Positions 1 through 64,000 of a stretch of 64,000 bases of DNA are shown piece after piece (the first letter of the stretch is position 1; every line of letters starts with the position of its first letter). Under the pieces are notes generated by a model. That model was not told where the DNA came from and ran no database searches. It worked only from the letters and a program-made list of their open reading frames with translations. The DNA comes from Segetibacter aerophilus (GTDB lineage Bacteria > Bacteroidota > Bacteroidia > Chitinophagales > Chitinophagaceae). Location: positions 744,001 to 808,000 of the forward strand of contig NZ_BJYT01000001.1 of NCBI RefSeq assembly GCF_007991655.1, in the 5' to 3' direction. Made by a program: the position numbers and the translations under genes.

Positions 1-127
1 GTTATTTTAAATATTGGAAAGATATTGAACTAGTTGTTCAAGCTACTTTTTACATTCGTTTTCTTACTAGCATTATAATCGTTTTTTGCTTATTTTGCTT
101 GATACTACTTAAACAATTACTACTTAT

Positions 128-589
128 ATGATCAAGCTACAAGTTATCGGGAACCTCGGAAAGGATGGCGTTGTTAATAACGTGAATGGTAAAAATGTTA
201 TCAATTTCAGCGTGGCGCACACTGAAAAATTTAAAGATGCACAGGGCGTTCAGAAAGATAAAACGATTTGGGTTGAGTGTGCCTACTGGACTGATCGCAC
301 AGGGATTGCCCCTTATTTAAAGAAGGGAACACAGGTGTATGCTGAGGGGCAGCCTGATATTCGTAATTATACAACCAAAGATGGTACGCAAGGCACTTCG
401 TTGAGTTTGCGCGTTAGTTCTGTTCAGCTATTAGGAGGCAGAAACGATAACCAGGGCGGCGACGGATCGGGAGGAAACTCTTACCAAAACCAGCAGCCTT
501 CTTATAGTCAGCCTTCATACAATCAGTCGTCGCCGGCTACTGCATCTGCAAACGAAATTACAGAACCGATGGACGATCTTCCGTTCTAG
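128..589 (+). CDS. ssb: Single-stranded DNA-binding protein
   Basis: Binds and protects single-stranded DNA during replication, recombination and repair, and recruits partners through its C-terminal tail. The 153-residue protein has an N-terminal OB-fold (about residues 1-105, opening MIKLQVIGNLGKDG), then a Gly/Asn/Gln/Ser/Pro-rich flexible linker and the acidic tip DDLPF, which is the conserved partner-binding tail of bacterial SSBs. The length is slightly below the roughly 170-180 residues of the enterobacterial protein. It stands alone: the upstream 127 bases are AT-rich with no recognisable gene, and a clear terminator follows at 617-650. The ATG at 128 is the natural start for the fold. 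Confidence 0.95.
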   Translation: MIKLQVIGNLGKDGVVNNVNGKNVINFSVAHTEKFKDAQGVQKDKTIWVECAYWTDRTGIAPYLKKGTQVYAEGQPDIRNYTTKDGTQGTSLSLRVSSVQLLGGRNDNQGGDGSGGNSYQNQQPSYSQPSYNQSSPATASANEITEPMDDLPF

Positions 590-616
590 AAGCTACTACT
601 AAATAACCCGATTTTG

Positions 617-650
617 AAGAGGATGGCGCTTTATTGAGCCATCCTCTTTT
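617..650 (+). terminator. Rho-independent terminator after ssb
   Basis: A perfect 11-bp stem (617-627 with 638-648, arm AAGAGGATGGC) with a 10-base loop is followed by a T-rich tract. It lies 28 bases after the ssb stop and before the GH92 gene, so it should separate the two transcripts. Confidence 0.85.
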
Positions 651-676
651 AATTTGCACTACGTTAATAGTTATTC

Positions 677-2881
677 ATGAAAAAAACGCTCTTGGTTTTT
701 GGTGCTTTGTCGTTAATTGTTTTGGTGGGATTTGGTCAGAGGGTAGTAGATTTTGTTAATCCTTTTATTGGCACCGGTGGACATGGTCATACCTATCCTG
801 CCGCCACTCTGCCTTTTGGTATGGTTCAGGTTGGACCTGACAACGGATCACAAGGGTGGGATTGGAGCAGTGGCTATCATTATTCAGATACTGTCATTGC
901 CGGTTTTAGTCATACACATTTGAGTGGTACCGGCGTTGGTGATCTTTGCGACATTTCAGTTTTGCCAATGGTAGGTACACCTGATACGGGAAGAGTAACA
1001 AGTAATTTTTCACATAAAGAAGAAAGAGCAAGCCCTGGTTTTTACGGAGTTAAACTGCGGAAGTTTAACGTGTACGCAGAGATGACCGCATCGCTCCGTG
1101 CTGCCATGCATCGTTATGCTTTCCCTGCCTCAACCAATGCTTCTATAAGATTTGATTTAGGTTTTGGCATCAATACTGATAGAACAACTGAAAGCTATTG
1201 GCGAAAGGTTGACGACAGCACTTTTGTGGGTTATAGGTTTTCTACAGGCTGGGCCAGAATTCAAAAAGTATATTTTGCCGTAAGGTTAAGTAAACCTGTA
1301 AAAAGCACGACAGTGTTTGTTGATAAAAAGCGACAGGAGACAACTGAAGCCACGGGAAAAGATATTATTGCCTTTTTAAATTTTGATACAAAATCGGGTG
1401 AAGCTATCACGATGAAAGTGGGGATCAGCTACGCAGATGTGGAAGGTGCGGTAGAAAGTATGAATGAAATACGCACCTGGGATTTTAACCTGGCAAAAAG
1501 AGGTGCTTCTGATTTATGGGAAAGAGAGCTCAGAAAGGTGCAGATTAACACGGATGATAAAAAGGTTAAGCAAATCTTTTATACTGCTTTGTACCACACA
1601 TATCTTGCTCCGACCATATTTAGCGATCGTTTCGGAAATTACAAAGGCGTAAAAGGCGAGGTGTACAATGGGAAAATGGTTCTTACTACCAACTCCCTTT
1701 GGGATACATTTCGTGCAGAAAACCCATTGCTTACCATTACACAAACTGAGATGGTTCCCTCCATCGTAAACAGCTTTCTCGCGTTTTACGACCAGTACGG
1801 CTACTTGCCTGTGTGGGATTTACATTTTAATGAAACCAACACGATGACGGGCTACCACGCAGTGCCGGTGGTAGCAGATGCGATACTAAAGAACATTCGT
1901 GGATTTGATTATGAGCGGGCTTATAAAGCAATGCGGAAAAGCGTGATGCAAAACATCAGGGGAACAGAGATGTACCGGAATTTTGGATTTATACCTGCAG
2001 ATAAAATGGGGCAAAGTGTTACAATGACTGCGGAGTATGCATTTGATGACTGGTGTATGTTGCAAGTAGCTAAAAAATTAAAGAAGTACACCGATACAGC
2101 TTCCTTAGCTAAAAGGGCGACCTACTGGAAAAATGTTTTCGATCCCGGATCAGGTTTCTTAAGGGCGAAAAATATGGATGGTAATTTTGTCAAACCTTTC
2201 GACCCCTCCGCGGGTGGTGGTCCTTATACTGAAGGCAATGCATGGCAGCACAGCTTTTTTGTGCCTCACGACCTCAACGGTCTTAAAAATAGTTACTCAA
2301 CACCTGATGGACTTGAAAACAAACTGGATTCTCTGTTCACAGTTTCAAGCAGACAGACAGGCGAGACGCCTCCCGATGTGTCCGGATTACTAGGGCAGTA
2401 TGCTCACGGAAACGAACCGAGCCATCACATTGCCTACATCTATGCCTACCTGCAAAAGCAATGGAAGTCGGCAGAGAAAGTAAGGGAAATTATGAGCAGG
2501 TTTTATGATAACAAGCCCGACGGTTTGTCGGGCAACGAAGATTGCGGGCAGATGAGTGCCTGGTACGTTTTTAGCGCTTTGGGCTTTTACCCGGTAAATC
2601 CTGTAAGTGGTGAATACGTTTTTGGTAGCCCGCTGGTAGACCAGGCGGTTATCGTATTGCCTTCAGGGAGTACTTTTCAGATTAAGGTGTTAGATAACAG
2701 CAAGGAGAATATCTACATTCAATCCATTACCTTAAACGGAAAGCCTTACACTAAAAGTTTTATAAATCACCATGACATACTGGTAGGGGGGATATTGACT
2801 ATAAGAATGGGGTCGAGGCCAAACAAACTATTTGGATCGCAATTAGCAGACTTACCAAGAAGCATGTCTCTTGAAAAATAA
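677..2881 (+). CDS. GH92 family exo-alpha-mannosidase
   Basis: Predicted Ca2+-dependent exo-acting alpha-mannosidase that trims mannose from N-glycans or yeast-type mannans outside the cytoplasm. The 734-residue protein starts with a signal peptide (about residues 1-20, ending near VGFGQ), has the GH92 N-terminal signature VNPFIGTGGHGHTYP at about residue 27 followed by the all-beta domain, and carries the C-terminal (alpha/alpha)6 barrel signatures AYIYAYLQKQW and GNEDCGQMSAWYVFSALGF, the latter containing acidic residues of the active site in this family. Full length for GH92 enzymes (about 730-780). No SusC/D pair adjoins it, so it may act alone or with distant loci. Exact linkage specificity (alpha-1,2, 1,3 or 1,6) cannot be read from sequence. 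Confidence 0.95.
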   Translation: MKKTLLVFGALSLIVLVGFGQRVVDFVNPFIGTGGHGHTYPAATLPFGMVQVGPDNGSQGWDWSSGYHYSDTVIAGFSHTHLSGTGVGDLCDISVLPMVGTPDTGRVTSNFSHKEERASPGFYGVKLRKFNVYAEMTASLRAAMHRYAFPASTNASIRFDLGFGINTDRTTESYWRKVDDSTFVGYRFSTGWARIQKVYFAVRLSKPVKSTTVFVDKKRQETTEATGKDIIAFLNFDTKSGEAITMKVGISYADVEGAVESMNEIRTWDFNLAKRGASDLWERELRKVQINTDDKKVKQIFYTALYHTYLAPTIFSDRFGNYKGVKGEVYNGKMVLTTNSLWDTFRAENPLLTITQTEMVPSIVNSFLAFYDQYGYLPVWDLHFNETNTMTGYHAVPVVADAILKNIRGFDYERAYKAMRKSVMQNIRGTEMYRNFGFIPADKMGQSVTMTAEYAFDDWCMLQVAKKLKKYTDTASLAKRATYWKNVFDPGSGFLRAKNMDGNFVKPFDPSAGGGPYTEGNAWQHSFFVPHDLNGLKNSYSTPDGLENKLDSLFTVSSRQTGETPPDVSGLLGQYAHGNEPSHHIAYIYAYLQKQWKSAEKVREIMSRFYDNKPDGLSGNEDCGQMSAWYVFSALGFYPVNPVSGEYVFGSPLVDQAVIVLPSGSTFQIKVLDNSKENIYIQSITLNGKPYTKSFINHHDILVGGILTIRMGSRPNKLFGSQLADLPRSMSLEK

Positions 2882-2929
2882 GGTCTTCTGTTGATTGTTT
2901 TGGTTGTCCGGCAACATAACTTCTTTCAA

Positions 2930-2949
2930 CATCGTTGTGTCACTCACTT
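2930..2949 (+). repeat. Dispersed intergenic repeat, copy 1
   Basis: Exact copy of the 20-bp core CATCGTTGTGTCACTCACTT, preceded by CAA and followed by a CTTGTA-like end. It lies between the GH92 and Ldh genes. An exact copy in the opposite orientation is at 4342-4361, so the two bracket the Ldh gene. The other good copies are at 9934-9953 and 57150-57169. Confidence 0.85.
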
Positions 2950-3070
2950 CTACTTGTAGAACCTTATTCTGCTGCAGTGACGAGAATAACTCAAGCTAAA
3001 AAAGGAGAAGTAAAGCAGCTTATACTTTCAATAAAATTTCGATAGTTTTTAAAAATTCCCGAAATATCTT

Positions 3071-4153
3071 ATGAGCCAAACATTTGACTACGAAAATTTA
3101 TTCGACTTCGTTCTGCATGTTTTTTTGCAAATGGGTTGCAGTGAAGAGCATGCACACCTGGCCACGGAGGTTTTATTATCGGCAGATTTGCGTGGCGTCG
3201 ATAGTCATGGAGTAGCTCGCTTAGGTGGATACATAAGGCTGTGGGAGGCAGGAAGAATAAATGCTACACCAACAATAAAAATAATCTATGAAACCCCCTC
3301 AACAGCAGTAGTTGACGGCGATGCAGGATTAGGATTAGTCGTAGCACCATTTGCAATGCAAGTCGCGATCGAAAAGGCGGAGAAAGCAGGAACGGGCTGG
3401 GTAAGCGTAAAAAACAGTAATCATTTTGGTATTGCAGGTTATCATGCAATGATGGCCCTTCCTCGGCAAATGATCGGGATGGCTATGACCAACGCAAGCG
3501 CCCTTGTTGCGCCAACTTTTTCTGTTGAAAGAATGCTTGGTACAAACCCGATTGCTGTCGCTATTCCCGCTAATAATGAACCCGCATTTGTCGCTGACTT
3601 TGCCACTACCACTGCATCAAATGGCAAGCTTGAGATTTTGCAGAGAAAGAACCAGGAAGCGCCGGAGGGTTGGGTGCAAGATGCGGAAGGTCATACAACT
3701 ACAGATGCTAATGCCTTAAAATCCGGCGGAGCAATGCTGCCGCTTGGTGGCGACCGCGAGCACGGAAGCCATAAAGGCTACGCCCTTGGAAGTATTGTAG
3801 ATATATTTTCTGCGGTTTTAAGCGGCGCCAGTTATGGTCCTTGGGCGCCCCCTTTTCCTGCATATGTACCCATGCCGGAGAATCTGCCCGGCGAGGGACT
3901 GGGACATTTTCTTGGCGCAATGCGGGTTGACGCATTTCGGCCGGCAGCAGATTTTACCGAAAACATGGATAACTGGATAAAAAGGTTTAAAGCTGCGAAA
4001 CCTGCAGCCGGGCAGGAAAGAGTTTTAATACCTGGAGATCCCGAACGCGAGATGGAAGCCATAAGAAGAAAAGAAGGGATACCGCTGTTTGAATCCGTCG
4101 TGTCTGACTTGAAAGGAGTGGGCGATAAGATGGGAGTATTATTCCGGGGCTAG
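3071..4153 (+). CDS. Ldh/MdhB-family NAD(P)-dependent 2-hydroxyacid dehydrogenase
   Basis: Member of the malate/L-lactate/ureidoglycolate dehydrogenase family (type-2, not related to the Rossmann LDH/MDH family), oxidising a 2-hydroxy acid with NAD(P)+. The 360-residue protein shows the family signatures LRGVDSHGVARL near residue 40, NSNHFGIAGYHAM near residue 117 (family active-site His region) and GSHKGYALGSIVDIFSAVLSG near residue 230. Length fits the family (330-360). No signal peptide, so cytosolic. The substrate cannot be assigned: malate, lactate, sulfolactate and ureidoglycolate enzymes share these motifs, and neighbours give no pathway. Two inverted copies of a dispersed repeat flank the gene. 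Confidence 0.9.
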   Translation: MSQTFDYENLFDFVLHVFLQMGCSEEHAHLATEVLLSADLRGVDSHGVARLGGYIRLWEAGRINATPTIKIIYETPSTAVVDGDAGLGLVVAPFAMQVAIEKAEKAGTGWVSVKNSNHFGIAGYHAMMALPRQMIGMAMTNASALVAPTFSVERMLGTNPIAVAIPANNEPAFVADFATTTASNGKLEILQRKNQEAPEGWVQDAEGHTTTDANALKSGGAMLPLGGDREHGSHKGYALGSIVDIFSAVLSGASYGPWAPPFPAYVPMPENLPGEGLGHFLGAMRVDAFRPAADFTENMDNWIKRFKAAKPAAGQERVLIPGDPEREMEAIRRKEGIPLFESVVSDLKGVGDKMGVLFRG

Positions 4154-4341
4154 TTTAAACAACAAGTGAGATAGCATTTTTAGAATGAATGTTTTGGATG
4201 CTAAAATGTTCAAAAGGATAAAAGCTATCAATTGAACGGTTTCTCCTAATCCTTTTTTTACCTTCATTGTCTTACCTTTGGCCAACTTTTTTTAGGTACT
4301 GATTCAACCTGTTTTTCGTGTTAATCATTGGCTTACAGTTG

Positions 4342-4361
4342 AAGTGAGTGACACAACGATG
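4342..4361 (-). repeat. Dispersed intergenic repeat, copy 2 (inverted)
   Basis: Exact reverse complement of the 20-bp core found at 2930-2949. It lies 189 bases after the Ldh stop and 55 bases before the next start codon. The spacing between copies 1 and 2 is about 1.4 kb and contains only the Ldh gene. Confidence 0.85.
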
Positions 4362-4415
4362 TTTAATAGAATTACGAATGTCAGGACAAAATAAAAACAC
4401 ATAATATCAACTAGA

Positions 4416-5672
4416 ATGGCAGATGTTTTTGCGAAGCTTGTAAAGGATGGAGGGCCGCTCGGCCAGCATATGGATAGGGCGCATGGCTACTTCGCCTTTC
4501 CTAAACTGGAAGGCGAACTTGGGCCAAGAATGACTTTTAGAGGAAAGGAAATGATTGTGTGGAGTTTGAATAATTATCTTGGTTTAGTCAATCATCCAGA
4601 GGTTAGAAGAGTAGATGCAGAGGCGGCCGCCATGTATGGAATGGGAAACCCCATGGGGGCAAGAATGATGAGTGGAAATACTGCGAAACACGACGAGTTG
4701 GAGAAAGTGATTAGTGCATTCGTAGGGCGGGAAGACACTATGCTTTTAAACTTCGGTTACCAGGGGATAATGAGCTGCATTGATGCACTTGTAAACCGCA
4801 GAGATGTGATTGTGTACGATGCCCAGGCACATGCTTGTATTGTTGACGGTGTGAGGTTACATGTAGGGCAGAGGTATGCGTTTAAACACAATGATATTGC
4901 TGATTGCGAAAAACAATTACAACGTGCAACAGAAGTTGCCAACAGAAACGGGGGAGGCATTTTACTGATCACTGAAGGTGTTTTCGGCATGGATGGCGAG
5001 CAGGGGAGATTGAAGGAAATCGTTGAACTGAAAAATAAATACGAGTTCAGGATATTGATTGATGATGCTCACGGTTTTGGATACATGGGCCCAAATGGTG
5101 CAGGTGCAGATTCCGCACAAGGCTGTACAGATGAAGTAGATTTATACTTTTCGACTTTTGTAAAAAGTATGGGTAGCATTGGTGCGTTTATCAGTGGACC
5201 TAAAGATGTGCTTAAGTATTTACGTTATAACACAAGAAGCCAGATTTTCGCTAAAAGTCTTCCGTTGCTAATTGTTGAAGGTATGCTTCACAGGATGGAG
5301 ATGGTGAAGACAATGCCGGAACTCCGTGAGAAGCTTTGGTATAATGTAGGCCGACTACAGGAAGGTTTAAAGGCAAGAGGTTTTGATATAGGAAACACTA
5401 ACTCGCCGGTTACTCCGATTTACATGAAAGGCGAACTGCCTGAAGCTACATCGATGGTGATGGACCTTCGCGAGAATTACCATATTTTCTGCTCGATTGT
5501 GGTGTACCCTGTTATTCCAAAAGGTGAAATTATCTACAGGATTATTCCTACGGCTGCCCATAGCGAGGAAGACATCGACCTTACTTTAAAAGCGTTTGAG
5601 GAAACGAAAAAGAAACTAGACTCGGGAGCTTATAAAGCAGAGAAAATTCCTGACATGGCTGAGGCGATTTAG
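4416..5672 (+). CDS. Alpha-oxoamine synthase family PLP enzyme (SPT/KBL/AONS-like)
   Basis: PLP-dependent acyl-CoA:amino-acid C-acyltransferase, the family of serine palmitoyltransferase, 2-amino-3-ketobutyrate CoA ligase and 8-amino-7-oxononanoate synthase. Of 418 residues, the visible active-site set is His139 in DAQAHACIVDG (stacks on PLP), Asp216 and His219 in LIDDAHGFG, and the Schiff-base lysine Lys250 in STFVKSMGSIGAF. Glycine-rich MGNPMGARMMSGN lies near residue 76. Bacteroidota make sphingolipids, and this could be the SPT, but the sequence differs clearly from the classic Bacteroides and Sphingobacterium SPTs I remember, which have GSGCAGSRFLNGT at the equivalent place. No threonine dehydrogenase or biotin gene adjoins it. 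Function beyond the family is therefore open. Confidence 0.88.
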   Translation: MADVFAKLVKDGGPLGQHMDRAHGYFAFPKLEGELGPRMTFRGKEMIVWSLNNYLGLVNHPEVRRVDAEAAAMYGMGNPMGARMMSGNTAKHDELEKVISAFVGREDTMLLNFGYQGIMSCIDALVNRRDVIVYDAQAHACIVDGVRLHVGQRYAFKHNDIADCEKQLQRATEVANRNGGGILLITEGVFGMDGEQGRLKEIVELKNKYEFRILIDDAHGFGYMGPNGAGADSAQGCTDEVDLYFSTFVKSMGSIGAFISGPKDVLKYLRYNTRSQIFAKSLPLLIVEGMLHRMEMVKTMPELREKLWYNVGRLQEGLKARGFDIGNTNSPVTPIYMKGELPEATSMVMDLRENYHIFCSIVVYPVIPKGEIIYRIIPTAAHSEEDIDLTLKAFEETKKKLDSGAYKAEKIPDMAEAI

Positions 5673-5772
5673 CCCGTAGTCGGATGAGGATAGTGCGATG
5701 GTTAAAGGATAAGATACTTTAAAACACAATTAATATTTCCCCGTAAAAAGCACCCGTTGGTCGGGGAATACA

Positions 5773-6036
5773 ATGATTAAAAAGTGGTTTACAAGAACGT
5801 CTCCTTTTGTAATACTATCTATCATAGCTGCTTTTTTATTTCTATACCAACTCATCTTTGAAAGAGGTGGACCCGATGAATGGAGAAATCCTTTATTACT
5901 CCGGCTATTACTTTTTGTTCTTTTGCTGGTTATACTTGACGTCGGTTTAAAGCACTTTATTCAAAAGAATTATTGGTTGTGGATGATCGAACTCTTCTTG
6001 TGCCTAGGTCTCTTTTACTATTGGATTGTTACTTGA
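5773..6036 (+). CDS. Small membrane protein, unknown
   Basis: 87 residues with about three hydrophobic segments (roughly 10-30, 42-60 and 66-85), separated by short charged loops such as ERGGPDEWRN. I do not recognise a family. The stop lies inside the 3' end of the convergent permease gene (33-base overlap). A 7-bp inverted repeat (5737-5743 with 5762-5768, TTCCCCG/CGGGGAA) ends four bases before the ATG and could influence initiation. It is preceded by the oxoamine synthase with a 100-base gap and may share its transcript. Confidence 0.6.
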   Translation: MIKKWFTRTSPFVILSIIAAFLFLYQLIFERGGPDEWRNPLLLRLLLFVLLLVILDVGLKHFIQKNYWLWMIELFLCLGLFYYWIVT

Positions 6037-7374
6037 AGTTTTTACAAACGGCCATTCCTTATTCACCTTTGCTTTTATAAAAAACACGATTATTCCCGCA
6101 GCAATTACGATTAATCCATACGACGCCATTTCTAATCCTGTTTTATACAAGATGAATAACCAGATAGCAATAGCAATATATACCGGTATCGGAAACAAGG
6201 GCATTTTATAAGGAAAGTCCGTCTTAACTCTTGCTTTCCTTAATAACAACAATCCTATTGCCTGTCCTATAAACTGAATTAAGATTCGCATTGCCAAAAT
6301 TGCACTAATCACTTCACTGAGCCTAAAGAGCAAGCTGAAAACAAATGCAATACTTCCCAGCACCAACAACGAGACATAAGGAAAGTGTTTGGTAGGATGT
6401 ACTCTTGCAAACACTTTAAAAAAAGCTCCGTCGGCCGCCGCGGCGTAAGGTATCCGGCTATAGCCAAGTGTAGCAGAAAAAACTGAAGCGAAGGCAACCC
6501 ACAAAATAAGGCAGGTGATAATTTTAGCTGCTGTGCTTCCTGCGAGTTCCTTCATAAAAAGACTTAGCACAAACTCGCTTCCTTTCGCTTGTTGCCAGGG
6601 TATTACACTTACTACACTTATATTCATCAATAGGTATAAAATGGCTATTCCGCCAATTGATAAAAACATACTTCTCGGAATATTTTTTGACGGGTCTTTA
6701 ATCTCTCCACCTAAATGACACACATTGTAATAACCCAAATAACTGTACACAGATTTAACGCTTGCAAAACCTATTGCTGATACGAAGGCATAGTTAATAG
6801 TTAGTCCATCGTTGATATGTCGGATAGGTGCAGTAAAGTTTCCGTAGGCAATGCCGGCACCAATAATCCAAAATAAAGTAACGATGACACCAGCCCAGAG
6901 AAAGATGCTTATTTTACCGATCGCATCTATTTTTCTATATAGCAAAAGCACGATTAAAATGACAACCGCACCACTTAACATTTTGCTTTCAATTGACGTT
7001 AACGGTACGAGGTAAGAAAAGTAAGAGGCAAATCCTATAGAAGCGGATGCAATAACAAGAGGTGCTTGTATCATGGTTTGCCACACAAATAAAAAGCTCA
7101 TCATTCTACCTACACCGTTAGTTCCGTATGCCTCTTTTAGAAAGTTATAACTGCCGCCCGCTTTTGGAAAGGCTGTGCCAAGTTCGCTCCAGATCATTGC
7201 ATCAATAAAAGATAAAATAGCTCCTGCTACCCAGGCATAAAGAAACCACGGTCCATTCATCATACCAATCACCATAGGCAGAGTGATGAAAGGACCAATG
7301 CCCACCATATCGATCATATTAATAGCTGTTGCTTGTACAAGCCCAAGCCGTCTTTCAAGTACTGGTGCCGCCAT
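6004..7374 (-). CDS. APC-superfamily amino acid permease
   Basis: Inner-membrane secondary transporter of amino acids or related compounds. The 456-residue protein has about 12 hydrophobic helices. The N-terminal stretch IDMVGIGPFITLPMVIG matches the unwound, substrate-binding TM1 of APC transporters (GIGIG-like), and the GGSYNFLKEAYG segment near residue 72 matches the TM2-TM3 signature (PxAGGxYxYl-type). The C-terminal tail is hydrophilic. The substrate cannot be told from sequence. The gene converges on and overlaps the small membrane gene at 5773-6036, and its start faces the divergent DUF92 gene with a 152-base gap. Confidence 0.9.
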   Translation of the reverse strand: MAAPVLERRLGLVQATAINMIDMVGIGPFITLPMVIGMMNGPWFLYAWVAGAILSFIDAMIWSELGTAFPKAGGSYNFLKEAYGTNGVGRMMSFLFVWQTMIQAPLVIASASIGFASYFSYLVPLTSIESKMLSGAVVILIVLLLYRKIDAIGKISIFLWAGVIVTLFWIIGAGIAYGNFTAPIRHINDGLTINYAFVSAIGFASVKSVYSYLGYYNVCHLGGEIKDPSKNIPRSMFLSIGGIAILYLLMNISVVSVIPWQQAKGSEFVLSLFMKELAGSTAAKIITCLILWVAFASVFSATLGYSRIPYAAAADGAFFKVFARVHPTKHFPYVSLLVLGSIAFVFSLLFRLSEVISAILAMRILIQFIGQAIGLLLLRKARVKTDFPYKMPLFPIPVYIAIAIWLFILYKTGLEMASYGLIVIAAGIIVFFIKAKVNKEWPFVKTSSNNPIVKET

Positions 7375-7526
7375 TGGTTATATTTGTTTTTCCAATTTTT
7401 GTGCTGCAAAGGTGCAAAGAAGAATTGACGAATTTGGTAAATAAGTATTGCAATAGAAACAACTTTGACCGTCTATAAAAAGAGGATCTGCAACTACGAT
7501 AACTATAAAACATTTTATCTAAGAAT

Positions 7527-8249
7527 ATGCTTTCTAGCTATTTTATCATTGTAACTATTCTTGCTGTCATCGCTGTAGCAAGTGTACTGGTGAAGAAGTT
7601 GACGATGCCTGCAGGAATAACAGGGTTTATTGTAGGGCTATTAATATTTGCTGGCGCAGGATATACAGGAGTAATAATGCTAGCGGTATTCTTTCTATTG
7701 GGAACATCTGCAACCTCATGGGGGATGCGACAAAAGCAACGCATGGGATTAGCTGAAAGTGACAAAGGCCAACGTACGGCAGGACAGGTAATAGCAAACG
7801 GAGGCGTTGCGGCTCTCCTAGGCTTATTATCGTTTGCACTTCCTGCACTTTCATCTTTATTTACACTTATGATCGCTGCAAGCTTAGCTTCGGCAACAGC
7901 GGATACGTTGTCCTCTGAGCTTGGAAATTTGTACGGAAAGAAATTTTATAACGTCATCACTCTACAAAAAGATCGGAGAGGGTTAGATGGAGTAATCAGT
8001 TTTGAAGGCACTATACTTGGTGTACTTGGAGCGCTCTGCATCGCTCTTGTTTTCTCTGTAGGCTTTGGCTTTAGCATTAATTTCTTACTTATCATTATCG
8101 CAGGTACGACTGGCAACTTGTTCGACTCTGTGTTAGGCGCAACGCTTGAAAGAAGACATACGTTAAATAACAACGCAGTTAACTTTTTGAATACCGCCAT
8201 AGCTGCAATAGCAATCTATATTTTATACTTTTTAACGAACATTAGTTAG
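7527..8249 (+). CDS. DUF92 (TMEM19-like) membrane protein
   Basis: 240-residue integral membrane protein with about six hydrophobic helices. The central segment SLASATADTLSSELGNLYG followed by a D-G-V-I-S-x-E-G-T-x-x-G run is the hallmark of DUF92/TMEM19. The family includes plant VTE6, a phytyl-phosphate kinase, and resembles CTP-dependent lipid kinases, so an isoprenoid- or lipid-phosphate kinase role is possible, but that is inference. The start at 7527 gives a hydrophobic first helix without extra sequence. It is divergent from the permease and stands alone. Confidence 0.85.
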   Translation: MLSSYFIIVTILAVIAVASVLVKKLTMPAGITGFIVGLLIFAGAGYTGVIMLAVFFLLGTSATSWGMRQKQRMGLAESDKGQRTAGQVIANGGVAALLGLLSFALPALSSLFTLMIAASLASATADTLSSELGNLYGKKFYNVITLQKDRRGLDGVISFEGTILGVLGALCIALVFSVGFGFSINFLLIIIAGTTGNLFDSVLGATLERRHTLNNNAVNFLNTAIAAIAIYILYFLTNIS

Positions 8250-8451
8250 CCTTTTTTAATACTGCTCTTTATAATTTTATTTAGGTAGAAAAGGACTTTT
8301 TAGTGAAGTATATTCTGCTTGAAATGTGGCTTGGAGATAATCAAATTAAAACTTTGAAAGGCAGTTGTATAAAGGTTTGTAGCTTTTCAATGCACTTATT
8401 GCGATACCTATATTCGGCGTAAGATGTTGTGCTTTACTAGCTTGCTGTCTT

Positions 8452-8459
8452 TACATTTG
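8452..8459 (+). promoter_or_regulatory. Candidate Bacteroidota promoter (-7 box)
   Basis: TACATTTG matches the Bacteroidota -7 consensus TAnnTTTG. A TTG at 8427-8429 lies 22 bases upstream, in the range seen for the -33 element. It would give a leader of roughly 130 nt before the small secreted protein at 8595. The rest of the 345-base gap 8250-8594 shows no gene; it holds a short repeated phrase ATTGCTACC at about 8540-8565. Confidence 0.5.
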
Positions 8460-8594
8460 CTTCAGATTATTTCTGATAAAGTGCTGGTCTTTATCCTAAC
8501 TACCCTCTGACACTTCTTCTGACATTGCCTGCGGAAACATTGCTACCACCATGATTGCTACCGTTAAATTTTTTTTTAACCAAAATTGAAAAAC

Positions 8595-9014
8595 ATGAAA
8601 AAGCAAATGACAAGCAGTGTGATCAAATCAATCTTCACAACTGCAATTCTAGTATCGGTGTTATTTTTAAATTCTGCCAATGCAGCAGAAGACAAGTCAG
8701 CAAAAGCAACTAGTACTACTTACGAACTTAAGTATGTTGGCCAACTTAAGGAGCAGCCAATATTTCAACTAAACATTGAAAATTCTTTGAAAGAAGAAGT
8801 TTATCTAAGACTTGAGGACGAGGTTGGAAATGTTCTTTACAACAGCAAATTCAATGACAAAAACTTCTCTAAAAACTTTCAGTTCGATGTTAGTGGAAAC
8901 AGTACAACAATTAAAATGGTACTATTTTCTAAGACATCAAAACACACGCAAGTTTTCAAAATTGAAAATGTCAGACAACTGGTCGAGAACGTAGTTGTAA
9001 CCAAAGTAGATTAA
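8595..9014 (+). CDS. Small secreted protein, unknown
   Basis: 139 residues when started at the ATG at 8595; an in-frame TTG three codons upstream is less likely. Signal peptide with a hydrophobic core ILVSVLFLNS and a probable cleavage after SANA (about residue 31). The mature part is a single small beta-rich domain with ELKYVGQLKEQPIFQLNIEN, followed by YLRLEDEVGNVLYNSKF. Similar small exported proteins are familiar to me from Chitinophagaceae, but no function is known. It is a monocistronic unit: candidate promoter at 8452 and strong terminator at 9071. Confidence 0.75.
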   Translation: MKKQMTSSVIKSIFTTAILVSVLFLNSANAAEDKSAKATSTTYELKYVGQLKEQPIFQLNIENSLKEEVYLRLEDEVGNVLYNSKFNDKNFSKNFQFDVSGNSTTIKMVLFSKTSKHTQVFKIENVRQLVENVVVTKVD

Positions 9015-9070
9015 GTCAAAAACGGAAAATGGTTGAGAAATTATATCAACCTCCCACCACTTTTGGAATA

Positions 9071-9104
9071 AAAAATAAGCCTCGCGATTGCGAGGCTTAT
9101 TTTT
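9071..9104. terminator. Strong bidirectional-type terminator
   Basis: A perfect 15-bp stem (9071-9085 with 9090-9104, GC core GCCTCGC/GCGAGGC, A-run on one side and T-run on the other) with a 4-base loop GATT. It ends the small secreted gene on the plus strand, and its symmetry would also serve the minus strand. The remaining 9105-9415 is AT-rich with no gene that I can support. Confidence 0.92.
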
Positions 9105-9415
9105 TATTCAACAAAAATATAATTATCGTTTCTGTTGATTGTTTTCTACCGGAACGGGTATCAATTCGGGCTGTTTTAAGCCAAATAAAATTGATAGAAC
9201 ATCTTTCACACTCATATAATTCGTTTAAAGGTTGACAATCTAATCTTTATTACCCCTACTTCATCAAGAGTGCGTGTAAATTAGTGAGAAATACCGGACA
9301 AAACTGTTAAAAAAGAAATTAGAGTTTAATATTTAGTTTTTATTCTAATAACTAGTATTGTCTTTAAATTATTGTGTTGTATAGGCATTTCTGTGCACTT
9401 TTTAAACGACTCTTA

Positions 9416-9802
9416 TTAGGTAGCCTGCGTATCTTCTGACGCCACTTCTTTCAATAACCGATCGTTTATAACCTGCTTAAAAGCATTCTTTGGTAGCGCA
9501 CCACGTTGTATCATCGGCGCTCCCTCAACTGGTATAAAAAGAAACGTAGGAATACTTTGAATACCAAACAATTCAGAAAGTTCAGGTTCTTTGTCTGTGT
9601 CTATTTTATAAATTTCTACCTTGTTATCATATTCGTCAGAAAGCTGCTCGAGCGTTGGCGCAACTGATTTACAAGGGCCACACCATTCAGCGTAAAAATC
9701 TATGACAGCAGGCAACTTACCTTTATATTTCCACTCTTCGCTATTCTGGTAGTCAAAAATTTCATCAATAAATTCTTGCTTGTTTAAATGTTTTGTAGGC
9801 AT
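9416..9802 (-). CDS. trxA: Thioredoxin
   Basis: Cytosolic thiol-disulfide reductant. The 128-residue protein has the thioredoxin fold with the redox motif WCGPC (Cys41 and Cys44) in DFYAEWCGPCKSVAPTLEQ and the cis-proline loop IQSIPTFLF. It is about 20 residues longer than E. coli TrxA, mainly through an N-terminal extension (about residues 1-25) and a short acidic C-terminal tail. No signal peptide. The MsrA gene 2.2 kb away would be a natural client, since MsrA is recycled by thioredoxin, but the two are not in one operon. Confidence 0.9.
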   Translation of the reverse strand: MPTKHLNKQEFIDEIFDYQNSEEWKYKGKLPAVIDFYAEWCGPCKSVAPTLEQLSDEYDNKVEIYKIDTDKEPELSELFGIQSIPTFLFIPVEGAPMIQRGALPKNAFKQVINDRLLKEVASEDTQAT

Positions 9803-9889
9803 TTATTTGTTTTAAGAAAGTAAAAAATTAAAACAGGATATCTCACTAAAAAGTGGGCAAACACAGTGCCATTTATCGATCGTATATTA

Positions 9890-10015
9890 GTCAGAAATTC
9901 AATGTAGGGACAAGCATTGTCACTTCGTTGTAGCATCGTTGTGTCACTCACTTGTACGTTTTCAAGAATTGAGCTTTTTTAGAGTGAACATTACGTCCCT
10001 ACACTTCCATCTGAC
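9890..10015. repeat. 126-bp element with inverted ends containing repeat copy 3
   Basis: Imperfect inverted ends at 9890-9911 and 9995-10015 share GTCAGA at the outer edge and TGTAGGGAC at the inner edge, with 6-7 unlike bases between. Inside, at 9934-9953, is an exact copy of the dispersed core CATCGTTGTGTCACTCACTT followed by GTAC. It lies between trxA and the SDR gene, both on the minus strand. It carries no reading frame of note and resembles a small non-autonomous mobile element or a folded RNA unit. Confidence 0.6.
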
Positions 10016-10037
10016 TTAATCAAGACAATAACAATAA

Positions 10038-11060
10038 CTACCAGGATTTCTTTTTCATCTTCACTATTCCAAAAATCACCATTCCGGTTGCAATCCCTGT
10101 TACGGCGATTGATGTAATGAGATTTCGTTTTCGAGGCTGTGGATCTGCAGCTAAATTCCAGCCGCCATGAATACTCGTTCCGTAATTAGCAGGGGCAAAC
10201 AGATTTCCGCTTGTTTCGGGTGCAGCATCAGCTTTTTCGAGATACGCATTCACAACCTTTGCTGTAACAGATCGGGTCACAGCAGGAAGTAAGAAATGAG
10301 CAAATCTCAAGAGATGAGTTACACTTCCTATTACAACAGATTTTTTGGGACGTTGCGCAATCGACACGATTGACCTTGCTACCTTTTGTGGATCATAAAC
10401 GGGCGGGGCAGGACGAAGAATTTTTCCTGAATAGTTAGCAGCATGCTGTATTCCCGGAGTATCTAAAAAGGCGGGAAAAAGGTCGCAGACATGAATGTTC
10501 CGATACTGGCTTAGCTCGCCACGCAACGCTTCTGAAAAACCTCGCAATCCAAACTTACTTGCCGAATATCCTACCCCATAAGGAACAGGAAACCACCCGC
10601 CAACTGATATATTATTAATCAACACGCCATATTGTTGCCTCTTAAAATATGGCACAACAGCATGAGCTCCGTGGATGTATCCCATCAAATTAGTCCTGAT
10701 CACCTGGTCATGTATTTCAATCGGGGTTTCTGTAAACTCACCGGCGGCAAGCACGCCCGCATTATTTACCCAGACATCAATTGAACCTCCAAATTCTGCG
10801 GCAGTTGCAGCAAGGGTTTTCATTTCTTCAGCATCTGTTACGTCGGTTTTTACCGCAAGTGCTAAAGCACCCATTTCCCTGCATATTGCCTCCACTTCAT
10901 CCAGTGCCTCTATATTACGGGCAGCAAGAACAATCTTAGCGCCGTGTCTTGCGAATTGTATCGCTGTCGCTCGACCTGCTCCGCTTGATGCACCTGTTAT
11001 CACAATTGTTTTATCCTGAAGCGGCTTATAATTCATGGTCGCTTTTGTTGAACTTTTCAT
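10038..11060 (-). CDS. Short-chain dehydrogenase/reductase with C-terminal membrane anchor
   Basis: NAD(P)-dependent oxidoreductase of the classical SDR family. With the start at 11060 (MKSSTKATMNYKPLQDK) it has 340 residues; the open frame extends 72 codons further upstream but would overlap the divergent phosphoesterase gene and adds nothing SDR-like. Motifs: cofactor loop TGASSGAG (22-29), NNAG, the catalytic Ser in NNISVGGWF and the YSASK catalytic Tyr-Lys pair. After the catalytic domain come about 60 extra residues ending in a hydrophobic helix and KMKKKSW, so the enzyme is probably anchored to the inner membrane. Substrate unknown. Confidence 0.9.
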   Translation of the reverse strand: MKSSTKATMNYKPLQDKTIVITGASSGAGRATAIQFARHGAKIVLAARNIEALDEVEAICREMGALALAVKTDVTDAEEMKTLAATAAEFGGSIDVWVNNAGVLAAGEFTETPIEIHDQVIRTNLMGYIHGAHAVVPYFKRQQYGVLINNISVGGWFPVPYGVGYSASKFGLRGFSEALRGELSQYRNIHVCDLFPAFLDTPGIQHAANYSGKILRPAPPVYDPQKVARSIVSIAQRPKKSVVIGSVTHLLRFAHFLLPAVTRSVTAKVVNAYLEKADAAPETSGNLFAPANYGTSIHGGWNLAADPQPRKRNLITSIAVTGIATGMVIFGIVKMKKKSW

Positions 11061-11160
11061 AGTTGTAGAATTAAGAATATTCGCGTAAATAAGTGTGCCA
11101 GTAGTACCGTCTCTAATCGGTGGTTCTGTTTTGGTAGCTAGTTTTAGCCTCGACAGCAAC

Positions 11161-12012
11161 ATGAAGATTATAACAAAAAGGAACTTAATAATAACGGCAC
11201 TTACAGGTATCGCTATTTCGCTTTTAGATTCCCTGATTTTAGAAAAATATTTTTTCGAGATAAAAACATACGACATAGGGAAGAAGACGGCTCAGCAAAC
11301 AATAAAGCTCTTATTCTTAACCGATCTCCACATCAAAAAATTTCTTGACCCGTCGTATAAGAGGCTTGCAAGAAAAATCAATGAAATGGATCCTGACCTC
11401 ATTTTAATTTCCGGCGATGTGATTGACGAAGATGGAATATATGCACCGGCACACCAATTCTTCAGCATGATCCGCTACTCAATTCCCAAAGTTGCAATTA
11501 TGGGAAATCATGACCATAAAAACAGGGTTAGGATAGGTACCTACCAAAAGTTATTTGATCAAAACAATTGTCAGCTACTATTGAACGAATCGAAGGCTTT
11601 TTCGATCTCAGGCAAAAGACTGATGATAACCGGGGTAGACGATTTTATCAATGGCACTCCTTCCTTTTCCAAAGCGATAAAGCATGTCGAACGAGAAGAA
11701 AATCACTTGCTTTTAGTACATAGCCCTCTCCAGCAGGAAACGATTTTGAAAGAAATGCAGCAGATCAACTCAACACGGTGTGAAGAGAAAAAATTGAATA
11801 TTCAGTACATTTTTGCGGGCCATAACCATGGCGGACAGGTATGTATTTTTGGATTTGCTCCTATATTACCTAAAATGTCTGGGGACTACCTGAAAGGGTG
11901 GTATAATAAGCATGCACCTTATTTATATCTTTCAAGAGGATTTGGAACTTCGACGCTTCCTTTCCGTTTTGGGGCAAGGTCAGAGGTTACAGTCTTTTAT
12001 TTAGGAGTATAG
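11161..12012 (+). CDS. YkuE-like metallophosphoesterase
   Basis: Binuclear-metal phosphoesterase; 283 residues from the ATG at 11161 (an upstream in-frame GTG at 11095 is less likely). Residues 8-28 form a hydrophobic N-terminal helix that could be a signal anchor. The metal-binding motifs are in order: TDLHIKKF (DxH), LILISGDVID (GD), IMGNHDH (GNHD), LLVHSP and AGHNHGGQV (GHxH). This set matches the YkuE/YaeI group, whose members act on lipid A/UDP-diacylglucosamine-like or phosphodiester substrates, so the true substrate is uncertain. Divergent from the SDR gene and convergent with msrA (17-base gap). Confidence 0.88.
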   Translation: MKIITKRNLIITALTGIAISLLDSLILEKYFFEIKTYDIGKKTAQQTIKLLFLTDLHIKKFLDPSYKRLARKINEMDPDLILISGDVIDEDGIYAPAHQFFSMIRYSIPKVAIMGNHDHKNRVRIGTYQKLFDQNNCQLLLNESKAFSISGKRLMITGVDDFINGTPSFSKAIKHVEREENHLLLVHSPLQQETILKEMQQINSTRCEEKKLNIQYIFAGHNHGGQVCIFGFAPILPKMSGDYLKGWYNKHAPYLYLSRGFGTSTLPFRFGARSEVTVFYLGV

Positions 12013-12029
12013 TTTGAATTGTCGAAGTA

Positions 12030-12686
12030 CTACAAGCTCTTGCTCTTCTTCAATTTGTCTTTAAACACTTTTTCAAACTTTTCCAACTTTGGTTGGATCA
12101 CGTAGCGGCAATACATCTGGTCTGAGTTTGCGTTGTAGTAATTCTGGTGATAATCTTCCGCTACATAAAAATTCTTCAAAGGTTCTACGGTAGTAACAAT
12201 AGGGTTAGGCCATGCGCCTGATTTATTAAGTTCTTCTTTATACTGTTCAGAAAGCTTTTTTTGTTCGTCGTTGTGGTAAAAAACTACACTTCTGTATTGC
12301 GGACCGCGATCGTTACCCTGCTGGTTAAGCGTGGTAGGATCATGCGTTTTCCAAAAAACCTGCAACAAATCATCGAAAGTAATTTTTGACGGATCGTAGA
12401 TCACCTGCGCCACTTCTACATGGCCAGTTGTTTTACTGCAAACTTGTTCGTAGGTAGGGTTTTTTATGTGACCGCCACTATAACCACTCGTAACCTTTAA
12501 AACTCCATCTAATTGCTGAAAAATTGCCTCCACACACCAGAAGCAACCAGCGCCAAAAGTTGCTGTGTCTGTTTTAATGTTTGTGGTACTCTTTAAGTTA
12601 GCGGCGTTCATGGTGGAAGACTGGTTCTGGGCGCATGAGATAAGCGTAATTGCAGCAAACAGGTTGCTTATTAAAAAATACCTCAT
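12030..12686 (-). CDS. msrA: Peptide-methionine (S)-S-oxide reductase, lipoprotein form
   Basis: Repairs methionine-S-sulfoxide in proteins. The signature GAGCFWCVEAIF holds the catalytic cysteine, and the domain runs to YCRYVIQPKLEKFEK, a usual MsrA C-terminal region. The start at 12686 gives MRYFLISNLFAAITLISCAQ, a lipoprotein signal with lipobox LISC, so the enzyme should be attached in the envelope. An ATG seven codons further upstream (12707) is also possible. Regeneration would need a periplasmic thioredoxin-like partner. A separate MsrB is not visible here. Confidence 0.93.
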   Translation of the reverse strand: MRYFLISNLFAAITLISCAQNQSSTMNAANLKSTTNIKTDTATFGAGCFWCVEAIFQQLDGVLKVTSGYSGGHIKNPTYEQVCSKTTGHVEVAQVIYDPSKITFDDLLQVFWKTHDPTTLNQQGNDRGPQYRSVVFYHNDEQKKLSEQYKEELNKSGAWPNPIVTTVEPLKNFYVAEDYHQNYYNANSDQMYCRYVIQPKLEKFEKVFKDKLKKSKSL

Positions 12687-12738
12687 AGTAATGGCTTTAG
12701 TTATCATCTACCAATTGTTATCTTTTTTGACGATGCTG

Positions 12739-12746
12739 CAAACTTA
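12739..12746 (-). promoter_or_regulatory. Candidate -7 box for msrA
   Basis: Read on the minus strand, TAAGTTTG matches TAnnTTTG and lies 32-53 bases upstream of the two possible msrA starts. No convincing -33 TTG is seen at the usual distance. Confidence 0.4.
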
Positions 12747-12976
12747 ATCGAACAACTTGAAGATGAGCAGGAGGGGAATAACTCTTAACAACAGAATAGG
12801 ATAATCACATTTTTTTTAACAGTGGTTTGACTTTAGACCTTTTTCCAACTCAGAACTGTAATAAGTAGGGAAGCTGATCTATGTATAAATTACAGTACCA
12901 CTTTTGCCGGATGTTTATTTAATAATCTCCTTTCCAAGTAAAGTACACTTAACGATTATTTGCGGGATGAACACTT

Positions 12977-12984
12977 TACTTTTG
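12977..12984 (+). promoter_or_regulatory. Candidate -7 box for mutS2
   Basis: TACTTTTG followed by CA matches the Bacteroidota TAnnTTTG box and would give a leader of about 38 nt before the mutS2 ATG. A TTTG at 12959-12962 is only 14 bases away, so the -33 element is not clear. Together with the msrA box this accounts for the 342-base divergent region 12687-13028; nothing else is apparent there. Confidence 0.5.
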
Positions 12985-13028
12985 CACGTTCAAAATAAAG
13001 TAAGTGCCTTATTGGGCAGAGGTTTTCT

Positions 13029-15134
13029 ATGAAGTTATTTCCAGAATCAGCACCGGTACAATTAGAGTTTGACAAGATTAAAGCATTGCTAACCGAGCAT
13101 TGCAAAAGCGAGTTTGCTAAAAAGAAGGCTGCTGACTTGCGCATCCATACGAAAAAAGAATTTATCGAGACAGAACTGCAGCAGTCGCATGAGTTCAAGC
13201 TGATAACGCTCAATGCCCAGTATTTCCCCAGCGATTATGTCCTCAATCTAACTAAAGATTTAAAATTGCTTTCTATCCCGGGTGCGGTATTAATCGGTGA
13301 GCAATTTGTTCAAATAAGAAAACTGGCTTTAAACATTCAATCTATATTTCGCTGGTTCGATAACGAGCGGAGAATTGCTTACCCCGCTCTAACCAAGGTC
13401 ATTCAAGATACTTATTATGAAAAGGCTATTCTTGAGATGCTGGATGAAGTATTGGATGAGTATGGCAACGTTAAAGACAATGCAACAGACGAGTTACAGA
13501 AAATAAGGCTGAATTTATACAAGAAGCGTAACGAGCTGCGAAGAGTTTTTGAAAGGGTGGTAGCGCGCTTAAATAAATCGGGTTATGCAGCAGATATAGA
13601 AGAAAGTTTTAGTAATGGAAGAAGGGTAGTAGCAGTATTTTCCGAGTACAAAAGACAAATAAAGGGAATACTTCATGGTGAAAGTGATACACGCAAAACT
13701 GCCTATATAGAACCCGAAGAAACAATTGAGTTAAACAACGACATTTTTAGTCTAGAAAATGAAGAGAGTAAAGAAGTACAAAGAATACTAAGAAAACTTA
13801 CTTCGGACCTTTCTATATACGCTGAGCTGCTTACTACTTACCATGCAATAGTAGGCGAATATGATTTCATTAAGGCAAAGGCGAAGCTGGCAATTGATAT
13901 GAACGGGGAGTTGCCAACTGTAATGGATAAGGCACATATAGAACTCGTAAACGCGGTCCATCCGCTGTTATATCTCTACAATAAAAAGTCTGGTAAGACG
14001 ACCATTCCATTATCCATAACTTTAAATGATAAAAACCGGATTTTGGTGATTAGCGGACCTAATGCTGGTGGGAAAACAGTTACCCTCAAAACTATTGGTC
14101 TCTTGCAAATCATGCTTCAAAGTGGTTTGCTTGTATCTGTTCATCCCACATCCCAGATGGGGATCTTCAAACAATTGATGATTCATATTGGGGACACCCA
14201 AAGTCTTGAGTTTGAGTTAAGCACCTACAGCAGCCATCTTAAAAACATGAAGCATTTTATGGAAGTGGCTAATGGCAAGACACTCTTTTTTATAGATGAA
14301 TTAGGAAGTGGAAGTGATCCTAATCTTGGAGGAGCCTTCGCTGAAGTCATAATGGAAGAACTTGCTCACAAACATTCGTTTGGCATTGTCACCACCCACT
14401 ACCTTAACCTGAAAGTAATGGCTAACAAGGTGCCGGGAATAATCAACGGCGCGATGGCTTTCGATGAGCAAAACCTCTTGCCTTTGTACAAACTAATTAT
14501 TGGAAAGCCCGGAAGTTCATATACTTTTTCAATTGCGGAACGCATTGGTCTTTCCCCTCACTTAATTAAAAAAGCGAGGGGTTTAGTAGACGAGGACCAT
14601 TTCAGCTTAGATAAATTACTCAATAGAACTGAGCAGGATTTGCGGCAGATTGAGAAAAAGGAAAGTGACTTGCACAAATTGGTTAAAGAAAATGAGCGTC
14701 TCAAAAAAGAGATGACGGTAGTGATGGATAAGGAGCGGCACCGCCAGGAAGTTGAATTGCTAAAGCAACAAAACCAGGTGAAGGAAGACCGTATCGCCTA
14801 CCTAAAGGATATGGAGCGAAAGCTGAAGCAGATTTTATTAGAATGGCGAAAAGCAGAAGACAAGAGCGAGCCCATCAAGCAAATGCACAATTTGTTGTTT
14901 AAAAAGAAAGATGAGGTCGTTACAAACAAGCTGGCTAAAAAAGTACAGGGGAAGTACGAAGAAGTGGCTTCAGATATAGTGGTTGGTGCCAAAGTAAAAT
15001 TGAAAAAAAATTACCAGGTAGGATCTGTCAAAGAGATAAGGGGTAAAAGAGCTATTGTGCAGGTTGGATTGCTACCGATGAGCGTAGATTTAGGAGACTT
15101 AGTTGTGGTACAGGAAAAAGGTGCGGAGGGTTAA
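13029..15134 (+). CDS. mutS2: MutS2-family ATPase lacking the Smr domain
   Basis: MutS2 proteins act on branched DNA or stalled/collided ribosomes rather than in mismatch repair. The 701-residue protein has the N-terminal core and clamp helices (about 1-320), then the ABC ATPase with Walker A GPNAGGKT (343-350), Walker B FFIDELGSGSDP and the TTHYLNLK switch, then a long charged coiled coil (about 520-640) and a KOW-like end (VVGAKVKLKKNYQVGSVKEI). Typical MutS2 is about 780 residues and ends in an Smr nuclease domain; here the frame stops after the KOW-like part with no Smr motif (LDLRG, HGxGxG). It may therefore lack nuclease or rely on a separate Smr protein. Confidence 0.9.
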   Translation: MKLFPESAPVQLEFDKIKALLTEHCKSEFAKKKAADLRIHTKKEFIETELQQSHEFKLITLNAQYFPSDYVLNLTKDLKLLSIPGAVLIGEQFVQIRKLALNIQSIFRWFDNERRIAYPALTKVIQDTYYEKAILEMLDEVLDEYGNVKDNATDELQKIRLNLYKKRNELRRVFERVVARLNKSGYAADIEESFSNGRRVVAVFSEYKRQIKGILHGESDTRKTAYIEPEETIELNNDIFSLENEESKEVQRILRKLTSDLSIYAELLTTYHAIVGEYDFIKAKAKLAIDMNGELPTVMDKAHIELVNAVHPLLYLYNKKSGKTTIPLSITLNDKNRILVISGPNAGGKTVTLKTIGLLQIMLQSGLLVSVHPTSQMGIFKQLMIHIGDTQSLEFELSTYSSHLKNMKHFMEVANGKTLFFIDELGSGSDPNLGGAFAEVIMEELAHKHSFGIVTTHYLNLKVMANKVPGIINGAMAFDEQNLLPLYKLIIGKPGSSYTFSIAERIGLSPHLIKKARGLVDEDHFSLDKLLNRTEQDLRQIEKKESDLHKLVKENERLKKEMTVVMDKERHRQEVELLKQQNQVKEDRIAYLKDMERKLKQILLEWRKAEDKSEPIKQMHNLLFKKKDEVVTNKLAKKVQGKYEEVASDIVVGAKVKLKKNYQVGSVKEIRGKRAIVQVGLLPMSVDLGDLVVVQEKGAEG

Positions 15135-15262
15135 GCATTTTTTAAGTTGCTGTCCCTTTACTTTAAATCTCTTAATATCAATGTGATGGGATAATTAAAT
15201 CCATTATTTTACGTTTATTACAATTATAATCTTCAATTCGATTTATATTGCAGCATCCATCT

Positions 15263-17899
15263 ATGATAAACAGTTTAGTTGACAGTATGGCTTCAAACAA
15301 TATTTCGTTTTTGAATTTTATTGAAAAGTTATTATCTGAAACTAATACTGGATGGCTGGTGGTAGATGACAATCGCAAAATCATCAATTTCAACGGTGCG
15401 TATCACCAATTTCACAACCTCTTTAATGAATCCCGCCTAGACATAGAGACTGTTCTACGAGACGGGGACTTTAAATCTTTTCCTGATAGTTTTATCTCAA
15501 ACCTAAAAAGAGTACTTAATCGCGAGACGGAGAAGGTAAAGCTGCAGATAGATTATTTAGGCAGTCTAACCTTATCGTTTTCCATTTCCATGGTTTATAT
15601 CTCCAGCGACGAAGACAATTTTGAAGGAGCGCTGATAATGGTCCAGAAAAAGGAATCCAGGTCAGCGACAACCAGGAAACCGGAGAATGAAGATTTTTAC
15701 AAAATACTTATCAATACCTCTACGAGTGTGTATCAGCTGACTGATGCTGCACTTGTTTTCACTTATACCAGCGGTGCGATCGAAGAAATTTTAGGCTATA
15801 CTGCCGCTGAAGTTCTTGGTAAAAATGCCATCGAACTCGTACATCCCGACGACAAAGAGCATGTAAGAGATTGGCTCATTAATATTCGCAGACAACCTGA
15901 AAAACTACTTACTGCAGAATATCGCATAAAAAATAAGCAGGGTGTTTATATCTGGGTTGAGAACAATGCGCGCAATATGCTTAGCGATGCTAGCATAAAA
16001 GCCATTGTGATGAGCTTTAGGAACATTCAAACAAAAAAGGTTGCTGACGATGCACTCATTCATGCCGAACAAAGACTTTCACTACTCCTAAATAACACAG
16101 AAGAATCATTTATTCTTTTAAATAGTCGCCTGCGAATCGTTACTTATAACAAGGCCGCGCAAGAACGTTCTCCATTTTTTTATAACGTAGAGTTACAGTC
16201 GGGTATTTCTGTGCTGGATTTAATTAGCAAGAACGAAATAGCGGAGTATATCAGTTTATTTGAGCAGGTATTTAAAGGAAAGGAAATTGAAAGGGAAACC
16301 AAATTTGTAGATGCAAATAAAGTTGCACACGTCTACAGTCATACTTTCAGACCACTTTTTAATTCCCAGGAGGATATTCACGGGGTCTTTATTACCTCAA
16401 CAGAAATCACTGAAAGAAAAAAACTAACTGAGGAAGTAGCTCTGCATTCCGATCGGTTGAAGACTGCACAAAAAATAGCACGTCTCGGCTATGTCGAGTT
16501 TGATCCTGCTACAAAAAACTTTTTCTGCTCCGAGCTTTTTTATGAAATATTAGGTGTTCCGGAGCTTTTGGATAACTGCCGCCAACTGTCCCTTCTTAGA
16601 AACATGGTGCACCCGGATGACAAGGAGTTGGTGAAGAAAGAAATCCAGGACGCTATTGTTCATGGCAAAGACTTCAATCTCGAATTTCGTTTCAACTCAA
16701 AAGACGGATTGACCAAAGTCATCCTTGCTATGGGTGGCTCAGAAAAAGATGAATTCGGAAAGACAGTTAAACTAAGGGTGACCCTGCAGGATATTACAGA
16801 CAGCAAGATGGCTATCCTTGCCCTTCAAACGCTTGAAAGCAAATTCAAATCGTTATTCGAAAACAGTATAGACGGCGTTATTCTTTCCAAGGAAGACGGC
16901 GACATCGTTTCTGCAAACCCTGCGGTTTGTAAAATGTTAGGTTATGCTCACTCAGAGTTAATCAACGTAAAGAGCCATGACCTTCTCGACATTGATTCGT
17001 CGTTGGTTGCAAACATGGCACAGGTGCAAAAAGACACGGGATCTTATATTGGCGAATTGTTTTTAAAGCATAAAAAAGGTTATTACGTTCCCGTAGAAGT
17101 CACCTCCGTTTTAATGAAAGACGGTAATGGCAACTGTTATCTATCCACGATTATTCGTGACATAACAGACAAGAAGAAAATCGAAGGTGAGCAGAAAGCT
17201 TTGACCGAAGAATTACTGAAAAATAACCAGGATCTCCAACAGTTTTCATTCATCACTTCTCACAACTTACGGGCGCCCGTAGCAAACTTGTTGAGCTTGT
17301 TGAGTTTGTATAACAAAGACAATCCTTTGGATGAATTTAACCAGTTATTGATAGAAAAGTTTGAAGAAGCTACCCAGCAATTAAACCAGACTTTGAATGA
17401 TTTAGTGAACGTTTTAGTAATTAAGTCAAACCCTAATATAGAGCGCGAAACAGTTAGCTTCACAGATGTGTTTATAGAAGTTAAGAAGAATGTAGACAAT
17501 CTTTTGTACCTGCAAAAGGGAAGTATAAAAGCCAATTTTTCCCAGGTCGACCAGATACAATATAGCCGTATTCACCTGGAGAGCATTTTCTTAAATATGC
17601 TTTCAAACGCCATTAGATATAGTTCTCCTGACCGCAATCCCGAAATAAAAATTACCTCTTACAAAACAGAGGACTGGGTCATAGTTGAATTTGAAGACAA
17701 CGGGCTGGGCATGGATCTCAACCGTTATCGCGACAGACTTTTCGGACTATACCAGCGTTTTCACGGACACAAAGAAGGCAAGGGGTTGGGCCTATATATG
17801 ACCCGTTCGCAGGTCACGGCCATGGGAGGTAAGATTGAGGTCGAAAGTGAACCCGGAGTAGGTACGAAGTTTAAGATATTTTTTAAATTACAAGATTAG
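15263..17899 (+). CDS. Multi-PAS sensor histidine kinase
   Basis: Soluble (no transmembrane segment) sensor kinase, 878 residues from the ATG at 15263; a TTG five codons earlier is less likely. Successive PAS/PAC units are visible, for example around residues 140-260 (HPDDKEHV..., ending in a PAC-type segment), 275-385, 395-510 (MVHPDDKELV) and 520-640 (SLFENSIDGVILS, SANPAVCKMLG). The kinase core has phospho-acceptor His667 in ITSHNLRAPVANLLSL and HATPase boxes LNMLSNAIRYS, EDNGLGMD and GKGLGLYMTR. The following gene, two bases after its stop, encodes a receiver, so the two form a two-component pair. The signal is likely cytoplasmic (redox, light or small ligand), but no cofactor residue is diagnostic. 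Confidence 0.93.
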   Translation: MINSLVDSMASNNISFLNFIEKLLSETNTGWLVVDDNRKIINFNGAYHQFHNLFNESRLDIETVLRDGDFKSFPDSFISNLKRVLNRETEKVKLQIDYLGSLTLSFSISMVYISSDEDNFEGALIMVQKKESRSATTRKPENEDFYKILINTSTSVYQLTDAALVFTYTSGAIEEILGYTAAEVLGKNAIELVHPDDKEHVRDWLINIRRQPEKLLTAEYRIKNKQGVYIWVENNARNMLSDASIKAIVMSFRNIQTKKVADDALIHAEQRLSLLLNNTEESFILLNSRLRIVTYNKAAQERSPFFYNVELQSGISVLDLISKNEIAEYISLFEQVFKGKEIERETKFVDANKVAHVYSHTFRPLFNSQEDIHGVFITSTEITERKKLTEEVALHSDRLKTAQKIARLGYVEFDPATKNFFCSELFYEILGVPELLDNCRQLSLLRNMVHPDDKELVKKEIQDAIVHGKDFNLEFRFNSKDGLTKVILAMGGSEKDEFGKTVKLRVTLQDITDSKMAILALQTLESKFKSLFENSIDGVILSKEDGDIVSANPAVCKMLGYAHSELINVKSHDLLDIDSSLVANMAQVQKDTGSYIGELFLKHKKGYYVPVEVTSVLMKDGNGNCYLSTIIRDITDKKKIEGEQKALTEELLKNNQDLQQFSFITSHNLRAPVANLLSLLSLYNKDNPLDEFNQLLIEKFEEATQQLNQTLNDLVNVLVIKSNPNIERETVSFTDVFIEVKKNVDNLLYLQKGSIKANFSQVDQIQYSRIHLESIFLNMLSNAIRYSSPDRNPEIKITSYKTEDWVIVEFEDNGLGMDLNRYRDRLFGLYQRFHGHKEGKGLGLYMTRSQVTAMGGKIEVESEPGVGTKFKIFFKLQD

Positions 17900-17901
17900 T
17901 A

Positions 17902-18288
17902 ATGGCGAAGTTTACAGACGTGCTTTTGGTAGAAGATGACCCGATCACCATCATGGTATGCGACAGGATAATCAAAATGTCATCGTTTGCTGAAAGAGTA
18001 AAATCATGCGAAAATGGTAAGGTTGGGATAGAATACCTATCTGGCCTCGCAGCTGATTGCTCCGCCCCAACAATTATTTTTCTCGACATCAATATGCCCG
18101 TTATGAACGGCTGGGATTTTCTTGAAGAATTCGACAAAATAAAATCACGTTTCAAGTCGCTTCCCCGTATTTATCTGCTGTCTTCTACCGTCGATCCTGA
18201 AGATTATAAGAAAGCGAAAAAGTTTACGCTGGTGCAAGATTTCATCTCGAAACCTTTAAGTAAAGAAGCGCTACAAAATATAAACTAG
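17902..18288 (+). CDS. Single-domain response regulator
   Basis: A 128-residue stand-alone receiver with acidic pocket VEDDP (Asp12/Asp13), phospho-acceptor Asp62 in FLDINMPVMNGW, the Ser/Thr in LLSSTV and the Lys in ISKPLS. No output domain, so it passes phosphate on or works by protein contact. It begins two bases after the kinase stop and is certainly co-transcribed and probably translationally coupled. Such kinase-plus-CheY-like pairs with HNLRAPV kinases are common in Bacteroidota. Confidence 0.95.
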   Translation: MAKFTDVLLVEDDPITIMVCDRIIKMSSFAERVKSCENGKVGIEYLSGLAADCSAPTIIFLDINMPVMNGWDFLEEFDKIKSRFKSLPRIYLLSSTVDPEDYKKAKKFTLVQDFISKPLSKEALQNIN

Positions 18289-18301
18289 CAATTTCTGTAG
18301 T

Positions 18302-18342
18302 AATGCCGGTATCAGGAATGAACTTTTTTTGATACCGGCGTT
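18302..18342 (+). terminator. Terminator after the two-component operon
   Basis: Stem of 10 perfect bp (18305-18314 with 18330-18339, GCCGGTATCA/TGATACCGGC), extended by three weaker pairs, 15-base loop, followed by TTTGTATTTTT. It is 13 bases after the receiver stop. Confidence 0.8.
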
Positions 18343-18533
18343 TGTATTTTTGGGCGTCATCGTTGCGACGCTCCGTTAATCGTTAGCGCTGGTTTGTACC
18401 TTTTTAGCACGATTTTCTTTTACTGCTTAAACTTGTAGTAATTTTTGTACAACAAGTTTTGAGCATTCACTTCCCCCAATTAATGCTGGCAAAATATTTA
18501 CTATTTATAGAATATCTACAAAATGTCTGAAGA

Positions 18534-18935
18534 ATGGATATTCCCATAGGTACCCAAATTCTGTATCTTTTTTTTCTTGCAATTCCTATTGCATGTATCG
18601 CGTGGACGGTGACCCACGAAGAAGTTTTTCGTGAGCCGCGTGAATTTTGCGAGAAAAAAAGCAAAGAGTGCCAGAAGCTTTTGCAACGAAAATTCTTTTA
18701 CCTTTTTACCTGCGAGTACTGCTTTAGTCACTACGTCACCATATTCATGCTGGTCATCACTGGGTTCAAATTAATCTTTAATGACTGGCGCGGTTACTTA
18801 ATAGCCGGTTTTTCCCTTGTCTGGATTGCAAATATTTACATGAGTTTATTTGCTCTTATACGTGTTGATTTGAAAAAAGTAAAGTTCGAAGCCAACATCA
18901 AAGAAGTTGAACATAAACGGGCCGCTGAAGAATAG
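18534..18935 (+). CDS. Membrane protein with CxxC motif, unknown
   Basis: 133 residues. An N-terminal helix (about 8-24) is followed by a charged cytosolic or periplasmic stretch rich in Lys/Glu/Cys (EFCEKKSKECQKLL), then TCEYCFSHYVT at the edge of a second helix, a third helix (about 95-115) and a charged tail. The CxxC placed at a membrane boundary recalls DUF1360-type proteins (CxxCxxFW), but I cannot make that assignment firmly. No functional neighbours; OsmC follows after 125 bases on the same strand. Confidence 0.65.
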   Translation: MDIPIGTQILYLFFLAIPIACIAWTVTHEEVFREPREFCEKKSKECQKLLQRKFFYLFTCEYCFSHYVTIFMLVITGFKLIFNDWRGYLIAGFSLVWIANIYMSLFALIRVDLKKVKFEANIKEVEHKRAAEE

Positions 18936-19060
18936 TTCCTAATACTTAAAGGGTTGCTGATGCGTCCATACTTTGATATGGCCTCTTATCAATTATTATC
19001 TAACCTCCTTCTTTTCTGTCGTCTTAACTAAAGTCAGTTTTTTCTTTTACCGTACATTTA

Positions 19061-19489
19061 TTGAAAAATACTGTGAACGAACCGAAAGTTGTTGGAACTG
19101 CTGAAGCCTTAAATCAAACGAGCGCTTATAAAACTTTGCTTACGTCTCACGACAATACCCTGATAGCAGATGAACCTATTGCAGCCGGTGGTAACAATGA
19201 AGGTCCTGCCCCTGGTGATTACCTCTGCATGTCACTCGCAGCCTGCAAGGCAATTACCTTAAGGATGTATGTACAACGCAAGCAGTGGGATGCGGGTGAA
19301 ATAAGCGTGAAAGTAGATTTGGTAAGAGAAGAAAGCACTACAGGCCCTAGCCATTTTTTTTTATGCGAAGTCTCAACAACCGGCGCTCTAACAAATGAGC
19401 AAAAGGAAAGACTGCTTCAAATCGACAAAGCCTGCCCAATATCTAAACTTTTAAGCAAAGGCTCCCTGGTCACAAGCGTTATTAAATAA
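19061..19489 (+). CDS. OsmC/Ohr-family protein
   Basis: Hydroperoxide-reducing or related thiol protein. Both conserved cysteines are present: one in MSLAACKAITLRMY and one in KACPISKLL. The 142-residue frame has no ATG before the domain; the initiator must be TTG at 19061 (KNTVNEPKVV) or GTG at 19073 (NEPKVV), both plausible. Length is usual for the family. The sequence belongs to the broad OsmC group rather than clearly to Ohr; peroxide detoxification is family knowledge, not shown here. Confidence 0.87.
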   Translation: MKNTVNEPKVVGTAEALNQTSAYKTLLTSHDNTLIADEPIAAGGNNEGPAPGDYLCMSLAACKAITLRMYVQRKQWDAGEISVKVDLVREESTTGPSHFFLCEVSTTGALTNEQKERLLQIDKACPISKLLSKGSLVTSVIK

Positions 19490-19564
19490 TTGCTTGAATT
19501 CATCCGCTTAATATTTCCGCTAACTTGATTTTTTAAAATCGCCTGTTTAATTACATCCACTGTT

Positions 19565-20239
19565 ATGAGCGAACAAACTACAGAACTTGAGAAAGAATTT
19601 GAATTGGAAAGGCTGATACTTTTTAGCGATGCTGTATTTGCCATTGCCATAACACTTTTGATTATTGAGATAAAGTTTCCTCATGTGCCTAAAGGTGCTT
19701 CTAACTCAGAGGTGCTCGCTCTGTTTACTCCAACTATCATTGGCTTCCTGGCCTTTATGTTTAGTTTCTTCTTCATTGGTCTTGTTTGGTCGCGGCACTT
19801 AAACATTTTCAAGTACTTAAGAACGTATGATAACGGTGTCATTTTTTACAACCTGCTTTTTTTATTTTTTGTTGTTTGCTTTCCATTTTCTGCATCAGGG
19901 CTGGAGCATTTCAGACCATCGTTTTTCTTACCGATGTACATCTATGCCGTAAACGTCGCCCTCGTTTTTTTGACGCAATACGCTTTGTGTAATTACATTT
20001 TCGTACGCAAAAAGGTCTTAAGTAAAAGCGGGTACGAGCCTGAGAAGAAATACATGTTACTTAAGAGCAAATACTTTGCTATCTCCATTTGTTCGGCTTT
20101 ACTAATTGCTCTTACCTTGTTCATTATTTTTCCGGATTACGGATATGTGAGCTTGTCAGGTTTATATGCTTTCGCTATTATTTGGCGAATTATGAAAAAA
20201 CGTCTTAAAAAGTATAAGCCCAAACCAATAGTAGAGTAG
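19565..20239 (+). CDS. TMEM175/DUF1211-family membrane protein
   Basis: Bacterial relatives of lysosomal TMEM175 are K+-selective or leak-type channels built from six-helix units. The 224-residue protein has about six hydrophobic helices, and the first carries the diagnostic signature R-x3-FSD-x-VFAIAITLL (Arg16, Phe20-Ser21-Asp22), whose FSD triad stabilises the pore helices. Family members usually form tetramers. The basic C-terminus (MKKRLKKYKPK) fits the positive-inside rule. It is a single gene with a 75-base gap from OsmC on the same strand, so shared transcription is possible. Confidence 0.9.
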   Translation: MSEQTTELEKEFELERLILFSDAVFAIAITLLIIEIKFPHVPKGASNSEVLALFTPTIIGFLAFMFSFFFIGLVWSRHLNIFKYLRTYDNGVIFYNLLFLFFVVCFPFSASGLEHFRPSFFLPMYIYAVNVALVFLTQYALCNYIFVRKKVLSKSGYEPEKKYMLLKSKYFAISICSALLIALTLFIIFPDYGYVSLSGLYAFAIIWRIMKKRLKKYKPKPIVE

Positions 20240-20457
20240 TTATTAGTATGAACTATTTAGTATTGTCTTTTGTTTTCGCCAAAGAGATGATAAAATAAAA
20301 ACGTCGACTTTTCCTGATTAAACCTGCTTGATTATTTTCTATCTGACAACAGTCTTTCGTTATTTGGATTTGGTCCGATATGTTTAGGAAGATTAAGAAT
20401 TTGGGCAGGCACAATAATTAAAAAGGATCACGCGGAGTATTAACAAAAACATTTAAA

Positions 20458-21063
20458 ATGATTGTAAGATTACTTATCTCGGTTTGTTTCATTGGCATTT
20501 TAAATACGGCTTTTTCGCAGGTTGAATGGGAGCTGAATAAAGACAAAAACGGGATAAAAATATATACGGCTAAAGAGTCTACATCGAAGTATAAAGACAT
20601 AAAAGTCGAAGCTGTCTTCCAGGGAACTATACAGAAATTGATGACGATTTTATTGAATGTTGGTAATACCAAAGGATGGGTGTACGGAACAAAAGACTCA
20701 TACGTCATCAAGAAAATAGGTCCGAACGAAATTCTGTATTATTCTGAAACAGCTCTGCCTTGGCCCGTTAGCAACAGGGATGTCCCCATTAAAATGGTGT
20801 TGAACCCTGATGTGAAAAACAACTCATTGAAGGTGTCTGCAGCTGGGATCCCCAATGCAATTCCGGAGAAAAAAGGTATTGTTCGCATTCCTTATTTTAA
20901 TGCAAGCTGGGATGTTAAGTCTGACGGGAAAAATAAATTGAACATTACTTATATCCTCAAAATGGACCCGGGTGGAAGCGTTCCTGCAGGGGTAACCAAC
21001 ATGTTTGTTTCAAAGGGGCCTTTCGAAACATTTAATAATCTTTCTGAGATGCTGAAAAAGTAA
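20458..21063 (+). CDS. Secreted START-like lipid-binding domain protein
   Basis: 201 residues with a signal peptide (LLISVCFIGILNTAFSQ, cleavage near residue 21) and one START/SRPBCC-type domain, seen in WELNKDKNGIKIYTA at the start, YSETALPWPVSNRDV in the middle (the PWP-x-SNRD motif is typical of START-related bacterial proteins) and a C-terminal helix ending FNNLSEMLKK. START domains hold a lipid or sterol in a hydrophobic cavity. Here the protein should be periplasmic or secreted. No lipid gene adjoins it, so the ligand is unknown. Confidence 0.82.
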   Translation: MIVRLLISVCFIGILNTAFSQVEWELNKDKNGIKIYTAKESTSKYKDIKVEAVFQGTIQKLMTILLNVGNTKGWVYGTKDSYVIKKIGPNEILYYSETALPWPVSNRDVPIKMVLNPDVKNNSLKVSAAGIPNAIPEKKGIVRIPYFNASWDVKSDGKNKLNITYILKMDPGGSVPAGVTNMFVSKGPFETFNNLSEMLKK

Positions 21064-21096
21064 TCCGCATAAATTTCTGTCGCAGTTGTTAGTCGA

Positions 21097-21546
21097 TCAA
21101 TGAATACTCTCAATCGTGTACGTTGTTCCGTTCATACTTGCGCTTTCGGTGGCTTTTAAATTCATCAGCTTGCTACCTAAAGGAGATTGAGGCGATAGAG
21201 CAATTACTGCTGCATCTTCTATACTCATTTTTCCAAGGGCGATGCTTATAAAGAAATAGCCTTTGTCTGTTTTTACCAGGCTTCCCAGTGTAATTTTTGC
21301 AGAGTCCCTGGCTATATCTATTTGTTCAAATGCGGCTTTTTGCTCCAGCGCGTCTTTCAGTTGTTTCCTTACATTGTCTTGTTCTATTTGCAGCATGGCT
21401 CTGCCTGTTTCATATTTGTCGCCTGCGGAACTTTTAGTTTCATTCCTGGTACTTTCAATCAAATCGGCCAGGTTTTTTTGAAGTAGCAAAACTTTGTCAT
21501 TTACCATCTGTTTACCTAGTTCATACACTTTTTGCTTAAACTCCAT
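21097..21546 (-). CDS. GreA/GreB C-domain-like protein
   Basis: 149 residues. The N-terminal half (about 1-78) is a charged alpha-helical hairpin, and the C-terminal half has the FKBP-like GreA/GreB pattern: ITLGSLVKTDKGYFFISIALG followed by ALSPQSPLGSKLMNLK, close to the GreA motif xSPxSPLGxALxGKxxGD. The tip acidic pair of true Gre factors is not obvious. Proteins of this type in Bacteroidota are, from memory, often labelled 3-oxoacyl-ACP synthase, which this sequence does not support. It may bind the RNA polymerase secondary channel as a Gre-like regulator; that is inference. Confidence 0.75.
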   Translation of the reverse strand: MEFKQKVYELGKQMVNDKVLLLQKNLADLIESTRNETKSSAGDKYETGRAMLQIEQDNVRKQLKDALEQKAAFEQIDIARDSAKITLGSLVKTDKGYFFISIALGKMSIEDAAVIALSPQSPLGSKLMNLKATESASMNGTTYTIESIH

Positions 21547-21675
21547 GTTCTATTTTTCGTAAAAGTAGTATTCGTCTTTGTGACAAACTTTTTAAAACTA
21601 ATAGAGTTAGACTAACCTTCGGTTAGAAGACTTGTGAAAATCTCCCGGTACCAGTTGAGACAGATTTTACCGTAC

Positions 21676-21695
21676 AAGAGTGCGACGCAAGAATG
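21676..21695 (-). repeat. Decayed copy of the dispersed repeat
   Basis: Reverse strand reads CATTCTTGCGTCGCACTCTT, which is the repeat core with six mismatches but with the flanking CAA and GTAC also kept. It lies between the Gre-like gene and pta. Weaker candidates, matching mainly the left half, are at 18359-18378 and 25322-25341. Confidence 0.45.
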
Positions 21696-21816
21696 TTGAG
21701 AACAGGTATGGTGGTGGCCCCAAAAAGAAAATGCTATTCAAAAAGTTTTTGATGATGATTAGCACCTGTAATAACGATTCATTTTCTGACCTTCGCCAGC
21801 AAGCAAATACCTGGAT

Positions 21817-23910
21817 ATGACGAAATCAATTTTTATAGCAACTACGGAACCTTATAGCGGCAAATCGATTGTGGCTCTTGGTTTGGTAAATATGTTGCTG
21901 GGCAAGACCAAACGAATTGGATACTTTAAACCGGTGATAAATGTAGACCCACTTGAAGGCAAAGACGCACATATAGAAACCGCCATCTCATATTTCAACC
22001 TCGACATAAGGTACGAAGATACGTATGCATATACGAGGGCGCAGGCACTGCGCCAAATGGAAAACGAGAGCCGCGGGAACATGATGAATTCAATTATAAG
22101 AAAGTACAAAAAGATAGAGGAAGAGTATGATTTTACTGTGATTGAGGGAAGTGATTTTTTGGGGGAAGGGACGGCTTTTGAGTTTGAACTTAACCTATCA
22201 GTTGCGAAAAATCTTGGCGCCCCGGTCATTGTCGTTAGCAACGGTGAAAATAGGAGTACAGCAGAAATTGTAAGCGCTGTTCTAAATGTAAACCGCAACT
22301 TTCTCTCCCGAGAGGTGCAGGTGCTTGCGGTGGTGGTAAATAAAGTGAAGTCGGAACAATTGGAGGACGTTCGCCAGTTACTGACTAATGCATTTAGCAA
22401 CGAAACTATTGTGGCCGTAATACCCCAAAACAAGTCGCTTTCGAGCCCGAGCATGAGGGAGATCTTAGAGAACCTTGACTGCGAATTATTAATTGGCGAG
22501 CAACAATTGAGTAACCAGGTTGACAATTTTGTTATCGGCGCTATGAACGTGCCTCATTTTCTAAATCATTTGAAAGAGAACGTTCTTATTATAACTCCCG
22601 GTGATCGCGGCGATATGATTATAGCCGCTTTACAGGCAAATTTATCTGCGAGCTACCCGAAAGTAGCAGGGATCGTTTTAACGGCAGGTTACCCAACAGA
22701 GGAGCCAATTATGCGTCTTCTAAAAGGGCTGGAAACGGTTATTCCAATCATAACTGTGCAGACAGGAACATTTGAGACATCGCAACAAATAGGCGCAATA
22801 AAATCTAAAATCACGGGCGATAACACAAAGAAAATTCAATTGGCGATCAGCATTTTTGAAAAGAGTGTGGACTTGCAAGCGCTTGACCAAAAGATCGTAA
22901 CATTTACTTCCGAAGGCATTACGCCACACATGTTTCAATACCAATTGACGAAGTGGGCGAAGAAGGTAATTAAACATATCGTGTTGCCGGAGGGAACTGA
23001 TGAGAGAATCTTAAAGGCTACTGCTCGGCTGGTCAACGAAGAAGTCGTTACCCTTACGTTGCTTGGGGATCCTAAAGAAATTGCTTTATCCGTTAAGCGC
23101 CTTGGTTTAACGCTTGATCTTAGTCGCATCCGTATCATTAATCCGGCTCATTCTGAGTATTATGAAGACTATGTAAACACCCTGTATGAGTTGCGCAAGA
23201 ATAAAAGCGTGAACATGGAAATGGCGCGCGATCTAATGACTGATGTATCATATTTTGGAACGATGATGGTTTACAAAGGTCACGCAGACGGAATGGTTTC
23301 CGGCGCTATTCACACTACCCAACATACCATTCGGCCTGCTTTGCAGTTTGTAAAAACAAAGCCGGGCATTACCGTCGTTTCTTCGGTGTTCTTTATGTGT
23401 CTTCCTGACCGTGTATCTGTTTTTGGTGATTGCGCGGTTAATCCAAACCCGACTGCTGAGCAGCTGGCAGAGATAGCCATTTCATCTGCAGCCAGTAGTC
23501 AACGTTTCGGTATAGAACCTCGTATTGCTATGTTGTCGTATTCGTCAGGATCATCAGGCGAAGGTGAAGACGTTGAAAAGGTGCGACAGGCAACTGAGAT
23601 CGTCAGACAAAAGCGGCCGGACCTAAAAGTGGAAGGGCCCATACAATACGACGCTGCAGTAGACCCTACAGTGGGCAAACAAAAACTACCAAATTCTGAA
23701 GTAGCGGGGCAGGCAAGCGTGCTCATCTTCCCAGACTTGAACACAGGCAACAATACTTACAAAGCGGTCCAAAGAGAAACAGGTGCTTTGGCAATCGGGC
23801 CAATGCTGCAAGGACTTAACAAACCAGTAAACGATCTTAGCCGCGGTTGCACCGTAGATGATATCTTCAACACTGTAATCATCACTGCAATACAAGCGCA
23901 AGAGGAATAA
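21817..23910 (+). CDS. pta: Phosphate acetyltransferase
   Basis: Interconverts acetyl-CoA and acetyl phosphate. The 697-residue protein is the long three-part form: a BioD/P-loop NTPase-like N-terminus (TTEPYSGKSIVALG near residue 10), a central DRTGG domain (about 220-330) and the catalytic PTA domain (about 370-695) with VLPEGTDERILKA, GMVSGAIHTTQHTIRPALQ and a GPIQYDAAVDP stretch. Acetate kinase follows 173 bases downstream on the same strand. Together they form the acetate overflow/ATP-generating pathway. Confidence 0.96.
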   Translation: MTKSIFIATTEPYSGKSIVALGLVNMLLGKTKRIGYFKPVINVDPLEGKDAHIETAISYFNLDIRYEDTYAYTRAQALRQMENESRGNMMNSIIRKYKKIEEEYDFTVIEGSDFLGEGTAFEFELNLSVAKNLGAPVIVVSNGENRSTAEIVSAVLNVNRNFLSREVQVLAVVVNKVKSEQLEDVRQLLTNAFSNETIVAVIPQNKSLSSPSMREILENLDCELLIGEQQLSNQVDNFVIGAMNVPHFLNHLKENVLIITPGDRGDMIIAALQANLSASYPKVAGIVLTAGYPTEEPIMRLLKGLETVIPIITVQTGTFETSQQIGAIKSKITGDNTKKIQLAISIFEKSVDLQALDQKIVTFTSEGITPHMFQYQLTKWAKKVIKHIVLPEGTDERILKATARLVNEEVVTLTLLGDPKEIALSVKRLGLTLDLSRIRIINPAHSEYYEDYVNTLYELRKNKSVNMEMARDLMTDVSYFGTMMVYKGHADGMVSGAIHTTQHTIRPALQFVKTKPGITVVSSVFFMCLPDRVSVFGDCAVNPNPTAEQLAEIAISSAASSQRFGIEPRIAMLSYSSGSSGEGEDVEKVRQATEIVRQKRPDLKVEGPIQYDAAVDPTVGKQKLPNSEVAGQASVLIFPDLNTGNNTYKAVQRETGALAIGPMLQGLNKPVNDLSRGCTVDDIFNTVIITAIQAQEE

Positions 23911-24083
23911 ATAATTTGAAAATGGGTAATTCGAAAATTTGAAAATTTTGCCGCAAAACTTTCCAAGTCTGGTTGCCTCACTTTCAAAAATTATCAGGTG
24001 CACGCATTGGCTTCACTCATTTTTAAAATTTCACATTGTCTCATTTTCAGATCATCTCTTTTTAATTCTTTCAATTATTCCCG
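23911..24083 (+). repeat. AT-rich AATTTGAAAAT-type intergenic repeat
   Basis: The gap between pta and ackA has repeated phrases AATTTGAAAATG (23918 on), AATTCGAAAATTTGAAAATTTTG, and in opposite sense CATTTTTAAAATTTCAC and CATTTTCAGATC. It can form an irregular hairpin. I remember similar phrases between genes of other Chitinophagaceae, so this looks like a genus- or family-wide spacer repeat. No terminator or promoter stands out. Confidence 0.5.
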
Positions 24084-25283
24084 ATGAACATTTTTGTTAT
24101 CAATAGTGGCAGCAGTTCAATAAAATACCAGTTATTTAAAATTCCTTCCGAAAAGCCGGTTTGTAGTGGTTTGCTTGAACGTATAGGATTAAGTGAATCA
24201 ACGATTACCCACAAAGTTTTTATTGATAACGAAGAAAAGGTCATTAAAAAGAGACTAACCCTTCCCACTCACGAAGCGGGATTACTGGAAGTTGCTGCGT
24301 TACTTACAGATAAAAATACAGGCGTAATAAAAGAGCCGGAAGATATAGAGGTGGTGGGTCATAGGGTAGTACACGGAGGCGAAACGTTTGCTGCAACCGC
24401 GGTTATCAATGATGCGGTAAAAGAGGAAATCAAAAGGCTTTTTCCACTGGCGCCCCTTCATAACCCTGCTAATTATACCGGGATTGAAGTGGCTGAAAAG
24501 ATTTTTACAAAGGCGGTCCAGGTGGCGGTTTTCGATACTGCTTTTCACCAGGCGATGCCCGAGAAGGCTTTTCGTTATGCCATTCCTCAATCTTTTTATA
24601 AAGACCTCCGCATTCGTGCCTACGGTTTTCACGGTACAAGTCATAAGTATGTGAGCCAACGCGCTGCTGAATATTTACATAACCCAAAAGCAAGAATTAT
24701 TACCATTCATCTGGGTAACGGCTGCAGTATGGCCGCGGTTGATGGCGGTAAAAGCATCGACACAAGCATGGGTTTTGGTCCTTTAAGTGGCTTGGTTATG
24801 GGCACCCGTTCCGGTGATATAGATCCTTCGGTTATCTTTCATTTGGTTGATGAAGTAGGTTACGAACTCGATAAGGTAAAGGCTCTGCTAAACAAGCAAA
24901 GTGGTATGCAGGGGCTTACGGGGTTCAGCGACATGCGTGATATTTCAAAAGCAATCGCCGAAGGTGACAGGGAAGCAGAAATGGCGTACGAAATGTACGC
25001 TTATCGCATCAAAAAATATATTGGCGCCTACACGGCAGTGCTAAACGGATTGGATGCTATTGTGTTTACAGCAGGAGTAGGAGAGAACGATGAAAACGTT
25101 AGAAAACGGGCATGTGCAAACCTTGATTTCCTCGGAATAAAATTGGATGATGAGAGAAACAAAGTACCGTCCAGCGGTTTGAAGGAAATTAGTACAGAAA
25201 ACTCTCCTGTGAAAATATTGGTTATTCCTACCAACGAAGAACTTGAAATTGCCCAGCAATGTTATGAGTTGTTGAGCAAGTAG
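24084..25283 (+). CDS. ackA: Acetate kinase
   Basis: Converts acetyl phosphate plus ADP to acetate plus ATP. At 399 residues it is full length for the family. Signatures: NIFVINSGSSSIKYQLF at the N-terminus, VVGHRVVHGGE near residue 90, FDTAFHQAMP, YGFHGTSHKYVS (phosphate-binding region), IITIHLGNGCSMAAV, GLVMGTRSGDIDP and FTAGVGEND. It forms a functional pair with pta upstream. The gene converges on dnaG with a 98-base gap that holds a decayed dispersed repeat. Confidence 0.97.
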   Translation: MNIFVINSGSSSIKYQLFKIPSEKPVCSGLLERIGLSESTITHKVFIDNEEKVIKKRLTLPTHEAGLLEVAALLTDKNTGVIKEPEDIEVVGHRVVHGGETFAATAVINDAVKEEIKRLFPLAPLHNPANYTGIEVAEKIFTKAVQVAVFDTAFHQAMPEKAFRYAIPQSFYKDLRIRAYGFHGTSHKYVSQRAAEYLHNPKARIITIHLGNGCSMAAVDGGKSIDTSMGFGPLSGLVMGTRSGDIDPSVIFHLVDEVGYELDKVKALLNKQSGMQGLTGFSDMRDISKAIAEGDREAEMAYEMYAYRIKKYIGAYTAVLNGLDAIVFTAGVGENDENVRKRACANLDFLGIKLDDERNKVPSSGLKEISTENSPVKILVIPTNEELEIAQQCYELLSK

Positions 25284-25381
25284 TTTTTGTTTTTGGTACC
25301 AGCATTTGGAGGACTATTCTGCATTGTTGCGTCGCAATCCGTTCATCTTTCGTGCTACTATTGATCTCCTCAAAGTCGATC

Positions 25382-27307
25382 TTATTTAAAAATTACGGTC
25401 CCTAGTTGGCGCGTAATTTTTTGTTCTTCATCCTTGAGCACGTTATGGATTTTAATCAGGTCCATTTGCTCTTCAAATGAAGCTGCTTTCTCAATATCCC
25501 GCTGATTTTCGTCGAACATCTTTTTGATCTTCCTAAGCTTAAAGTAATTTAAACTCATCGTAACATCCTGCCTGCTCACGTCGCGGTTATTTATATTCAT
25601 TCCTTCCATCTTTGAATCCCAGCGAGGACTTAATTCGTATTGCTGAATGCTAAGAAGTACAGCAAGTTTTCTTACGTTATCATTCTCATCGTACAGCAAC
25701 GTTTTTGTTGACGGCTGCAGGCCCTTATAATAGTAATCCTTGTAGACCTGCAACAAACTGTCGAGGTTAGGATCTTCAATGGAATAATGCTCCAACTCTT
25801 CGAAAATAAAATCAGCCATTGTTCTTTCTTCGTCCCAAGACAACAGTCCATATTCAAGTAAGGCTCTCAATAAATTTCTTTCCTGGTATTCATCATTTAT
25901 AAGCAGGGAAGATGTTTCCTCCGCCGGTACATTATTTCCAGAATCAACAGGGTAGGGATCAGGAGTATTTACCTGCCTATTTTCCTCCTTAGTAATTTTT
26001 TCACGCTTCAACTTGTTTACCAGCGTAGTAAGACCACCTTCATCAATTTTAAGAATGCCCGAACACTGCCTGATATAATCCTGCTGCTTCGTAAAATCTT
26101 CGGCCCTGTGAAATTTGCTTAAAGTTTCAGCCACCTGGTTAACAACTGCCGATTTTTTTGCGGTGTCATTCCCTGCATCCTTCAGCATCACTTCCAACTG
26201 GAATATTATAAAGTCCTTTTTATTCTCGTCTACAAACGCCCTGAAGGGTGTCGCTCCAATTTTCTTTACATAGCTATCGGGGTCCTCGTTGTCGGGTATC
26301 AGCACCAACTTCACGTTGAGACCTTCTTCCAGCGCCATATCCAAACCCCTAAGCGCCGCTTTTACTCCAGCACTATCGCCATCATAAATAATAGTGAGGT
26401 TGTTTGTATGCTTCCGTATCAATCTCAACTGATCAATAGTCAGGGAAGTACCTCCACTGGCCACCACGTTCTCTATACCAGCCTGGTGCAAGCTTACAAC
26501 ATCGGTATACCCTTCAACAAGCAGGCACTCATCGAACTTATTGATGGCTTGTCGCGCAAAGTAGGTACCGTACAGTATTTTACTTTTTACATACACCTCG
26601 TTTTCCGGGGTATTGATGTATTTCGGTGCCTTTTCGTTAGACTTAATAACCCTTGCTCCAAACCCTATGATCTTACCACTTTGGTTATGTATTGGAAAAA
26701 TGATACGACCGCGATAGCTGTCGTAAAATGAGTCGTTCCTATTCGTCACCAACCCAGCTTTCTGCGCTACTTCAAGGCTAAACTGACTTTTTTGTAAGAT
26801 TGTCACGAGGTCATCTTTCGCTTCGAGGTTGTATCCTAATTGAAATTTTTCAATGACTTCCTCTCTAAAGCCGCGGTGCTTTAAATATGAAAGGGCAGCT
26901 GATTGTCCTTCTTCGGTTTCTGTAAGATTTTTTGAGAAGTATTTTTGGGCGAAAGAATTAAGAATTAAAAGGCTTTCGGCAACCTGTTGTTGCTGTTTTA
27001 CTTCCGGGCTTGTTACAGTTTCTTCGATCTCTATATTGTATCGGGCGGCAATCCATTTAAGGGCTTCGACGTAGGTATACTTTTCATGCTCCATCACAAA
27101 GCCGATTGCGTTGCCGCTTTTGCCACAACCAAAGCATTTGTAAATTTCTTTGCTGGGTGAAACCGTGAACGACGGCGATTTTTCGTTGTGAAAAGGGCAA
27201 TTACCTAAATAATTTGCTCCACGCTTCTTAAGCTTTACAAATTCGCCTACGATCTCTACTATATCAATGCGGTTAGTTATCTGCTGTATCGTCTGTTGTG
27301 TAATCAT
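25382..27307 (-). CDS. dnaG: DNA primase
   Basis: Synthesises RNA primers for replication. The 641-residue protein has the CHC2 zinc-binding domain (Cys37, His40, Cys58, Cys61), the DnaG catalytic N-terminal part, the Toprim domain with VEGYTDVVSLHQAG and the metal-binding IYDGDSAG, and a C-terminal helicase-binding region (about 440-640) containing a low-complexity stretch (PDPYPVDSGNNVPAEE). Usual length for Bacteroidota. It is monocistronic; a CAAAGCGA at 27318 read on the minus strand differs by one base from the -7 box and is a weak promoter candidate. Confidence 0.97.
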   Translation of the reverse strand: MITQQTIQQITNRIDIVEIVGEFVKLKKRGANYLGNCPFHNEKSPSFTVSPSKEIYKCFGCGKSGNAIGFVMEHEKYTYVEALKWIAARYNIEIEETVTSPEVKQQQQVAESLLILNSFAQKYFSKNLTETEEGQSAALSYLKHRGFREEVIEKFQLGYNLEAKDDLVTILQKSQFSLEVAQKAGLVTNRNDSFYDSYRGRIIFPIHNQSGKIIGFGARVIKSNEKAPKYINTPENEVYVKSKILYGTYFARQAINKFDECLLVEGYTDVVSLHQAGIENVVASGGTSLTIDQLRLIRKHTNNLTIIYDGDSAGVKAALRGLDMALEEGLNVKLVLIPDNEDPDSYVKKIGATPFRAFVDENKKDFIIFQLEVMLKDAGNDTAKKSAVVNQVAETLSKFHRAEDFTKQQDYIRQCSGILKIDEGGLTTLVNKLKREKITKEENRQVNTPDPYPVDSGNNVPAEETSSLLINDEYQERNLLRALLEYGLLSWDEERTMADFIFEELEHYSIEDPNLDSLLQVYKDYYYKGLQPSTKTLLYDENDNVRKLAVLLSIQQYELSPRWDSKMEGMNINNRDVSRQDVTMSLNYFKLRKIKKMFDENQRDIEKAASFEEQMDLIKIHNVLKDEEQKITRQLGTVIFK

Positions 27308-27709
27308 TTGTAGTTATACCAAAGCGAATATCCGATTTTAAAAAAATAGCGAGGTGTAAATTCAGATTAAAACTGCGTGATCGTAGTGGTGGGTGTAGGT
27401 AGAGTGGACTTTGATTTATTAATTATGAGCTTTTAGAGGGTTTTTTCATAAACCTCGTCCCTCTGTATTCTTACTTATTGCATCTTGTTTTTATGCTATT
27501 CATTAACCCGGTTACTGTAGAAAACTTTTCTCTTTTAATACTGATACTTTAAAGTTTTTTTGACTTTGTTCTAGAATTAAAATAAAATTTTCCCAACTGT
27601 TAAGTCTTTTAAAGACAGTAACTTCTAAACATAAACAAGACCAAATGGTTTATTAATTGCAAATGATTGAATACTCAATCGATATTTCTTCTCCTTCATA
27701 AAAACAATT
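27308..27709. other. Intergenic region, palindrome near its end
   Basis: A 402-base AT-rich gap between the divergent dnaG and sigma-like genes. The one clear structure is an interrupted palindrome GATTGA-ATAC-TCAATC at 27665-27680, 30 bases upstream of the GTG of the next gene, which could be an operator. TGACTTTG near 27561 is one base off the -7 box. No reading frame that I can support. Confidence 0.4.
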
Positions 27710-28096
27710 GTGGCTACAACTGTACATCTGACACAAAAGGAACTTTTTATGGCCTTAAAGCAAAAAGACCAAAAAGCTTTCAGCTATTTGTACGACCAAT
27801 ATGCTCCTTCGATATATGGGGTACTTGTAAGGGAAGTGAAGAACGAGCAGCTAGCTGCAGAAATTTTAAAAAGAACCTTTATAAATATCATTGAGGAATG
27901 CAATAACATGGATTGTATAAAACAATCCTTATTTGTCTGGTTATTGATGATGACTAAAAAAATGGCTGCCTCAAGCTTCAATGTTAACATCAATCTTTCC
28001 GGCTCATTAATGGCCAAAACAAATGTTGGCCAAAATATCAACTCAAAAGCTTCCTCTTCTTACTTTCCTGCAGGCCAATTCGTCTCGCCACTTTAG
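27710..28096 (+). CDS. Sigma-70 region 2-only protein (truncated ECF-sigma-like)
   Basis: 128 residues if started at the GTG at 27710, or 115 from the ATG at 27749. Residues about 15-85 resemble ECF sigma region 2: KDQKAFSYLYDQYAPSIYGVL (region 2.1-like), then ILKRTFINIIEE in place of the usual acidic DLLQDVFxxxW, and SLFVWLLMMTKKMAASSF where region 2.4 would read SLFTWLxxIARNxAID. Sigma region 4 is absent: the chain ends in an unrelated Ser/Asn-rich stretch. It may be a decayed sigma gene or a small core-RNA-polymerase or anti-sigma binding protein. No stop or frameshift separates it from a hidden region 4. Confidence 0.6.
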   Translation: MATTVHLTQKELFMALKQKDQKAFSYLYDQYAPSIYGVLVREVKNEQLAAEILKRTFINIIEECNNMDCIKQSLFVWLLMMTKKMAASSFNVNINLSGSLMAKTNVGQNINSKASSSYFPAGQFVSPL

Positions 28097-28220
28097 TCAA
28101 ATTTTGAAAAACTTCCAGTTCTTTAGTTTGGATCTTATAGGCTGGATTTTCCAATCACCAAATCGCCGCTTTTTATAAGTGTGCCTTTATTCGGGAGTGA
28201 CTTTCTCTTACAACTCAATA

Positions 28221-28670
28221 TCAAAAGTTGATCTTTTGTTTTCCCTGGTAGTTAAATGGGATTGTGACATAGAAGCCGCCCTTGCCAACCCGGGTCGTGC
28301 CCTTCGCACCCAACGTCACTTCCTTGTTGAATAGAATACTTAGTGAGTTTTTAAATAATCCTTTCATATCTACCTGCATACTTGCCGGTAAGGTGAACTC
28401 TGCCGCCTTAGGGATCGACATCATCGTGTCAAGCACAAACTTTCCGAGATAGTTGCTATCAATATAAATATCGCAGTCTACATTTTTAAGAGTAAGCCCG
28501 AAACTGTTGGGATTTACAAATACCAGATCCATCGAAACCTTAGACGTGCTAAGCCCGAAACTTTCTACTTTGATATTTTTTACGTCTTTGTAATCGAAAG
28601 AAGTGGGCTTTTTACATGAGTAACAAGAAAGGGATAGAACAATAGCAAGAAAGGGGAGTAATCTATTCAT
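28221..28670 (-). CDS. LEA14-like (WHy domain) lipoprotein
   Basis: 149 residues. Lipoprotein signal with lipobox SCYSC (Cys19), then one beta-sandwich domain of LEA type 2: VESFGLSTSKVSMDLVFVNP (the VNPN turn is typical), LTLKNVDCDIYIDSNYLG and FTLPASMQVD. Such domains are linked to desiccation or stress tolerance in plants and archaea, while their role in Bacteroidota is unknown. The product should sit at the periplasmic face of a membrane. Single gene, divergent from WbqC. Confidence 0.82.
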   Translation of the reverse strand: MNRLLPFLAIVLSLSCYSCKKPTSFDYKDVKNIKVESFGLSTSKVSMDLVFVNPNSFGLTLKNVDCDIYIDSNYLGKFVLDTMMSIPKAAEFTLPASMQVDMKGLFKNSLSILFNKEVTLGAKGTTRVGKGGFYVTIPFNYQGKQKINF

Positions 28671-28953
28671 GTCAACGTTTCGTGCAAAGTAACAATTTTA
28701 ATTAATGGAAAAAGTGAAAATAGAAGGCTTGCATTCTTGCTAATACTTTTAGAATCACCGACCTTGCGGGCGGAATTAAAAGAGATAACAGTGACTAAGG
28801 ATTTTAGTATAGATAATTTTAGCACTAATTGTTGTAAATCAATAATTAACGCTTGTATGCTACTATTATTATTTCTACTACTACCCATCTATAAACAGAT
28901 GTATGCGCAGTCGTTTTCGTTCCATCTAAAACTCTAATAAAAATTTTTAAAAA

Positions 28954-29577
28954 ATGGGTCTTGTAATTGATTGTCAAATATTTCCATCGATTGATTTTAT
29001 TAAAAAGGGAATTGAGTCAAAACATATAATAATTGAGTCATATGAGTATTTTAAAAAATCCAGTTTTCGAAATCGTTATGTTATTGCGGGCGCAAATGGT
29101 CTCATAAATTTGACTGTTCCAGTTGCTGGAGGAAGGGAGCAAAAGAAACTAATTACCGAAGTAGAGATAGACAACACGCTTAATTGGCGCACGAAACATT
29201 GGAGAAGTATAGAGTCATCTTATAATAAAGCTCCTTTCTTTGATTACTACCGCGAGGAAATAAAAAGCCTGATATTTCTGGAAGAGGAAAAGCTTTTTAG
29301 TTTTAATATTTTTATTCTCAACTCAGTACACAAGATGCTGGGTGTTAATACTTCTGTTGGTTTTACTAAGGAGTATAAAAAGTTTTACGAAGACAATACG
29401 GATTTAAGAAACAAGTTGTTGCCTGGAAAGTTTCAGGCGAACCAAGACAATTGGCAACCGAAATATGCCCAGGTATTTCAAGACCGCCTCGGCTTCCAGC
29501 CAAACCTCAGTATTCTAGATCTACTTTTTTGTGAAGGTCCAAATTCATCAAACTTGATTGAGAGGAGTATTGTTTAA
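28954..29577 (+). CDS. WbqC family protein
   Basis: 207 residues. The order of motifs fits WbqC: CQIFPSIDFIKKGI at the N-terminus (usual QPxxFPxxxxF), FRNRYVIAGANGLINLTVPV, then the central block EVEIDNTLNWRTKHWRSIES and YNKAPFFDYYREEI. WbqC-like proteins are thought to act in modification of surface polysaccharides or in amino-group transfer chemistry, but the reaction is unproven. Cytosolic, no signal peptide. It is not beside other O-antigen genes here. Confidence 0.9.
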   Translation: MGLVIDCQIFPSIDFIKKGIESKHIIIESYEYFKKSSFRNRYVIAGANGLINLTVPVAGGREQKKLITEVEIDNTLNWRTKHWRSIESSYNKAPFFDYYREEIKSLIFLEEEKLFSFNIFILNSVHKMLGVNTSVGFTKEYKKFYEDNTDLRNKLLPGKFQANQDNWQPKYAQVFQDRLGFQPNLSILDLLFCEGPNSSNLIERSIV

Positions 29578-29959
29578 GGCGATTTGTCCGGTTCTAATTC
29601 AGGTTCTATTAAGCGTCTTAATTTCTATCTCGTTGATTATTAACGTGATTTTAGTTTTATTATTTGATTTTTTCCGACTCTTTTAGGGCAATTATAACTA
29701 ATCGTTCTACTACTATTAATAAGAACCTAACCCTACCAAGCTGTAGCAGCGGTAGTTTTCCAAAAAGTCTTAATAAGCAGCCAATTTTAATCCAATTGCA
29801 TCTGCATGATATGATGAATGCCGTTCTCGCCCTCTCATGATAAAACATCTTTAAAAAACTAGCCTGTTAACTATTCATTTTCTCCTTTAGGATAATTGGA
29901 ATTTTACCAAGAAAAATATTCAAAGCAATCGAACGTAGCAAATGCTATAAATTTAAAAA
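29578..29959. other. Intergenic region with no supported feature
   Basis: A 382-base AT-rich gap between WbqC and PorP/SprF. I see no strong hairpin, no -7 box with a partner and no convincing reading frame. A minus-strand open frame at 29660-29848 looks like chance. Confidence 0.4.
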
Positions 29960-30982
29960 ATGAAAAGGAAAGTTGTCTTAGCTATAGTCACCAGTTTTAT
30001 TTGTTTTGTTCCGTATGCACAACAGCTTCCCCATTATACTCAGTATGTACTTAATAATTTTATTTTAAACCCGGCAGTTGCGGGCATCGAGAATTATACT
30101 GACGTTAAAATCAGTCACAGGCACCAGTGGGTTGGGATTGATGGCGCGCCTGTAACTACTTACCTTACCATACACGGACCAATAAAAAAGAGTGATTATG
30201 CACGAGAGACAGCCACCGGTTTTCGTGCAGAAGGTGAAAACCCAAGAGGTAAGGCATACTGGCAGAATTATGAAAAAGCCGATCCTCATGCCGGAATTGG
30301 CCTTACTATATTAAACGACCGTACTGGACCTCTCAACCGTTTTTCAGCCTACGGAACTTATGCCTATCATATAGGAATCTCAAGTAAAACAAGTTTATCT
30401 GCCGGTATTTCTGCAGGAATAAAAAATACTACATTAAATGCCGGTAAGCTTTCCTTTGATGTGCCTGTTGACCCTGCTGTTGCAGGAAGTGGTTATCTGA
30501 ATAGGTTGACGCCAGATATGAACGCGGGTATTTGGTTGTACTCAGCAGATTATTTTGCGGGACTTTCAGCTCAAAACATTATTCCCTCTAAAATAAAATT
30601 TTCAGAAGATACAGTGAAGCTAGCGGGTGGCCGACAAATACCACATATGTTCTTGACTGCTGGTTATCGTTTTTTTGTAAATGACGATGTCTCTTTTCTA
30701 CCTAGTGCATTGATTAAATATGTCACTTCCACCCCGGTTAGTTTTGATGTTAATGCGAAACTTCAGTACAGGGACTTTTTATGGGTAGGAGCCAGTATGC
30801 GTTACAAGGATAGTTGGGCCGCGATGGCGGGATTAAATATTAGCAATGCCATAAACATCGGCTATTCGTATGATATTACAACTTCCCAACTAAATACAGT
30901 AAGCAGGGGTTCTCATGAGATTGTTGTAGGCTTTCTGTTGGGGAACAGGTTTGGAGACTGGTGCCCGCGAAATTTATGGTAA
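29960..30982 (+). CDS. PorP/SprF family type IX secretion membrane protein
   Basis: 340-residue outer-membrane beta-barrel of the PorP/SprF family. Signal peptide (about 1-20, ending VPYAQQ), then the family opening QLPHYTQYVLNNFILNPAV and the VAGIENYTDVKISHRHQWVG block, repeated amphipathic beta strands, and a final GNRFGDWCPRNLW. These proteins help deliver cargo, often gliding adhesins, through the type IX system; SprF is paired with SprB in Flavobacterium. No adhesin or CTD cargo gene adjoins it, so the partner is not known. Confidence 0.92.
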   Translation: MKRKVVLAIVTSFICFVPYAQQLPHYTQYVLNNFILNPAVAGIENYTDVKISHRHQWVGIDGAPVTTYLTIHGPIKKSDYARETATGFRAEGENPRGKAYWQNYEKADPHAGIGLTILNDRTGPLNRFSAYGTYAYHIGISSKTSLSAGISAGIKNTTLNAGKLSFDVPVDPAVAGSGYLNRLTPDMNAGIWLYSADYFAGLSAQNIIPSKIKFSEDTVKLAGGRQIPHMFLTAGYRFFVNDDVSFLPSALIKYVTSTPVSFDVNAKLQYRDFLWVGASMRYKDSWAAMAGLNISNAINIGYSYDITTSQLNTVSRGSHEIVVGFLLGNRFGDWCPRNLW

Positions 30983-31000
30983 GTTGAACGAGGCAAAATA

Positions 31001-31037
31001 AAAATCCCCTATTTATGACATATAAACAGGGGATTTT
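31001..31037. terminator. Convergent terminator
   Basis: Stem AAAATCCCCT (31001-31010) with AGGGGATTTT (31028-31037), extended by TTTA/TAAA pairs into the loop. It stands between the PorP/SprF gene and the converging coiled-coil gene and can serve both strands. Confidence 0.85.
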
Positions 31038-31053
31038 CAATAATACCTAAATT

Positions 31054-31521
31054 TTATTGCTGGGTATTCCGGATAGCAGTTCTCATTTTTTCGAGCTCCT
31101 GCAATTTCTGTTGCTTTTCTTCCAATTCAGAAGTAAGCTTTGCTATTTTTTTATCCTGGTCCTTTATCTTGTTGTTTGCATCTTTTGCGTCTTCCGCATC
31201 TTTTACTGCTTTGTTTGCTTTCTTTTTTGCGCTTTTCGCATCTCCTAAGTCTCCGTTAGTTGCTTTTGATGCCTGGTTGCTACTTTCCATTACAGAGTTT
31301 TGAGCATCAGAAACAGCATTGGCTGCTTTTGACTGATAACCAGGAAGGTTGTTTTTAGCGATGGCTAGTTTGGATGTAAGTTCAGCAACGTTATTACTTA
31401 CTTTCACGTACTCCTCGTTTAGTTTAACTGTATCTGAGGCTGTTTTGTATTTTTGAGAAAAGGCAGAAAAGCTTGTCATGACAAGGATCATAACGGGTAA
31501 GAAAAAAGTAAACTTTTTCAT
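31054..31521 (-). CDS. Secreted coiled-coil protein, unknown
   Basis: 155 residues: a signal peptide (MKKFTFFLPVMILVMTSFSAFSQ) then an almost wholly helical, Lys/Ala/Asp/Glu-rich chain with heptad patterning, strongest at KKKANKAVKDAEDAKDANNK and in the closing ELEEKQQKLQELEKMRTAI. It resembles Lpp-like or spacer coiled coils, but no family signature is visible and there is no C-terminal Lys for peptidoglycan attachment. Probably a periplasmic structural or chaperone-like rod. Single gene. Confidence 0.75.
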   Translation of the reverse strand: MKKFTFFLPVMILVMTSFSAFSQKYKTASDTVKLNEEYVKVSNNVAELTSKLAIAKNNLPGYQSKAANAVSDAQNSVMESSNQASKATNGDLGDAKSAKKKANKAVKDAEDAKDANNKIKDQDKKIAKLTSELEEKQQKLQELEKMRTAIRNTQQ

Positions 31522-31778
31522 GTTGATTAATTGATTGTATTAAATAAGAGTCTTTGAAATAAGACCTGGAAAAGAAGAACGTATTCATTCTCAGATCTTT
31601 ACTGCGCTACATAGAGCAACTATCAAGCCGCGTACTTCATTTACATCAATAAGCCTGTTATAATCGTCTAAGTTGTCAATATATTTAATAATTACCTTAA
31701 AAGGCAGAACTAAAAGAAGTAATACCGCTAAATTGGGACTTCTGACAAAAGCTTTCTAATTAAATTTACCAAAAACAG

Positions 31779-32645
31779 ATGGGCATGTATAGGCTAGTAT
31801 TGTTGTTACCACTTTTTATTGCAACCGTTGCAAAGTCTCAGGTGCTAACCGATTCAATTCTGATCGAAGGGCATTACAGAACTTTTAATTTCAATAATCC
31901 CGGCAATGAGAAAAGACCAAACCTAGTGTTTGTTATGCATGGTTCTGGTGGTAATGGAAAGGAGATGATGAATTCGGCGAAAAAGCTGGAAGTCAGTGCG
32001 AAGGCGGAACAACTGCTGCTGGTTTATCCCGACGGCTACGAACATTACTGGAACGAATGTCGCAAAGCGGCTACGTCAACCGCAAATATTGAAAACATCA
32101 ACGAAAATGCTTTTTTTGACGCGATGATCAATTACTTCCAAAGTAAATATGGAATAGATAAGAAACGAGTGTTTGCAGTCGGCACATCAGGAGGAGGGCA
32201 TATGGCTTATAAACTTGCGCTTACCATGCCTGAAAAATTTAAGGCTGTTACGGCTATTATTGCCAATCTTCCCGATACCAATAACCTTGATTGTGTTGAA
32301 GTAAAACGCCCAATACCGGTAATGATCATAAATGGAACAGAGGACCCTTTGAACAAATACGACGGAGGAATGATGATTTTGGGAAATGTGACACTTGGCA
32401 ATGTTCGTTCTACCAACAGAACTTTTGCTTATTGGTCTACCCTTGCGGGATACACCGGAGAGCCTGTAAAAGAAAGTTTGCCTGACACGGATCCTACCGA
32501 TGGTAGAACGATCGAGAGATATACCTATAGGCAAAAAGGAAAGCCGGAAGTCGTACTGCTAAAAGTAATTGGTGGTAAACATGATTATCCAAATGACATC
32601 GATGTGCACGAAGAGGCCTGGCGATTCTTCAAACGACAGTTGTAG
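31779..32645 (+). CDS. Secreted alpha/beta-hydrolase, PHB-depolymerase/feruloyl-esterase-like
   Basis: 288 residues. Signal peptide to about residue 20 (ATVAKSQ). Alpha/beta hydrolase motifs: oxyanion region VMHGSGGNGKEMM, nucleophile elbow AVGTSGGGHMAYKLAL (Ser in G-T-S-G-G), Asp in NGTEDPL and His in GGKHDYPND. This set matches the LpqC/poly-hydroxybutyrate depolymerase (esterase PHB) family, whose members more often cleave ester side chains of xylan or short esters than PHB. Followed by a second hydrolase (73-base gap) and a sugar dehydrogenase (76-base gap); all three are exported and probably one operon. Confidence 0.88.
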   Translation: MGMYRLVLLLPLFIATVAKSQVLTDSILIEGHYRTFNFNNPGNEKRPNLVFVMHGSGGNGKEMMNSAKKLEVSAKAEQLLLVYPDGYEHYWNECRKAATSTANIENINENAFFDAMINYFQSKYGIDKKRVFAVGTSGGGHMAYKLALTMPEKFKAVTAIIANLPDTNNLDCVEVKRPIPVMIINGTEDPLNKYDGGMMILGNVTLGNVRSTNRTFAYWSTLAGYTGEPVKESLPDTDPTDGRTIERYTYRQKGKPEVVLLKVIGGKHDYPNDIDVHEEAWRFFKRQL

Positions 32646-32718
32646 GTTTCACCTTTTACCTGGTTCTTTACTTTACATCAAATAACAACAATTTTTCAAA
32701 ATATCACTATTCAGACTA

Positions 32719-33921
32719 ATGAACTTTATCACTAAAAGCGCAACCTACTTACTGATTTCCTTACTTGTAATTACAGGATGTAAAAAAGAGACCGAAGCCA
32801 TCGACCCTGTCGCAGGAGTCGATCTTTTTGTTTCCGCCACTTCTTCAGGGAATTATACAAAAACACAAATACAGGCTTTTGCCGCGGCGGCAGGTTTAGC
32901 CAGTTATATTCCTCTTATAAAATATGATGTAGATTTTTTTAAATTCATTTATAAAACAAATTTTAAGGGTAGTCCAATACAAGTCTCCGGCCTGGTAGGT
33001 ATTCCAAAAAACCTTCCGTTTATACCATCGATACTAAGTGCTCAACATGGCACAATGTTTAAGTCGACTGAGGCTCCTTCAAACTTTCCAGCTTCGTTTA
33101 CGGGCTTTGAACTATTTGCGGCCGGCGGTTTTGTTACCGTCATTCCTGATCTGATTGGTTATGGAGTTTCGCAAAATATTCCTCATCCTTATTATGATCA
33201 GTTGTACTCAGGTCAAGCTGTTGTAGATATGATTAAGGCGGTTAAATATTATGTAGGGCAACAGACGATAGCGATTAGCGACCGCCTGTTTTTGTTTGGA
33301 TACTCAGAAGGTGGATACGTAACAATGGCCGCACAGAAAGAAATCGAAACAAATTCTGCACACAATTTGACCCTTACTGCTGCGGCTGAAGGAGCAGGAG
33401 GGTATGACCTAAATGGGATGTTGACTGCTATTGCAGGTACCTCCTCGTATTCTGCACCCTCTTATCTCGCCTTGCTGTTAAATGGATACAATACTACCTA
33501 TAACTGGAACCGCCCTTTGACAGATTTTTTCCAGCAGCCTTATGCAGATAGAATTCCAGCGCTATTGAATGGAACAAAAGATCGTGGGCAAATAGACGCA
33601 CAGTTAACCGGTTCACCAACTGCTTTATTCACCCCCACTTATTATGCAAATCTGCTGAACCCTGCTGGCGAAGCTGCTTTAAAACAAAAACTTACGGCTA
33701 ACAGCTTTCTTGATTGGGCACCCAAAAGCCCTACCCGTCTTTTTCATGGCACTGCGGATGAAGCCGTATTTTATCAAACCTCAGTATCGACCTTTAATAG
33801 GTTCAAAGCTGCAGGAGCCACAAAGGTCGAATTCTATACGATTCAAAATGGTACACATGAGTCAAGCGTTCAGCCGATGATAGAGAATGTCTTGCCGTGG
33901 ATACAATCGCTCGATAAATAA
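32719..33921 (+). CDS. Alpha/beta-hydrolase lipoprotein (secretory lipase/prolyl-oligopeptidase-like)
   Basis: 400 residues. Lipoprotein signal with lipobox VITGC. Nucleophile elbow FGYSEGGYVTMAAQKE (G-Y-S-E-G), Asp near LFHGTADEAV and terminal His in IQNGTHESSV give a full catalytic triad. An SAQHGTMF oxyanion-type segment lies before it. The sequence resembles secretory lipases and S9-like esterases of Bacteroidota; the substrate is unknown. Middle gene of the likely 31779-35332 operon. Confidence 0.85.
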   Translation: MNFITKSATYLLISLLVITGCKKETEAIDPVAGVDLFVSATSSGNYTKTQIQAFAAAAGLASYIPLIKYDVDFFKFIYKTNFKGSPIQVSGLVGIPKNLPFIPSILSAQHGTMFKSTEAPSNFPASFTGFELFAAGGFVTVIPDLIGYGVSQNIPHPYYDQLYSGQAVVDMIKAVKYYVGQQTIAISDRLFLFGYSEGGYVTMAAQKEIETNSAHNLTLTAAAEGAGGYDLNGMLTAIAGTSSYSAPSYLALLLNGYNTTYNWNRPLTDFFQQPYADRIPALLNGTKDRGQIDAQLTGSPTALFTPTYYANLLNPAGEAALKQKLTANSFLDWAPKSPTRLFHGTADEAVFYQTSVSTFNRFKAAGATKVEFYTIQNGTHESSVQPMIENVLPWIQSLDK

Positions 33922-33997
33922 TAAGATTTCCGAAAGGGATTTTTGTAAACAAACGGGCGAGGCAAGTGTTTTGTGTTCTTCATGTAAACTTTGTAAC

Positions 33998-35332
33998 ATG
34001 ATTAATAAAATTCAAACTCTTGTCGTTTTAATCAGCCTCCTTGTAGCAGGGTGTAATAATGACCAGGCAAAAAAAGAAGAGAATGCCGGTAAAGAAGATA
34101 CCGTTGCCACATCTGCCGGCCAACCTGTTGATCTACCTGCACCTTTCGCTACTCCGTCAAAAACAAAATTCAGTAACGTTATTGGTTGGCCTGAAGGCAA
34201 AACTCCTATAGCACCCGAAGGTTTTACCGTTACAAAGTTTGCGGAAGACCTTAATAATCCTAGATGGATTTATGTTGCTCCAAATGGCGACATACTTGTT
34301 GCAGAAGCAAGCACCGACGCAAGTGCAATCAAAAAAGTGAAGGGCGCCATCAGCGGTAAAAACAAATCGCAAAATTTAGGAAATAGCGGTAACAAGGTTC
34401 TGTTGTTTAGAGACAAAGACGGCGATGGAAAAGTAGAGCAAAGCAGCATTTTTGCCGAAAATTTAAATAAGCCTTTCGGCATGCTCATCATCGGTAATAG
34501 TTTTTATGTTGCCAATACCGATGGGCTCATGCAATTTCCTTATCAGGCAGGCGCGCTAAAAGTCAGCGCACCGGGAAAAAAGATTCTTGATTTACCAGCT
34601 GGTGGCTATAATAATCACTGGACAAGAAACATCATTGCTAATAAAGACAATTCAAAAATTTATGTCTCTGTCGGTTCGGGCAGCAACGTTGGCGACAACG
34701 GGATGGAAAACGAGATACGGAGGGCTGATATTCTTGAGATCAATCCCGATGGTACCGGTGAAAGAATTTATGCGGCGGGTTTAAGAAATCCTGTTGGAAT
34801 GGGTTGGGCTCCCGGCACTAACACCTTATGGACGGCGGTGAACGAAAGAGATGGATTGGGCGATGGACTTGTTCCCGATTATATCACCAGCGTAAAAGAA
34901 GGTGGCTTTTATGGATGGCCGTACTCTTATTATGGACAGCACGAGGACCCGCGAATGAAAGACAACCAAAATCCTGAGTTGGTTAAAAAGGCTATTGTTC
35001 CTGATGTTCCACTTGGCGCACATACTGCCTCCCTTGGTTTGGCATTTGATGAAAAAGGCGTCTTTCCGGATAAGTTTAAAGGCGCCGCATTTATAGGACA
35101 ACACGGCTCTTGGAATCGGTCGGAATTTGCTGGCTACAAAGTTGTGTATGTGCCTTTTAATAATGGCAAGCCTTCCGGCCCTCCCCAGGATTTTCTGACT
35201 GGTTTTTTAACCGGTGAGGAAAATAAAGCCTATGGCCGCCCTGTTGGCATTGCCTTTACCCAAAATGGAAATATGCTTGTTGCCGACGATGCTTCTAATA
35301 CGATTTGGATGGTCAGCGCCAATAAAAAATGA
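33998..35332 (+). CDS. PQQ/soluble glucose-dehydrogenase-like sugar (sorbosone) dehydrogenase lipoprotein
   Basis: Started at ATG 33998 it has 444 residues with lipobox LLVAGC; the open frame extends 37 codons upstream into the preceding gene but would hide the signal peptide. The fold is a six-bladed propeller of the GSDH/sorbosone dehydrogenase type: FAEDLNNPRWIYVAPNGDI, then EILEINPDGTGERIYAAGLR with NPVGMGW, EGGFYGWPYSYYG, FIGQHGSWNRS and the final NMLVADDASNTIW. PQQ is the usual cofactor and must be made or taken up elsewhere; no pqq gene is seen here. Likely oxidises a sugar in the periplasm. Confidence 0.88.
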   Translation: MINKIQTLVVLISLLVAGCNNDQAKKEENAGKEDTVATSAGQPVDLPAPFATPSKTKFSNVIGWPEGKTPIAPEGFTVTKFAEDLNNPRWIYVAPNGDILVAEASTDASAIKKVKGAISGKNKSQNLGNSGNKVLLFRDKDGDGKVEQSSIFAENLNKPFGMLIIGNSFYVANTDGLMQFPYQAGALKVSAPGKKILDLPAGGYNNHWTRNIIANKDNSKIYVSVGSGSNVGDNGMENEIRRADILEINPDGTGERIYAAGLRNPVGMGWAPGTNTLWTAVNERDGLGDGLVPDYITSVKEGGFYGWPYSYYGQHEDPRMKDNQNPELVKKAIVPDVPLGAHTASLGLAFDEKGVFPDKFKGAAFIGQHGSWNRSEFAGYKVVYVPFNNGKPSGPPQDFLTGFLTGEENKAYGRPVGIAFTQNGNMLVADDASNTIWMVSANKK

Positions 35333-35455
35333 TAGGGACGAAACGAGAAAATTTAGGCGATAAAGTTTTTTTGGAACACATTGATCTGTTGTAGTATTGC
35401 AGCTTTTTTTCAATAAAAGGAGTCTTTTAATTATTTATAATTTTTATCCTTTCCA

Positions 35456-35482
35456 ATGAAAACTCTGCAAGTTATCCTATGA
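35456..35482 (+). other. 8-codon upstream ORF overlapping the next start
   Basis: ATG at 35456 reads MKTLQVIL and stops at TGA 35480-35482, overlapping the ATG of the lipoprotein gene (35479) as ATGA. This layout would allow translational coupling. It may be chance. Confidence 0.35.
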
Positions 35483-36297
35483 AAAAAATCTTATTTGTTT
35501 TCATATGTTTAGTGTTGTTCTGGTCCTGTGCAAAAGAGTATTCTTATGAGGGCGGTCGAAGGCGTGACACAGCCATACCGCCGCCTCTAGTAATAGTAGA
35601 TACGGTTGTAAAAGATACTTCAGATGGCGCGGTAAAAGATAGTGTGAGCATCCCGGTAGAAGACACGTCATTTCTTGTAAAACATTACATCGAGAAAAGA
35701 GGAAACCAGGTCGATGAATACGATTTCAACTACGATTCAAAGGGACGTCTAATCAGCAGAATATCTACTTCGGGTAATACAAAATATGTTTATCGTTATA
35801 ACTCGGACAACACCTTTACCGTGGATTATTATAAAGGGGCGATCTTAGCCAGCCGAGAGCAATACTTCCTCAATAGTCAAAACCTTGTCGATAGCATAAT
35901 CCAGATTAACTATGCAACGAAAGACACGACCTCAGAAAAAAATACGTACAATAATAGCTCGTTGGTTCAGGTAAAGGAATATACTATCAAGAATGGTAGC
36001 TCAGTCCTAACAAATACTACAACCGCAGAGTACGATGCGAACGGAAATGTTACCCGGGAGTATAGTACTTACGGGAACCAGATTGCTTACCAGTATACCA
36101 ACCTTCCATATAACCTAAACATAGGTCTCAATTATTTCAGCAGGAATAAAAACTTAATTCAAACTTCTACCTATAGCGGTTCACGAAATTTGGTCTTAAA
36201 GCATACTTATACTTTTGACTCACATAACCGCTTAACAAGCGAAACAGTTACAGACTCAAATGGCAACATGATTGTAACCAAAATTTATTCCTATTGA
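35479..36297 (+). CDS. Lipoprotein with YD/RHS-like strands, unknown
   Basis: 272 residues. Lipobox FWSC (Cys14 region) then an acidic, Asp/Val-rich linker (about 25-70: VVKDTSDGAVKDSVSI), then irregular repeats of the kind YDFNYDSKGRLISRIS, KYVYRYNSDNTFTV, AEYDANGNVTREYS and YTFDSHNRLTSETV, which resemble the YD repeats of RHS-like proteins or the DUF4595-type beta-sheet proteins of Bacteroidota. Such domains form open beta solenoids at the cell surface. Function unknown, monocistronic. Confidence 0.75.
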   Translation: MKKILFVFICLVLFWSCAKEYSYEGGRRRDTAIPPPLVIVDTVVKDTSDGAVKDSVSIPVEDTSFLVKHYIEKRGNQVDEYDFNYDSKGRLISRISTSGNTKYVYRYNSDNTFTVDYYKGAILASREQYFLNSQNLVDSIIQINYATKDTTSEKNTYNNSSLVQVKEYTIKNGSSVLTNTTTAEYDANGNVTREYSTYGNQIAYQYTNLPYNLNIGLNYFSRNKNLIQTSTYSGSRNLVLKHTYTFDSHNRLTSETVTDSNGNMIVTKIYSY

Positions 36298-36446
36298 TGA
36301 AAGTCGCTCGTATAGTTAGTTGGTGTAAAGTGCCGTGCTGGTTTTCAGTATGCTCTAACTTATAATATACGTGCTGATAATCTTCTTTTTTGTGGTCATC
36401 ACTTAACCATGTTTTATTAATAACTTTAGCTTATAAAATATTAAGT

Positions 36447-37397
36447 ATGACAACCAGAAGAAAATTCTTACATCAATCCGGCACCTTTGCATTGGCCTCT
36501 TTATTGTTGCCTTGTTTTAGCAAAGCAGGTCTGCTTGGGAAAGCGACGGCCTCTATAGGTCTTCAATTGTATACACTGGGAGATTTAATGACAACGGATG
36601 CAAAAGGAACCTTGCAAAAGTTGGCTGCAATTGGTTATAAAGAATTGGAAAGCGCAGGTTCGTCAAAAGGAAATTATTATGGTTTTAAGCCAAAAGAACT
36701 GGCAGCGATGATAAAAGATACAGGCATGAATTGGCGGTCAGCCCACGTTGGTGGCGCTCCTTTCAATATTGAGCAATTTATTAAATCAGCTAAAACAGCG
36801 CAAGACTCAGCCAGGATACAACGTATGACGGAGCGTTTTAAAAATATGGCTCCAACGCTCAATCTTAAAAATGATTACCAGCGTTTAGCAGACGATGCTG
36901 CAGAAGGAGGAATTAGCTATTTAGTTTGTTCAAGTATACCGGTAAGCACGCTGGATGAAATGAAGACCGCCGTGGAAGTTTTTAATAAATCAGGAGAGGC
37001 ATGTAAGAAAGTAGGGGTGCAGTTTGCCTATCACAATCATACCACGGAATTTGACCAGATTGAAGGTCATCGTCCTTTCGATTATATTCTTGCGAATACA
37101 AATAAAGACCTGGTGAAAATGGAATTGGATTTAGCATGGGCAACCAAAGCGAACCAGGATCCAATAGCATTGTTTAAACAACATCCTGGCCGCTTCCCAC
37201 TTTGGCACGCAAAAGATCTTGACAAGACTAATAAGAATCCGGCAGAGGTCGGCAGTGGTATTGTTGATTTTAAACGCATTTTTAGTAATGCAAAAGAATC
37301 TGGGATGAAGTACTTTTTTGTAGAACAGGATGGAGCGCCTCAACCGTTACAAAATGTTACAAATAGTTTCAATTACCTGAAAAAGCTGACAGCTTAA
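36447..37397 (+). CDS. Exported sugar phosphate isomerase/epimerase-like TIM-barrel protein
   Basis: From ATG 36447, 316 residues. The N-terminus MTTRRKFLHQSGTFALASLL is a twin-arginine (Tat) signal, so the protein is folded in the cytosol and exported. The xylose-isomerase-like TIM barrel follows: SIGLQLYTLGDLM, AAIGYKELESAG, VQFAYHNHTTEF (metal-ligand His), KMELDLAWATKA and FPLWHAKDLDK, ending YFFVEQDG. Members of this exported branch are linked to breakdown of sugar derivatives, for example 3-keto sugars, but the reaction is not assigned here. A long hairpin terminator follows. Confidence 0.87.
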   Translation: MTTRRKFLHQSGTFALASLLLPCFSKAGLLGKATASIGLQLYTLGDLMTTDAKGTLQKLAAIGYKELESAGSSKGNYYGFKPKELAAMIKDTGMNWRSAHVGGAPFNIEQFIKSAKTAQDSARIQRMTERFKNMAPTLNLKNDYQRLADDAAEGGISYLVCSSIPVSTLDEMKTAVEVFNKSGEACKKVGVQFAYHNHTTEFDQIEGHRPFDYILANTNKDLVKMELDLAWATKANQDPIALFKQHPGRFPLWHAKDLDKTNKNPAEVGSGIVDFKRIFSNAKESGMKYFFVEQDGAPQPLQNVTNSFNYLKKLTA

Positions 37398-37434
37398 ACT
37401 ATCGGCCTTATTTCAATTTTTAGCCAGTTTTATA

Positions 37435-37485
37435 CAATTCGCGGTTTAACTGTTTTTATGATAAAAACTGCTGAACCGCGAATTT
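37435..37485 (+). terminator. Long hairpin terminator
   Basis: Nearly continuous inverted repeat: the arm from 37435 (ACAATTCGCGGTTTAAC then GTTTTTAT) pairs with its partner ending at 37485 (ATAAAAACTGCTGAACCGCG then AATTTGT), tiny loop, two or three mismatches, then T-rich bases. It ends the TIM-barrel gene. The rest of the gap to 37783 shows no other feature. Confidence 0.85.
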
Positions 37486-37783
37486 GTTTAACCCATCTTC
37501 CTACGTTTACTGCAGCGTGCGTTTAATTCTGCGAAAGATTCCGCAGGCGCATAAATTGCCTTTTTCACATGATGCTTTGTTAGGGTTCATTGTGTTGAGA
37601 GTTACTAAAATTCAAAATTAAATTTGAAGGTTTTAATCTTTTTCGGCAACAAATCAATTCTGTAAAATATTATAATCTTCCTTTCGTTACTTGAAAAGCC
37701 GTTGCTCATCGTTTACAATTTTCGCGAACTTTTAAGAATAGAATTACAACTCTTTAGACTGATAGATTAACTTGCGCTCACAA

Positions 37784-38182
37784 ATGAAACCAGTTGCTTT
37801 CTTTTTTCTGTTCCTACTTTCTTACCTGGCGGGTATATGTAATTATGCGCCACTAGGTGATAACAGCAGCAAAATCATTCATAGTAAGGTTTCAGGTTCT
37901 GCGGAAAATTTGTCAATTGAAAATTCAACTACTAAGCATAATTTAATACAAACCGAGAATACAGGTTTGAATGGAGAAAGAGCTTTTGAATTCAGCATCG
38001 AAGATGATGACGAGGATATCATTGAGAAGCACATATCTCTTGTCAAATACACTTTAGCGTTCTCCCACGCTTTCGCTCAATCTTATCGGAGTAGCTGCAA
38101 TGCACAACATTTTCCCGTTTACAATTACATCCCCTACATAAGCTCTTGTAAATACATTGTACAAAGAGCCTTAAGACTATAA
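37784..38182 (+). CDS. Short exported protein, unknown
   Basis: 132 residues from ATG 37784 (an in-frame TTG lies four codons before). Hydrophobic signal segment PVAFFFLFLLSYLAGIC, then a polar Ser/Asn-rich part, an acidic cluster FSIEDDDEDIIEKH and two cysteines near the end (SSCNAQHF and SSCKYIVQRA). I do not recognise a family. It lies 153 bases upstream of the efflux operon on the same strand. Short proteins with an EDDDED block are known to me in Chitinophagaceae without function. Confidence 0.55.
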   Translation: MKPVAFFFLFLLSYLAGICNYAPLGDNSSKIIHSKVSGSAENLSIENSTTKHNLIQTENTGLNGERAFEFSIEDDDEDIIEKHISLVKYTLAFSHAFAQSYRSSCNAQHFPVYNYIPYISSCKYIVQRALRL

Positions 38183-38335
38183 TCTACTTTCACTGGTTTT
38201 GGGCTGGTGTTTAGGCACATGCGTCTTCATTGCTGGTTGCACATAAACAGCAAACGATCCCTTCGACCAGTTATCATCCACAAGTAATGAGTCTTAGGAT
38301 TCCACCCTATCCATCCTTTAACATTTACCTATACT

Positions 38336-39418
38336 ATGAACAGAATTGTTGCGCTTTTGAGCTTATGCGCATTGGTGTGCTTTGTAAGCTGTGAACAAAA
38401 GAAAGAAGTGAAGGAAGAAATTGCAAAGTATGCAGTTACTACCCCTTTAAGAGTTGACACTCTATTTGCTAAAGAATATGTTTCTCAAATAAAGTCTGTC
38501 AGAAACATTGAAATCAGGGCGCAGGAAAAAGGCTTCCTGCAAAATATTTACGTCGACGAAGGCCAGTTTGTTAGGAAGGGCCAACTGTTGTTTAGGATCA
38601 TGCCTAAGGTTTACGAGGCGGAACTCTTAAAGGCCCAGGCAGAAGCAAGGGCTGCGGGAATAGAGCTGCAGAACACAAAATTATTGGCCGATAAAAATAT
38701 AGTCTCTAAGAACGAGCAGGCAATGGCGCAAGCCAAAGTAGACCAGGCAAGAGCTGAAGTTGCATTAGCAAAACTTCACCTGTCGTTTACTGAAATCAGA
38801 GCACCGTTTAGCGGAACCCTCGATCGTATTCCCAAGAAGCTGGGAAGCCTGATTGATGAAGGCGAATTGTTGACAAGCCTCTCCGACAACAGCGAAATGT
38901 TTGCCTATTTCAATGTCTCCGAACCGGAATACCTCGACTACAAAGCTGACGCTAAAGCAAGCTCCAACACTAAAGTAAACTTGCTCCTGGCAAACAACCA
39001 GCCGTTGCCTTACAGCGGTGTGGTAGAAACGATAGAAGGAGAGTTTAACGGCGAGACAGGCAACATTGCATTTAGAGCAAAATTTCCGAATCCTGATAAA
39101 CTTTTAAAGCATGGAGAAACCGGTAAGGTTAAAATGACGGTTCCGCTACGCGATGCCCTGATCATTCCCCAAAAAGCAACGTACGAAGTGCAGGATAAAT
39201 TATACGTCTTTGTGGTTGATGCTAACAACACAGTAAGATCGAGAAACATTACTATTACCAATGAGATGCCCGATCTATATGTTGTAGGTTCCGGACTTTC
39301 AGAAAACGACCGAATCCTTTTAGAAGGGGTGCAAAAGGTAAAAGACAATGACAAGATTCAGCCCGAGTTTATCGCTCCCAAAGAAGCCATCTCCCGCCTG
39401 AAATTATACACCGAATAG
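38336..39418 (+). CDS. RND efflux periplasmic adaptor lipoprotein
   Basis: Membrane-fusion protein of a tripartite efflux pump. The 360-residue protein has lipobox FVSC, a barrel-sandwich (lipoyl) motif split around EKGFLQNIYVDEGQFVRKGQLLF and LSFTEIRAPFSGTLDRI, the alpha-helical hairpin between them, the beta-barrel FAYFNVSEPEYLDYKA and membrane-proximal segment IPQKATYEVQDKLYVFVVD. It is followed by the RND permease (25-base gap) and the outer-membrane factor: one operon. Confidence 0.95.
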   Translation: MNRIVALLSLCALVCFVSCEQKKEVKEEIAKYAVTTPLRVDTLFAKEYVSQIKSVRNIEIRAQEKGFLQNIYVDEGQFVRKGQLLFRIMPKVYEAELLKAQAEARAAGIELQNTKLLADKNIVSKNEQAMAQAKVDQARAEVALAKLHLSFTEIRAPFSGTLDRIPKKLGSLIDEGELLTSLSDNSEMFAYFNVSEPEYLDYKADAKASSNTKVNLLLANNQPLPYSGVVETIEGEFNGETGNIAFRAKFPNPDKLLKHGETGKVKMTVPLRDALIIPQKATYEVQDKLYVFVVDANNTVRSRNITITNEMPDLYVVGSGLSENDRILLEGVQKVKDNDKIQPEFIAPKEAISRLKLYTE

Positions 39419-39443
39419 AACTTCAATTTAAAAAAAATAGTCA

Positions 39444-42400
39444 ATGTTTAGTAAGTTCATAAACAGGCCTGTCCTGTCTATTGTAATATCGCTCATTATT
39501 GTCTTCTTGGGGGTACTCACCATGCTGAAATTGCCGGTGACACAGTTCCCTTCCATTTCGCCACCCAAGGTGAATGTGACCGCAGAGTACCCTGGTGCGA
39601 ATGGAGAGTTAATGACCAAAGCTGTGCTCATTCCTCTTGAAAGAGCGATTAACGGAATACCAGGAATGAAATATATGGCCTCTGATGCAGGTAACGATGG
39701 TGAGGCTACCATACAGGTAGTATTTAATCTCGGTACAGATCCTAATATAGCTGCTGTAAACGTTCAAAACAGGGTTGCCTCAGTAGTGAACAAGCTGCCG
39801 CCCCTGGTAGTACGCGAAGGCGTAAAGATCACACGGGAGGAATCAAACATGCTGATGTACATCAACCTGTACAGTAAGGATGCCCAAATGGATCAGAAGT
39901 TCCTTTTCAACTTTGCAGACATCAATATCCTTTCAGAACTCAAGCGTGTGAATGGAGTGGGGTATGCAGACATTTTAGGCAATCGGGAATATGCCATGAG
40001 AATATGGTTAAAGCCTGATCGCATGTTAGCTTATAAAATTTCTGCCGATGACGTGATGAAAGCGTTAGATGAACAGAGCCTTGAGGCATCTCCCGGTAAA
40101 ACAGGTGAAAGCTCGGGTAAACGCTCCCAGGCTTTTGAATACGTGCTAAAGTATCCCGGCAGGTTTAGCGATAAGGAAGGATATGAAAATATTGTATTGA
40201 AATCGAACCCAAACGGGGAGTTGCTTAGACTAAAAGACGTGGCTACTGTGGAGTTTGGAAGCTCGATGTATGATATTTATTCTACTCTTAACGGCAAGTC
40301 GTCTGCCGCCATCGTGGTAAAACAATCCTATGGAAGTAATGCAAGCCAGGTAATTGCAGATATAAAGGCCAAGATGAAAGAGATTAAGTCAACCTCTTTT
40401 CCTAAGGGAGTGGATTACGAAATCAGTTATGACGTTTCCAAGTTCCTGGACGCTTCCATCGAGAAGGTAATACATACACTCGTGGAAGCTTTTCTCCTGG
40501 TGGGATTGGTTGTATTTCTTTTCCTGGGCGACTGGCGCTCTACGCTTATTCCTGCTATTGCCGTACCGGTATCACTTATAGGTACGTTTATGTTTATGCA
40601 GTTTTTTGGAATTACGCTAAACCTGATTACTCTTTTTGCCCTGGTACTTGCAATCGGTATTGTGGTAGATAATGCGATCGTTGTGATTGAAGCGGTACAT
40701 GCTAAAATGGAAACAAAGCATTTGTCGCCGCTAAAAGCAACAAAAGAAGCTATGCATGAGATCAGTGGCGCCATCATAGCGATCACCTTTGTAATGGCTG
40801 CTGTATTTATACCTGTTGCTTTTATGTCGGGGCCTGTGGGGATATTCTACCGGCAGTTTTCCATAACAATGGCAACATCCATTATTCTATCCGGCGTGGT
40901 AGCCTTAACACTTACGCCTGCGCTCTGTGCCCTCATGTTGAAGAACAATCATGGAAAACAGAAAAAGAAAACGGCACTAGACAAGTTATTGAACGGCTTT
41001 AATAATTGGTTTAACCGGCTTTCCGGTAGGTATCAAAAATTGCTCGGTGCAATTGTTAATCGCCGGGTTATCACATTCGCCATGCTGGTCATTTTCTGCG
41101 TCGGCATCTGGGCGTTAAATTCAACCCTTCCCTCCGGTTTTATTCCGAATGAGGACCAGGGAATGTTCTATGCCGTTATTCAAACTCCTCCGGGTTCATC
41201 CCTTGAACGTACTAATCAAATTGCTGAAAAACTCCAAAAGATTGCGGAAGGGATGGAGGAAGTACAATCGGTTTCTTCCCTCGCGGGCTACGAGATTCTT
41301 ACGGAAGGAACAGGAGCGAATACAGGAACCTGCCTGATCAATCTGAAGAGTTGGGAAGATCGGAAACAATCGGTTCAGGATGTTATTAAAGAGTTGGAAG
41401 AAAGAAGCAAAGAAATTACCGGGGCGACTATTGAATTCTTCCAACCACCAGCCGTGCCCGGTTATGGTGCAGCAGGCGGTTTCGAATTGCGTTTGCTCGA
41501 CAAGGCAGGAAGTGGTGATTACAAGAAAATGGAAACCGTGAGCAAAGACTTTGTAAGTGCGTTGGAAAAACGTCCCGAACTAGCGTCCGTATTTACCTTT
41601 TATAGCGCCAGCTTCCCGCAGTACATGCTGAAGATCGACAATGATATCGCGCAGCAAAAGGGAGTAACCATTGAAAGTGCGATGAACACACTTTCAACAC
41701 TTTTGGGCAGTAATTACGAAACCAGCTTTATTAAGTTCGGTCGCCAGTACAAGGTGATGGTGCAGGCATCGCCTGAATACAGGGCATTACCTGAAGATGT
41801 TCTAAAGCTGTATGTAAAGAATGATCACGACGAGATGGTTCCGTTTTCTGCATTTATGAAAATGGAAAAGGTGTATGGCTTGTCGGAAATCACACGACAT
41901 AATATGTACAATACTGCTGAGATAAGTGGTACGTCTGCTCCCGGCTTCAGTAGCGGCGCAGCTATCAATGCTGTTGCAGAGGTAGCGAAAACCAGCCTGC
42001 CGCGAGGATTTGGAATTGATTGGGCGGGTATCTCTGCCGATGAGGTAGCTCGTGGTAATGAGGCGATTTTCATTTTCCTTATTTGTCTCGGTTTCGTATA
42101 CCTGATCCTTGCTGCACAATACGAAAGCTTCATCCTTCCGCTAGCAGTTATCTTATCGCTTCCTGCCGGTGTTTTTGGTTCATTCCTATTGTTGAAGATA
42201 ATGGGTCTCGAAAACAACATTTACGCACAGGTTGCACTGGTAATGCTCATCGGACTGTTAGGTAAAAATGCAGTGTTGATTGTGGAGTTTGCAGTGCAGA
42301 AACATCGTTCAGGCGAAACTGCACTAAGAGCCGCAATACAAGGTTCTGTTACAAGATTTCGTCCAATCCTAATGACATCATTCGCATTCATTGCAGGATT

Positions 42401-42638
42401 GATACCGCTGGTTTTTGCCCACGGTCCGGGTGCTATTGGTAACCGCACTATTGGCGCCGCGGCAGCAGGAGGTATGCTGTTCGGAACTATTTTCGGTGTT
42501 ATTGTAGTGCCTGGTCTTTACTACATTTTTGCTAAAATTTCAGAAAGACATGTATTAGTTAACAATGAAGACGAAAATCCTTTAAGCGAAGAAATTGATC
42601 ATCACAACGAATTTGAAAAACTTGAGCAATATGTTTAA
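39444..42638 (+). CDS. RND (HAE1) multidrug efflux permease
   Basis: Inner-membrane proton/drug antiporter of 1064 residues, AcrB-type. Opening FSKFINRPVLSIVISLIIVF, the porter domains in two halves, and the twelve-helix layout are visible. The TM4 proton-relay segment reads AIGIVVDNAIVVIEAVHAK; many relatives have Asp-Asp where this has Asp-Asn, which is common in Bacteroidota. LPSGFIPNEDQGMFY and GLLGKNAVLIVEFAVQKH are further HAE1 marks. Compounds exported are unknown. Middle gene of the operon. Confidence 0.96.
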   Translation: MFSKFINRPVLSIVISLIIVFLGVLTMLKLPVTQFPSISPPKVNVTAEYPGANGELMTKAVLIPLERAINGIPGMKYMASDAGNDGEATIQVVFNLGTDPNIAAVNVQNRVASVVNKLPPLVVREGVKITREESNMLMYINLYSKDAQMDQKFLFNFADINILSELKRVNGVGYADILGNREYAMRIWLKPDRMLAYKISADDVMKALDEQSLEASPGKTGESSGKRSQAFEYVLKYPGRFSDKEGYENIVLKSNPNGELLRLKDVATVEFGSSMYDIYSTLNGKSSAAIVVKQSYGSNASQVIADIKAKMKEIKSTSFPKGVDYEISYDVSKFLDASIEKVIHTLVEAFLLVGLVVFLFLGDWRSTLIPAIAVPVSLIGTFMFMQFFGITLNLITLFALVLAIGIVVDNAIVVIEAVHAKMETKHLSPLKATKEAMHEISGAIIAITFVMAAVFIPVAFMSGPVGIFYRQFSITMATSIILSGVVALTLTPALCALMLKNNHGKQKKKTALDKLLNGFNNWFNRLSGRYQKLLGAIVNRRVITFAMLVIFCVGIWALNSTLPSGFIPNEDQGMFYAVIQTPPGSSLERTNQIAEKLQKIAEGMEEVQSVSSLAGYEILTEGTGANTGTCLINLKSWEDRKQSVQDVIKELEERSKEITGATIEFFQPPAVPGYGAAGGFELRLLDKAGSGDYKKMETVSKDFVSALEKRPELASVFTFYSASFPQYMLKIDNDIAQQKGVTIESAMNTLSTLLGSNYETSFIKFGRQYKVMVQASPEYRALPEDVLKLYVKNDHDEMVPFSAFMKMEKVYGLSEITRHNMYNTAEISGTSAPGFSSGAAINAVAEVAKTSLPRGFGIDWAGISADEVARGNEAIFIFLICLGFVYLILAAQYESFILPLAVILSLPAGVFGSFLLLKIMGLENNIYAQVALVMLIGLLGKNAVLIVEFAVQKHRSGETALRAAIQGSVTRFRPILMTSFAFIAGLIPLVFAHGPGAIGNRTIGAAAAGGMLFGTIFGVIVVPGLYYIFAKISERHVLVNNEDENPLSEEIDHHNEFEKLEQYV

Positions 42639-44061
42639 TTACAAACGATACACCGTCGGCTTCCTGGGAATGCTTGCTGCTTTTGCAAGTTGCAAGGTTC
42701 CCGAGTTGATGCAGGTATCTGAGAACAGGTCCGTTCCCGAAGCGTATATGGATAAGGGGGACACTACCAATATGTCTGCTATTCAATGGCGAACTTTTTT
42801 TACTGATAGAAACCTCGTTACCCTGATTGATACGGCATTGAAAAATAACCAGGAACTCAGAATCACAATGCAGGAAATTGAGTTGGCAAGAAATGAGATC
42901 CGGTTGAGACAAGGACCGTTACAACCAACAGTGGGAGCAAGGCTCGGAGTCGGTGTTGAAAAGGTAGGACGCTACACCAGCCAAGGTGCCGGCGATAAGT
43001 CAACGGAAATTGAGCCGGGAAAAGAAGTGCCTGATGCGTTAACAGATATTACCGCAGCTCTATATGCAAACTGGGAAGTAGACATTTGGAAAAAACTCCG
43101 CAATGCAAAGAAGGCAGCGATTACGCGCTATTTTTCAACTGTTGAAGGAAGAAATTTTGCCGTCACCAACCTCGTTGCAGAAGTCGCCACCTCTTATTAT
43201 GAATTGCTGGCTTTGGATAACCAGCTAATGATAGTAAGACAAAATATTGAGCTACAGAAAAATGCACTTGGTATTGTGAAAGTTCAGAAAGAAGCGAGCA
43301 GGGTAACAGAATTGGCGGTTCAAAAATTCCAGGCGGAAGTGTTGAAATCTCAAAGCCTCGAGTTTGACCTTTTGCAAAGGATAAAAGAAACTGAAAACAG
43401 GATCAACTTTTTATCCGGACGTTATCCAAGGGAAATACCAAGAGACACAACAACTTTATTCAGCCTGGTCCCTGCAACAGTCAATAGCGGTATTCCTTCT
43501 CAACTGTTGTCTGCTCGTCCCGACATCAAGCAAGCTGAGCTTGAACTGGCAGCAGCAAAGCTGGATGTAAAAGTTGCGCGGGCAGAATTTTATCCTTCCT
43601 TCGGCATTTCTGCTGCTTTAGGTTTTCAAGCCTTTAAACCTACATACCTTGTAAAGTTTCCTGAGTCAGTATTGTACTCACTTGCAGGAGATCTTGCTGG
43701 CCCGTTGGTTAACCGCAATGCTATCCAGGCAGAATTTTACAGTGCTAACGCGCGGCAATTGCAAGCTATGTACAATTATGAGCGTACTATCCTAAATGCT
43801 TATATGGAGGTTTCAACTCAGCTTTCAAAAATCAGCAACCTTGAGAAAAGCTATAATTTAAAGTCAAGACAAGTGGATGCGCTTTCAACGTCAATTAGTA
43901 TTGCTAATGACTTGTTCAAATCCTCCAGGGCGGATTACTTCGAAGTTTTAATGACACAAAGGGATGCGCTAGAGTCAAAGCTTGAATTAGTGGAAACAAA
44001 AAAAGAACAGCTAATTGCGGTGGTCAATATCTACCGTGACCTTGGAGGCGGATGGCAATAA
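42631..44061 (+). CDS. TolC/OprM-type outer-membrane efflux lipoprotein
   Basis: Outer-membrane channel of the tripartite pump, 476 residues from ATG 42631, which overlaps the end of the permease gene by 8 bases (ATGTTTAA), a sign of translational coupling. A TTG start 12 codons earlier is less likely because it would push the lipoprotein signal inward. Lipobox FASC in AAFASCKVPEL; NodT-like repeats with ITMQEIELARNEIRLRQG and LDVKVARAEFYPSFGI; SARPDIKQAELELAAAK is the usual OprM-like motif. A terminator follows 11 bases after the stop. Confidence 0.94.
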   Translation: MFNYKRYTVGFLGMLAAFASCKVPELMQVSENRSVPEAYMDKGDTTNMSAIQWRTFFTDRNLVTLIDTALKNNQELRITMQEIELARNEIRLRQGPLQPTVGARLGVGVEKVGRYTSQGAGDKSTEIEPGKEVPDALTDITAALYANWEVDIWKKLRNAKKAAITRYFSTVEGRNFAVTNLVAEVATSYYELLALDNQLMIVRQNIELQKNALGIVKVQKEASRVTELAVQKFQAEVLKSQSLEFDLLQRIKETENRINFLSGRYPREIPRDTTTLFSLVPATVNSGIPSQLLSARPDIKQAELELAAAKLDVKVARAEFYPSFGISAALGFQAFKPTYLVKFPESVLYSLAGDLAGPLVNRNAIQAEFYSANARQLQAMYNYERTILNAYMEVSTQLSKISNLEKSYNLKSRQVDALSTSISIANDLFKSSRADYFEVLMTQRDALESKLELVETKKEQLIAVVNIYRDLGGGWQ

Positions 44062-44072
44062 AGAACTCTATT

Positions 44073-44101
44073 AAAAGGCTGGACATTTGTACCAGCCTTT
44101 T
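44073..44101 (+). terminator. Terminator of the efflux operon
   Basis: Perfect 10-bp stem AAAAGGCTGG (44073-44082) with CCAGCCTTTT (44092-44101), 9-base loop, followed by TAATTT. Confidence 0.9.
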
Positions 44102-44142
44102 TAATTTAGCGGGTTGCGATGCAAGTCAAAGTTTTACCTAGG

Positions 44143-44170
44143 TTGCCACAACTATTCATCAATATATTTG
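44143..44170 (+). promoter_or_regulatory. Candidate promoter of tpx
   Basis: TTG at 44143-44145, 17-base spacer and TATATTTG at 44163-44170, a full match to the Bacteroidota pattern TTG-N17-23-TAnnTTTG. It lies 23 bases before the ATG at 44193, so transcripts would include that long-form start. Confidence 0.65.
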
Positions 44171-44192
44171 TTCTCACTTCAACTTAATATAT

Positions 44193-44843
44193 ATGAACAA
44201 GAAAAATAAGCATCAATTACTTTGTACCACTTTGGTTTTGGCCGCAAGTTGTTTTTCGATCACAAACGGCGCCTTTGCCCAAGGGAAAACGGCAGTTAAT
44301 CAATCAACAAAAGCAAATAAAACAGCACACATGGAAGAAACAAACGGCACCACTATTACCTTAGGCGGAAACACGATTCATACTGTTGGAAAATTACCTG
44401 CTGTAGGTACGCAGGTGAAAGATTTTACCCTAACGGCGGTCGACCTGAAGGAAAAGACCTTTTCAGACTATAAAGGTAAATATGTCATAATGAATATTTT
44501 CCCAAGCGTAAATACGGGAATCTGTTCTAAGTCTGTCAGAAAATTCAATGAAGAAGCAGCAAGTTTAAAGAACACAACTGTGCTTTGTATTTCTAAGGAT
44601 CTGCCTTTTGCACAAAAAGAATTTTGTGGCGCGCAGGGAATTGATCATGTTGTAATGCTTTCTGATTTCAGAAACGACTTTGGAAATACGTACGGAGTTC
44701 AAATTAAAGACGGACCGATGAAGGGATTACTGAGTCGTGCAGTTATTGTTGTTGACCCTGAAGGTAAAATTGTGTATGAACAACAAGTGCCGGAAATAGG
44801 GCAGGAGCCAGACTACACGGCTGCAAAGGCTGCAATAAAATAA
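44193..44843 (+). CDS. tpx: Thiol peroxidase with predicted signal peptide
   Basis: Atypical 2-Cys peroxiredoxin that reduces hydroperoxides, normally with thioredoxin. The catalytic domain has peroxidatic Cys111 in PSVNTGICSKSV (family usually DTPVC) and resolving Cys145 in FAQKEFCGAQG. The protein has 216 residues, while classic Tpx is about 165-170 and cytosolic. The extra N-terminus MNKKNKHQLLCTTLVLAASC plus FSITNGAFAQ looks like a signal peptide, followed by a Lys/Thr/Ser linker. Met47 (ATG at 44331) would give the classic short form. Periplasmic, cytosolic or both products are possible. Confidence 0.9.
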   Translation: MNKKNKHQLLCTTLVLAASCFSITNGAFAQGKTAVNQSTKANKTAHMEETNGTTITLGGNTIHTVGKLPAVGTQVKDFTLTAVDLKEKTFSDYKGKYVIMNIFPSVNTGICSKSVRKFNEEAASLKNTTVLCISKDLPFAQKEFCGAQGIDHVVMLSDFRNDFGNTYGVQIKDGPMKGLLSRAVIVVDPEGKIVYEQQVPEIGQEPDYTAAKAAIK

Positions 44844-44903
44844 GAATTGCTTTAAATCCAATCATAGCTACCTGGTAGGATACAATTCATTTTTCAAACC
44901 CAA

Positions 44904-47351
44904 TTAATACCACTTGTTTTTTCTTTTATCCCAGGCGGTAACGCCAATTTTAAAAGTGACCGGGTTATTAAATTGATTTGCTACTGATCCTACCAGGTAT
45001 ATTCCGACCTTAAATTTAGATCCCAGCTCGAAAGGCCATCTAAAAACTCTTTCTACTCCTACGAAAGTTTCTGCATACCGAAGATTGCGTTCAGGCGCAA
45101 CGAGGAAACCTGCTCCCGCAACTTCTCGTAAACCAAGTTTTTTAAGCAGGGGTACTTTGTTTATAAAATACCCGTTGAATTCTTGTACAACGTGTGCCTG
45201 GTAAAAACGTTTGAACAAAGGGAAGGATGAATCAAGGGCCTGGAAGGCAGCATCAGGATTAGCAAAAAGTAGCGGGTCCCCGCGTCGCTGAAACTGGTAG
45301 TCAACAATGCGAAGATCCCTGTGATTTAGAAATGTACCTGTGTTGAAATTGTAATGAAGGATACCGAATAACCCTGTCGGCACTTCCTGTTTTATACCAA
45401 CGTCCCAATAATCAAAATCTACTTTACTGCCAAAGACGCCAGGTATTCCTTTGCGATAAGTTGAATAGAATGTCGGCCACTTTGACCCCAGAATCACCTT
45501 CTCTTTTGGTTCTCTTATATACCGTTGAAAAGGCGTGTATTCTAACCTTACCCTTCCATACAGAGCATTGTAAGACTCAAACGGAATGGCTGTATTGCTA
45601 CCCAATTCTTTACCGAAAAGACTATCGATAGTATTTCCTGTTTTATAATCATTAAGTGAACGGCGAAGCGCAAAATCAAGATCTGTAAACAAGAACAAAC
45701 CGTTTTTAATTTCCTTGCCATGATTCACTCCAAACCCATTGTTGAGGTACATGTTGCTTCGCTTCAGCATGTTGATCCATGCATCTCCTGAAAAGATAAA
45801 ATCAAAATTTCGTCGAAGGGAAAAACCATAAAAGGCCCGGGTAAAAGGATTGTACATCCTGCCGAAATTGAGTGAACCATTTATATCATGATTACGGAAA
45901 CCATAACTAATATTTCCAAAGAAATGTATATTCTTACGCGACTTGTACGTTTTGAAGTAACCCACGGAGGGCGATATCCTGCTTCCGCCAAAAGCAAATG
46001 GTTGGTAAAGTCCGGGAAGTGGTGGCAGCTGCCAGGTACGTTCGAGTTCGCGATTGTATAAAGTCTGTCCATCGATAAGTAGTTTCTTATAAGTAAATCT
46101 ATTGGTAACCCTATCAATCGAATCCAGGTATTGCTTTGTGTGAGTAACGCGGTAGACACTGTCTTTATATTGTATCAGCTTTATCTCTTTAGATGTTAAT
46201 GGCTCTGTTCTCGCCATTTGCCAAAAAGTACTATCACGTTTGAGTGCCTCCTCTTTGGTAGCACTTACTTCTACGCCGAAATAGTTTTTGGGAAATGTCT
46301 TATGTAATTCATAGTCCTGGTAAGTAACAGTTGTTGCTCCCGATAATTTATTTTTTCCTGCTTTTGATTGATATGTGAACCGTTGCTTCGATAACAGGGG
46401 CGATGCTTGATTGTACCATTGCTCTACCTGGAAAAAATCGTACTGCGGCAAATGATATTTTGGAAATGAAAATCTCGCATGTTCAATAGTGAAACTGCTA
46501 TCGTTTGTAATGATTTCACCCTCTACCGTTGCGTTGCTAACTTGTCTTGGCTTTACCGCAATGGTGTACCACTTGTAATTACCCCGCTTCTCTACTTTTA
46601 ATGTTTTAAACTTATAAGCCAGTAATCCACTAAAACTCACAGGCGATAGAAACTGCGTCGTAGATAGTCCGGGAACTTTTATGAGGTTGTTATAAAAATT
46701 AAAAAAGCCTTCGGTAGTTGATACATAAAAAAAATCTTCTCTGCTTCCGTTGTTTTTTATACCGAGACGTTCTTCTTTTATTTTTTGCTCAGAAGCATAG
46801 TCAAGTTTCAGCGAAACCTCTGTCATGGCCATGCCAGCTATATCGCGATTTGCAATAAATGCCACAGAATCATTCTTAGCTTTAAACCTTTGTTTTCTTG
46901 AGGAAGAGTCTTGTTGTACTGCCTTGATATAGACGTTGCTCGACCAAGCTCCCGGGGCAGCGGTAATGCTGTCTTTTCGTCGAATTATATTCTTAATTAC
47001 TTCTGTTGCCGGGTCCTTATACTTTGTTTTTATCGTAACATCCTCAAGTTGAGCTTTGTCTTCTTCAAGTATAATGTTCTGCGTATAATTCTTTGTAATG
47101 GTAACGGTTAAGACCTGCCTTTTATAACCTACGATGCTGTACACGATATCATACTTACCTTCTTCAAGCAGAAGTATATAGCTGCCATCTTCTTTGGTAG
47201 TTGTACCGCTTTGCAATTCTTTTACCTGTACACTCACAAAGGCCAGGGGTTCTCTTGCAGCATTGGTTATTGTTCCCGTTAATTTAAATTGTTGGGCGTG
47301 TAAACTGGTAAGCCCAAGAATAGATAGTATAAGAAGTAAAGTTTTAACCAT
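44904..47351 (-). CDS. DUF5686 outer-membrane protein with carboxypeptidase-regulatory-like domain
   Basis: 815 residues. Signal peptide (LLLILSILGLTSLHAQQ), then a CarboxypepD_reg-like beta-sandwich (about 22-105: FKLTGTITNAAREPLAFVSV, GSYILLLEEGKYDIVYSIVG), then the DUF5686 region with YKDPATEVIKNIIRRKDSI and a long C-terminal part made of amphipathic beta strands, probably a barrel, ending KIGVTAWDKRKNKWY. The family is widespread in Bacteroidota, sometimes annotated as TonB-dependent-receptor-like, without a defined function. It lies between tpx and GH15. Confidence 0.9.
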   Translation of the reverse strand: MVKTLLLILSILGLTSLHAQQFKLTGTITNAAREPLAFVSVQVKELQSGTTTKEDGSYILLLEEGKYDIVYSIVGYKRQVLTVTITKNYTQNIILEEDKAQLEDVTIKTKYKDPATEVIKNIIRRKDSITAAPGAWSSNVYIKAVQQDSSSRKQRFKAKNDSVAFIANRDIAGMAMTEVSLKLDYASEQKIKEERLGIKNNGSREDFFYVSTTEGFFNFYNNLIKVPGLSTTQFLSPVSFSGLLAYKFKTLKVEKRGNYKWYTIAVKPRQVSNATVEGEIITNDSSFTIEHARFSFPKYHLPQYDFFQVEQWYNQASPLLSKQRFTYQSKAGKNKLSGATTVTYQDYELHKTFPKNYFGVEVSATKEEALKRDSTFWQMARTEPLTSKEIKLIQYKDSVYRVTHTKQYLDSIDRVTNRFTYKKLLIDGQTLYNRELERTWQLPPLPGLYQPFAFGGSRISPSVGYFKTYKSRKNIHFFGNISYGFRNHDINGSLNFGRMYNPFTRAFYGFSLRRNFDFIFSGDAWINMLKRSNMYLNNGFGVNHGKEIKNGLFLFTDLDFALRRSLNDYKTGNTIDSLFGKELGSNTAIPFESYNALYGRVRLEYTPFQRYIREPKEKVILGSKWPTFYSTYRKGIPGVFGSKVDFDYWDVGIKQEVPTGLFGILHYNFNTGTFLNHRDLRIVDYQFQRRGDPLLFANPDAAFQALDSSFPLFKRFYQAHVVQEFNGYFINKVPLLKKLGLREVAGAGFLVAPERNLRYAETFVGVERVFRWPFELGSKFKVGIYLVGSVANQFNNPVTFKIGVTAWDKRKNKWY

Positions 47352-47472
47352 GGAAGCTTTGAATACTTTAAAAGTCTGATTTTAAATCGGTAGTATTCAA
47401 CAACTTCGTGTTTTTTGCTTTGCCTTAACAAGCAACAATCAACTGCATTGATAGGATGTTGCAGTACGATTT

Positions 47473-49293
47473 CTATTCGCCGTTCTTCCTGGTGCGTTCG
47501 TTCAACTTCTTATTGAGATTATATGCCGCACTTATCAAACCTAAATGAGTAAATGCTTGTGGGAAATTGCCAAGGTGTTCTCCTTTAAAACCAAGCTGCT
47601 CTGAGTACAGTCCGAGGTGGTTCGCGTAGCCCAACATCTTCTCGAAATAAAACCTTGCTTTCTCTAGCTGGCCAGAGCGTGACAAGCATTCAACATACCA
47701 GAAAGTACACATGCTAAAAGTACCCTCGTGACTAATAAAACCATCTGAAGCAGCGATATCAGGACGATAGCGGTATACAAGCGAATCGGACACAAGCTCC
47801 TCTTCGATTCTTTTTAAAGTCGACAACCAGCGGGGATCTTTAGGACTAATGAAACGAATTAACGGCATGAGCAAAGTAGATGCATCGACCGTTGGAGACC
47901 CAGGATACTGCATAAAGGCCTTCTTGTCTTCATTCCAGAAATCCGTATAAATACTATTGTAAATAATATCCCGTTCCCTTCTCCATTGTTCGTTTAATGG
48001 AAACGATCTCGCCTCAGCAATTTTTATAGCCCTGTCAAAAGCAACCCAACATAAAAGCCGGGAATAAAGAAAGTTTTTCTTGCCGCCTCTTACCTCCCAA
48101 ATCCCCTCATCGGGTTGGTTCCAATTGCTGCTTAACCAATCGATCTGGCTTTCTAGGTTTTTCCAAAAATCATAGGAAATAGGAGTGCCGTATTTATTAT
48201 AGAGATATACTGAGTCTAAGAGCTCACCGTAAATGTCCAGCTGCAACTGGCTGTACGCATTGTTGCCAATCCGTACCGGGGCCGACTTTTCGTAGCCTTC
48301 AAAATTATCCAGTGTTGTTTCTTCCAGTTGGCGGTGACCATCTATAGAATACATGATGCCTAGCTCGCTTTTGCCCATAATATCCTGGCAAAGCTTTTCA
48401 ACCCATTGCATAAACTTCCCCGCTTCCTCGGTATAACCTAAACGAATAAGGGCATACATGCTAAACGATGCATCCCTGATCCAGGTATAACGATAATCCC
48501 AATTGCGACCAGATCCAATGCTTTCAGGTAAGCTAAAAGTAGGCGCAGCTATAATAGAACCATAGTTGTATGAGGTAAGCAATTTCAGCACTAATGCAGA
48601 ACGGTTAACAATCTCCATCCAACGGCCCTTATAGTTAGATTGACCAATCCATTTTTTCCAATAGTTCACGGTTTGAAAAAGGCTGTCGGTTATAAACGTT
48701 TGAAAGTCTCGGTCCTGGTTATGTTCCTTGTCTACATGCTCAATAAGAAAGTCAGCAGTTTGATTTGGAGACAATGAAAAATCAGCAACAACGTCTCCAT
48801 CCACAATTTGCAACACGACCGAGCTCTTTAATCTTAATACCAAACCGTCTTCGCCCTTACTTGAAAAAACGACCTCTCGATCATTTATTTTTTGCACTTC
48901 ATGTGTACTTCTTCCATAGTTGAAGCGGGGCTTGCAGTTCATCTTATACTCTACATTGCCGCGTACAGTTGTTACCCGGCGTATTAATTCTTTGCCATTG
49001 AATAATTCTTCTACAGGCATGAAGTCCATGATTTCGGCAACACCATCTTCCGATAAGAAGCGGGTAAGCAACACATTTGTGTCGGGCATGTACAGCTGCT
49101 TTGTTTTCATTGTTTTGAAGAGTGGATGGAGTTCAAACTTTCCACCCTTTTCCGAATCAAGTAATGCAGCAAAGATGCTTGGAGAATCAAAATTGGGAAA
49201 GCACATAAAATCTATGCTTCCATTTAATCCTATGAGCGCAACGGTGTTTAGATCACCGACGATTCCATAATTCTCTATTGGTTGATATTGCAT
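47473..49293 (-). CDS. GH15 glucoamylase/trehalase-like hydrolase
   Basis: 606 residues with the (alpha/alpha)6 GH15 domain. The N-terminal domain starts PIENYGIVGDLNTVALIGLNG then SIDFMCFPNFDSPSIFAALLD, as in bacterial GH15 trehalase/glucoamylase-like enzymes. Catalytic-barrel segments GRNWDYRYTWIRDASFSMYAL, EEGIWE-type region PDEGIWEVRGG and the closing GEHLGNFPQAFTHLGLI are present. No signal peptide, so it acts in the cytosol, probably on alpha-glucans or trehalose made by the cell rather than on imported beta-glucan. Confidence 0.93.
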   Translation of the reverse strand: MQYQPIENYGIVGDLNTVALIGLNGSIDFMCFPNFDSPSIFAALLDSEKGGKFELHPLFKTMKTKQLYMPDTNVLLTRFLSEDGVAEIMDFMPVEELFNGKELIRRVTTVRGNVEYKMNCKPRFNYGRSTHEVQKINDREVVFSSKGEDGLVLRLKSSVVLQIVDGDVVADFSLSPNQTADFLIEHVDKEHNQDRDFQTFITDSLFQTVNYWKKWIGQSNYKGRWMEIVNRSALVLKLLTSYNYGSIIAAPTFSLPESIGSGRNWDYRYTWIRDASFSMYALIRLGYTEEAGKFMQWVEKLCQDIMGKSELGIMYSIDGHRQLEETTLDNFEGYEKSAPVRIGNNAYSQLQLDIYGELLDSVYLYNKYGTPISYDFWKNLESQIDWLSSNWNQPDEGIWEVRGGKKNFLYSRLLCWVAFDRAIKIAEARSFPLNEQWRRERDIIYNSIYTDFWNEDKKAFMQYPGSPTVDASTLLMPLIRFISPKDPRWLSTLKRIEEELVSDSLVYRYRPDIAASDGFISHEGTFSMCTFWYVECLSRSGQLEKARFYFEKMLGYANHLGLYSEQLGFKGEHLGNFPQAFTHLGLISAAYNLNKKLNERTRKNGE

Positions 49294-49452
49294 TCGATAT
49301 TTTATTCTTGCTCATTAATTTCTAGTCTTTTGTCCGTGGATGCCTTGTTGCATGTATAACATGATTAAGACTAAGAACAAAAAAAGCACGAAAAATGATT
49401 TTTGTAAAATTTGTTGCAATAGCTGTACCGCCAGTTATTTTATTGGCAAGAA

Positions 49453-51489
49453 TCAATAACTCAATCCTTCATTGTATTTAAACAAGCTGTAACCAGGTGC
49501 TTCTAAATTTCCCGGTACATCTTCTTTCTGATTTTTAACCGCCTCTTCTGTTCGGGGAGTAGTAAAAGGCATTTTGCCTGAGGGTTTAAACTTACCTGTA
49601 AGTATATCTAAAAGAGCATCCCTCGAAGTTCCGAATGTAGCAATCACGCCCTTGATGTTTGCCTTGTTTCCATCATTATAAATCTCATTGATGACCCATG
49701 GGTTTGTATAATTGATGGCTAGTACCGTTGGCTTTTTCTCAGTCAACTTATTAACGTAGCTGACATCTACATTGTTTCTCGACAGGGAGAGGTAAAGAGG
49801 AGAGCCGTCGGACTCAAACAACGATTTCGCTCCCGGCGTGATCCACAATACAACCAGGTCTGCTTCCTCAGGTGTACTTACAAATTCAACATTGTGGTTA
49901 TTGTTTTTTGCAGCGTAAACGTTGTGCGGATTTGCACTTCCTCTCTTGGGAAAGTAGGTCTCGAAATACACTTTTGTTTTCGCTTTAAGCGGAAGAGTTT
50001 TTGATTCATTCCGCAATAGAACAATTGATTTCCGTAGCGCAACGTTTGCCCTCTCCTGGAACTTTGCATTGCCAGCAATTTTTTCAGCAGCCTCTGCATC
50101 AACATAGGCATTTTCGAAAAGGCCAAGTTCAAATTTTTCTAACAGCAATCTTCGTACAGACTCGTCAACCAATTTCGTATCAACCATACCACTCTTTACT
50201 GTTTCCAAAAGCTTCGCAGGATCAGCTGTACCAGAGTAAAGATTTACACCTGCTTCTAATGTTCTTTTATATCGCTCTATAACAGATAAGTTTTCGGCGC
50301 CCCACGGCATCATTTCGATGGGACCGGTATCGGAATTAATAACGCCTTTAAAACCAAGTTTACCCCTTAGTAAATCCTGCAATATTCTCTTGTTGTATGC
50401 ATAAGCGATCTTCTCATACTCGAGATCTTTAGGTATAGAATAATAGGGCATGATGGATGAAGTGCCGGCTTTGATAGCAGCTCTAAACGGAATTAAATTG
50501 TTTTCGAACATCTTGCCCGGAAAAGTTTCATACTTACCCCAGTCAAAATGGGGATCTTGCCCGCCTTCTCCCGCGCCACCGCCGGGGAAGTGTTTAGTCG
50601 TAAGAGCCACTGAAGAAGCATTTAATTTCGGGCCTTGAAAACCTAGTACTACCTCGGTCATCATCTGAGCTACCCATTCTGCGTTTTCTCCAAAAGTTCC
50701 TTCAATACGTTGCCACCGTGGTTCGGTTGAAAGGTCTGCCATATACATGTAGCCTTTCCTTAATCCAACAGCTTTCCATTCTTGCCGCGCTATGTCGGCA
50801 AACTCTCTTACAAGTTTTAAATCACGCATAGCTGAAAGGCCCAGTTCACCCGGCCAGGTCGAAAAGGTGGTTGCCCCTACACTTAAGCCTATAGAAGCGT
50901 CTTGTGTTATATGGTTACGAGGATTAGAGGCGACAATAGCTGGAATTCCCAGGCCGTCACTTTCGCAAAGTGCTTGTAATTTATTTGCCCATTCTGCAGT
51001 TATTCTTGCACTAACATTTGCCCTGAAAATAAAATGACGGAGATGAAATTGTGTGACACCTTTTGTAGTACCGGCAACATTCATAATGGGCACGGGGAGC
51101 GGCTTGCGGGTAAATATATTATTCGTAGCAACAACGTCCTCTTCATTAAAATCACTTGTTACCTGTAGCTTGTTTTCTGATGCTTGTTGTCCACCTTCAT
51201 TCTTCAAACGTGTTGTACTAATCAGCATGAAACCGACCTTCTCTTCTAATGACATTTTAGAAAGCAAGTCGGTCGCTCTCTCTTCATTTGAAAGCCTCCA
51301 ATCTTCATACTTATCCAGCTTACCATTTTTATTCAGGTCTTTAAACTGAAGGGCACCAACGGTAAGAACTTTGGCGGATCTATATCCGAGTACCGGCTGT
51401 TTCATCATTACCCCTGCTTTCGGTTGGGCGATAGCAGCACTGGTTATAAATAAAGCAATTACAAGAAACTGAGGCGAAGCAATACTCAT
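49453..51489 (-). CDS. GH3 beta-glucosidase-like enzyme
   Basis: 678-residue exported GH3 enzyme (signal peptide to about residue 22). After it comes DLNKNGKLDKYEDW (about residues 52-65), an EF-hand-like calcium loop seen in one GH3 branch. The (beta/alpha)8 domain carries TTKHFPGGGAGEGGQDPH (substrate-binding KHF) and the nucleophile Asp in GVINSDTGPIEM. The second alpha/beta domain carries KSIVLLRNESKTLPL. Compared with 750-residue BglX-type enzymes it lacks the C-terminal fibronectin-III-like domain. With the GH144 gene nearby it could release glucose from sophoro-oligosaccharides (inference). Confidence 0.93.
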   Translation of the reverse strand: MSIASPQFLVIALFITSAAIAQPKAGVMMKQPVLGYRSAKVLTVGALQFKDLNKNGKLDKYEDWRLSNEERATDLLSKMSLEEKVGFMLISTTRLKNEGGQQASENKLQVTSDFNEEDVVATNNIFTRKPLPVPIMNVAGTTKGVTQFHLRHFIFRANVSARITAEWANKLQALCESDGLGIPAIVASNPRNHITQDASIGLSVGATTFSTWPGELGLSAMRDLKLVREFADIARQEWKAVGLRKGYMYMADLSTEPRWQRIEGTFGENAEWVAQMMTEVVLGFQGPKLNASSVALTTKHFPGGGAGEGGQDPHFDWGKYETFPGKMFENNLIPFRAAIKAGTSSIMPYYSIPKDLEYEKIAYAYNKRILQDLLRGKLGFKGVINSDTGPIEMMPWGAENLSVIERYKRTLEAGVNLYSGTADPAKLLETVKSGMVDTKLVDESVRRLLLEKFELGLFENAYVDAEAAEKIAGNAKFQERANVALRKSIVLLRNESKTLPLKAKTKVYFETYFPKRGSANPHNVYAAKNNNHNVEFVSTPEEADLVVLWITPGAKSLFESDGSPLYLSLSRNNVDVSYVNKLTEKKPTVLAINYTNPWVINEIYNDGNKANIKGVIATFGTSRDALLDILTGKFKPSGKMPFTTPRTEEAVKNQKEDVPGNLEAPGYSLFKYNEGLSY

Positions 51490-51716
51490 AGCAATTAGAT
51501 TTATGGCAACCGTAGTATTTATAATAATTAAGAGAATACCTGTTAGATAAGAAGCTTGACGAGCTAAGATAGTAATACGAAAGCAAACAGAAACAAGCCG
51601 TGCTGCTTAAAAGAATTCCAAATGCAGACCCTTAAATTGTTACTTCCGTAGTGCCCCAGCAAGGAAATTATAGGGAGGTAGGAGGGAAATTAATTTTAAA
51701 AATAAAAGCCTATTAA

Positions 51717-51749
51717 TTTGGTAGACTATTAATTCTCCCTTTATATTTG
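51717..51749 (+). promoter_or_regulatory. Candidate promoter of the susC-susD operon
   Basis: TTTG (51717-51720), 21-base spacer, TATATTTG (51742-51749): a full match to the Bacteroidota promoter pattern. CTATTAATT occurs twice (51710-51718 and 51726-51734), flanking the -33 element, as a possible regulator site. The start would leave a leader of about 420 nt before susC. An AT palindrome AATATTTATTAAATATT follows at 51767-51783. Confidence 0.6.
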
Positions 51750-51952
51750 TGCATCAATATTTATTAAATATTGGTTTTTGGCATCGAAATCATTTAAACC
51801 TGATAATTGAAATTTTGAAAATTCTACCTTTTTCAAATTCTGCCGATACTACAAGACTAGCAGCAAAATCTGGTTGTTGCTGTTGTATGTGCTGTTGATT
51901 CCACACGACCTTGCCTGTACTTAATTTCTATTTTTAAATCATCATAACATAA

Positions 51953-52033
51953 ATGTATTCACCAACAACAATGGCGAAAACACAAAGCATTTTTACAGCT
52001 TTGAACAAGCGGATTAGAGGTTTATTGTGTTGA
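51953..52033 (+). CDS. Possible 26-codon leader ORF ahead of susC
   Basis: ATG at 51953 reads 26 codons ending TGA at 52033: the encoded peptide contains MAKTQSIFTALNKRIRGLLC from an internal ATG at 51971. It lies in the long susC leader and stops 27 bases before a strong hairpin at 52061. Its basic character and a loose likeness to the start of SusC (MQKNLLTSLSKAIL) are notable. It could be a regulatory leader peptide, a remnant, or chance. Confidence 0.35.
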   Translation: MYSPTTMAKTQSIFTALNKRIRGLLC

Positions 52034-52060
52034 GCTAATAAGAAAAAAGAGTTGAAAAAA

Positions 52061-52086
52061 ACCGGAACCACTGCAATGGTTCCGGT
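52061..52086 (+). promoter_or_regulatory. GC-rich hairpin in the susC leader
   Basis: Perfect 10-bp stem ACCGGAACCA (52061-52070) with TGGTTCCGGT (52077-52086), 6-base loop CTGCAA, 90 bases upstream of the susC ATG. It is not followed by a T-run, so it is not a plain terminator. An RNA-stability, attenuation or protein-binding element is possible. Confidence 0.65.
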
Positions 52087-52175
52087 GGAAATAACACAAG
52101 CCGGAGTTTGACATTACAGAAAGTGTAAAACCTTCTGCCGGGCATTGTATTGTCTAAAAAAACCAAAATAAAAGT

Positions 52176-55100
52176 ATGCAAAAGAATTTACTTACTTCAT
52201 TAAGTAAAGCCATTTTAACCTTTGAACAACGGGGCCAATCTATTTTAAAAATAGCTATAGTAACGGTCTTTTTTGTTAGTAGCAATCAATCGTTTGCACA
52301 GGACAATAAGAGCAAAACAGGTGACAACAATATTCTGCTTTTTGGAAAAGTTGTTGAAGAAAAGTCGAAAGCTCCGCTTGAAGGCGCTTCAGTTCATTTA
52401 AAAGGAACAACGCATGAAGTAATCACCGATAACCAGGGTGGATTTAAGTTTGTAACCGGGCAGAAACTGCCTGTAACCTTTATCGTTAGTTATATAGGAT
52501 ACCAGACAAACGAGATTACTTTCAAGGAAAACAACAACATTTTTATAGAATTAAAAGATGGTACAAATGCACTGAACGAAGTAGTTGTGGTTGGTTACGG
52601 AACCCAACGAAAAAGTGATGTAACAGGATCTGTTGCCACGGTATCTAAGAACTTATTAAGTCAGCCTGCAGCTTCCTTTGATAATCTTTTACAAGGATCA
52701 GTTCCGGGTGTGGCTGTTACACAGAGTTCAGCGCAACCTGGTAGTACCGCAACGATAAGGGTACGAGGCGGCAACTCTATCAGCTTTGGTAATGATCCAT
52801 TGTATGTAATTGATGGCTTTATAGTTTACAACAACAACACCTATGCAAATACTGGTGCATCTAATGGTGTTGGTGTAAATGCATTGTCTACAATTAACCC
52901 AAGTGATATTGAATCCATTGAAGTATTGAAGGATGCCTCAGCCACTGCCATCTACGGTTCAAGAGGTGCAAATGGGGTTGTACTAATCACTACAAGAAGA
53001 GGAAAGAAGAGTGGGAGTGAAGTAAATTATAGTACATATATAGGCGTACAAAAAGTCAGGAAAAGACTTGAACTGTTAAATGCGTCTCAGTGGGCATCTT
53101 TAATAAACGATGTGAATTTTAGCGACGGTAAACCTAAAACATTTTCCGACTCTGCAATTGCAGCTTTAGGTGTTGGTTCAGATTGGCAGGATGCAGCTAT
53201 AAAAAACGCCACCATTCAAAACCATGAGTTATCATTTTCAGGTGGCGACGATAAGTCCAGGTTTTTAGTTTCGGGTAACTATTATAACCAAGGCGGAACA
53301 GTAGTCAATACCGGCTTTAAAAGATACTCGGCCCGGATTAACTACGAGAGAAACATAAGCGATAAACTGAAGCTGGCGACAAATGTTTTTGGCAGTCAAT
53401 CTGTAGAAGACAAACTTTTTGGAAACGCTTACAACAGCTCTAATTTTCAAAGCACTGCCTTCGCTAATCTGTTACTTCTTTCCCCTGTGGCTAAAATTTA
53501 TAATGCCGATGGAAGTTATAATACAGCAAGCCCTTATTCTTCTACACCAACAAATCTTTTACAGGATATTGCAAAAACAACCAATAAAAGTTACCTCAAT
53601 AGAATTCTTGGAAACCTTTCATTGGAGTATAAACTCATAAAAGAGCTAACCTTAAAAGTTACGGCGGGAGCAGACTTATTTAATGCAAGACAAAACTATT
53701 ATTCTCCTTCCTTCGCCGGTTCCCCAGCAGGTAATTCAACCGGGTTTTCTACACAGGGATATGCTGCCATCGGCTCTGCAAATGCTACTACCTGGATCAA
53801 TGAAAACCTGCTCACTTATGATCATTCCTTCAATAAAAAGCATTTCTTAAATATTCTTGGTGGTTATACTATTCAGCACCAGAAAGATAATGTCGCAGTA
53901 GCCGCTGCACAGAAGTTTCCGAACGATCAGACAAAATTCAACAACTTAAACTTTGCTTCGACACCAGTGCTTTCTACCTCAGATGCACATGAATCTGCAA
54001 TCAATTCTTATCTCGCAAGAGTTAATTATTCTTTGCTCCATAAGTACAACCTGTCCCTATCTGCACGTGCTGATGGCTCCTCTAAACTCGGTGCAAATAA
54101 CCGCTGGGGATTTTTTCCTTCCATTGGTTTTAGTTGGAACGTAGCAGAAGAGAATTTTTTGGAGAAATATTCAAAAACAATCAGCAACTTAAAACTAAGA
54201 TTATCAGCAGGCAGAACCGGAAACTCTGAAGTGCCGCCTTATAGCTCACTTGCTGCACTTACACCCACCAACTATTATTTTTCAAGCACCCTGGTTACCG
54301 GAATCTCTCCAACTCAAATTGCCAATCCAGACTTGAAGTGGGAGACCACAACACAATACAATGCTGGAGTTGATGTGGGTTTGATTAGAAACCGGATCAA
54401 TGTATCATTTGATGTGTATTTAAAGAGAACAACTGATCTTTTGCTGAATGTCCCTTTCCCTTTATATACCGGCTATGCAAGTTCCCTACAAAACGTCGGC
54501 AGCGTTGAGAATAAAGGTGTAGAGTTAAGCATTACTTCTGACAACCTGAAAGCTCGTAACCTCAATTGGAAATCAACTTTTGTAGTGGCCGCAAACAGGA
54601 ATAAAATATTAAGTCTTGGTAACGGAACTGATTATTATTTCCCGCTTGCGCCCACAGGTTTTGTATCGCCTGTTATCGTTAAAGTAGGTTTGCCCGTTGG
54701 TACTTTCTGGGGCTACAACACCGCAGGATTATTAACTGCTAATGATCTCTCAAAAGGTACTCCTGTTTTAAACGGCGTCTCACAACAGGAAGGAGATCGC
54801 AGGTATGTGGACTACAATGGCGACGGTATTGTTAATTCAAATGATAAGCATAGTCTTGGTACGGCCCAGCCCAAGTTTACTTTTGGTTTCAACAATTCAG
54901 TTACAATCAAAAACTTCGATCTTTCTGTTTTCTTCCAGGGTTCTTATGGCAACAAGGTTTTCAACTTTTTGCAACAGAAATTAGAAATACCTACATTATC
55001 TCTCAATGCAAGTTCAACGCTGCTTGACCGCTGGACTCCACAAAATCCTACAGGAAAAATTCCAAGGGCAACCAACGCACCGGTATCACAAGTGGCTGAT

Positions 55101-55361
55101 GTATATGTAGAAGATGCTTCTTATCTCAAACTAAAGAATCTGTCTGTAGGATATAGTTTTTCAAAAGGTCTGATTTCAAAAGTGGGAGTGAAGCAACTGC
55201 GCTTGTATGCAACTGCACAAAACCTGCTTACGCTTACTAAATACACAGGTTATGATCCTGAAGTAAACTTCTTTGATGGTGATAATACAAAACAGGGAAT
55301 TGACTATGGGGCGTATCCAAGTACCAAAGCTTTTCTTGCCGGAGTAAACATCACCTTTTAG
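52176..55361 (+). CDS. SusC-type TonB-dependent outer-membrane transporter
   Basis: 1061 residues. An extended N-terminus with a signal helix (about 24-42, ending SNQSFAQ), a CarboxypepD_reg-like domain (about 58-135: LFGKVVEEKSKAPLEGASVH), the TonB box/plug start EVVVVGYGTQRKSDVTGSV, plug motifs PGSTATIRVRGGNSI and GNDPLYVIDG, DIESIEVLKDASATAIYGS with RGANGVV, and a 22-strand barrel ending AFLAGVNITF. Imports oligosaccharide with the SusD lid encoded 52 bases downstream. The substrate is not readable from sequence. Confidence 0.96.
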   Translation: MQKNLLTSLSKAILTFEQRGQSILKIAIVTVFFVSSNQSFAQDNKSKTGDNNILLFGKVVEEKSKAPLEGASVHLKGTTHEVITDNQGGFKFVTGQKLPVTFIVSYIGYQTNEITFKENNNIFIELKDGTNALNEVVVVGYGTQRKSDVTGSVATVSKNLLSQPAASFDNLLQGSVPGVAVTQSSAQPGSTATIRVRGGNSISFGNDPLYVIDGFIVYNNNTYANTGASNGVGVNALSTINPSDIESIEVLKDASATAIYGSRGANGVVLITTRRGKKSGSEVNYSTYIGVQKVRKRLELLNASQWASLINDVNFSDGKPKTFSDSAIAALGVGSDWQDAAIKNATIQNHELSFSGGDDKSRFLVSGNYYNQGGTVVNTGFKRYSARINYERNISDKLKLATNVFGSQSVEDKLFGNAYNSSNFQSTAFANLLLLSPVAKIYNADGSYNTASPYSSTPTNLLQDIAKTTNKSYLNRILGNLSLEYKLIKELTLKVTAGADLFNARQNYYSPSFAGSPAGNSTGFSTQGYAAIGSANATTWINENLLTYDHSFNKKHFLNILGGYTIQHQKDNVAVAAAQKFPNDQTKFNNLNFASTPVLSTSDAHESAINSYLARVNYSLLHKYNLSLSARADGSSKLGANNRWGFFPSIGFSWNVAEENFLEKYSKTISNLKLRLSAGRTGNSEVPPYSSLAALTPTNYYFSSTLVTGISPTQIANPDLKWETTTQYNAGVDVGLIRNRINVSFDVYLKRTTDLLLNVPFPLYTGYASSLQNVGSVENKGVELSITSDNLKARNLNWKSTFVVAANRNKILSLGNGTDYYFPLAPTGFVSPVIVKVGLPVGTFWGYNTAGLLTANDLSKGTPVLNGVSQQEGDRRYVDYNGDGIVNSNDKHSLGTAQPKFTFGFNNSVTIKNFDLSVFFQGSYGNKVFNFLQQKLEIPTLSLNASSTLLDRWTPQNPTGKIPRATNAPVSQVADVYVEDASYLKLKNLSVGYSFSKGLISKVGVKQLRLYATAQNLLTLTKYTGYDPEVNFFDGDNTKQGIDYGAYPSTKAFLAGVNITF

Positions 55362-55413
55362 TCAGTTAATAGTCTAATTCTCCCCAACCTTTTTTGCATA
55401 AAATTTTAAGACA

Positions 55414-56871
55414 ATGAAAAAAACATTCATTTTTCTTGCTTCGGCACTCCTTTCACTGTCGTGCAACAAGCTTGTTGAAAGTCCTGAAGCAATTATTACA
55501 AATGCTCAATTTTATAAAACCCAATCTGATGCTGTTGCAGCGGTTGCTGCTGTATATAGCTCACTCAACACAGATGCTGCAGGTGATTTTATAATCTACG
55601 GCCGAAACCTTAACCTGCTAACATCAAATGGCGCTGACGACCAGACTTTTAGCCCTTCCAATACCAACCCTGATGTAATTGCTTTGGGAACTGCTACCTA
55701 TGTTGCAGCAAATGACAGGGTTAAAAAAGTATGGCAGCAACATTACTTCGGTATCAGCAGGGCAAATGTTGCAATTGACAATATTCCTGCTATTTCGTTC
55801 GATACAACTTTGCGCTCCAGACTTTTAAGAGAGGCTAAGTTTATAAGAGCGCTTCTATACTTTAATGTCGTTCGTTTTTGGGGCGATGCTCCGCTCATTC
55901 TTCATGATCCCGCAAGTATTAAGGTGGATGAATTGAAAGTGGCAAGGGCTCCAAAAGAAAAAGTATATGAGCAAATTATTGCTGACTTAACGGATGCAAC
56001 CAACCTGCCTGCTACTTATGGTATCGCAGATAAGGGCAGGGCTACCAGTGGAGCGGCTCATGCGTTGCTGGCTAAAGTATATGTAACAAGACGTGATTGG
56101 CAAAATGCTTTAAAGGAAATTAATGCAGTAACTAACGGCGGTTACGGTTACGATCTTTATCCAAACTATATTGATGCTTTTCAAAAGGCAACTAAAAATG
56201 GGATAGAGCATATTTTTTCTGTTCAGTTCGAGACAAACCTGGGTGCAAAAAACAGCCAGCAATTTCTTAGTAACAACAGTTTTTCTTCGTTCAATGCAAC
56301 TGTCAACCCCGGTGACAGACCGATCGACAGCACGCTTTACAATCTATTTTCTGCTGAAGACACCCGCCGTGATGTTACCTTTTATACCCGCCTTTTCAAC
56401 GCCGCAACCGGTCAGTATGTAAACTTTCCTTTTGCACGTTTTGCCAAATTCATCGACTTTTCTTTGAATCCTTTAACCAACCAGGCACAAAGCGGAATTA
56501 ATTATCCCGTCATTCGTTTTGCCGACATTCTATTACTAAAAGCTGAGGTGTTGAATGAACTAAATAATGGCCCTACAACTGAGGCGTATGCGGCAATCAA
56601 TAGAGTTCGAAACAGGGCTAAAATTGGTAACCTGGTTTTAGGTCTGGGTCAAAGTGAATTCAGGGAAGCTGTTTTCCTGGAGCGTCGCAAAGAGTTTGTG
56701 CAGGAAGGCCAGCGGTGGTTTGACCTTTCTAGAAGAGGCGGAACTTATTTATATGATGCATTGAAAAAGTACCCCGCTAAAATAGGAGCTGCTGTGAAAG
56801 ACACGCTTTATCCTATACCTCAGTCTGAGATCGAAATCAATCCTTTGCTTACTCAAAATGCTGGCTGGTAA
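55414..56871 (+). CDS. SusD/RagB family surface glycan-binding lipoprotein
   Basis: 485 residues. Lipobox LSLSC, then the SusD fold with TPR-like helices: SRLLREAKFIRALLYFNVVRFWGD is the signature helix, with LLAKVYVTRRDWQNALKEI and the C-terminal FREAVFLERRKEFVQEGQRWFDL and LYPIPQSEIEINPLLTQNAGW. It caps the SusC channel at 52176 and is co-transcribed with it. A 341-base repeat-bearing gap follows before the two small membrane genes. Confidence 0.95.
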   Translation: MKKTFIFLASALLSLSCNKLVESPEAIITNAQFYKTQSDAVAAVAAVYSSLNTDAAGDFIIYGRNLNLLTSNGADDQTFSPSNTNPDVIALGTATYVAANDRVKKVWQQHYFGISRANVAIDNIPAISFDTTLRSRLLREAKFIRALLYFNVVRFWGDAPLILHDPASIKVDELKVARAPKEKVYEQIIADLTDATNLPATYGIADKGRATSGAAHALLAKVYVTRRDWQNALKEINAVTNGGYGYDLYPNYIDAFQKATKNGIEHIFSVQFETNLGAKNSQQFLSNNSFSSFNATVNPGDRPIDSTLYNLFSAEDTRRDVTFYTRLFNAATGQYVNFPFARFAKFIDFSLNPLTNQAQSGINYPVIRFADILLLKAEVLNELNNGPTTEAYAAINRVRNRAKIGNLVLGLGQSEFREAVFLERRKEFVQEGQRWFDLSRRGGTYLYDALKKYPAKIGAAVKDTLYPIPQSEIEINPLLTQNAGW

Positions 56872-56910
56872 AAGGGGATTTTTTTTGAGCCCAACAATAT
56901 TATTTCAATG

Positions 56911-57170
56911 AAACATCGTTGCGTCGCACACTTGTACTGCACCGTCATCGCGAGAAGGAATAAACTGACCCATTGCTTATGCGAGAGAAGCTACAGCATA
57001 TGAACCGTCGTCATTGCGAGGAGGAACGACTAAGCAATCTGCTCTACAAATTGGAGCACATGAAACATGAGAAATCAGATTGCTTCGTTCCTCGCAATGA
57101 CGGGGAATTGTATAAGATGTTTCAAATGTTGAGCGACGAGAAACTGTACAAGTGACTGACACAACGATGT
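56911..57170. repeat. Nested inverted-repeat element
   Basis: Outer arms: diverged copy of the dispersed core at 56914-56933 (three mismatches) with following GTAC, and an inverted good copy at 57150-57169 (one mismatch) with preceding GTAC. Inner arms: 57009-57041, beginning CGTCATTGCGAGGAGGAACG, and its partner 57076-57102, separated by a 34-base loop; the left arm has six extra bases. A decayed third copy of the inner motif starts at 56943. The element lies between susD and the small membrane genes. The inner motif resembles palindromic CGTCATTGCGAG repeats that I recall from many bacterial genomes. Confidence 0.75.
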
Positions 57171-57212
57171 CGATAAAAGATCAACTGATTGTAAACAAAA
57201 AAATAAAAAGCT

Positions 57213-57380
57213 ATGACAATATCAGATGTAACACTAATCACAAAAAAAATTCTCATTGGGCTCTTTCTCATCATTGTGCCCATGCTGATTTTGTTCGGGG
57301 GAATAAAACTGAGCTATAAACTGCTCACACCAAAACAACCCGCAACTACGAGCGCAGAAACAAATTTTAAAAACAAATAA
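57213..57380 (+). CDS. Mini membrane protein A (55 aa), unknown
   Basis: ATG 57213 to TAA 57380, 55 residues. One hydrophobic helix ILIGLFLIIVPMLILFGGI (about 14-32) preceded by TKK and followed by a polar Pro/Thr/Lys tail (LLTPKQPATTSAE). The second mini gene starts 12 bases later and has the same design, and the desaturase gene comes right after, so these three are probably one operon. No family recognised. The reading frame is intact with normal codons; a real gene is likely given the tight packing. Confidence 0.6.
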   Translation: MTISDVTLITKKILIGLFLIIVPMLILFGGIKLSYKLLTPKQPATTSAETNFKNK

Positions 57381-57392
57381 ATACCCGAAATC

Positions 57393-57566
57393 ATGAAAAT
57401 GGAAGCTCATGTAAAACAACGGATTTTTAAAAACGCACTGCTTAGTCTTTTTATCTATGCATTGCCCATACTGCTGATGTTTCTTAGTTTTTATATCACC
57501 GGAAAACGACCGTGGCTTGAGAAGAAACAGAAAACTGCCTCATTTTCATTTAAACCAAATAATTAA
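57393..57566 (+). CDS. Mini membrane protein B (57 aa), unknown
   Basis: ATG 57393 to TAA 57566, 57 residues. A basic start (KMEAHVKQRIFKN), one helix ALLSLFIYALPILLMFLSFY (about 15-34) and a basic Trp-containing tail (TGKRPWLEKKQK). Its P-I-L-L-M-F turn parallels P-M-L-I-L-F of mini protein A, so the two may be distant paralogues. It ends 18 bases before the desaturase start. The pair could be assembly or regulatory subunits of the membrane desaturase; that is inference. Confidence 0.6.
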   Translation: MKMEAHVKQRIFKNALLSLFIYALPILLMFLSFYITGKRPWLEKKQKTASFSFKPNN

Positions 57567-57584
57567 TAAAAATACATATTCATC

Positions 57585-58562
57585 ATGGTTAAGATTATTG
57601 AAGATATTTTTAAAAACCTCAACGGTTGGGGCTTTGTAGCGATCACACTAATTGTAGGTGTCGTTGAATTTTTATTCGGACTATACAAACACAAATGGAA
57701 CCGCAATGAAATGCTGACCGACATCGCGTGCTTTACCTTACCTAAGCTGGTAGTAAAACCTGCAGTGGCTTGGGTTACACTACAGGTACTGCCTTTTGTA
57801 TTGCCAGGTACAAAGGATACTTTAAGCTGGATACCTTTTCTATGGGGTGCTTTAATCATTGCGATCTACGACGATCTCACACAATATTGGTATCATCGCT
57901 TGCATCATGAAGTGCCTTGGTTGTGGCGTTTTCATCGTACGCATCATTCAGCAAACTATATGGGCATGGCAATGGCGGGAAGACAAAATATTATCTATAC
58001 CATTTTCTTTTCGCAAACTTATTTAACCGCTGTTTTGGTGTATGTAGGTCTTGGTTATCCGGCTCTGTTTGTAAAAGGAATTAAGACTTTAATAACCTTG
58101 TCTGCACACTCAGCTATTCCGTGGGATAAGCCTTTTTACAAGTACAAATTTTTGCATCCAATTGCGTGGGTTTTAGAGCGCACGATCTCCACACCCGCCA
58201 CACACCACGCACACCATGCTAACACAACTGATGACGGGGTTGGGTACTACAAAGGCAACTTTGGTAACATGTTTTTTCTGTGGGACATCATTTTTAAAAC
58301 GGCATATATTACCAGGCAGTATCCAAAAGAGTATGGCATCTCACACTACGAAGGCGACCAATGGTACGCCCAGATCTTCTGGCCAATCTTAAAAAGCAAA
58401 GTGCCGGGAAGTGAACTATCTGCAGGCGGTCCGGTGGTAAGGCAAGATGTGTTTCCTGCACCATCTTTTGAAAATGAAACGTATGAGGAAGCTGAAGTAA
58501 GTAAAGAAAATATTGGTTATGAAAGTGCACCAGTATTAGCATTTGAAGCTGTAAAGAACTAA
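57585..58562 (+). CDS. Sterol desaturase/fatty acid hydroxylase family protein
   Basis: 325-residue integral membrane di-iron enzyme. Conserved histidine boxes: HRLHH (104-108), HRTHH (117-121) and THHAHHANTTDDG (206-218), with several hydrophobic helices before and between. The family hydroxylates or desaturates fatty acyl chains, sterols or carotenoids and needs an electron donor not seen nearby. The C-terminal 60 residues are hydrophilic. It follows the two mini membrane genes (18-base gap), and a strong convergent terminator follows. Confidence 0.92.
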   Translation: MVKIIEDIFKNLNGWGFVAITLIVGVVEFLFGLYKHKWNRNEMLTDIACFTLPKLVVKPAVAWVTLQVLPFVLPGTKDTLSWIPFLWGALIIAIYDDLTQYWYHRLHHEVPWLWRFHRTHHSANYMGMAMAGRQNIIYTIFFSQTYLTAVLVYVGLGYPALFVKGIKTLITLSAHSAIPWDKPFYKYKFLHPIAWVLERTISTPATHHAHHANTTDDGVGYYKGNFGNMFFLWDIIFKTAYITRQYPKEYGISHYEGDQWYAQIFWPILKSKVPGSELSAGGPVVRQDVFPAPSFENETYEEAEVSKENIGYESAPVLAFEAVKN

Positions 58563-58588
58563 CTAGTTAGGGGTTAGGAGACAAATAC

Positions 58589-58634
58589 ATCGTTGTATTA
58601 ATTACTTGTTTTGATAAGTATTTAATACAACGAT
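58589..58634. terminator. Convergent bidirectional terminator
   Basis: A 19-bp stem with one mismatch (58589-58607 with 58616-58634) and an 8-base loop GTTTTGAT, followed by TTGTTTT on the plus strand. It stands between the desaturase and the converging GH144 gene. The arm begins ATCGTTGT, matching the start of the dispersed repeat core. Confidence 0.85.
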
Positions 58635-58653
58635 TTGTTTTAACGACGTGTTG

Positions 58654-60042
58654 CTAATGCTTTTTAATTCCTAAGGACTGTTTCTTTAAATGTGGACTTT
58701 CGAAACCTAATTTCTGCAGCCCCTGCTGTATTTCGGGACAGCTCATAAATAAGTTCCAAAGCAAACCGGTGCGGTAATTTTCCATCATTACTACAGCCGG
58801 CCCCTGGTCTATAGCCAGGTACCTTTTCGGGAACCAATTTTCCGTTTCACTAAAAGCATCGTAGAAGCCGTATTGTCCATACACTTTACTACCTAATTGT
58901 TGGTACCAGTGTTTCATCGCCTGCATGCTATAATCCGCTGTATAAGGCATCGATGATAAAGCGGCCGTAGGCGAAATAACGCCGAGATCATTATCGATAC
59001 CCGGCGCATGGCCAGCATAACCTTTTACAGAATAACTTGCAGTAAGGCCCCAACTATCAGCACCGTACCCCTTGTACTTTTTGGGATTTTCGACACACCA
59101 TGCCCTATTGATTAAAGTATGGTTTCTATTGTGTTCCCAGTAGTCTGCATACCGATCTTTTAGTCCTCTTGGGTCAAGACCAAGATAAGAATAATGGGAC
59201 CAGAACAAAGGACCCCCATATTCTTTTGCGCCCTGGTGAGCAAGGGTTAGGGTGTAATTATATTTTGTAGTTATTGCATTAATTTTTCCGCTTTGTGCCC
59301 AGCCTTCATGATATACTCCAGCCGCTACTCCATGCGTAGGCGAGGAAGCTGCAAGCACATACATGATCAAGCATTCATTGTAACCTTTTACGGCAAAGTT
59401 CATGTCCCAACTATAGTTGGGCGACCAATGCCAGTAGAGAACATTTTGTCCTCTCGTATACCAGTTAAAATCTACCTCTTTCCACAGTTGATCTATCCTC
59501 GCGCTTAAAGCTTTTTCGGCAGCATTTCCGTTTTTGAAATATTGCCTTACTTCCAGTAAACCTTGCAGCATAAAAGAAGACTCAACGAGATCACCGCCAT
59601 CATCTTTTTTACTGAAGGGTTTAACCTTGCCTGTTTCACCATAGAGCCAATGCGGCCACGCCCCATGAAACCTGTCTGCCTTTTCTAAAAAGTTAACTAT
59701 CCGTTGAAGTCTTTCTAAGCCTTGTCGGCGTGTAATAAATCCCCGCTCAATCCCCACCAATATTGCCATCACGCCAAATCCACCACCACCGGTTGTTACC
59801 ACACTTTGATCATTTTCGGGGTAATTTCCATCTACATGGATACGCTCCCTTGCAAGACTGCTAACAGGCTCTGCACCCTCCCAGAAATATTGAAAAGTAC
59901 TTCTCTGAACATCGGTATATATCTTTTCGTATTCCGCCGGGATCTTATTGACACGGGTATTTATCTTCTTTATTTCCTGGCTCAACAGTGCGTTTCCGCA
60001 AAGCATTAGTGCTACGAGAATATATATTTTGTTCAACCTCAT
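58654..60042 (-). CDS. GH144 (glucoamylase-family, PF10091) endo-beta-1,2-glucanase-like enzyme
   Basis: 462 residues, exported (signal peptide to about residue 21, ALLSQ). A single (alpha/alpha)6 barrel of the family often labelled glucoamylase, whose characterised member from Chitinophaga pinensis is the GH144 endo-beta-1,2-glucanase. Typical blocks: DVQRSTFQYFWEGAEPVSSL, TTGGGGFGVMAILVGIERG, GDLVESSFMLQGLLEVRQYF, WGLTASYSVKGYAGHAPG and a late DQGPAVVMMENYRTG. It heads 3' to the minus-strand susC-susD-LamG genes, which makes it the key depolymerase of that locus. Confidence 0.88.
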   Translation of the reverse strand: MRLNKIYILVALMLCGNALLSQEIKKINTRVNKIPAEYEKIYTDVQRSTFQYFWEGAEPVSSLARERIHVDGNYPENDQSVVTTGGGGFGVMAILVGIERGFITRRQGLERLQRIVNFLEKADRFHGAWPHWLYGETGKVKPFSKKDDGGDLVESSFMLQGLLEVRQYFKNGNAAEKALSARIDQLWKEVDFNWYTRGQNVLYWHWSPNYSWDMNFAVKGYNECLIMYVLAASSPTHGVAAGVYHEGWAQSGKINAITTKYNYTLTLAHQGAKEYGGPLFWSHYSYLGLDPRGLKDRYADYWEHNRNHTLINRAWCVENPKKYKGYGADSWGLTASYSVKGYAGHAPGIDNDLGVISPTAALSSMPYTADYSMQAMKHWYQQLGSKVYGQYGFYDAFSETENWFPKRYLAIDQGPAVVMMENYRTGLLWNLFMSCPEIQQGLQKLGFESPHLKKQSLGIKKH

Positions 60043-60151
60043 TCTTTGGATATGAAAAACAAAAATTAGCGAATTACAAAAAGCAGGTCGATTTTTATTG
60101 AAAGCGCTGTGTCAACAAATGCAACAGCCAAGCCCATCACCGGATATAAGT

Positions 60152-61066
60152 CTAGCGGCCCTGCCGTTCCAAAATATTCAGCGCGCTAATCTCTAATTCT
60201 GACAAAGCTTTATTGTAGATTCTAAATTCATCCAGCTTTCCTGTGTAGGGCAACATCCAGGGTTCGGGAGCATTAAAGGGTGCGCCTAATTGATTTTGAT
60301 AAGCACCTATCACAAACTTTGTAGCGCTTTTAAAATTAAGTGCTCCCAAAGGTGTTCCGGCAGGGTCTGCTTTTCGGTCCTCTGTTCCGGGTGGCAAATC
60401 ACGCTTTTGGCCATTTACAAAAAATCTCACTTTAGATGTTGCTGCGTCGTAGGTCCACACTACATGTCTCCATGCACCGTACATATCATCAGGCCGGTAG
60501 TCGACGGCGCCAAAGCCGTTCGGCTCTGCCCAATGTTCTGTGAAAGGCGCCGTATTTTTTTCAAAATGAAGTTTCATAAACATCCTGTTTGAGCTGGTAT
60601 TGTTGCCTTCTATCATTACAAAGAAGTTGCCCCAAAATGATCCATCCTGCTTAGCGAGGTTAAAAACACCCTGCGCGCCGCCATCATGCTTATTTGTGTT
60701 AATCCAAAAACTGGCAGTAAAGCTTGTTAGTGTAGCAATGGGACCGGGGTTAGCATACACAATAAAGCCGTTTGTCGAACCTTGGTAGGCCTGGCCTTTA
60801 CGGCCTGCAACAAAGCTGGTTGTACCAGAAGCTGTGCCACCGGTCACTGCACCTTTCGTATCGTTTACGTTTCCTTCAAAAGCAAAATGAGCCACAAGGT
60901 TTGAGGGAGAAATATCGTTGGAGTTTACAAAACCACCGGCTACAGGGGGAGGATCGCCAGCCTTAAATGTATTATCCAATTCTGCTTTGGTGCAAGCAGT
61001 AACCAGCACTGAAGTCACTATAAAAATGAGCAGGGACGCTGTGAGTGTTTTATAATTTGTGTTCAT
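60152..61066 (-). CDS. LamG/concanavalin-like domain lipoprotein
   Basis: 304 residues. Lipobox LVTAC, a short linker, then one LamG/laminin-G-like jelly-roll (about 55-300): LVAHFAFEGNVNDTKG, LTSFTASFWINTNKHDGGAQ, WRHVVWTYDAATSKVRFFVNG and KLDEFRIYNKALSELEISAL. Such proteins in SusCD loci are surface glycan-binding proteins (SusE/F-position). It lies just downstream of SusD (24-base gap) and before GH144, so its ligand is probably the same glucan. Confidence 0.9.
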   Translation of the reverse strand: MNTNYKTLTASLLIFIVTSVLVTACTKAELDNTFKAGDPPPVAGGFVNSNDISPSNLVAHFAFEGNVNDTKGAVTGGTASGTTSFVAGRKGQAYQGSTNGFIVYANPGPIATLTSFTASFWINTNKHDGGAQGVFNLAKQDGSFWGNFFVMIEGNNTSSNRMFMKLHFEKNTAPFTEHWAEPNGFGAVDYRPDDMYGAWRHVVWTYDAATSKVRFFVNGQKRDLPPGTEDRKADPAGTPLGALNFKSATKFVIGAYQNQLGAPFNAPEPWMLPYTGKLDEFRIYNKALSELEISALNILERQGR

Positions 61067-61090
61067 ATAGAAGAATTCAATCGTTAATGA

Positions 61091-62629
61091 TTAATACCCT
61101 GGATTTTGTTTTAGTCTACCTGCACTTAAATCGATTTGTGCTTGCGGTATCGGAAAGACTTCGTGCTTGCCATCAACAAACGCTTTGCCGTGCGCACGTA
61201 ATACAGCGCCTGCTCTTCCCTGGCGAACTAGGTCCAAAAACCTGTCTTGTTCCATGCCCAGTTCGGTTCTCCGTTCTTTCCAGATGTTTGCTTGTGTTCC
61301 AACAGAAGGAGGCAGGTTAGATCGGCTGCGAACGAGATTTAATTTTGCAGTTGCTTCTCCCGCATTGTTGGTCATTGCCGCAGCTTCAGCGTAGATCAGC
61401 AGCAATTCCGCGTAGCGCATTAACCTTATATTTTTTGGCTTGGTGTCTTTGTTATTACTTACCTGGGCTGACTCTGCTATGTTACTATGATATGCCTTGT
61501 AGTTGTATCTCTCATTTTCTACACTGTCTTTCGATGGTAGACGGAAGCCATCCCAAAGTACTGTGCCAGTGCTGTTACCTGCAACTGTGGGATTGATAAA
61601 AATGATGGTAGCGTTTCTCCTGGTATCACCTGTTTCGTAGGCATTAGCCAGATCGATTGTAGGGGTGTTAAATCCGAAACCAAGGTCGTTCCAACCTCCA
61701 CGTCCGCGCGGTCCTTGGCCATTGCTAAAGAGTGGGCTAACTGCATTCTCCCCTAAGTTTACACCAGTCTGCACCTCAAATATTGATTCACTGTTGTTGT
61801 TTCCACCAACACCATTTACAGGCTTTTCTCTAAAGATTGCATTGTAGTCCGGAACCAAAGAGTACCTGCCTGAAGTGATAACGGCCTGCGATAGTTCGAA
61901 GGCTTTTTGCCAGTTTTTCTGGTAGAGGTAAACTTTAGCCAGGTAGCTTTGTGCCGCTCCCTTAGTTGCTCGCCCTACCTGGCTAGCCGCATCTCCTTTT
62001 AAAGGAAGATTATCAGCAGCAAATTGAAGATCTTCAATAATCAAGGCGTAAATCTCCGCAGCAGTAGCTCTTGTTTGCAATGCATCACTGCTACCTTCAC
62101 TAGCAAGCGGTGCTGTGGTTATTTTAGGAACTCCACCAAAGAACCTTACAAGATTGAAATAGTAGAGGCCCCTTAAAAACCTTGCTTCGCCTATCAGCCT
62201 GTTCTTTACAGACTGTTCGAGTGAACCTTTATTTAAAACGTCTATTGCTTTGTTCGCACTTATGATAGCAGAAAAGTGACCGCTCCAGATGTTATTAAAA
62301 ATAAAGTTGTTGCTGGTATGCGTGAAATTATCAATCTCACCTGCTGCACCAAAGTCGCCTGGAGTGCTGCCTTTATCGGCGTCATCACTTGCAATATCGT
62401 TTGCCAGAACCCAAAGAAAGCCGACAGTAGTTTTATCAAAACCGCCGTAGTATAATGTACTATAAACACCGCCGACCAACTTATTGGCAGCATCAGGATC
62501 GGTAAGAGCAAGTACTTCTGTTGTTTGCCCTTGCGGGTCTACCTCTAAAAAATTTTTACTACAACCTGCTAAAAGACCAGCTATCGGTATGGCTGTTATG
62601 GCAAGTGTTTTTATGATGTTGTTCTTCAT
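61091..62629 (-). CDS. SusD/RagB family surface glycan-binding lipoprotein
   Basis: 512 residues, lipobox LLAGC. SusD fold marks: NRLIGEARFLRGLYYFNLVRFFGG, AAQSYLAKVYLYQKNWQKAFE and the closing IWKERRTELGMEQDRFLDLV with VFPIPQAQIDLSAGRLKQNPGY. It is preceded by the SusC gene (22-base gap) and followed by the LamG lipoprotein, forming a standard polysaccharide-utilisation core. Its sequence is clearly unlike the SusD at 55414, so the two systems probably have different substrates. Confidence 0.95.
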   Translation of the reverse strand: MKNNIIKTLAITAIPIAGLLAGCSKNFLEVDPQGQTTEVLALTDPDAANKLVGGVYSTLYYGGFDKTTVGFLWVLANDIASDDADKGSTPGDFGAAGEIDNFTHTSNNFIFNNIWSGHFSAIISANKAIDVLNKGSLEQSVKNRLIGEARFLRGLYYFNLVRFFGGVPKITTAPLASEGSSDALQTRATAAEIYALIIEDLQFAADNLPLKGDAASQVGRATKGAAQSYLAKVYLYQKNWQKAFELSQAVITSGRYSLVPDYNAIFREKPVNGVGGNNNSESIFEVQTGVNLGENAVSPLFSNGQGPRGRGGWNDLGFGFNTPTIDLANAYETGDTRRNATIIFINPTVAGNSTGTVLWDGFRLPSKDSVENERYNYKAYHSNIAESAQVSNNKDTKPKNIRLMRYAELLLIYAEAAAMTNNAGEATAKLNLVRSRSNLPPSVGTQANIWKERRTELGMEQDRFLDLVRQGRAGAVLRAHGKAFVDGKHEVFPIPQAQIDLSAGRLKQNPGY

Positions 62630-62651
62630 ATAGTCTGTTGATTATAGTTTA

Positions 62652-64000
62652 TTAAAATCCCACGTTCACGCCAAAAGCAAAAGTTCGTGTGGTAGGATAA
62701 ATGGCTAATTCAATACCACCGTCAAGCGTACCTCCGTTGTTTATTTCAGGAGTAAATCCACTATAACTGGTGAAAGTGGCCAGGTTCTGAGCCGTAGCAA
62801 ATACTCTTAAACTTTGCATACTAAACTTATCCAGCAGTCGTCGGGGAAGGGTATAACCTACAGTTAGATTGTTTATTCTAAAAAAATCTCCCTTTTCAAG
62901 GAAGTAGGTAGAGGCAGGTAGTTCGTTAAGATTAGCTCTTGGAACATTTGTATTTGTATTGCCGGGAGTCCAACGATTGTTTACTACTGAAGTTTCTATG
63001 TTATCTCTGAAATCACCACGTGCTGCTTTTTTCCCATTGTAAATCTTCCCACCTCCTGTACCATAGCCGCCAAAAGACAAGTCTAAAGCTTTAAAGCTTA
63101 ATCCGCCATTTATTCCATAAGTAATATTTGGTTGATACGATCCCTGGTAAACTCTGTCATCAGCATTGATAACTTTATCCTTATTAATGTCGCGGTATCT
63201 TAAATCACCAGGTTTTGCTCCTGGCTGTGCAGACGAAGCAACTTCAGCTTCGGTTTGAAAAATGCCTTCAACTTCCCAAAGGAAAAAACTACCTATTGGC
63301 TGGCCATTATCAGATTTAGTGGTAAAGCCTTGCCCGCCTACACTTCCACTACTGAGAGCTTGCCCTCCATTAAGTTTTTCAATTCTGTTTCGGTTATAAG
63401 CCAGGTTGACGCCGAGGTTGTATCTCCAATCGCTGCCGATTCTATCTTGCCAGTTCAATGCAACCTCGACGCCTTTGTTCGTGAAAGTTGCTGCATTCGT
63501 GATGTACTCATTATTAGGATCTCCTAAAATTGCCGGAATATTTATGCGAACTAATGCGTCACTAGTTTTTCTATCGTAAAAATCTACTGTACCTGATAAA
63601 CGGTTTTTTATCAGGCTAAAATCTAGTCCAACGTTTACTTCCCTTGTGACTTCCCATTTAAGACTGGGGTCAGCGAGCTCTTCGAGTCGTAGGTTAAGCA
63701 CCTCCTGACCATTAAAGAAATAGGGCAGATTTACCGTTGCTAACGGAACAAACAAATTGCTTGGAATTCCATCATTACCCACTTTGCCATAGCTCGCTCT
63801 TAATTTCAGGTTATTAAAAGTTTTCTGATCACCCATAAACCCTTCGTTGCTAAGCACCCATCCTGCTCCAACGGAAGGGAAATAACCCCAACGATTATTT
63901 GCAGGCAAACGTGATGAAGCGTCAGCTCGTATCGTTCCCGTTAAAAAATACTTGTCTTTATAGTTGTAGTTTAAGCGACTTAAATAAGAGTTTCGGGTAG
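62652..64000 (-). CDS. SusC-type TonB-dependent transporter, C-terminal part (cut by window edge)
   Basis: The frame runs through the window edge: the complement of 63909-64000 continues it as RLNYNYKDKYFLTGTIRADA, a typical SusC strand pair, so about 449 C-terminal residues are present and the start lies outside. Barrel features: RWGYFPSVGAGWVLSNEGF, LKLRASYGKVGNDGIPSN, FYDRKTSDALVRI and the end TFAFGVNVGF. The TTG at about 63908 is not a start. It is the first gene of the minus-strand operon with SusD, LamG and GH144. Confidence 0.93.
   Translation of the reverse strand, partial: TRNSYLSRLNYNYKDKYFLTGTIRADASSRLPANNRWGYFPSVGAGWVLSNEGFMGDQKTFNNLKLRASYGKVGNDGIPSNLFVPLATVNLPYFFNGQEVLNLRLEELADPSLKWEVTREVNVGLDFSLIKNRLSGTVDFYDRKTSDALVRINIPAILGDPNNEYITNAATFTNKGVEVALNWQDRIGSDWRYNLGVNLAYNRNRIEKLNGGQALSSGSVGGQGFTTKSDNGQPIGSFFLWEVEGIFQTEAEVASSAQPGAKPGDLRYRDINKDKVINADDRVYQGSYQPNITYGINGGLSFKALDLSFGGYGTGGGKIYNGKKAARGDFRDNIETSVVNNRWTPGNTNTNVPRANLNELPASTYFLEKGDFFRINNLTVGYTLPRRLLDKFSMQSLRVFATAQNLATFTSYSGFTPEINNGGTLDGGIELAIYPTTRTFAFGVNVGF

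Follow-up and report, generated by a model that had tools for sequence, protein, structure and literature searches.

An extragenic repeat of about 76 bp shared by Chitinophagaceae chromosomes and phages, possibly a protein-read punctuation mark near gene 3' ends

Introduction

Why does a strict 20-bp sequence recur between the genes of one 64,000-nucleotide stretch of Segetibacter aerophilus DNA (hereafter, the window)? Families of REP-like repeats are commonly interpreted as selfish DNA in decay. A preliminary description of this repeat had left three possibilities side by side: a REP-like element, the end of a small mobile element, or a binding site. The repeat is not described in the titles and abstract openings found in the open-access literature, including by a search with the core string.

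Results

All five good copies in the preliminary description lie where they were reported, with an exact core at 2930 (+), 4342 (−) and 9934 (+), one mismatch at 57150 (−) and three at 56914 (+). Dinucleotide shuffles of the window predict 0.01 matches at up to three mismatches, and none of 100 shuffles reached five, which bears out the claim that this recurrence is not due to chance. Among the decayed copies proposed earlier, whole-unit weight matrices trained on type I and type II copies detected those at 21676 (−) and 18358 (+) clearly and that at 25322 (+) weakly (Table 1). As described, all eight copies (8/8) fall between open reading frames of at least 100 amino acids.

TABLE 1 Copies of the element in the window, with whole-unit weight-matrix scores
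Feature	Coordinates	Strand	20-mer	Matrix score
Element copy, type I core	2897..2973	+	2930-2949	59.3
Element copy, type I core	4318..4394	-	4342-4361	57.6
Element copy, type I core	9901..9977	+	9934-9953	41.3
Decayed copy, type III-like core GTTGCGACGCTC	18325..18401	+		22.9
Diverged copy, type II core	21652..21728	-		40.2
Heavily decayed copy with type II-like core, weakly detected	25289..25365	+		-0.6 (best control, -12.1)
Left arm of inward-facing pair, type II core	56881..56957	+		59.0
Right arm, paired with 56881..56957, type I-like core (heterotypic)	57126..57202	-		43.2

The repeated 20-mer is real, but the unit is longer than first described: a strict core of 20 to 24 bp lies inside a conserved, directional element of about 76 bp, in the order T-run, CC-GC, TTCAA, core, GTAC and TATTCAGC. 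The GTAC noticed earlier 3' of the core is part of this consensus. In 35 copies, information content reaches the background level near −33 and +43 relative to the core start, and 87 copies from a relative, genome G001, give the same edges. A pair profile also agrees, although it is not independent evidence because its pairs were picked by similarity over those columns.

A count of the core over both strands of the organism's own 5.89-Mb genome, as the preliminary description had proposed, yielded 320 places at up to three mismatches (160 forward and 160 reverse), compared with 0 for a reversed-pattern control. Within positions 1 to 400k of contig C1, 39 places were found at up to five mismatches versus 3 for the reversed control, and at up to seven mismatches weak matches showed no excess (169 versus 161). 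The proposed intergenic bias held as well: nearly all copies in the sampled parts are extragenic, with element centres inside called genes in 1 of 51 and 1 of 118 cases where the coding fraction is about 87% and 80% (genes were called with a custom ORF and codon-usage script). At up to four mismatches, 2 of 37 places lie inside called genes, one at 84190 and the other, at 172848, in the last bases of its gene; the look-alikes at 84190 and 58588 (a hairpin) were left out of the consensus and kept in the place counts. Element density in G001 is biased upward because several of its contigs were selected for earlier-listed repeat matches.

The element is restricted to one family and can serve as its sequence marker. 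A degenerate core was detected in 31 of 60 Chitinophagaceae genomes, in none of 39 from other families of the same order and in none of 239 genomes outside Chitinophagaceae from a sample of the phylum. The exact 20-mer at up to three mismatches gave one or two matches in 4 of 23 other-family genomes, where the degenerate core is absent, and we take these to be chance matches; the reversed control of that search gave one match in 3 of 59 genomes. Copy number within the genus runs from 2 (G008) to 932 (G001), a range of about 466-fold that would be surprising if the site had an important function. GC skew across 20 G013 samples carried too much noise to locate the origin and terminus.

Where orthologous copies exist, the core is conserved. 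Among 23 orthologous pairs in seven groups, taking only pairs with a copy recognised in both genomes, the 20-bp core is 0.90 identical, the two flanks are 0.58 and 0.46 identical, and DNA outside the unit, at 0.28 to 0.39, is near random. The window copy at 2897..2973 has counterparts in the orthologous GH92-Ldh gap of G006 and G009 and a type II counterpart in G005, with none recognisable at the orthologous gap of G004. Orthologs of the copy at 4318..4394 occur in G006, G009 and Segetibacter koreensis DSM 18137; the G005 ortholog has a type II core, and there is none at the orthologous place in G004. The copy at 9901..9977 has its orthologous counterpart in G009. Close relatives do not carry identical sets of copies: of the three at L044, G009 lacks one and one could not be located in G006. 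Clean empty sites were sought in four gaps, where the intergenic DNA was too diverged for placing ends.

The core takes the forms TGTGTCACT, TGCGTCGCA and GCNACGC and contains a short dyad, 7-GY-NNC-RC-13. Among 196 copies found with positions 8 to 14 switched off, 194 have complementary bases at positions 8 and 12, and the combination T8-G12 is almost absent. Types I and II replace one another at the same orthologous site, with related flanks (G009 versus G005). Asymmetric cores are rarer than predicted for a tolerant dimeric site; the linked positions could therefore also reflect two old lineages or homogenisation. Symmetric core covariation and orthologous-site conservation fit the earlier binding-site idea, in which the binding protein itself is putative.

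Copies shun divergent gaps, and their placement is biased toward gene 3' ends. Divergent gaps hold 19 of 154 elements versus 44.3 expected (p = 1.7e-6), and the mean position in 81 co-directional gaps is 0.40, measured from the stop codon (p = 0.001 overall, 0.08 for G000 and 0.009 for G001 when each is taken singly). In host co-directional gaps the element showed no preferred strand (16 same and 15 opposite in G000, 29 and 22 in G001), and of 78 stop codons that face an element in hosts, only 3 abut or overlap it. Strong hairpins lie near 4 of 22 and 9 of 68 elements that have an upstream gene pointing at them, near 1 of 27 and 3 of 42 of the remaining elements and in 15 of 400 random windows; standing at varying distance from the T-run, they are probably ordinary terminators.

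Close pairs, less than 700 bp apart, are inward in 28 of 32 cases, outward in 3 and tandem in 1. Centre distances of the inward pairs are not constant (61 to 679 bp). Segetibacter close pairs join unlike core types in 18 of 21 cases, compared with 54 of 105 for distant neighbours; all eight close pairs in G013 (8/8) are of like type, so the unlike-pair rule is shown for Segetibacter alone. Outside the core, the arms of 11 G001 pairs are 0.36 identical versus 0.41 for random copies, and those of a single G000 pair 0.42 versus 0.39. Three wider pairs enclose genes for Ldh, an Era-like GTPase and a LipA-like protein (the latter two named by eye from translations), with no transposase among them.

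The proposed link to a RAYT/IS200-like transposase did not hold. The organism's own genome has three PF01797 matches; one is RAYT-like and lies about 400 bp from a decayed element. Used as query, this RAYT-like gene had matches at E ≤ 1e-10 in 60 of 99 genomes, and its occurrence does not track element number: at this threshold no match came from G003, G009 (an assembly 88% complete), G033, G034 or G059, which hold 228, 509, 149, 210 and 48 element places, respectively. Among 30 RAYT loci fetched from a longer list of matches, the strict core occurred in 1 and matrix hits in 2, about 400 bp and about 1 kb from the gene. We therefore rejected such a transposase as a necessary partner. A structured RNA was likewise rejected for want of a common fold and an Rfam family: alifold over 169 copies gave no shared structure on either strand and weak local stems in 15 G013 copies only, RNA folding of 100 copies gave mean z scores of −0.21/−0.38, single-stranded DNA folding of six window copies was not unusual (z, −1.3 to +1.2), and Rfam returned 0 hits in the window at gathering score.

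In all five genomes tested (5/5), the flanks of copies within a genome resemble each other more than column-shuffled controls do, which had suggested that whole units spread by copying; we withdrew this after testing left against right flanks. The left/right similarity correlation is 0.08 in G000, 0.00 in G013 (for which the list holds the first 100 of 143 places), −0.26 in G016, −0.05 in G005, 0.07 in G001 (38 of 1,000 permutations as high) and 0.33 in G033 (10 copies only; 35 of 1,000 permutations as high). Because the flanks hardly co-vary, their excess likeness is no evidence for whole-unit descent; near-uncorrelated flanks are expected of separately constrained blocks, not of recently copied units. 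Comparing left with right blocks inside an element gave little or no more similarity than comparing them across elements, and near-identical pairs are absent among the sampled copies (best flank identity, 0.63 in G000, 0.79 in G001, 0.81 in G013 and 0.79 in G016). With variable pair spacing and arms no more alike than random copies, the earlier suggestion of a mobile-element end is unsupported.

Phage contigs also carry the element, for example between phage structural genes. There the upstream gene's stop codon lies inside the element in 10 of 14 antiparallel cases, and 8 of 36 distinct elements on viral contigs overlap a called gene. Eight related viral loci without the element, at 40 to 63% protein identity, were too distant for defining its boundaries.

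Discussion

REP-like behaviour without the usual hairpin and partner enzyme suggests recognition by a DNA-binding protein. Our leading reading, held tentatively and at slightly less than even confidence, is a REP-like extragenic element of about 76 bp, lacking a hairpin, that a putative dimeric protein reads as orientation-independent punctuation near gene 3' ends. The core dyad would be bound by this probably homodimeric protein, with the T-run and TATTCAGC-like blocks as possible secondary contacts. Acting alone or as inward-facing pairs, the element might punctuate gene ends in REP/BIME style, as a transcription roadblock or insulator or as a nucleoid anchor, and purifying selection would keep the core in place. 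A bolder formulation, to which we give only a minor chance, sees a new class of gene-end punctuation common to Chitinophagaceae chromosomes and phages: separately varying blocks, a symmetric core with interchangeable forms, a putative dimeric reader, and single copies or inward pairs (usually of unlike arms in Segetibacter) that would end or insulate transcription in both directions. A core kept at the same gene boundaries while the gap is scrambled, coupled forms that swap, blocks that vary independently and occurrence on phages together make the function of extragenic repeats a testable question.

A selfish REP-like element, relic or active, would need no host function: a transposase would copy it in trans, with the core as its recognition site. 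Sharp motif edges, flank likeness above shuffled controls in five genomes, large copy-number differences and a dominant dimer orientation like that of CGTC REPs in an excerpt of PMC3733652 speak for it, but we think it unlikely, given flanks that hardly co-vary, a core conserved at orthologous sites amid scrambled DNA, no RAYT association and no near-identical pairs among the sampled copies. The inward geometry of close pairs would also suit MITE terminal repeats, with pairs as whole elements and singles as remnants; variable spacing, arms that resemble each other outside the core little or no more than random copies do, non-transposase genes inside the three wider pairs and no transposase gene bracketed by the element among the loci examined make this scarcely credible.

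An element acting in RNA, as a factor-dependent terminator or a stabiliser of mRNA 3' ends, would account for the 3'-end bias away from divergent gaps and the stop codon overlap on phage contigs, and inward pairs could fold into long hairpins. We consider it improbable in view of the lack of strand preference in host co-directional gaps, of a fold shared over 169 copies (beyond the weak G013 stems) and of Rfam hits in the window, and the near absence of T8-G12, a wobble that RNA could tolerate. Very improbable is a DNA-uptake signal of the USS/DUS kind kept by biased uptake: hundreds of copies in both orientations, a strict core with T-rich flanks, alternative core forms and separately varying blocks recall one, but weak matches are not in excess, genes are almost free of copies and phage contigs carry the element. 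Uptake signal sequences of Pasteurellaceae (compare PMC1626085) likewise have many copies, a strict core and lineage variants. Our element differs in that it is rarely in genes, lacks a continuum of near matches and occurs on phage contigs.

According to an excerpt of PMC12306157, REPs are extragenic, palindromic stem-loops with a common consensus that are transcribed, measuring 14 to 40 nt in Escherichia coli. The present element is extragenic with a common consensus in many copies, and neither alifold nor single-stranded DNA folding gave it a palindromic stem-loop; the REP-like label stands for location, hundreds of copies and one dominant pair orientation, and not for stem-loop or RAYT. The GTAG and CGTC REP super-families, in the part of PMC3733652 drawn on here, form dimers with one dominant orientation, and most families prefer heterodimers. 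Like these REP/BIMEs, the element is extragenic and occurs in hundreds of copies as singles and dimers, head-to-tail dimers being negligible ("head" is our choice of end, so inward equals head-to-head only by analogy), and the heterodimer preference is paralleled in Segetibacter (18 of 21 close pairs) and not in G013 (0 of 8). Unlike them, as that excerpt presents them, it has a unit of about 76 bp without an 8- to 9-bp stem-loop or GTAG/CGTC end tag, its core is conserved at orthologous sites, and it is found on phage contigs. Its edges are the T-run and TATTCAGC, with no unpaired tag; CGTC in the type II core is internal and does not occur in type I. The "atypical" structures of TnpA-REP (RAYT) subclass 2.6, as excerpted from PMC6006769, likewise have a Bacteroidetes host and flanking sequence that recurs in the genome, whereas the RAYT-like genes in our set lack flanking copies of the element, and their distribution does not follow that of the element. 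In cluster A mycobacteriophages, stoperators (excerpted PMC9283540) are protein-binding sites that also recur across phage genomes, and their block of elongation is the kind of action that our element may exert. Stoperators belong to a phage repressor; the element is instead abundant in host chromosomes.

Copy number and taxonomic range

The five matches to the 20-bp core reported in the window by the preliminary description were confirmed and are far above chance. The repeat extends beyond the window: the S. aerophilus genome (5.89 Mb) contains 320 matches at up to 3 mismatches, 160 per strand, against 0 for the reversed control. In a 400-kb sample of this genome, the excess at up to 5 mismatches (39 places versus 3 for the reversed control) is gone at up to 7 (169 versus 161), indicating that the element family is sharply set apart from background. 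A hairpin in the window that imitates the core start (see the table) is probably an ordinary bidirectional terminator.

A degenerate core matched 31 of 99 genomes, all in the same family as S. aerophilus (31 of 60, its own counted), and none of the 39 from other families of the order. In a phylum sample, the 4 genomes matched out of 247 were all among its 8 members of the same family. Of 23 genomes outside the family, 4 had 1 or 2 matches to the exact 20-mer when 3 mismatches were allowed. Within the genus, degenerate-core counts run from 2 to 932. The count of 2 belongs to one relative (G008), with 42 to 932 in the other eight, and a gene missing from that genome might be the element's partner.

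Architecture of the unit

Across 35 aligned copies, the motif spans about −33 to +42 of the core start, with blocks in the order T-run, CC-GC, CTT, TTCAA, core (CATCGTTGTGTCACTCACTT), GTAC, T-rich stretch, and TATTCAGC. Among 87 copies in a Segetibacter relative (G001), information content is at background by about −33 and, at the other end, is 0.49 at +42 but 0.00 at +43; a similarity profile of copy pairs, picked over those very columns, gives the same edges. By eye, the layout is unchanged in three other genera (G013, G033, and G016), with different letters in the variable blocks.

Within-genome flank similarity exceeded column-shuffled controls in five genomes. When copies were cross-tested, left-flank similarity did not predict right-flank similarity (correlations of 0.08, 0.07, 0.00, −0.26, and −0.05, and 0.33 in G033 with n = 10 copies), and the within-genome excess therefore reflects linked variants inside one flank.

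Covariation and conservation of the core

Of 134 Segetibacter copies, 133 have T-A or C-G at core positions 8 and 12, position 14 being coupled to the pair. With positions 8 to 14 of the search matrix switched off, complementarity at 8-12 persisted in 194 of 196 elements; the 196 comprise 107 type I cores (GTGTCAC), 68 type II cores (GCGTCGC), and 21 others, GCNACGC forms among them, of which 19 keep the pair. Exceptions occur elsewhere, e.g., in 3 of the first 100 listed of 143 places in G013. The gap between Ldh and aminotransferase genes carries type I in G009 and type II in G005 (both Segetibacter) within clearly related flanks; core forms thus substitute for one another at a given site. 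T-G is almost absent at 8-12, which argues against an RNA stem and for either a symmetric reading of double-stranded DNA or homogenization.

In seven orthologous gap groups (23 pairs, a copy being recognized in both genomes of each), copies are 0.90 identical in the core, 0.58 and 0.46 in the flanks, and 0.28 to 0.39 outside the unit; the values for non-orthologous copies are 0.88, 0.43 and 0.30, and 0.26 to 0.30. Unselected gaps with conserved neighbors held a copy in both genomes, one, or neither in 7, 0, and 20 cases within the trio of S. aerophilus, G006, and G009, and in 11, 16, and 33 cases over all genome pairs, a test of few loci and non-independent comparisons that overlooked copy differences visible by eye. 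At a locus with three copies (L044), inspection by eye showed that G009 lacks one of them and did not locate one in G006. These two relatives have a common copy where S. aerophilus is without the neighboring gene, and one S. aerophilus gap scored as copy-free contains a decayed copy. Together, the orthologous gaps indicate that many copies are old and have stayed in place, that some were lost or gained, and that the core is kept where a copy persists.

Position relative to genes and to other copies

The intergenic bias in the preliminary description was borne out, with element centers inside called genes in 1 of 51 cases (S. aerophilus sample) and 1 of 118 (G001 sample). Divergent gaps carry 19 of 154 elements versus 44.3 expected from placeable length (p = 1.7 × 10−6), and elements in the 81 co-directional gaps lie on average at a relative position of 0.40 from the stop codon (p = 0.001; S. 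aerophilus alone, p = 0.08; G001 alone, p = 0.009). Both results fit promoter avoidance or attraction to 3′ ends. No strand preference was seen in co-directional gaps (16/15 and 29/22), and 3 of 78 host stops facing the element's right edge touch or overlap it. Along the single-contig chromosome of G013 (contig 1), density looks uneven: the first of 143 places lies at 239 kb, and 2.0 to 2.5 Mb holds 30 of the first 100 listed.

Neighbors less than 700 bp apart mostly face each other (28 of 32 inward, 3 outward, 1 tandem), versus 22 inward, 40 outward, and 61 tandem among 123 at least 5 kb apart. A second scan without G013 counted 25 close pairs, 21 of them inward. Unlike core types meet in 18 of the inward pairs, compared with 54 of 105 neighbors at least 2 kb apart (Fisher p = 0.004). 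In G013, which is mostly type II, all 8 close pairs are type II with type II, the arms differing at position 16 in 3; these like-type pairs speak against unlike-arm pairing as a general rule. In S. aerophilus and its relatives, neighboring copies tend toward alternating orientation, and tandem neighbors number 7 of 41 at 700 to 2,000 bp, 23 of 69 at 2 to 5 kb, and 61 of 123 beyond 5 kb.

For CGTC-tagged REPs, PMC3733652 describes head-to-head dimers as dominant, tail-to-tail as rare, and head-to-tail as negligible, with heterodimers favored in most families and mismatched arms suggested to evade hairpin-cleaving enzymes. By analogy, this escape argument could apply to the present element, the end called its head being our choice. 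A second repeat in the window (see the table) resembles the published CGTC REPs by eye; 3 of 51 elements in the S. aerophilus sample, and 1 of 118 in that of G001, have a CGTC-like string no more than 150 bp away.

Features of individual loci in the window and on viral (IMG/VR) contigs
Feature	Location	Coordinates	Description
Close pair	Window	56914/57150	Inward, unlike core types
Second repeat	Window	57010-57105	Inverted pair starting CGTCATTGCGAGG, nested between the arms of the close pair
Enclosed copy	Window	9890-9997	Copy 9934 within a 9-bp inverted repeat, TGTAGGGAC / GTCCCTACA (by eye)
Hairpin	Window	58588-58634	Long near-perfect arms ATCGTTGTATTAA...TTAATACAACGAT; convergent gap
Shared stretch	L243	8350-8683	Element and following gene common with L249 (about 87%)
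Shared stretch	L249	1684-2019	Element and following gene common with L243 (about 87%)
Element	L253	11046	Seemingly well inside a called phage gene
Element	L267	2956	Seemingly well inside a called phage gene

Nature of the element

The preliminary description had offered a REP-like element as one of three readings, beside the end of a small mobile element and a binding site. Set beside the REP definition in PMC12306157, the element agrees in being extragenic, repeated, and of consensus sequence; it lacks the stem-loop, and its length is doubtful. We therefore describe it as working like REPs and do not file it as one. The suggested link to a REP-associated (RAYT) or IS200-like transposase was not sustained, with an element in 2 of the 30 RAYT loci scanned.

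We tentatively favor a REP-like gene-end element bound by a putative protein. Selfish spread by a hypothetical trans-acting enzyme, the main rival, seems rather unlikely; we rate it lower because left- and right-flank similarity hardly correlates, and the flank comparison lends no support to copies having arisen as whole copied units. An RNA-level role, DNA uptake, and an origin as MITE ends are less likely still. Aligned copies gave no common RNA fold, the window had no match to an Rfam family, and single copies from the window gave no unusual single-strand fold.

Copies on phage contigs

An exact scan of IMG/VR returned 28 stretches on 23 contigs. Matrix hits in 26 of them represent 36 distinct elements, 8 of which are centered in a called gene. 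On three contigs inspected, neighbors include terminase large subunit, tape measure, head decoration, tail, baseplate hub, and replication proteins, with PHROG hits for 7 of 8 neighbor proteins. The 23 assignable co-directional phage gaps hold 14 antiparallel and 9 parallel elements; in 10 of the 14, the upstream gene's stop codon lies inside the right block. The phages L243 and L249 have the element and the next gene in common and unrelated genes before it, which places a mosaic junction at the element. The apparent intragenic positions on L253 and L267 are unlike the host pattern.
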